IMG/VR virus record: IMGVR_UViG_3300000101_000007
Location: 1 to 22,362 of that record
Direction: 5' to 3' (one strand)
DNA from: a virus
DNA length: 22,362 nucleotides
In this document: positions 1 to 22,362 of the stretch, one piece after another
Layout of the letters: each line of letters starts with the position of its first letter
Numbering within the stretch: position 1 is the first letter of the stretch
Notes under the pieces: model-generated
Database searches by the model: none
Told to the model about the DNA's origin: nothing
The model's input: the letters and a program-made list of their open reading frames with translations, nothing else
Position numbers and translations under genes: made by a program

Positions 1-115
1 ATAGTCTTTCGTACTGGTCCCAAAACATGTATTCGTCATACACTTGAGAGCCATATAGTATTGCAAACTCTAGCAAAACTATTATGACAAGTACTTTTAT
101 TATTATATTAAGCAT
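1..115 (-). CDS. Small membrane-anchored protein, 5' part only
   Basis: The gene begins with ATG at 115 and runs off the left edge of the window, so only its first 38 residues are visible. Residues 2-21 form an almost unbroken hydrophobic stretch (leucine, isoleucine and valine, with a single lysine at 7 and a glutamate at 16), consistent with a signal anchor or transmembrane helix. A polar, aromatic and acidic segment follows. An AGAAAGGA Shine-Dalgarno lies just upstream, and the ATG is 12 bases after the stop of the preceding gene, so it is the distal gene of the same minus-strand operon. No family can be assigned from so short a piece. Confidence 0.6.
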   Translation of the reverse strand, partial: MLNIIIKVLVIIVLLEFAILYGSQVYDEYMFWDQYERL

Positions 116-127
116 AATGTCCTTTCT

Positions 128-952
128 CTAAATTTTAGCCTTAGGATTTTTCTTACGAAAACGATTAAACAGTTGTTTAATACGTTCAACTTTTGCAACA
201 ACATTATCTGTTTTTGCAAACTTGTGATGATTTGCATATGTAAATGCATCTTCAATATCTTTTTCAAGTTGTCCTGCCTCGTCAATAAAAATTTCATGAT
301 CATGTAGCATACTTCTACTAATAGGTATAAACTGTGCAAGTGGTGTACCAGCTTTAACTAAAGTATCGCCTTCTAGTATATGCCAAAATAATTGTACTGG
401 AATGGCATGCATGTACATAGGATCAACTATGCCATATGCTGCCGTAAATCTTGTTTCATTATTGTAAGACACAGGCATTTGCATCAGTAACATATCGTCA
501 CTTGCTTTTACACGCCATGGTGTTTCTACTTTAACTGCTGAATTTAAGTAAGGTTTATTTGTGTTATCAGTTTCATGAGGAATAAGTGGCTCTGTTTGCC
601 AAGGTGCATGCCAATTAATATAGTATTCCCAGCCTTGTATATTATAGTTTCCTGTGCTAGGTTTTACAAACTGAAAAGGAACCTCCCAACCAACGCCGCC
701 CTCTATGCCAGGACCTGTTTTAATTGTAAAGTCTGCAGGAGCTCTCATAATATATCCTGACTTCATAAGTGGCTTAATACCAGGACAGTTTTTAGAAAGT
801 TGATTGCCGCTCTCTGGTCTAACTCTACGTTTTCCAACATCGTTGAAATCACGCTCTGCTTTACCAGCAGGCTCAATAGGATATAATTCTGCTACATTTG
901 GATCTAACGAATAGAACCGTAACCAGGATTTTTTCTTTTTAAAGTTAAACAT
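128..952 (-). CDS. Conserved marine-phage protein, possibly DUF6065-like
   Basis: The protein has 274 residues. The N-terminus has a run of lysines (5-8), then a YSLDPN / YPIEPA segment. A central CPGIKPLMKSGYIMRAP block is followed by a W-rich part, and near residue 200 a segment reads EGDTLVKAGTPLAQFIPISR. From memory, this order (N-terminal 'DP...I.PA', central 'sGY...P.df', and late 'aGtPlaqfiPi.R') recalls a family common in cyanophages and pelagiphages and is similar to DUF6065. I could not test this. The C-terminal 40 residues are basic. There is no Shine-Dalgarno; the start lies 18 bases after the glycosyltransferase stop, so it is probably translated by coupling. Function is unknown; the glycan-related neighbours are the only hint. 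Confidence 0.6.
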   Translation of the reverse strand: MFNFKKKKSWLRFYSLDPNVAELYPIEPAGKAERDFNDVGKRRVRPESGNQLSKNCPGIKPLMKSGYIMRAPADFTIKTGPGIEGGVGWEVPFQFVKPSTGNYNIQGWEYYINWHAPWQTEPLIPHETDNTNKPYLNSAVKVETPWRVKASDDMLLMQMPVSYNNETRFTAAYGIVDPMYMHAIPVQLFWHILEGDTLVKAGTPLAQFIPISRSMLHDHEIFIDEAGQLEKDIEDAFTYANHHKFAKTDNVVAKVERIKQLFNRFRKKNPKAKI

Positions 953-970
953 ATTTACAGTATACAGTCA

Positions 971-1786
971 TTATTTCCAGTTGTCAACAATTAACTTGTC
1001 TTTTACTTGTCCAGGATTTGGATCACCATGAAAAACCATAATAGAATTGTCTTTTGGAGGAACTACATCATCCCTAATAGTTTTAAACTGTCTTTGTCCG
1101 TCTTTCATATGAAGCTCGCCCTTATCTCGTATTTCCCATTTATAACTCATTATCCATTCTTCAGGCCAAAACTTAAGAACTTCTCTACAATTTTGCCAAA
1201 TCCAATCTTGATCTCCGTGCAGTCTTTGTGCTTGTGCTGGGTTACCCATAAAGTTATTATAAACATGAGATTGTGTTCTTGCATTCCATGCCATAACAGA
1301 ACTGTTTAGGTACTTGTAGTTCGGATGAAACTTTCTGTTAAAGTCTCTAATACCTATAAAATCGTCTAACCAAACATTACATAGTTTATCAATGTTCTTA
1401 TGTATAACAACATCTAAATCCATATATAATATTCTACCTTCTAAAGGAAGAGTAGGATCAAACATATGAACTTTATGCCACCAACCTCTTGTGTAACCTT
1501 TATTGGGTATAACAATATTGTTTACACCTTGTAGTGGTTTAGGATCATCGGTTAAACAGTTAAAACGATATGGTACAGTAATATGTCTTGCAACCATATC
1601 ACGTAATTTTATAACATACTCATTTCCGTACTTGTTGCCGAAGCGTACACAAAGGATTTGTGTAACAGGTCCGTTATCGTGTTTGTCTCGAAAGTTATTT
1701 GACTTCCGAAGTTCTTTTTCTAAACGTCTTGCAGCCTTCTGTGCCTTACGTTCTGCTTTTGTGAAGTTGTGATTTTCTAATACCAT
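971..1786 (-). CDS. Glycosyltransferase with GT-A fold signature
   Basis: This 271-residue protein is probably a nucleotide-sugar-dependent transferase. After a basic, helical N-terminus (1-40) there is a beta-strand ILCVRFG at 44-50 and FNCLTDD at 75-81. A metal-binding DXD-type motif, YMDLDVV, has DLD at 123-125. LNSSVMAWN (160-168), HGDQDW (190-195) and the late FHGDPNP (252-258) follow, an order typical of GT8-like or related GT-A enzymes that bind UDP-sugar and a divalent metal. It follows kdsA after six bases and has no Shine-Dalgarno, which suggests translational coupling. Being next to KDO-8-phosphate synthase, it may help build or decorate a surface or virion glycan; donor and acceptor are unknown. 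Confidence 0.8.
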   Translation of the reverse strand: MVLENHNFTKAERKAQKAARRLEKELRKSNNFRDKHDNGPVTQILCVRFGNKYGNEYVIKLRDMVARHITVPYRFNCLTDDPKPLQGVNNIVIPNKGYTRGWWHKVHMFDPTLPLEGRILYMDLDVVIHKNIDKLCNVWLDDFIGIRDFNRKFHPNYKYLNSSVMAWNARTQSHVYNNFMGNPAQAQRLHGDQDWIWQNCREVLKFWPEEWIMSYKWEIRDKGELHMKDGQRQFKTIRDDVVPPKDNSIMVFHGDPNPGQVKDKLIVDNWK

Positions 1787-1792
1787 TCATTT

Positions 1793-2560
1793 TTACTCAG
1801 CATGACGAACTATACTGTCGACAACAGCTTCGAAGTCATGTAAATGGAGTGCGTTAGGGCCGTCACTCGGTGCATTATCTGGGTCGGTATGTACTTCTAA
1901 AAAGAAATCCCTAATACCCAAAGCACTACCTGCACGGCATAAGCCAGGAACGTAATCCCGATTGCCGCCACTACTGCTTCCATTACCGCCTGGTTTCTGT
2001 ACCGCGTGGGTCGCATCCAAAACAATAGGGGTATTATAATTGTTAAGCATGTAATCCAAGCCAGTAAAATCGACAACAAGAGTATTGTATCCAAAACTTG
2101 TTCCTCTCTCAGTTATCCAAACTTCTTTGGCACCTTCTGTCTTTGACAGTATACTTTCAACGTCCCAGGGTGCAAGGAACTGACCTTTTTTAATATTAAC
2201 AATCTTATCTGTAGCACAAGCAGCCTTTACTAGGTCTGTTTGCCTACACAAAAATGCAGGAATTTGTAATGCATCAACTACTTCGTTGTATGCTTCAGTA
2301 ATATATTGAATTTGTTCTACAGTGTGTACGTCAGTAATTGTGTTTACACCGAACTGTTCTTTAATTGCTTCAAAGTCAGTAAGTGTTGCATCCATACCAA
2401 CACCACGTATTCCTTTGATGCTAGATCTATTTGCTTTATCAAAACTAGCTTTGAAGTAATAGTCAATACCGTGTTTATCACAAACACGTTTACACTCTTT
2501 TGCAATCATTGCACTGTCAGTCAGTGTTTCATGCTGACATGGTCCTGCGATTATTCGCAT
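1793..2560 (-). CDS. kdsA: 3-deoxy-8-phosphooctulonate (KDO-8-P) synthase
   Basis: The 255-residue protein makes KDO-8-phosphate from phosphoenolpyruvate and arabinose-5-phosphate, the entry step to the lipopolysaccharide sugar KDO. The full family signature is present: IAGPC at 4-8, YFKASFDKANRSS at 35-47, QIPAFLCRQTDL at 99-110, KKGQFLAPWD at 124-133, GTSFGYNTLVVDF near 153-165, DATHAVQKPGG at 182-192 and DPDNAPSDGPN at 226-236. Cys8, His185, Glu222 and Asp233 match the metal ligands of the metal-dependent class (Aquifex Cys11, His185, Glu222, Asp233) rather than the Asn class of E. coli. Length is near normal, slightly short at the N-terminus. An AAGAGG Shine-Dalgarno precedes the ATG, three bases after the QueD-like stop. 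All catalytic motifs look intact, so it is probably active. Confidence 0.96.
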   Translation of the reverse strand: MRIIAGPCQHETLTDSAMIAKECKRVCDKHGIDYYFKASFDKANRSSIKGIRGVGMDATLTDFEAIKEQFGVNTITDVHTVEQIQYITEAYNEVVDALQIPAFLCRQTDLVKAACATDKIVNIKKGQFLAPWDVESILSKTEGAKEVWITERGTSFGYNTLVVDFTGLDYMLNNYNTPIVLDATHAVQKPGGNGSSSGGNRDYVPGLCRAGSALGIRDFFLEVHTDPDNAPSDGPNALHLHDFEAVVDSIVRHAE

Positions 2561-2563
2561 ACT

Positions 2564-3046
2564 CTAAACCTCTTCTTGATAAAACTTTGTTGTGTGATAT
2601 GGTGTATAGATAGCACTGTTAGCACCATGCTCTGCACACTCTGCACTTTCACACCAGCAACGATCGTTAGTTGCTTCTCTAATTAGTTTGTCGGCAAAAC
2701 GCCAAGCATGTTCTGCAAACTTCTCTGCACCAACACCATCAAACTGTCTAATCTCTGCAAGTCCATGTGTTTCTAAACGTAGTAGTTCATCTTTCATTGG
2801 ATCTGCTTCGTCAATACAAGTCTTGTGATCAAATGAATCTTCTAACCATTTCTTCAACGGCTTCAAACCGCCAAAGTCAACTGCCCAATTTTTATTGTCT
2901 AGTTCTGAACAACCAAATATAAATTTAAATTGTAAACTATAACCATGCAATAAATGGCAATGTGAATGATCTGCGTTCGGCTGCCTAAACACCGCACTAA
3001 GGCCAATGTTGTGACCATAAGTTTTTGTACTAAAGTATTTTCCCAT
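2564..3046 (-). CDS. Divergent 6-pyruvoyl-tetrahydropterin synthase / QueD family protein
   Basis: A 160-residue member of the PTPS/QueD tunnelling fold. The recognisable pieces are HSHCHLLHGY (27-36), which keeps the catalytic-type Cys30 and His34; WAVDFGGLK (54-62), equivalent to the usual 'W..DF..lK'; FDHKTCID (72-79), matching 'lDH..LN'; and a late CESAECAEH (132-140) giving the active-site Glu. Two canonical zinc ligands look replaced: 'AAHRL' reads AVFRQ, so Phe20, and 'HGH' reads HGY, so Tyr36. Nearby His12, His27 and His29 could supply a different metal site. A strong AGGAG site and a sigma70-like promoter lie upstream, and it is the first gene of the kdsA operon. It may be a QueD (7-deazaguanine) enzyme or have a changed reaction; confidence in the fold is high, in the reaction low. 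Confidence 0.85.
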   Translation of the reverse strand: MGKYFSTKTYGHNIGLSAVFRQPNADHSHCHLLHGYSLQFKFIFGCSELDNKNWAVDFGGLKPLKKWLEDSFDHKTCIDEADPMKDELLRLETHGLAEIRQFDGVGAEKFAEHAWRFADKLIREATNDRCWCESAECAEHGANSAIYTPYHTTKFYQEEV

Positions 3047-3117
3047 ATTATTATCTCCTATATATGAGCGGCAGAATTGGAAGGGTTGACGCTAAGACCT
3101 TGTTAAACATATTAGTA

Positions 3118-3145
3118 ATTATACACTAATTAGATTGTTTGTCAA
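3118..3145 (-). promoter_or_regulatory. Sigma70-type promoter of the queD-like/kdsA operon
   Basis: On the minus strand TTGACA (3145-3140) is followed after 16 bases by a perfect TATAAT (3123-3118). The -35 box overlaps the stop codon of the preceding gene. Transcription should begin near 3111, leaving a leader of about 65 bases before the AGGAG site and ATG at 3046. The match to the housekeeping consensus is nearly complete, which suggests that host polymerase reads this operon early in infection. Confidence 0.8.
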
Positions 3146-3786
3146 GATATTGATTTATAAAATTGTTCAAAATGAACATTAGGCTTTTGCCAGATAGGCG
3201 GAAAGTCCCATTCATGCATATTTTTTATTGTAAAATTTTTGTGAGGATGATTTTTGAATACTTCACCAATTTGTATTTTCCAGTAACTAGGATCAATTGG
3301 ATGCGTATCAGCATCAGCATAATTGTTTGTTCCTTTGTACAAGTTGTTAACTTTGTCGTTGTTACCATACAGATCAAAACCTAACAATGTAATGTTATCT
3401 GATTCAAGTGTTGCTGCGACTAAAACAGCATAAGGTCCACTTCCCCAGTTAATAGGTTGATTATGTTTTTGTTCGTCTTTGGGAGATATATAAGGAACAG
3501 AATTTATTCTTTTATCTTTACGAACTTTACGAAAGTATTGATAGTTTTCACCACGGACATAAATCTTTGTGTCCTTTGTGTTCTTACCTTCGGTTGCTTC
3601 TAGCACCATACGTCTATCACAACACACAAGATGATCAACGACCATATCTCTATGCACTGCGTTACAACCTACTATAGTATAATGTGGATATATGTGGGCT
3701 AGGTCTAGCCCCTTGCGACTTTCTCCGTTACCTAAAACTAAAGTTCCGGACACTCCTGTTACCTGATTTCTCCAAACGGTGCCCAT
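3142..3786 (-). CDS. Rossmann-like glycan protein, DUF115/GT42-like
   Basis: The 214-residue protein begins, after a short lead, with TLVLGNGESRKGLDL (15-29), then TIVGCNAVHRDM (37-48), a DHLVCCD strand (51-57), GSGPYAVLVAA (115-125) and LLGFDLYG (134-141). This order (glycine-rich GNGES loop, 'CN' strand, 'sG..A...A' helix, 'GFDlYG') resembles the DUF115/MptE-like proteins and the GT42 sialyltransferase group; the assignment comes from pattern only. The ATG at 3786 overlaps the tail-fibre-like gene by 28 bases and has no Shine-Dalgarno. An in-frame GTG at 3753, just after the upstream stop with AGG eight bases ahead, would start the protein directly before the GNGES strand and is a good alternative. 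It may modify a sugar on the fibre or the host surface. Confidence 0.65.
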   Translation of the reverse strand: MGTVWRNQVTGVSGTLVLGNGESRKGLDLAHIYPHYTIVGCNAVHRDMVVDHLVCCDRRMVLEATEGKNTKDTKIYVRGENYQYFRKVRKDKRINSVPYISPKDEQKHNQPINWGSGPYAVLVAATLESDNITLLGFDLYGNNDKVNNLYKGTNNYADADTHPIDPSYWKIQIGEVFKNHPHKNFTIKNMHEWDFPPIWQKPNVHFEQFYKSIS

Positions 3787-4574
3787 ATGCCAGGGTTACC
3801 TGCTTGGATACAAACCCAACCAATGTACGACTTCTGTCTTGCTCTTGAGTTCCAGCAAATATCACCTTGATTAAAGTTACCACCTTGTGGTGCTTCAACG
3901 CCATTGATATGAAGTGCATTGTTGAATTTAATTGCGCCCCTGACATGCAAGTCAACTGTGCTATCTGGGTTGGAAACTCCTACTGCTAGTTTGCCTCCAA
4001 CAAAGCCGTCTTTAGCAATGCGTACATCGCCGCCAGCTTCAACAGTTAGTCTTACTTGATTGTCTGTTTTTACATCTAGTTGATGGCTACCAAATGTACC
4101 AACAAATCCTTTTGTTGATTCATCTGTACCGATAATTATTTCTACACCATCATCTGCAATACTCACAGCCGCATTTGGCTGCTCAGTACCAATACCTAAT
4201 CTATCATTATGTGAATTAAAGTAAACGTATTGATTAATTGAAACGTCACCGTCTACTACCAGTCCTCTTAATCTACCTAGTGATTTTAAGTTACTGTTTA
4301 CTACACTTGTACCTAGTGTATCTAGTGTTAGTACTTCTAAGTTGTTTATCTTGACTGCTTTATTTTTAGCAAGATCAATATTCTCTGTTGAAAAGATACT
4401 CTTAGTATCTTCCATATAGGATAATTGTTTAGTGTAGTCTTTGCCAGCCCAGAATAGACCCTTACCGTTAATATCGGTAGTGAATTTAATTGACTGATTT
4501 GATGCCCATCCACCGTCTGATGTTAGAGCTGATTCTAGCTCAGTTAGGGCTTGATTAAGTTTTGCATTGTCCAT
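3759..4574 (-). CDS. Tail-fibre-like virion protein
   Basis: The 271-residue protein has the repetitive beta-strand style of phage fibres. It carries the common fibre phrase LGIGTEQPN (126-134), valine/aspartate-rich strands through the centre (VEIIIGTDES, LDVKTDNQVRLTV, GGDVRIAKDG), and a C-terminal segment with GDICWN, YIGWVC, AGNPGIWAPFG that often closes tail-fibre or tail-associated proteins of marine myoviruses. No peptidase or intramolecular chaperone domain is seen. Its ATG is preceded after five bases by the octamer GATAAATA, close to the T4 late-promoter consensus, which fits a late structural gene. The downstream DUF115/GT42-like gene overlaps its end. Confidence 0.8.
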   Translation of the reverse strand: MDNAKLNQALTELESALTSDGGWASNQSIKFTTDINGKGLFWAGKDYTKQLSYMEDTKSIFSTENIDLAKNKAVKINNLEVLTLDTLGTSVVNSNLKSLGRLRGLVVDGDVSINQYVYFNSHNDRLGIGTEQPNAAVSIADDGVEIIIGTDESTKGFVGTFGSHQLDVKTDNQVRLTVEAGGDVRIAKDGFVGGKLAVGVSNPDSTVDLHVRGAIKFNNALHINGVEAPQGGNFNQGDICWNSRARQKSYIGWVCIQAGNPGIWAPFGEIR

Positions 4575-4579
4575 ATTAG

Positions 4580-4587
4580 TATTTATC
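4580..4587 (-). promoter_or_regulatory. T4-late-like octamer GATAAATA
   Basis: On the minus strand GATAAATA (4587-4580), one base from the T4 late consensus TATAAATA, ends five bases before the ATG of the tail-fibre-like gene. T4 late elements span about -13 to -6, so transcription would begin at or next to the ATG. It is the prototype here of a motif repeated before other operons. Confidence 0.55.
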
Positions 4588-4607
4588 CTTTATACAGAAA
4601 AGCCGGT

Positions 4608-5897
4608 TTATTGCACTTTCAGCAAGATTATATCATTATTTATCCGACCGTTCAGCTTTATGTCCACTGCTTTAATGTCATCTAGGAAAGATCTCAACTT
4701 AACTTTACCACTATTCTTAAATTCTTTCAGTTGTTCTTCAGGTTTACGCAGTGTTTTTTGAATACTTTCTTTTTCGTTAAACCCTGTAATCGTTGTACCT
4801 TTTACACTCAGCCCACTACCTTCACGTTGTTGTCCTAGGGGATCTTGTATATCTGCAACATACTTTCCTATCTTACGTGTTTTAGAATTAAACACCCAAA
4901 GCTCGTTGCATTTAATAATATCCTCAGGATTAATACTAGCAAGTTGATACTTGTCATCTGTTGTTTTAAATTTTAATTTTGATACAAGTTTATCTGCACT
5001 GTACACCTTACGTTTACGTGGCTTACGTGTTGCCTTGCTTGAATCAATAACAACCTGACAAGCACCGTATAACCTTTCTAGTGCTGTTAGCATGTTCTTA
5101 AGTTCTTTTTTAGTTGTAAACTCGTATGCTTCTTGTAGTTGAGCCGCAAAATCTTTTTCTTGCTCAGTTGCATCTTTTTTCAACTTAGGCGGATTCAGCA
5201 CTTCTTTAATTTCTTTAAGTTCGGGCTCATATAATCCCATAATCTTACGAGCATGTGCTTGTGTTATTTTCATCTGAACAAAGTGTTTTGCAAAATCGAA
5301 TCCTTTAGGATCAAACTTGTTATCTTTCTCACTCCACACTTCTAACCATGTGTCAATTTTTTCACAAGCAGCAATAGCTTGTAGTTCAATACGTTCTTGA
5401 ATACTAATTACACGTTTCTGTGGCTTTTCTTTTAGCTCTTCTTCTCTCTCTTCTTTAGATTCCTTACCTGCTTGTATTGCGATCTCAATTCTCCTTTCAA
5501 GAAAGTCAATATGTGATGATAATTGTCCCATAGTTCCAGCTAGTGATTCCCAATGGTCTGCTTCTTTCTGAGAAAATCTTGGTGCACCTTTTATATCCAT
5601 ACGTGCAACAATGCCAGCAGTAGTACTAATTGTATGTTTAGGAGCGCCTTTGATCCATTTCATTTGATCTTTAGTATACTTGTTTTCTTTTTCCATCCAG
5701 ACATATACGTTAGTGTATAAGTCCTCTGGTTTGAAGTGTTCGTAATACCAACTGTTGGTAGCTCGGCGATGCTTATGAATTTGCTCACCAGTCCACTCTT
5801 CCCAACCGTCCCAATTAGGCTCCACGAGCTTTGCGCCACGCTGAACACGCGGTGCTGCTCTCGGCTTCTTCTTCTTGGTACTTTTAGGCAATGCCAT
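4608..5897 (-). CDS. Large basic phage protein of unknown function
   Basis: I do not recognise a catalytic family in this 429-residue protein. It opens with a very basic tail (STKKKKPRAAPRVQRGAK, about 5-22). A tryptophan-rich segment follows, then long charged helices with coiled-coil character, including EREEELKEKPQKR and the regions around 130-175 and 215-290. A second basic patch is KATRKPRKRK. The C-terminal third looks globular, with an ELWVFNSKTRKIGKY strand pair and a final FLDDIKAVDIKLNGRINNDIILLKV-type beta segment. It may be a DNA-associated or assembly protein. It has its own sigma70-like promoter and an AGGAG site, unlike the late tail-fibre-like gene that follows. Confidence 0.75.
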   Translation of the reverse strand: MALPKSTKKKKPRAAPRVQRGAKLVEPNWDGWEEWTGEQIHKHRRATNSWYYEHFKPEDLYTNVYVWMEKENKYTKDQMKWIKGAPKHTISTTAGIVARMDIKGAPRFSQKEADHWESLAGTMGQLSSHIDFLERRIEIAIQAGKESKEEREEELKEKPQKRVISIQERIELQAIAACEKIDTWLEVWSEKDNKFDPKGFDFAKHFVQMKITQAHARKIMGLYEPELKEIKEVLNPPKLKKDATEQEKDFAAQLQEAYEFTTKKELKNMLTALERLYGACQVVIDSSKATRKPRKRKVYSADKLVSKLKFKTTDDKYQLASINPEDIIKCNELWVFNSKTRKIGKYVADIQDPLGQQREGSGLSVKGTTITGFNEKESIQKTLRKPEEQLKEFKNSGKVKLRSFLDDIKAVDIKLNGRINNDIILLKVQ

Positions 5898-5922
5898 CTG
5901 TTGCTCCTATGATAAAAATATT

Positions 5923-5951
5923 ACTATACGATGATATATATCATTTGTCAA
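5923..5951 (-). promoter_or_regulatory. Sigma70-type promoter with palindromic spacer
   Basis: On the minus strand TTGACA (5951-5946) and TATAGT (5928-5923) are 17 bases apart, close to ideal. The spacer contains ATGATATATATCAT (5931-5944), a perfect 14-base palindrome lying between the two boxes, where a dimeric repressor could block polymerase. It serves the large basic protein starting at 5897, whose AGGAG site is downstream. Confidence 0.8.
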
Positions 5952-5976
5952 GAAAAATCTGCTCTAAACGAATCAT

Positions 5977-6645
5977 TCATGTTAGATTTTTCGCAATAGG
6001 AAAAATTTCTGAGATGACTTTAGCACACGCTACAGCAATGTCCATATGCTCTTTTTGTGTTCCATTTGCACCTCTAAGTTGAATATAATGTACCCAACTT
6101 CTAATTGTTCCATTCATGTAAAGACGTGTTTTGGTAAGTCCTTCAGGCAGTACTTTTCGTGCCTGTTCTTTCGCAATGCCTTTCTTAATGGCCCAGTCGT
6201 ATTCTTTTTTTGCTAAATGTGCGATACGCATTTGTGCATGTAACCAATCAAGTTGTAGTTTTTCATCTTCAACATTGATAGAATTTTGTCTGTTCTTAGG
6301 ATCTTGTAAACGTGCTTCGCTGAATTCAAACATTTCGCCTTGTTCTTTAGGATCAGCATAACGTTGACTAAACTCTTGAAAAGCAAAACTACGATGACGC
6401 ACAATTTGGTGTGCAATATCTCTAGTTGTGTTAATTTCTAGTACAGCGTTGACCATCTCCAATGGCGACCAATGTTGATGTTTGATTAGATACTTGATTA
6501 ACCTCTCGCTGGTATCGTTATTAATCTGTGCTTGTGGATTGGATACCTTTGCACAAAATGCAATAAGTTCTTGCAGATCTGTCAAACCTTCATTTTCAAA
6601 TTCTTCTGTTGCTCGGCTGTACGATACTAATTTTACTTCTGTCAA
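5977..6645 (-). CDS. thyX: Flavin-dependent thymidylate synthase ThyX
   Basis: The 222-residue enzyme converts dUMP to dTMP using FAD, NADPH and methylenetetrahydrofolate, supplying thymidine for phage DNA. The diagnostic ThyX motif RHRxxSxxxxSxRY is modified only slightly, as RHRSFAFQEFSQRY at 83-96. The flanking IKHQHWSPLE (54-63), TTRDIAHQIVRH (73-84) and late NGTIRSWVHYIQLR segment with TQKEH are also as expected. The likely start is TTG at 6645, since AAGGA is eight bases upstream and the next ATG (residue 64) would remove part of the fold. It lies downstream of the Hc1-like gene and is separated from it by a hairpin. Confidence 0.97.
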   Translation of the reverse strand: MTEVKLVSYSRATEEFENEGLTDLQELIAFCAKVSNPQAQINNDTSERLIKYLIKHQHWSPLEMVNAVLEINTTRDIAHQIVRHRSFAFQEFSQRYADPKEQGEMFEFSEARLQDPKNRQNSINVEDEKLQLDWLHAQMRIAHLAKKEYDWAIKKGIAKEQARKVLPEGLTKTRLYMNGTIRSWVHYIQLRGANGTQKEHMDIAVACAKVISEIFPIAKNLT

Positions 6646-6670
6646 CTTTTTATTCCTTATGTAAAGTAAA

Positions 6671-6694
6671 GTAGGGCTACACTCGTAGCCCTAC
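6671..6694 (-). terminator. Strong hairpin, likely terminator or attenuator
   Basis: GTAGGGCTAC and GTAGCCCTAC form a perfect 10-base stem with a four-base loop, between the Hc1-like stop and the thyX start. Read on the minus strand it is followed by TTTACTTTAC, a weak U-rich tail. It probably ends most Hc1-like transcripts or sets a reduced level of thyX read-through, since no separate thyX promoter is visible. Confidence 0.65.
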
Positions 6695-6705
6695 ATATGG
6701 GTGGG

Positions 6706-6903
6706 TTACTGTGATACTGCTGCGCTTTTTCTAGCGTTTTTAGTATCAGTGATCTCTTTTCTACGTTCTTTTGCGGCTTTAGTCATTTCTTGTAATGCTT
6801 TACGGGCTCTGGTTCCTGCGGCGCCATTACCGTTTTCGAACTTCTCGTTTTCTTCTAAAAACGATTCAAATGCTGCTTTTATTGCTTCTACTTGTGTACT
6901 CAT
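6706..6903 (-). CDS. Histone H1-like (Hc1-like) small basic protein
   Basis: The 65-residue protein resembles the phage Hc1-like family, typified by a helix, then 'F...GN..AGTR.RK..QE...a.e.R.ei...Kn'. Here FESFLEENEKFENGNGAAG is followed by TRARKALQE (31-39), AAKERRKEI (43-51) and KNARKS (55-60). The charge pattern is acidic first and basic later, suggesting a small DNA- or nucleoid-binding protein. The start is supported by AAGGGA about ten bases upstream and by a sigma70-type promoter. It is the first gene of a short transcript leading to thyX. Confidence 0.8.
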   Translation of the reverse strand: MSTQVEAIKAAFESFLEENEKFENGNGAAGTRARKALQEMTKAAKERRKEITDTKNARKSAAVSQ

Positions 6904-6952
6904 AATTTATGTTTCCCTTATAATCTATGCTGAGAGTCTTCTCAACAGTCAT

Positions 6953-6981
6953 AGTATATAAGCCTAGACTGCAAAAGTCAA
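6953..6981 (-). promoter_or_regulatory. Sigma70-type promoter of the Hc1-like gene
   Basis: On the minus strand TTGACT (6981-6976) and TATACT (6958-6953) are 17 bases apart. The leader of about 45 bases contains a small hairpin, TGAGA/TCTCA (6931-6944). The promoter lies back to back with the plus-strand octamer at 6993 that precedes the radical SAM operon, so two different promoter types share this 105-base gap. Confidence 0.7.
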
Positions 6982-6992
6982 CTAATAAAGTG

Positions 6993-7000
6993 GTTAAATA
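6993..7000 (+). promoter_or_regulatory. T4-late-like octamer GTTAAATA before radical SAM operon
   Basis: GTTAAATA ends eight bases before the ATG at 7009. The same octamer occurs on the minus strand at 20333-20340 with a five-base gap. No Shine-Dalgarno precedes the ATG, and no TTGACA/TATAAT pair was found on this strand. If used, it would give an mRNA with only about three leader bases. Confidence 0.4.
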
Positions 7001-7008
7001 CGTACATA

Positions 7009-7998
7009 ATGAATGATTTTACTCTTATTCCGTTCCACAACATTGTTAAGTTCGGACAAACAACAATGCTAGAACAACCACTGTTCAACGTTAGTTGGAT
7101 ACTTGGCCGCTTCTGTAATTACAGTTGTAGTTACTGCTGGCCGTATGCAAATTCAAATGTTCCTGACCATCAAGACTTTGATGTGTATACAAATGCAATT
7201 GACGAAATTAAACGACAGGCAAGAGAAAACGGATTTACTGATTTCCATTTTAGTTTCAGTGGTGGCGAGCCAACAGCATATAAAAAGTTTGGTGATCTAG
7301 TTGAGTACTATGCTAACGACAATGAGGCTAAGTATCAAAGCATACACCTTACAACGAATTTAAGTCCAGGTGAAAAATGGTGGGCAAGATTTATAAACAA
7401 CACCAGCCACTTGACCCGTCGTAGTATCACTGCAAGTTATCATGCAGAGTTTGCAAACGAAAAAGATTTTGAAGATAGATGCTTACAGCTCATGGAGGGA
7501 GGAGTATTTGTTACAATTAATCAAGTTATGGTTCCTGAATACTTTGAAGAATATTATGAACGTTGCAGTAGATTTGCAGACAAAGGAATTAACGTTACTC
7601 TTAAACCGCAGTCCGATCCTACCGCGTCTAGAATAGTAGACGGTTATACTGATGAACAAATTGACAAGTTACAAACAGGCTTCCCACAGAATTGGAATGG
7701 TGAGCAAATTGTGCAAATGTATCTAGAAGATGCTAAAGGTAATGATTACGGATTGGATCAAGCAGAAAGAATGAATGCATTCAACTTCAACAAGTTTAAA
7801 GATTGGCATTGTAACGCAGGGTATCAAAGCTGCATTATAAGGGGTGACGAAGTTAAAAGAGCATATAGTTGCAGTGACATCCCCTTAGGAACGCTACAGG
7901 GCGGTTTTAAGCTGTTTAAGACACCATCTAAGTGTATTACTAGCTCTTGTGTAAGCAGTGCAGACAGTAAGATACCAAAGGTACTACATGAAAGTTGA
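7009..7998 (+). CDS. Radical SAM protein with SPASM-like C-terminus
   Basis: The 329-residue enzyme should bind a 4Fe-4S cluster and S-adenosylmethionine to make a 5'-deoxyadenosyl radical. It has CNYSCSYC with Cys36, Cys40 and Cys43, and SGGEPT with GGEP at 85-88. LTTNLSPGEKWW follows at about 114-125, then SYHAEF (143-148) at the place where SPASM enzymes usually have 'SIDG'. The C-terminal third has spaced cysteines (268, 275, 288, 309, 314) suggesting an auxiliary cluster. It is the first gene of a five-gene plus-strand operon; the methyltransferase overlaps its end. The SYHxEF signature is shared with the rSAM at 11075 and, less exactly, that at 12066. The substrate is unknown; peptides and sugars are both possible. 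Confidence 0.88.
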   Translation: MNDFTLIPFHNIVKFGQTTMLEQPLFNVSWILGRFCNYSCSYCWPYANSNVPDHQDFDVYTNAIDEIKRQARENGFTDFHFSFSGGEPTAYKKFGDLVEYYANDNEAKYQSIHLTTNLSPGEKWWARFINNTSHLTRRSITASYHAEFANEKDFEDRCLQLMEGGVFVTINQVMVPEYFEEYYERCSRFADKGINVTLKPQSDPTASRIVDGYTDEQIDKLQTGFPQNWNGEQIVQMYLEDAKGNDYGLDQAERMNAFNFNKFKDWHCNAGYQSCIIRGDEVKRAYSCSDIPLGTLQGGFKLFKTPSKCITSSCVSSADSKIPKVLHES

Positions 7999-8593
7999 AT
8001 TAGCAGATATAAAATTTTGGATGGATGCAATTCGCAACAGCGAAGATAGAGATCGTACGCTTGAAAGTTTTTGGGGAGGCCAATTAAAATCTAAAGAATG
8101 GTTAGTTGAAACCCTACAAAGACACCATCACGTTGGCAATGTTAATTGTGTTATATTTGGAGGATGGAATGGTGTATTAGCAAATTTATTGTTTAACAGT
8201 ACAATAGGATTTAAACACATTACAAGTGTTGACATTGATCCTAAGTGTGCAGAAATAGCAAACACAATGAATAAGCGTTACGAGATGGAAGGAAAATTTT
8301 TAGCAGTAACAGCTGACATGTGTGATTATGAATACACTGATCAACCTTACATGGTTATCAATACAAGTTGCGAACATCTTACACAACAACAATATAACAA
8401 ATGGGCAAAACGTGTGCCAACAAGTACTGAAGTAATTTTACAATCTAATAACTATTTTGAACTAGAAGAACATGTAAACTGTTCTAGTAGTGTTAGCAGT
8501 TTTGAAAAAAAATCTAAACTAAAAACTGTACTAGTTAAAGATGAGCTAGAGTTACCTAAATATAAACGTTACATGTTATTAGGAAGATTTTAA
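7988..8593 (+). CDS. Class I SAM-dependent methyltransferase-like protein
   Basis: The start at ATG 7988 is chosen because AAAGG lies six bases upstream and it overlaps the previous gene by only 11 bases; this gives 201 residues. Strand and loop CVIFGGWNGVLANLL (54-68) serve as the glycine-rich motif I, TSVDIDPKCAEIA (79-91) as motif II with an acidic end, and AVTADMCDY (106-114) as the next strand. MVINTSCEH (122-130) holds the position of the catalytic-side strand. This order is that of a Rossmann methyltransferase, although the 'GxGxG' is atypical (GGWNG). It lies between two radical SAM genes, so it probably methylates an intermediate or product of theirs. Confidence 0.7.
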   Translation: MKVELADIKFWMDAIRNSEDRDRTLESFWGGQLKSKEWLVETLQRHHHVGNVNCVIFGGWNGVLANLLFNSTIGFKHITSVDIDPKCAEIANTMNKRYEMEGKFLAVTADMCDYEYTDQPYMVINTSCEHLTQQQYNKWAKRVPTSTEVILQSNNYFELEEHVNCSSSVSSFEKKSKLKTVLVKDELELPKYKRYMLLGRF

Positions 8594-9675
8594 TGTTTGA
8601 CTTTTCAGATCTTAAAACAATACACATTGAGCTGACAACAAATTGTCAAGCTAAGTGTCCTATGTGTTCACGTAATATACACAGTGGTATTGAAAACCCA
8701 TTACTAAAAATTGTTGGCTGGACACTAGAAGATTTTAAAACTATTATAAACAAAGAAGTATTAGAAACAGTTGATCGTATATACTTTTGCGGAAACTTCG
8801 GTGATCCTTTGCTTAATGACAACCTTATTGAAATCTGCAAGTACGCAAAAGAAACAAGTCCTAAAACTGCAATAGGCATTCATACAAACGGTAGTTTAAG
8901 AAATGCAAAATGGTGGGCAGATCTAGCACAGTCTTTACCACAAGATCATTGTGTATATTTTGCACTTGACGGTTTAGAAGATACTCATAAATTATATAGA
9001 GTTGGCACTGACTGGAACAAGATTATAGAAAATGCAAAAACATTTATTGAAGCAGGCGGCCGCGCTAACTGGACTTACATTAAATTTAAACATAACGAAC
9101 ACCAAGTAGAAGAATGTAGAAAGATTGCAAAAGAAGTTGGCTTTCAAGATTTCACAGTTAAGAACACATCAAGATTTTTAGTTGAACCTAAGTATGATGT
9201 ATGGGATAATAAAAGAATACCTATATACAGCCTAGAAGCACCATCTGATACTGAGACACATTTTTTACCTAAAGAAGTAATCAATGATTATAAGTCAGTG
9301 TTAGATGAAGCTGAAATAGATTGTCATGTACAAAAGATTAAAGAAGTTTATATTGACGGATTTAAAACTTTATTACCTTGTTGTTGGTTAGCACAAACAC
9401 CAATGACGTTTTACGATCCTACACATATTTGCGAAGATGTAGTAGACATGTTGCGTAACCAATACAATAAAATGATAAGTGACTTTGGTGGTATACAAAA
9501 TATTGATGCAACAAAAGGAATAAAAAATATTATAAGTTCTGACGTATGGCAAAACATATGGAAGAAAAAGTGGAACGAAGATAAAATGTTAATGTGTGCA
9601 AGAACCTGTGGCAAGTTTAAAACTTTTGATATTTCACAACCACAAGATCAATTTATAGAAAGAGAAATGTTATAA
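8593..9675 (+). CDS. Radical SAM/SPASM protein
   Basis: A 360-residue radical SAM enzyme. CQAKCPMC gives Cys18, Cys22 and Cys25. The GGEP site is replaced by GNFGDPLL (about 75-82), a variation seen in SPASM radical SAM enzymes. IHTNGSLRNAKWW follows, then ALDGLEDTH in the canonical 'SIDG' place. The C-terminal region carries IDCHVQ, LLPCCWLA and MCARTCGKF (Cys335, Cys339), consistent with one or two auxiliary clusters and the usual 'v..DG.v.PCC' SPASM rhythm. An AGGAAG site precedes the ATG, which overlaps the methyltransferase stop by one base. The next gene begins at its own last base, so all are surely co-translated. Confidence 0.9.
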   Translation: MFDFSDLKTIHIELTTNCQAKCPMCSRNIHSGIENPLLKIVGWTLEDFKTIINKEVLETVDRIYFCGNFGDPLLNDNLIEICKYAKETSPKTAIGIHTNGSLRNAKWWADLAQSLPQDHCVYFALDGLEDTHKLYRVGTDWNKIIENAKTFIEAGGRANWTYIKFKHNEHQVEECRKIAKEVGFQDFTVKNTSRFLVEPKYDVWDNKRIPIYSLEAPSDTETHFLPKEVINDYKSVLDEAEIDCHVQKIKEVYIDGFKTLLPCCWLAQTPMTFYDPTHICEDVVDMLRNQYNKMISDFGGIQNIDATKGIKNIISSDVWQNIWKKKWNEDKMLMCARTCGKFKTFDISQPQDQFIEREML

Positions 9676-11078
9676 TGACTTGGTACTACGACAAAGAAGA
9701 TACTAGACTAGGTAAGTTCCAAAGAGAACTTGCAGAAGCATCTACGGAATCATTTTGTGTGTTACCTTGGATACACATGGCAACTAGACCAAATGGTGAT
9801 ATGCGATTATGTTGCACATCTAATGCAAGTGGAGCAGGTGATGATCATGAAGTAGGACTTGTAAAGATGGAAGATGGCAAGCCTGCAAACTTTGGTAAAC
9901 ATACTCCTATGGAGGCATGGAATAACGATTACATGAAAAGTGTACGTACAACAATGTTGCGTGGAGAAATTCCTGTAAGTTGTAAAGGTTGTTTTAAAGA
10001 AGAGTCGCAAGGCATAGTTAGCAAACGTATTTGGGAAAGTGCAACATGGAAAAATGACGAAGGTGTTGATATACCAGAGCTTATTGCACAGACACAAGAA
10101 GACGGAACCGTACCTGAACAGTTACAATATCTGGATCTAAGATTAGGACATACATGCAATATTAAGTGTGTAATGTGTAGCCCACATGACAGTAGTAAGT
10201 GGGTTGCGGACCATAAAAAACTTATTCCTGTACTACAAGACCCAGAAGTCAAAAGGCAAATGCAATGGGATAAGAAACTTTTTAACAATAAATGGCATGA
10301 AAAAGACACCTTTTGGGAAGAGCTTAATGCACAAATACCTTACCTAAAGCAAGTATATTTTGCAGGCGGAGAGCCATTAATGATTAGAGAGCATAAACGC
10401 TTTCTAGAAGAAATTATTAAACAAGGGTATGCAGATAAAATATTAGTAAGATATAATTCTAACGGTTTACTAGTTGACGAAGAACTAATTGATATATGGA
10501 GTAAGTTTAAGAAAGTTAAGTTTGCTGTAAGTATTGACTCATACAAAGAACGTGATGAATATATTAGGTTTCCAACAGATTTTAAACAAGTTGAAAAAAC
10601 TTTACACATGCTAGACAATACACCAGATAACATTCATGTTAGTATTGCAACAGCCGTACAAATATTCAATATAAAAACTGTACCTGAATTTATCAAATGG
10701 AAAGTTAATAGTAATTTTAAAAAGATGAATGTTGGATTGATTGATGGACATGTTATGGGTGGAGGACTTGTAAATGCACATCTAGTACACATACCAACAT
10801 TTTTAAATATTACAATACTGCCTGAAAAAGACAAACAAGAAATACGTGAAAAGTTTGCTGAACTAAAGCAATGGTTATGGGATAACTTTACACAAGACGA
10901 TGAGTTTTGGAAACACAATCCTAAAGGTTGGCGCCAATGGGAAGGACTATTAAAGCACATGGATAGTTGTGATAACAGTCGTATGTTACCTGGCTTTAAA
11001 GAGTATGTAAATAAATTAGACGCAATCCGTGGCTTAGATGCTGCAACAGTATTTCCGGAGTTATCACATTTACTATGA
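9675..11078 (+). CDS. Twitch-domain radical SAM protein (N-terminal cluster)
   Basis: In this 467-residue protein the cysteine-rich auxiliary domain comes before the radical SAM core. Residues 26-110 carry FCVLPWIHMATRPNGDMRLCC with Cys28, Cys46 and Cys47, the AWNND..KSVR..ML.GE pattern, and CKGCF with Cys103 and Cys106. The core starts at YLDLRLGHTCNIKCVMC (Cys161, Cys165, Cys168), followed by AGGEPLM (230-236) and a canonical SIDSYKERDEYIR segment. This layout matches the family named twitch domain-containing radical SAM protein (NF033640 as I recall). A related protein (423 residues) is encoded on the other strand at 12967. It overlaps its neighbours by one and four bases. Confidence 0.9.
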   Translation: MTWYYDKEDTRLGKFQRELAEASTESFCVLPWIHMATRPNGDMRLCCTSNASGAGDDHEVGLVKMEDGKPANFGKHTPMEAWNNDYMKSVRTTMLRGEIPVSCKGCFKEESQGIVSKRIWESATWKNDEGVDIPELIAQTQEDGTVPEQLQYLDLRLGHTCNIKCVMCSPHDSSKWVADHKKLIPVLQDPEVKRQMQWDKKLFNNKWHEKDTFWEELNAQIPYLKQVYFAGGEPLMIREHKRFLEEIIKQGYADKILVRYNSNGLLVDEELIDIWSKFKKVKFAVSIDSYKERDEYIRFPTDFKQVEKTLHMLDNTPDNIHVSIATAVQIFNIKTVPEFIKWKVNSNFKKMNVGLIDGHVMGGGLVNAHLVHIPTFLNITILPEKDKQEIREKFAELKQWLWDNFTQDDEFWKHNPKGWRQWEGLLKHMDSCDNSRMLPGFKEYVNKLDAIRGLDAATVFPELSHLL

Positions 11079-12088
11079 CAAATATTATCAAAATTGTTAA
11101 TACTAGAGAAGAAGATTATATAGCAATTACATACTTCCCTACAGATATTTGTAATTTTGATTGCACATACTGTTTTCCAGGAAGTCACCCATCTAAGTAT
11201 AGATATAGAAAAGACACAGACTTTGTCATTGAAAATTTTAAAAAATTATTTGCTTTTTATAAATTAAAATTTAATAAATCTAAAATATATTTTGAAATTG
11301 CAGGAGGAGGCGAACCAACACTGTGGCCAGATTTATTAAAATTTTGTAAAGAAATTAAAAAAGTTCCAGACTTATCTATAGCATTAGTATGTAACGGATC
11401 AAGAACACTTCGTTGGTGGAACACAATCATTCCTTATATCGACGAAGTTATGTTAAGTTACCATAACGAATTTACAAAAACAGAACATTACATTAATGTA
11501 GCAGATTTGATTTGGGAGAATGGTAAGAAAGTAAATGCTATGGTGTTAATGGATTATCCTAATTGGGATAAGTGTATTGATGCAATTGAACAAATGAAAC
11601 AAAGTAGATACAATTGGTTTATAAATGCAAAAGAAGTAGTAACTGCACCAGGGCACGATGTAGAATCATATACCGTAGAACAAAAAGAATATCTAAAACA
11701 ACCTATTAAACGTTTGCCTGATTCAAATTATATACTAAACAATCTAGAAGATTATAGAATGGTCGAAAGTGTTGCAATACTTGATAACGAAAAAGTAGTT
11801 ACAGCAGGTCCTAATTATTACTTAATAAACTCTATTAATAATTTTAAAGGATGGGCATGTAGTGTAATATCTGAAAAAATAACTATTTTTCCTTCAGGAA
11901 AAATAACAGGATCGTGTAACATAGACTTTGATTATGATTTAAATTTATATTCAAAAACGTTAGAAAAAGACTTAAAACAAATTATATCACCGCATGTAAC
12001 ATGCACTATGAATTGTTGTGCTTGCCTAAGTGATAATCATATTACAAAATCAAAACCAACTAAAACTATTGAACTAGTTCCTTTGTAA
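11075..12088 (+). CDS. Radical SAM protein, AT-rich, operon end
   Basis: The 337-residue protein has CNFDCTYC (Cys26, Cys30, Cys33), AGGGEPTLW with GGEP at 78-81, VCNGSRTLRWW (105-115) and SYHNEF (128-133), which groups it with the rSAM at 7009. Late cysteines 262, 281, 310, 314, 315 and 317 (CTMNCCAC) form a SPASM-like auxiliary site. It starts at an ATGA overlap with the twitch gene. It is visibly more AT-rich than its neighbours (long runs of AAA, TTA and ATA codons), which could mean a different acquisition history. Its last 23 bases overlap the end of the minus-strand rSAM gene. Substrate unknown. Confidence 0.87.
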   Translation: MTNIIKIVNTREEDYIAITYFPTDICNFDCTYCFPGSHPSKYRYRKDTDFVIENFKKLFAFYKLKFNKSKIYFEIAGGGEPTLWPDLLKFCKEIKKVPDLSIALVCNGSRTLRWWNTIIPYIDEVMLSYHNEFTKTEHYINVADLIWENGKKVNAMVLMDYPNWDKCIDAIEQMKQSRYNWFINAKEVVTAPGHDVESYTVEQKEYLKQPIKRLPDSNYILNNLEDYRMVESVAILDNEKVVTAGPNYYLINSINNFKGWACSVISEKITIFPSGKITGSCNIDFDYDLNLYSKTLEKDLKQIISPHVTCTMNCCACLSDNHITKSKPTKTIELVPL

Positions 12089-12974
12089 GAGGTATATCAG
12101 CAGCACAAGTACACCATTTACGAGTACAAGTTATCCATTCTTCAGGTTGTTCAAAACTACCATCATAAATGTTACCTATACTTCCTCCAACTCTACAAGT
12201 AGCACGATGTACCTCCCCGTCCCAATTGATCATTAGGCTTTCAATACCTGCACTACATTTCCAACCTTTAAACTGATTGAAATGTTTTTTGATAACATCG
12301 TTGGCATGCATTTTAGTTGTATCATCAATAATTACGTTAGGTTCTACTGTAGACGTTTTAGATAATATCCATTCTAAATCTTTACCTTCATATTTCAAAT
12401 CATCAAAAACATCATGGTCACCTTCTGTCCATCGTATTCGTCTTACAACATAAGGAATACTGTGTCCATCAAACATTGTAGCACACTCTTTTACTCTATC
12501 CATAAGTTTATGATGTGCCATTAAGTTAACTTGAAATGGCTTTTGTGTATATGAACCTTCATTCAGCTGAGAAAACATTAACACAGTTTCTGCACATCTT
12601 CTCCAATGCTCATCATCTTCTACATGCAAACTAAACACAATATGATTTACGTTAAGGTCACTGTAGTACTGAGCTGTTCTTGTTCCGTTAGTAGTTACAT
12701 TGATCCAATCAACACGTTGACTTGCATGATCAACAAGTTCCGTAAACTTTGGGTGTACGCAAGGTTCACCGCCTGTAAAACTTACACGCATTGATTTATC
12801 AATTTCAGCTAGTGCATCAACTGCATCTAACAATACTTTAATATTTGTGTGTGGGCTAGTGTTATCGTGTATTTCTGTTGGGCAGTAACTACAATCAAAG
12901 TTACAACGTTTGCCAAGGTTCCACTCAACATGAACACTGTTTTGCCGATCATAATTAGACGTTATTTTAAACAT
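12066..12974 (-). CDS. Radical SAM/SPASM protein
   Basis: Using ATG 12974 the protein has 302 residues; a TTG at 12983 is also in frame but worse placed. CNFDCSYC has Cys24, Cys28 and Cys31, GGEP is at 68-71, TTNGTRTAQYY at 94-104, and SLHVE at 115-119 stands where most relatives have 'SIDG'. The C-terminus is a tidy SPASM-like set: WKCSAGIESL, WDGEVHRATCR, GNIYDG and WITCTRKWCTC (Cys240, 260, 283, 288, 290). The ATG overlaps the preceding gene by eight bases, and GGAG nine bases upstream lies inside a small hairpin, so translation is likely coupled. It is the last gene of the QueC-like / twitch operon. Confidence 0.9.
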   Translation of the reverse strand: MFKITSNYDRQNSVHVEWNLGKRCNFDCSYCPTEIHDNTSPHTNIKVLLDAVDALAEIDKSMRVSFTGGEPCVHPKFTELVDHASQRVDWINVTTNGTRTAQYYSDLNVNHIVFSLHVEDDEHWRRCAETVLMFSQLNEGSYTQKPFQVNLMAHHKLMDRVKECATMFDGHSIPYVVRRIRWTEGDHDVFDDLKYEGKDLEWILSKTSTVEPNVIIDDTTKMHANDVIKKHFNQFKGWKCSAGIESLMINWDGEVHRATCRVGGSIGNIYDGSFEQPEEWITCTRKWCTCAADIPLTKELVQ

Positions 12975-14238
12975 ACGGAGCAAACTCCGGATTAATAACT
13001 TCGAACGGTCCTTGTTTACGACTCTTGTCTAAGTTGCGATTAAAATTAATGCAGTCTTGCCATAGTTCGTCATGTAGATCATCTGCTTTTAAGAAGTTAA
13101 TATTATCCTGAATCTGCGTTAGTGTAAATTCCTTAATACGGTCGTCACTTTTAACGAGTTTGTAATCTAGCACCTTTGTTTTCATTGCTTCTAGTTTAGC
13201 AATAACTTGTTGTTTTAGTTGTGGTGGAATACATTGTGCTGATAAAGCTCTTGGATATTGCACCCTATGACTATAAAAAATAATGTCCATGTTTTCCATG
13301 AAGTATTCTATAACTTTATCTATCTGCATTATGTTGTTTGCTTGTACTGTAAATGCTCCAACAATTCTACTTACTGTTGGTATTGTTTTCATTATTTTAA
13401 TGTTTTCTTCAATCTCTGCAAACTTACCATTTCCTCTAATATATTCATATACATCAAACACACCATCAATTGAAACATTAACTGCAACACTTTTAAACTT
13501 AGGCCAGTAATCGTGTATTGTACGTCCACCTTTGATTCCAAGTTTAGTTCCGTTAGTAGCATATTTGATTTCAATGTTTTTACCGTATGGAGCCAACATA
13601 TCTAAAATTTTATAATGTTGAGGATCCATTAAAGGTTCACCTCCTGCAAATTCTACACGTCTAAAGTGAGGCAGTAGTTTTTCAAATGACTTCCACCAGT
13701 TGTCTGTGTCATTAAATGCATCAATATACTTGCCTGGTGTGTCTACTAATTTATTAACTGTAGGTATAAGAAAGTTATTTTCTTTTTTATAAAATTCTGT
13801 AACTTGGTCCCAGTCTTTCCATTGTGTACTATCTAGTGGGTTGCACATACGACACTTTAAGTTACACAGGTTGTTAAGTTTAACTTCCATAGTAGGCATT
13901 TCAAACGGCATACTGTAATCGTCTTCTAGTGCGTCTAAAGCATCTGGGTATAAGTTGATCCTTGCTTCAGGTATTACTCCTGCTGTATGACGCTGTCGTA
14001 AGCTCTGTACACCCTGATCTTCTAGTCTAAAGCAAGGCTCACAAACATCAGGACGTTCATCATTCATAACCTGTCGACGAACTTCTTTCATCTTATCGCC
14101 ATTCCAAATTTCTTCTAGTGTGTTGTCTTTGATATCGCCAATAGGAGCACTACGGCAGCAAATCTTAATTGCACCATCTTCTCTAGTTGCTAATCCTGTA
14201 AAAGGATGCATACAAAATGTTTTACTTTTGCATGGCAT
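12967..14238 (-). CDS. Twitch-domain radical SAM protein (N-terminal cluster)
   Basis: The second protein of the twitch-first type, 423 residues. The N-terminal domain has FCMHPFTGLATREDGAIKICC (Cys9, Cys27, Cys28), IGDI..NTLEEIWN...M.EVR, and CEPCF (Cys66, Cys69). The core has LNNLCNLKCRMC (Cys125, Cys129, Cys132), AGGEPLMDP with GGEP at 199-202, and VSIDGVFDVYEYIRG, fully canonical. It has a strong GGGGAG site six bases before the ATG and overlaps the QueC-like gene by 17 bases. With the twitch gene at 9675 it forms a mirrored pair around the convergent point at 12066-12088, suggesting that both act on related substrates. Confidence 0.9.
   Translation of the reverse strand: MPCKSKTFCMHPFTGLATREDGAIKICCRSAPIGDIKDNTLEEIWNGDKMKEVRRQVMNDERPDVCEPCFRLEDQGVQSLRQRHTAGVIPEARINLYPDALDALEDDYSMPFEMPTMEVKLNNLCNLKCRMCNPLDSTQWKDWDQVTEFYKKENNFLIPTVNKLVDTPGKYIDAFNDTDNWWKSFEKLLPHFRRVEFAGGEPLMDPQHYKILDMLAPYGKNIEIKYATNGTKLGIKGGRTIHDYWPKFKSVAVNVSIDGVFDVYEYIRGNGKFAEIEENIKIMKTIPTVSRIVGAFTVQANNIMQIDKVIEYFMENMDIIFYSHRVQYPRALSAQCIPPQLKQQVIAKLEAMKTKVLDYKLVKSDDRIKEFTLTQIQDNINFLKADDLHDELWQDCINFNRNLDKSRKQGPFEVINPEFAPYV
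12976..12989 (-). promoter_or_regulatory. Small hairpin over the Shine-Dalgarno of the rSAM gene
   Basis: Read on the minus strand, CGGAG-TTTG-CTCCG forms a five-base stem, four-base loop. The stem contains the GGAG that would serve the ATG at 12974. A ribosome finishing the upstream twitch gene (stop at 12969-12967) would open the stem, which would couple the two products. Confidence 0.35.
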
Positions 14239-14959
14239 TCATTACTCCCCATTGTCTTTCTTGACACCAAAAACATTTCTTGCATGTTGGTACATATTGT
14301 CCGGGTGTGTATGTTTTATAATCTAGTCCTTTAAAGACTTCTGGATATTGATCGTTGTCACCTTCACAACTTCTAGTGATGTTTAACAACTCAGCAATAT
14401 CATGTTTTATATATTGTCCTATAACCCAATCTTTTTTACTTGCAATAAAAGGGTGACAAACTGTTACGCCCATGTGTGTCATTATAGCATCTATTGCCGG
14501 CTCTTGTCTATCACTCATTGCGCCATCAAATTCTACATCAGGATTTAGTGTAACGGCTGCAAACCATGCATCTAAGTTTACTTTGTGTGCAAGGTACTCG
14601 TTAAACGATCTTAATATAATTCTATTGCCTGACTTCATTTTACCATTTTCATCTTTAATCATAGTGGTATGTGGCTCTTCAAGCTCTGGTGGAATAAAGT
14701 TAACGTGTCTTTCAAACTCAAGATTAGGAAAACGACCTACAAACCAATCAAATACTTCAGCTGAAATATGCTCTTGCCATGGACGTGATTTCCACATTCT
14801 AACTTGTGTACTAATGTGTACTTTGCAGTTGTCATGCAGGTTTTGGCAAATTAAATACGCAAGTAACGCACTATCTGCTCCTCCACTTAAACTAATACCA
14901 ACGTTTTTCCATGCTATGTCCATTGGTAAGATTACATCGTCAATCTTTATTTTACGCAT
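14222..14959 (-). CDS. QueC-like PP-loop ATPase
   Basis: With ATG 14959 the protein has 245 residues. The PP-loop SGGADS is at 25-30, after strand VGIS, where ATP is bound and a substrate is adenylated. The C-terminus has CKKCFWCQERQWG with Cys226, Cys229 and Cys232, plus RSCEGDNDQYP with Cys198. QueC has the same four-cysteine zinc site with 'CGxCxxCxxR'; the loop is longer here (27 residues between the first and second cysteine). So the family is QueC/ExsB-like, which makes 7-cyano-7-deazaguanine or amidates/activates acids in relatives. No QueE or FolE is visible, and the operon leads into two radical SAM genes, so a different acid substrate is plausible. TTG 14974 and ATG 14965 are alternative starts. 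Confidence 0.8.
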   Translation of the reverse strand: MRKIKIDDVILPMDIAWKNVGISLSGGADSALLAYLICQNLHDNCKVHISTQVRMWKSRPWQEHISAEVFDWFVGRFPNLEFERHVNFIPPELEEPHTTMIKDENGKMKSGNRIILRSFNEYLAHKVNLDAWFAAVTLNPDVEFDGAMSDRQEPAIDAIMTHMGVTVCHPFIASKKDWVIGQYIKHDIAELLNITRSCEGDNDQYPEVFKGLDYKTYTPGQYVPTCKKCFWCQERQWGVMNAMQK

Positions 14960-14964
14960 AATCA

Positions 14965-14972
14965 TATTTACC
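14965..14972 (-). promoter_or_regulatory. T4-late-like octamer GGTAAATA
   Basis: Minus-strand GGTAAATA (14972-14965) ends five bases (TGATT) before ATG 14959 of the QueC-like gene. No Shine-Dalgarno is present. The mirror copy for the plus strand is at 15001, 28 bases away, so the two operons diverge from a shared control region. Confidence 0.5.
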
Positions 14973-15000
14973 AAGTTATGTACACAGTTAAATTAGTTCC

Positions 15001-15008
15001 GGTAAATA
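15001..15008 (+). promoter_or_regulatory. T4-late-like octamer GGTAAATA
   Basis: GGTAAATA ends five bases (TGCAT) before ATG 15014. Octamer and spacing match the divergent copy at 14965-14972. If real, it sets the start of the downstream hydroxylase at 15014 rather than at the earlier ATG 14978. Confidence 0.5.
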
Positions 15009-15013
15009 TGCAT

Positions 15014-15673
15014 ATGATCCAAAATACCAAATATACAGTACCTTTAGAGGTGATAGAGGGTGTAATGGGCGATGTTTACGAAATAGGAAAATTTGATATT
15101 TCAGAACAGACTGGCAGTTTCTTTTATGATCCTTGGCAGTTAAAACCAGAGTACTTGGGTACACAATGGGAATCTATTTGGAATAGTTTACCAGAACCTA
15201 AAGGACAAGCTAGAATTATTATTTTAGAATCGCCTAGTTGCTATACCTCACATGCAGACATTGATAATCGATGGCACTTAAATTTATGTGGCGACGAAGC
15301 CTATCTTATTGACTTAGAAAAAGAAGAAATGTTTAAAACTGTACTTGACGGTAAATGGTATGACATGGACGCAGGTATTCCACACACTGCAATGAATATA
15401 GGAGCTCACATAAGAGCTCAACTAGTTGTAAGAAAATTACTACCTAAGAATATTATTAATGATCCAAAGCATGTTAGAATAACAGGCTCAGAAGGAAACG
15501 TAAGATACGAGTTTGATAAGTATCTAAGTCCGTGGTTAAACAGGGCGGCAAACAATCAAAAAGTTATTAGCAACGTAAAAGTTGTTGAACAAGGTATAGA
15601 GTTTGACATTGAAGCAGGATTAGTAAATCAAATTCCTGTTCCACCAAATATGAAAATAGGAATAGACGAATGA
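15014..15673 (+). CDS. Aspartyl/asparaginyl beta-hydroxylase-like dioxygenase
   Basis: The chosen start is ATG 15014 (219 residues), five bases after a late-like octamer; an in-frame ATG at 14978 would add 12 plausible residues and cannot be excluded. The double-stranded beta-helix signature is clear: CYTSHADIDNRWHLNL has His80, Asp82, Arg86 and His88, and GIPHTAMNIGAHIRAQLVVR has His124, Arg134 and Arg140. His-x-Asp and the distal His would bind Fe(II), and an Arg would hold 2-oxoglutarate. This is the pattern of Asp/Asn hydroxylase-like proteins (PF05118 type) found in marine phages. It opens a seven-gene plus-strand operon and overlaps the kinase-like gene by four bases. Confidence 0.72.
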   Translation: MIQNTKYTVPLEVIEGVMGDVYEIGKFDISEQTGSFFYDPWQLKPEYLGTQWESIWNSLPEPKGQARIIILESPSCYTSHADIDNRWHLNLCGDEAYLIDLEKEEMFKTVLDGKWYDMDAGIPHTAMNIGAHIRAQLVVRKLLPKNIINDPKHVRITGSEGNVRYEFDKYLSPWLNRAANNQKVISNVKVVEQGIEFDIEAGLVNQIPVPPNMKIGIDE

Positions 15674-16359
15674 AGGATTGGCAACCATATCTTAAATTAG
15701 ATGAAGTAGGGTTTCCGTGTATGGCACAGCAAACTTATGAACCTCTTATAAGTGGAGACGGAACAACATTTTGTAAAAATTATAATGTTGATAGTGAATA
15801 TCAAAAGATGGAGAACAAACCAAGACCACTTTACACTAAAGAAATTGTTGATTGGTTTTTTCAAAACGAACTAGCATACTTAGAGCTTTTTAAAGATAAA
15901 AAGTATGCACCAGAAGTTAAAGATATTGATTACAAAAATCAAAAGATTTATATTAAATGGTATGGCAAGAGCTGTAACCAAATAATTAATGATCCTGAAA
16001 TTAAAGAGTGGCCTGAGTATATGTGGCGTAGGCAAATTAGAGATATTATAGTTGACCAGTATGATGAAGGTATCTACAAGTTAACAATGTATCCACACTG
16101 TCACTATATTACAGATACAAAACAAATGAAAGCAATTGATTGGTACGGCTGTGTTCCTATTGACGATCCTTTCATTGAGCAAAAATATATGCAAGGTATT
16201 ATACACGACACAGCACAATTTAGACTAGACGAAACAGGTGAGCCAATTGACGATAAGGTCAATTTAGAAATTATGTTTAAGCGTAGTCTAGGAGAACATG
16301 TTTTATGGGGAGATGAAAACATGAGTTACATATACAAGGAATTGTTTGGAGATGGCTAA
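15670..16359 (+). CDS. Kinase-fold-like protein, paralogue of the gene at 19635
   Basis: The 229-residue protein shares a layout with the minus-strand protein at 19635: TFCKNYNVDSEYQ (33-45), APEVKDIDYKNQKIYIKWYGK (80-100), then GIYKLTMYPHCHYITDTKQMKAIDW (134-158). The last segment has the rhythm of the phosphotransferase/LPS-kinase catalytic loop ('l.H.D..p.Nil....g...iIDw'), but the catalytic HxD is not preserved, while Asp157 in the 'IDW' position is kept. It may be a degenerate kinase-like or substrate-binding protein; this is inference from spacing. AGGA precedes an ATGA overlap with the hydroxylase gene. Confidence 0.6.
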   Translation: MKDWQPYLKLDEVGFPCMAQQTYEPLISGDGTTFCKNYNVDSEYQKMENKPRPLYTKEIVDWFFQNELAYLELFKDKKYAPEVKDIDYKNQKIYIKWYGKSCNQIINDPEIKEWPEYMWRRQIRDIIVDQYDEGIYKLTMYPHCHYITDTKQMKAIDWYGCVPIDDPFIEQKYMQGIIHDTAQFRLDETGEPIDDKVNLEIMFKRSLGEHVLWGDENMSYIYKELFGDG

Positions 16360-16930
16360 ACTAGTTGGTACAACTAAAGATGTTATAGACTGGGATCCTA
16401 TAGTTGATCTGTGTGCTAAATGCACCACTGGCGATTATAATTCAGTTAAGACAGTTGTAGATCGTTCAGAAGGTAACTGGAGAGACAATCCAGAATTACT
16501 AGGCTCATATCACAATGTAATTGATACTTGGGATAAAGCAGGTTATAACCTAGATGAAATTCAATGGTGGGATTACTATCCTGGAGAACATTTTGATATT
16601 GACATACAAAACAAGTTTGCTAAAATTATAGATGCAGAGCCGTTGCGAGTATTTGTAAGTGATGTTGCTCCATGTAACAATGTTCCTTATCATTGGGACG
16701 TAGAAGATAAAGAAGAAGAATGGTTAAAACTAGGTGAACTTAAACGTTGGGTATGTTTTATGGACAAGCCACGTTGGGGTAATGTACTAGTGTTAGAAGA
16801 ACAAGCATTTCATAATGTAGCACAAGGCGAAATATGGGAATGGGATAGTTATAGAAGCTATCATGCAGGAACTTGTATGGGTGTACATCATCAATACTTG
16901 TTTCATTTTTTAGGAAGGCCGAACAAATGA
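16352..16930 (+). CDS. 2OG/Fe(II)-dioxygenase-like beta-helix protein (first of tandem pair)
   Basis: ATG 16352 gives 192 residues (a TTG at 16346 is also in frame). The signature is VPYHWDVED with His114-x-Asp116, then KRWVCFMDKPRWGNVLVLEE, AFHNVAQGEIWEWD, and SYHAGTCMG with His171 as the distal iron ligand candidate. An 'RWG.v.v' and '.QGe.WEWd' set sits between them, as in the following gene. The family resembles the Asp/Asn hydroxylase-like cupins. The next gene is a clear paralogue (DWDP/DWDS, HWDV, QG...WEW, HAGT), so the pair arose by duplication. Substrate unknown. Confidence 0.68.
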   Translation: MAKLVGTTKDVIDWDPIVDLCAKCTTGDYNSVKTVVDRSEGNWRDNPELLGSYHNVIDTWDKAGYNLDEIQWWDYYPGEHFDIDIQNKFAKIIDAEPLRVFVSDVAPCNNVPYHWDVEDKEEEWLKLGELKRWVCFMDKPRWGNVLVLEEQAFHNVAQGEIWEWDSYRSYHAGTCMGVHHQYLFHFLGRPNK

Positions 16931-17454
16931 AGCATTTAGGTGTATGTAATACTATTGATTGGGATAGTGTAATAGAACAATGTGCAAGTGTCGAACCTGA
17001 GTTTGTAGGACCTAGTCATAAGCGTGGTGACACTGTTCCTGGACTAGATCCTATATTAGATATGTGGGAAGAAGCAGGCATTAAAACTGTACACGAAGGT
17101 GGCACAGCAGGTTGGGATATGTTTATTCCAGGTAAACAATTTGATCAAAGCATAGTTGATGCTTGGAACGAGTTTTACGGATTAGACTGTAAAAACGTGT
17201 GGATAAGTAGAATACACCCAGGACGTTTTGCACCTATTCATTGGGACGTACATGACAATGAAGAAAACATTCCTGATTGTCCTAGATATCATTGCCATAT
17301 AGGCAGTCCGCAATGGGGGCATATTTTTATTGCTGGTAATGATACATTTTATAATATTCCACAAGGTGCAACTTACGAGTGGGAAGATAGAAAGATTTGG
17401 CACGCCGGAACAAATTGCGGAACAGTGCCTAAGTATATATGGAACGCATGGTAA
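16927..17454 (+). CDS. 2OG/Fe(II)-dioxygenase-like beta-helix protein (second of tandem pair)
   Basis: The start is ATG 16927, overlapping the previous stop as ATGA, with AGGAAGG upstream; 175 residues. FAPIHWDVHDNEE has His105-x-Asp107, SPQWGHIFIAGNDTFYNIPQGATYEWED continues the beta-helix, and IWHAGTNCG supplies His159. It parallels the preceding protein along its length but is shorter and lacks the RW arginine of that one. Two such enzymes side by side suggest hydroxylation at two positions or of two substrates. The next gene overlaps its stop by one base. Confidence 0.68.
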   Translation: MKHLGVCNTIDWDSVIEQCASVEPEFVGPSHKRGDTVPGLDPILDMWEEAGIKTVHEGGTAGWDMFIPGKQFDQSIVDAWNEFYGLDCKNVWISRIHPGRFAPIHWDVHDNEENIPDCPRYHCHIGSPQWGHIFIAGNDTFYNIPQGATYEWEDRKIWHAGTNCGTVPKYIWNAW

Positions 17455-18053
17455 TGGAAAACATTTTATATTTAGATCACCCGTGGATTTCTGTTTACAC
17501 AGATGTTGTAGATAATGAAACCTGTGATAAGTTTGTTAAAAAATATACAGAACTAGGAATGAATCCTAATGCAGGGTTAGAGTCTAGAGAACAAACATAC
17601 GGACAAATTACTGAAGAAGTAGAACAGCGTAGTATTAGCTGGGACACTTCATCTGAAGATAGACAGTTTTTTAGAGATAAAATTTGCGAAGTATTAAAGA
17701 TACCTGATAGTCATATTGAAGCTGGGGATATCTATAGATACGATACAGGCCAATACTTTGGACTGCACCACGACTTTCCATACACACCAGAAGACATTGC
17801 TTATTACGCAAAAGGAGGTGATAGAAAAGCAACTGCAATATTTTGGTTAAATGATGGATATGACGGAGGCGAATGTAAGTTTCCAGAGTTAGGTGTTTGT
17901 GTTACTCCTGAAAAAGGAGGAATGATGTACTTTGAGTACGACTATGAAGATGAAAAAATAAACAAAATGACAATACATGAAGGCATGCCAATTACTAAAG
18001 GAGCCAAGTGGATTGCTGCATTTTTTATTGCAAACGGTCCGAGGGTAGAATGA
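17454..18053 (+). CDS. Prolyl 4-hydroxylase-like 2OG/Fe(II) dioxygenase
   Basis: Start chosen at ATG 17454 (TAATG overlap; ATGs at 17439 and 17448 are in frame), 199 residues. IYRYDTGQYFGLHHDFPY carries His105-x-Asp107, GGDRKATAIFWLNDGYDGGECKFPELG is the classic P4H strand pair ('r..t...YLN....GGet.Fp..g'), VTPEKGGMMYF follows, and IHEGMPITKGAKW has distal His175 and Lys185 in the place where P4H binds the 2-oxoglutarate carboxylate. All expected catalytic residues are present, so it should be an active hydroxylase. Phage and host relatives act on proline-like peptide residues or small molecules; the substrate here is unknown. Confidence 0.88.
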   Translation: MENILYLDHPWISVYTDVVDNETCDKFVKKYTELGMNPNAGLESREQTYGQITEEVEQRSISWDTSSEDRQFFRDKICEVLKIPDSHIEAGDIYRYDTGQYFGLHHDFPYTPEDIAYYAKGGDRKATAIFWLNDGYDGGECKFPELGVCVTPEKGGMMYFEYDYEDEKINKMTIHEGMPITKGAKWIAAFFIANGPRVE

Positions 18054-18508
18054 ACGTTGTAGTATTAGGCGGAACAAAAGGAGTAGGGCAACTACTTTCA
18101 GCATATTTCAAACTTAAAAATGCTGATGTAAAAGAGTTTGGTAAAAGCAGTTCGTTTGATGAAGTAGTTGATGTTGCTAAAACTTGTGATGTTTTTATTT
18201 GCAATGCTTACGCAGATGGTAGGCAACTAAACTATATAGAAACACTAAAAGACTACAACATAAAAATTATAGTAAGTGGTAGTATTGCAGCAGATTCACC
18301 TGATCCTGATATGCCTGTGTACAGTTTAGATAAAAAGAACCTGCGTGAAAGAGTAATTGAATTATCACAATCTCGTCATACATGCAAAGCAGATATATTA
18401 CTACTAACACTAACAGGAACAGCAGTAAAAGAATATCAAACAATACATAACACAATAGACTATTGGTTAGAAAATAGCACAATTAACGAAATTAGGTTTA
18501 CAATATAA
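18050..18508 (+). CDS. Short SDR-type oxidoreductase
   Basis: The start is ATG 18050, inside the ATGA overlap with the hydroxylase, GAGGG upstream; 152 residues, shorter than usual SDRs (about 250). NVVVLGGTKGVGQ has the NAD(P)-binding glycine motif at 7-13, FICNAYADGRQL (49-60) the 'NNAG'-equivalent CNAY, IVSGSIAA (74-81) the catalytic Ser, and Tyr91-SLD-Lys95 the YxxxK pair. The C-terminal substrate region is missing or reduced. It is a paralogue of the following gene. It probably oxidises or reduces a hydroxyl/keto group on the product of the adjacent enzymes, perhaps as a heterodimer with its neighbour. Confidence 0.78.
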   Translation: MNVVVLGGTKGVGQLLSAYFKLKNADVKEFGKSSSFDEVVDVAKTCDVFICNAYADGRQLNYIETLKDYNIKIIVSGSIAADSPDPDMPVYSLDKKNLRERVIELSQSRHTCKADILLLTLTGTAVKEYQTIHNTIDYWLENSTINEIRFTI

Positions 18509-19108
18509 ATGACTAAAAAGATAGTGATTACAGGACACACCAGCGGTATTGGTAAAGCAATTTTTGATAAGTTTACAGAAGTAAGCTGTCATGAGATTAT
18601 AGGCATGAGTCGTAGCAACGGATATGATATTGAAAAAGATTTTGATAAAGTTGTACAAGAAGCAGCAGGCGCAGAAATTTTTATTAATAATGCATATAGA
18701 GATAAGCAGCAATTAAAGTTATTCCATGCACTTAAAGACAAAGTAGATATGATGATTGTTATGGGCAGTGTTAGCAGACAGTACCCTGAACTAATTACTA
18801 CAGACTATGTACAAGATAAGCAAGAACTTGCTGAAGCATGTAGATTAGAAAGTATTAATCCAGAAGGTATTCCTGTACTGCATTTAGATCTAGGATTTAT
18901 TGAAGGCACCACAGTAGAAAACGATGACCCTACTGCATTTGTAAGCGATTACAATACACCATTAAGTGATATAGTTGACACAATAATATTTTGGGCAAGT
19001 CACCCTAATATACGTCAAATTGAATTTAGGTGGAAATTAACTGATCACGTACTAAAAGAACTAGAACGTACCAATCCTAACTTAGACCCATCTAGGGTAC
19101 AATTCTAA
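18509..19108 (+). CDS. SDR-family NAD(P)-dependent oxidoreductase
   Basis: The 199-residue protein begins directly after the previous stop. KIVITGHTSGIG gives the nucleotide-binding motif at 8-15, GMSRSNGYDI the second strand with Arg, FINNAYRDKQQ (58-68) the NNAG-equivalent NNAY, VMGSVSRQ (84-91) the serine, and Tyr100-VQD-Lys104 the catalytic YxxxK. It is a compact SDR. With the previous gene it forms a diverged tandem pair. It ends the seven-gene plus-strand operon, and its last 27 bases overlap the end of the minus-strand gene at 19082. An oxidation following hydroxylation is a sensible role, though the substrate is unknown. Confidence 0.88.
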   Translation: MTKKIVITGHTSGIGKAIFDKFTEVSCHEIIGMSRSNGYDIEKDFDKVVQEAAGAEIFINNAYRDKQQLKLFHALKDKVDMMIVMGSVSRQYPELITTDYVQDKQELAEACRLESINPEGIPVLHLDLGFIEGTTVENDDPTAFVSDYNTPLSDIVDTIIFWASHPNIRQIEFRWKLTDHVLKELERTNPNLDPSRVQF

Positions 19109-19642
19109 ATTAGCATAAAATTTATCGGGGTGTATTTCCCACACAGTTTGGTCTGTGTGTCTATAATGTACTTCTTTAATTTTACTTACTACACCTATCT
19201 TAGCAAGTGTAGGAAAATATATAGAGTGTACTAGACGCTGACTTCCTTCTTTACTTTTATTTGATGTAGCAAACACTCTGCCTTTATCTTTTGTCCATTC
19301 TAAACAAGCTGGTAGCATAAACTGATCTGTCAAGTTTTGATGTTCAGCACAAAGCCTATTTGCTTTTACTAATCCGTTGTGTGGTCTTGCTTCTCCAAAC
19401 GTACATACTCTTGTAAGTATTCTATATGAGTTAGGTCCCATAACATCATCAAACGAATGTGCTGCTACACTTCCTATTGCTTTATCATCACTATAAAGTA
19501 TCCAAGCATTCCATTCACGTTCGTTGTGAAAGCAATCAATCATTGCTTTTTGACTAGCATTATTAACAAACCCACGTCGGTCTGCTTCATTGTAAAACTC
19601 AGACAAGTCTAAGTCTTTGTTCCACTGTACCATCTTATGCAT
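19082..19642 (-). CDS. Conserved phage protein, possibly GNAT-like
   Basis: ATG 19642 lies just inside the end of the kinase-like gene and gives 186 residues; ATG 19633 is also possible. WNAWILYSDDKAIGSVAAHSF looks like the paired central strands of a GNAT acetyltransferase, followed by YRILTRVCTFGEARP, a DQFMLPACLEW segment, ATSNKSKEGSQRLVH and FPTLAKIGVV. I recall similar proteins in marine phages but cannot place the family with confidence. No acetyl-CoA loop of the RxxGxG type is obvious. It ends in a 27-base convergent overlap with the SDR gene. Function uncertain; acyl transfer is a guess based on fold style. Confidence 0.55.
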   Translation of the reverse strand: MHKMVQWNKDLDLSEFYNEADRRGFVNNASQKAMIDCFHNEREWNAWILYSDDKAIGSVAAHSFDDVMGPNSYRILTRVCTFGEARPHNGLVKANRLCAEHQNLTDQFMLPACLEWTKDKGRVFATSNKSKEGSQRLVHSIYFPTLAKIGVVSKIKEVHYRHTDQTVWEIHPDKFYANLELYPRWV

Positions 19643-20327
19643 AGATTGCTTTTGCCTTTTCCATAACTTCATCAGGGAAGTTTGTTTTAAAACTATCAAA
19701 TGCTAGTAACTGTATTTGTGAATGAGGAGTATCTTTGTTTACGTCGATTCCAGCAGCTTCCATTTTAGGAAACAAGTCTGCTTGTCTATCTTCACTGATG
19801 TGACTCATCACACTGCGTAAACTAATACCAAGATCCTGATCACTGTATGTAAAGAAGTAATTAATACTTTTTAGTTTCCCCTCAACCACAAAATAACTGC
19901 TAGGGTGCATACTGTATTTGTACAACCCCAGATCCTTGTGTGCTTGAATAATCTCAAGCATTTGTTCTTCCCAATTATCAACTACACTGTAGTCGTTACC
20001 TTCACAACCTGCTAGTTCCCACATGTCAGGCCCATCAATTTTTAAGTATAGTTTTTTATTCATAAAATCAATATCTTGTATCTCTGGAACATGTTGTGGA
20101 TACTTCAATTCCATTTGCTGTATAAAGTTAACTTCACGTAACCATTTTTCTTCCATTAGGTCAGGATCCACTACTTGATTATGCCCACCATGATATTGTT
20201 CATCATTATAGTACCATTGGCAAAATGTCTTTTTATCCTTACTGATCAAACTAGTATATATTAGATTATTTCGGCATTGACCTTTACCAGGAACTGTGTT
20301 ATAATAATATTCAAAGTTGTTACTCAT
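19635..20327 (-). CDS. Kinase-fold-like protein, paralogue of the gene at 15670
   Basis: This 230-residue protein matches the one at 15670 block by block: TFCQWYYNDEQYH (34-46), VPEIQDIDFMNKKLYLKIDG (80-99), GLYKYSMHPSSYFVVEGKLKSINY (134-157). Compared with aminoglycoside/LPS-kinase-type proteins, the 'H.D..p.N' loop reads YSMHPSSYF and the 'IDW' aspartate is replaced by Asn156 (SINY), so normal phosphotransfer is doubtful. A late helix-rich tail (FPKMEAAGIDVNKD and after) is not shared. The ATG follows the octamer GTTAAATA after five bases and there is no Shine-Dalgarno. It opens a two-gene minus-strand operon. Confidence 0.6.
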   Translation of the reverse strand: MSNNFEYYYNTVPGKGQCRNNLIYTSLISKDKKTFCQWYYNDEQYHGGHNQVVDPDLMEEKWLREVNFIQQMELKYPQHVPEIQDIDFMNKKLYLKIDGPDMWELAGCEGNDYSVVDNWEEQMLEIIQAHKDLGLYKYSMHPSSYFVVEGKLKSINYFFTYSDQDLGISLRSVMSHISEDRQADLFPKMEAAGIDVNKDTPHSQIQLLAFDSFKTNFPDEVMEKAKAIYA

Positions 20328-20332
20328 AGTAC

Positions 20333-20340
20333 TATTTAAC
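20333..20340 (-). promoter_or_regulatory. T4-late-like octamer GTTAAATA
   Basis: Minus-strand GTTAAATA (20340-20333) ends five bases (GTACT) before the ATG at 20327. It directly abuts the plus-strand octamer at 20341-20348, so one 16-base block could serve both directions. No Shine-Dalgarno is present. Confidence 0.5.
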
Positions 20341-20348
20341 GGTAAGTA
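20341..20348 (+). promoter_or_regulatory. T4-late-like octamer GGTAAGTA
   Basis: GGTAAGTA ends five bases (TATAC) before ATG 20354. It is the most divergent copy of the octamer (G at the sixth position), but the spacing and the operon-leading position match the others. Confidence 0.4.
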
Positions 20349-20353
20349 TATAC

Positions 20354-21169
20354 ATGATTAGAGGAATTGGCGGAAAGCCTTACATTAACTTAGATCCACA
20401 CCTAGACATTTCGTCTTTTAAAGATCTGCATCCTGAGATTGCTAGAGGGTTTGCATTAGCAAGAGATTATGCAAAAGAGGGTACTTGGATGGCCCCTGGC
20501 TTTGAATGGAAGGATAGCAGTTATATTCTTAATTGGAAACCAATTTACAAAGCATGGGACGAGTATCAAGCATTAGATGATAACGATCCTATTAAAATCG
20601 AAGGTAATAAAATATTACCTACAGACTTTGGCGATTACAAACAGCGTAATATATTCACACGCTATTTAAAAGCAACAATGGGTGCTAATGATCCATACAT
20701 TTACTACTTCCTTTGGAATGAAGGTGACTGGAATGAACGTAATGCTGAAAGACAAAAGACTGAAGAAAGCAAATACTTTCCAGGTGTTGTAAAATGGGTA
20801 GAAGATTTACAAGCAAATAATATCATTGAACGCATTGGTAGAGTTATTTTCTTTCACTGCGATCATAATGGTAGAGCATTTGAACATAGAGATCTAGATG
20901 CAGACAACGGAGTACACGATGATAAACAATATAGTCCGCACAATAATGAATTCATACATATACGCTATCGCACAAAGAGAGGATTTTATATTTGGGATCC
21001 AGAGAGCGAGAACAAACATTACTTAAACTGTAACGCTGCTTTTTGGAATGACCAAGACTGGCACGGTGGCGAAAACAGTGTAGAAGTTGAATACGGTTTA
21101 CGTATTGACTGCAAATTTACAAACGATTTTAGAAAGAGGCTAGGGATTGATCATCTCAAAACATATTAG
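20354..21169 (+). CDS. 2OG/Fe(II)-dioxygenase-like beta-helix protein
   Basis: The 271-residue protein has a helical N-terminal half rich in Trp and Tyr. The C-terminal beta-helix contains FFHCDHNGRAFEHRDLD with His178-x-Asp180, IHIRYRTKRGFYIWDPES, HYLNCNAAFWND, DWHGGENS with His237 and YGLRIDCKF with Arg250, the expected iron and 2-oxoglutarate ligand set of Asp/Asn hydroxylase-like enzymes. It leads a two-gene plus-strand operon (octamer five bases before the ATG). Another beta-helix protein follows after four bases. Substrate not predictable. Confidence 0.7.
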   Translation: MIRGIGGKPYINLDPHLDISSFKDLHPEIARGFALARDYAKEGTWMAPGFEWKDSSYILNWKPIYKAWDEYQALDDNDPIKIEGNKILPTDFGDYKQRNIFTRYLKATMGANDPYIYYFLWNEGDWNERNAERQKTEESKYFPGVVKWVEDLQANNIIERIGRVIFFHCDHNGRAFEHRDLDADNGVHDDKQYSPHNNEFIHIRYRTKRGFYIWDPESENKHYLNCNAAFWNDQDWHGGENSVEVEYGLRIDCKFTNDFRKRLGIDHLKTY

Positions 21170-21173
21170 AAAC

Positions 21174-21674
21174 ATGGAGTGGATAGGTAACTTTAATAAG
21201 GATATAAGTAAAGACCTTAATGACCTTGTGATGATTACAGAAGGACAAGCTCGTCCTGGTGACTGGAAGCCTATTAATGATGTTGAAAGAAATCTTTGGG
21301 AAAAAGGTAAATCAACATTTGACTTTAGTAAGACAATGTGGTATGTGTACGAGCAACAAGACCTACAAATAGATTTAAAGTTTCCATGGACAGACGGTAA
21401 ATGTCATTGGTGGATTACTAAACTGCTACCTGGGCAAATGATGCCTATGCACACAGATCCACATACCCATGAAGAACAAACATGCAAACGTTACTGGGTA
21501 CCTTTACAAGATTATGTTCCAGGACATGTTTTTATATATGACGAATTAATGATGCAGAACTATAAAAGGGGTGATGTATTTCAATACGAAAATTCAACAG
21601 ACGAGCATGGTGCTGCTAACCTTTCTTTTGTTCCAAGAATAGTATTACAGGTTACTGAGTATACCAGTCACTAG
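21174..21674 (+). CDS. 2OG/Fe(II)-dioxygenase-like beta-helix protein
   Basis: Start taken as ATG 21174 (166 residues); a TTG at 21147 would overlap the previous gene and is less likely. LLPGQMMPMHTDPHTHEE carries His93-x-Asp95, KRYWVPLQDYVPGHVFIYDE the middle strands, YKRGDVFQYENSTDEHGAANL His145, and FVPRIVLQVT Arg155. The layout resembles phage Asp/Asn or P4H-like dioxygenases. It is the sixth beta-helix protein in region 3. Its last 23 bases overlap the convergent minus-strand gene. Confidence 0.7.
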   Translation: MEWIGNFNKDISKDLNDLVMITEGQARPGDWKPINDVERNLWEKGKSTFDFSKTMWYVYEQQDLQIDLKFPWTDGKCHWWITKLLPGQMMPMHTDPHTHEEQTCKRYWVPLQDYVPGHVFIYDELMMQNYKRGDVFQYENSTDEHGAANLSFVPRIVLQVTEYTSH

Positions 21675-22362
21675 TATGCCATGTAGGGCATTTAAAGTTT
21701 TCAATTTCATACACAATAACATCTCTTGCAGGCCCGTATAAGTTATATGGTGTAAATGCTTCAGAGGTTCTTGAGCTAAAATTTATCTGTGCTGCTGGCA
21801 TTTTTTCTTTCAAATAATTAATTAAATGGTTCTCTTTTTGCAGTTTATACTTGATACTGTATAGTGTGTTAGTACCCTCATAGCAAAAAATGTTGCTTAA
21901 ATTAAACAATGTATACTCTTGTTTACTTAAATCAAGATGATCACATATATTATAATGCTCTGCTAGTAAGTCCCATTCAACAAATTCGTATTCTACATTA
22001 GGTAAACGTTCAACGTTTTCTTTCCAATAATCTAAACTTTGTTTGTTGTAATCATACATAACAACCTTAACAGGAAGTTCTTTATGCAACCAGTCTTTGT
22101 AATTTTCTCCACTAGCAGGCACAACTACTTGTTGTAGGTCTTTGTATTTTCTATTTGGATGTTCTGTGTGTTCCGTATGTACATGCTCTGTTCTACAAAA
22201 TCCGTCTTTATAATATGCATACTCTATCTGTTTGTAAAAGTCTTTAGGTGATTCAGGATATAGATGATATTTGTTGTTTCTAACGCTATCATTAAAACTG
22301 TGTATGTCATACCCAGCGTCTAAAGATTTTTGAATAATGTTCCAGCCATGTCGTTTGTGTTT
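21652..22362 (-). CDS. Methyltransferase-like protein, 3' part only
   Basis: The frame is open from the right edge of the window to its stop at 21652, 236 residues, so the start lies outside. The N-terminal visible part (YPESPKDFYKQIE, FCRTEHVHTEH) is not recognised. From about residue 75, QQVVVPASGENYKDW and VKVVMYDYNKQSLDYWKENV look like the first and second beta-strands with the acidic end of a Rossmann-type SAM methyltransferase, followed by VEYEFVEWDLL as the third. A GxGxG loop is not visible, so SAM binding is uncertain. An internal GTG at 22122 could be mistaken for a start, but the frame upstream continues cleanly. It converges on the hydroxylase gene with a 23-base overlap. Confidence 0.6.
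   Translation of the reverse strand, partial: KHKRHGWNIIQKSLDAGYDIHSFNDSVRNNKYHLYPESPKDFYKQIEYAYYKDGFCRTEHVHTEHTEHPNRKYKDLQQVVVPASGENYKDWLHKELPVKVVMYDYNKQSLDYWKENVERLPNVEYEFVEWDLLAEHYNICDHLDLSKQEYTLFNLSNIFCYEGTNTLYSIKYKLQKENHLINYLKEKMPAAQINFSSRTSEAFTPYNLYGPARDVIVYEIENFKCPTWHTSDWYTQ

Follow-up and report, generated by a model that had tools for sequence, protein, structure and literature searches.

Probable late promoter elements at a fixed distance from the ATG: in large marine phages distantly related to T4, mRNAs almost certainly start with the initiation codon, as inferred from spacing

Certain large marine phages form a family distantly related to T4, and some of their mRNAs almost certainly start with the initiation codon and carry no leader, a conclusion inferred from the exact five-base spacing between a conserved octamer and the ATG. 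T4 and the other relatives studied differ in that space remains there for a ribosome-binding site. The DNA analysed here (the window) comprises the first 22,362 bases of the 107,186-bp virus record IMGVR_UViG_3300000101_000007 (G000), which is itself fragmentary. Judged from sequence alone, the octamers very probably are late promoters of the gp55 type from which leaderless transcripts arise, and would represent a variant of the T4 late promoter. The initial annotation had proposed this reading, and it is now supported by gap distributions with controls, conservation among orthologs, a pyrimidine at -1, a bias towards ATG, gp55 homologs and the identity of late genes; no 5' ends have been mapped.

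In the explanation that we favour, the octamer would be the late promoter of a marine phage lineage of the T4 superfamily, a -10-like element apparently without a -35, and would be read by a gp55-type late sigma factor. At a large subset of the late promoters the element would cover positions -13 to -6, and the A of the ATG would be the first base transcribed; the resulting leaderless mRNA would be translated through recognition of its 5'-terminal AUG, without a Shine-Dalgarno (SD) sequence. The remaining late promoters of the same phages would keep the T4 layout, with the element 15–34 nt upstream together with an SD. Four points are inferred: the reading of the element by gp55, the late timing, the position of +1 on the A, and the translation of the mRNA without a leader. 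The position of +1, in particular, is predicted only from the spacing and the step from the -1 pyrimidine to the +1 A.

Gene starts were computed with a simple caller that used no knowledge of the motif. Relatives of the window were drawn from viral contigs; a megablast search for close cultured relatives gave no match, and neither did tblastn of the 20354 gene against cultured relatives. Three large viral contigs, the jumbo relatives G001, G002 and G003 (364, 358 and 282 kb), were analysed stretch by stretch, as were T4, the cultured Pelagibacter phage HTVC008M, KVP40 (first 200 kb only), Syn9, S-PM2 and Melnitz. A homology search found gp23, gp17, gp18, gp20, gp43, gp44 and gp55 homologs in G001–G003, which are therefore members of the T4 superfamily. 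G000 and HTVC008M have PAAR/gp5.4, nrdA and nrdB in common at 62–69% identity. Related upstream sequences that were compared with the window sites carry labels such as L133, L278 or L331.

Table 1. Putative late-promoter elements, the genes behind them and tetrapyrrole genes of the same record (positions in the window unless prefixed G000)
Feature	Position	Strand	Remarks
Putative late-promoter element GATAAATA	4580..4587	-	gap 5 to ATG 4574
Gene behind 4580..4587 element	3759..4574	-	weak tail-fibre/virion-protein similarity
Putative late-promoter element GGTAAATA	14965..14972	-	gap 5 to ATG 14959
QueC-like gene (PHROG phrog_1550)	14222..14959	-	behind 14965..14972 element
Putative late-promoter element GGTAAATA	15001..15008	+	gap 5 to ATG 15014
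Gene behind 15001..15008 element	15014..15673	+	no known family
Putative late-promoter element GTTAAATA	20333..20340	-	gap 5 to ATG 20327; G003 ortholog keeps gap 5
Gene behind 20333..20340 element	19635..20327	-	no family match
Putative late-promoter element GGTAAGTA	20341..20348	+	gap 5 to ATG 20354
Gene behind 20341..20348 element	20354..21169	+	no family match; found in marine virus contigs widely
Related element GTTAAATA	6993..7000	+	gap 8 to ATG 7009
Radical SAM gene behind gap-8 element	7009..7998	+	
Tetrapyrrole genes, outside window	G000:84655-88184	+	
Tetrapyrrole genes, outside window	G000:95840-97045	+	
Tetrapyrrole genes, outside window	G000:53961-54506	-	

The five octamers and their ATGs were found where the initial annotation had placed them. 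It had also cautioned that chance copies must be counted in AT-rich DNA and had suggested scoring against a shuffled background. The window contains 5 copies of GNTAARTA-N5-ATG against 0.30 expected, a number that none of 100 dinucleotide shuffles reached. The core TAAATA is rarer there than expected (13 copies, 41 expected), and AT-richness is therefore no explanation for the octamer. The whole 107-kb record contains 12 copies, 7 of them outside the window, versus 0 in the reversed control. For gap 5 the window gives a Poisson probability of 3e-6, the remainder of the record, which constitutes an independent test, one of 5e-6, and both combined one of 1e-10; across G000 the histogram of element-to-ATG gaps has a lone spike at 5. 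All hexamers were also scored at all offsets from the called starts, in a scan that presupposes no motif. In G000 the top-ranked enrichment was TAAATA with its end 5 nt before the ATG. With G000, G001 and G003 pooled, it was the strongest signal except for SD sequences (31 of 156, p=5e-19). The octamer takes the form GNTAAATA or GNTAAGTA, and the consensus of the lineage lies near GATAAATA, with GATAAGTA tolerated.

The distance between element and ATG is bimodal in G000–G003 and HTVC008M, being either 4–5 or about 15–34 nt. Called starts at gap 4/5 number 12 in G000, 23 in G001, 22 in G002, 19 in G003 and 11 in HTVC008M, against 0 in T4, KVP40 (200 kb), Syn9 and S-PM2. The OM43 phage Melnitz has three gap-5 genes and thus at most a weak form of the layout. 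Syn9 and S-PM2 had been considered as carriers and were rejected for want of any such gene; for P-SSM2 and P-SSM4 only raw pattern counts were available, and these gave no excess over the reversed control. The count of TAAATA-N5-ATG in Sinorhizobium phage phiM12 was zero. Starts at gap 4/5 are nearly always ATG (87 ATG, 1 GTG), as expected of leaderless mRNAs, compared with 1377 ATG and 157 GTG/TTG among all called starts. A pyrimidine precedes the ATG in 63 of 64 gap-5 genes versus 616 of 1290 other ATG genes. In the 12 nt directly upstream of the element, no clear consensus was seen in the gap-5 set.

These distributions also bear on the possibility that the octamers are promoters whose transcripts begin a few bases to either side of the A, giving leaders of 1–5 nt or 5' ends within the codon. 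T4-type start sites can vary by about a base, 23 genes form a gap-4 subclass, and there are gap-8 sites like that at 7009. Against this, gap 5 predominates, gaps 9–15 are almost unoccupied and the step from -1 pyrimidine to +1 A is nearly invariant, so that we regard a shifted start as quite improbable.

Each of the five window genes has one or more partners with the same layout among G001–G003. The 4580..4587 element and its gap are retained in orthologs down to 72% identity (GAATAAATAGTAGTATG), and in G002 at 38%. The QueC-like gene has the leaderless layout in G001 and G002 as well, at 49–61% identity; an in-frame ATG at 14965, which overlaps its element, is gone in the relatives L292 and L298, and the gap-5 ATG is retained. 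The 15001..15008 element is conserved in L278–L287 and stands at gap 4 in G001, G002 and G003 (39–45% identity), while the longer start of this ORF at 14978 is not conserved, the equivalent ATG being absent in L278–L282. In the region 14957–15016 both divergent elements persist in orthologs and the sequence between them varies. The elements 20333..20340 (-) and 20341..20348 (+) are likewise divergent and abut with 0 bases between them. The claim that such genes lead operons holds for four of the five window sites, which are divergent, but not for 4587–4580, which falls within the 33 nt that separate its gene from a preceding one on the same strand. Over five phages, 30% of layout genes are divergent compared with 8% of other genes.

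The eight-base gap noted initially for a sixth site, at 7009, was confirmed. It is conserved over many orthologs, L331 alone being noted with gap 5, and this site lies outside the leaderless class, with a probable leader of 3 nt.

Several observations on gene content are recorded here in their own right. From window position 7009 to 21674, and on to G000:30783, radical SAM, dioxygenase-like and other enzymes are densely encoded; a joint pathway is unknown, and several genes of this run are headed by the late element. The minus strand of the window encodes a KDO-8-phosphate synthase (1793–2560), a QueD-like PTPS (2564–3046) and ThyX (5977–6645). Elsewhere G000 encodes a large part of a pathway for tetrapyrroles (5-aminolevulinate synthase, hemB, hemC, hemE, hemF and heme oxygenase), in which hemF has its own gap-5 late element. 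A CHASE2-adenylate/guanylate cyclase gene at G000:43843-45903 (-) shares an element in the leaderless layout with Melnitz (70% identity) and G001 (45%). Curli-like-looking genes occur at G000:48397-51761 (-), as in HTVC008M, with a CsgG homolog at 50275-51306, and a gene for the ribosomal protein bS21 at G000:57292-57624 (-) has counterparts in G001, G002, HTVC008M and Melnitz.

An SD precedes 72% of the genes at gap 15–34 and 15% of those at gap 4–5, and hence is missing from 28% of the leadered and 85% of the gap 4–5 class. The earlier statement that these genes mostly lack an SD thus stands as a description; as evidence it carries less weight, since the octamer occupies the SD position and the absence is partly forced. 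We therefore relied instead on a swap between orthologs, which is stronger evidence than plain SD absence. Among 48 distinct ortholog upstreams of the 20354 gene, 41 retain the element at exactly gap 5, and all 41 lack an SD; the 7 others have no element and all have an SD. In the 41 the N5 spacer varies (32 distinct sequences) and the base at -1 is a pyrimidine in every case, and 36 also keep the element on the opposite strand. At least three of the 7 element-less orthologs (L133, L144, L145) have a TAAATA core 19–22 nt upstream. Ortholog pairs below 80% identity that share the layout number 46 against 7.4 expected; the corresponding Fisher p of 2e-30 is overstated because pairs are not independent.

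The same exclusion of SD by octamer, at the very position of the SD, would be expected if the octamer were a translational signal, be it an A/U-rich non-SD ribosome-binding site, an S1 site or a RegA-type operator, in leadered mRNAs with promoters further upstream. It would also suit the 43% of layout genes in the five phages that lie closely behind a same-strand gene. However, the same core is found 15–34 nt upstream alongside an SD in the same genomes, and the three orthologs just named combine it with an SD; where divergent elements abut, no further promoters would fit between the two genes; the octamer matches the T4 late element in phages that bear gp55 and stands before late, not replication, genes; and the pyrimidine at -1 suits the initiation of transcription, not the binding of ribosomes. 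A purely translational role is accordingly one that we hold to be quite improbable.

The late-promoter reading draws further support from the genes concerned. The layout is found in HTVC008M at gp2 (DNA end protector), gp48, gp25, gp3 and the tape measure gene, and in the jumbo relatives at gp17 (G001, G002 and G003), gp6 (G003) and gp13 (G001); in the window it precedes one tail-fibre-like gene, one QueC-like gene and three of no known family. None of the replication, recombination and nucleotide-metabolism homologs that were checked has a late element at gap 4/5. By homology, and without timing data, the element would thus appear to drive T4-type late genes. Homologs of the late sigma factor gp55 (phrog_234) are encoded by 8 of the 11 related contigs, with E values between 1e-22 and 1e-26. 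Neither gp55 nor most T4 core genes were found in the 107-kb fragment G000, and gp33 was not detected in G001–G003. In the same three contigs gp45 was found neither by its PHROG profile, which matched nowhere and is weak evidence, nor by tblastn with the HTVC008M clamp; the HTVC008M annotation lists a sliding clamp and a putative late-promoter factor.

Some genes of G001, G002, G003 and HTVC008M have a different, sigma70-like promoter near the ATG, of the type TTGACA-N16-18-TATAAT with the -10 ending 5–7 nt before it, e.g. gp47 in G003; in G001, gp41 has a TATAAT 6 nt before its ATG. Such -10 elements are concentrated in this lineage. Their position would put +1 on the A or beside it, which suggests leaderless early mRNAs too. 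Given these leaderless-looking sigma70 promoters, and the resemblance of TAAATA to a weak TATAAT, the octamers might themselves be -10 elements of host sigma70 instead of gp55-type promoters. This we judge very improbable: the sigma70 set has another geometry, with TTGACA at -35 and a -10 ending 5–7 nt from the ATG, the late set is located on T4 late genes, and in the abutting divergent pairs a -35 would fall inside the opposite gene. Short of 5'-end mapping, nothing argues more strongly for leaderless mRNAs than two promoter classes of unlike geometry that share one target base. A phage-wide leaderless programme, in which early sigma70 and late gp55 promoters both have the A of the ATG as their +1 and translation during infection is biased towards 5'-terminal AUGs, perhaps with help from bS21, is an unlikely though conceivable extension. 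The link of bS21 to leaderless translation is speculation, no bS21 gene was found in G003–G008, and a search for a phage-encoded IF3 as a modulator of leaderless translation found none.

Chance in AT-rich DNA has nothing but the composition in its favour and merits practically no credence, as the counts in window and record, the shuffles, the gap distributions and the conservation among orthologs have already refuted it, and T4, which is more AT-rich, has 0 called genes at gap 4/5. Against gp55-type promoters of leaderless mRNAs we count the lack of mapped 5' ends, the lack of gp55 and most T4 core genes in the fragment G000, the undetected gp33 and gp45 of the jumbo relatives, the genes closely behind a same-strand gene, a 4-nt SD match in 11 of 71 layout genes and the simplicity of the gene caller.

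For pelagimyophages, a published method of late-promoter prediction failed (PMC7029224), for which the gap-4/5 layout is a likely reason. The layout yields a simple search rule (RTAARTA, 4–5 nt, ATG), corrects the calling of start codons and gives a prediction that can be tested in cultured phage; the late transcription of the textbook phage T4 would become a leaderless system in marine phages. In the open-access literature, the coverage of which is incomplete, no report of leaderless T4-type late mRNAs was found.

The T4 late promoter (TATAAATA; gp55 late sigma, gp33, gp45 clamp) resembles the marine one in the octamer core, the gp55 homologs of the lineage, the location on late and structural genes and, as far as the 12 nt upstream of the marine element show, the lack of an evident -35. 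In T4, however, the element lies about 12–35 nt upstream and is accompanied by an SD, whereas in the marine lineage it abuts the ATG at gap 4–5, has G instead of T at its first position and tolerates AAGTA; gp33 and gp45 are, as stated, not detected in the jumbo relatives. The late promoter of T4-like cyanophages is NATAAATA (S-PM2, Syn9; PMC2984593), alike in element and superfamily; in Syn9 and S-PM2 it is always leadered. In the Thermus phage phiYS40, middle and late mRNAs largely lack leaders, as cited in PMC3594737. The likeness here lies in leaderless middle and late phage mRNAs, and the host, Thermus, differs. Changed levels of IF2/IF3 have reportedly been proposed as the mechanism, and phiYS40 is not known to use the T4 gp55 system. 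In Deinococcus-Thermus, finally, a -10 element a few bp before the start codon gives rise to leaderless mRNA (PMC12340547), a placement like that described here, but in cellular genes and with the housekeeping sigma factor instead of a phage late sigma.
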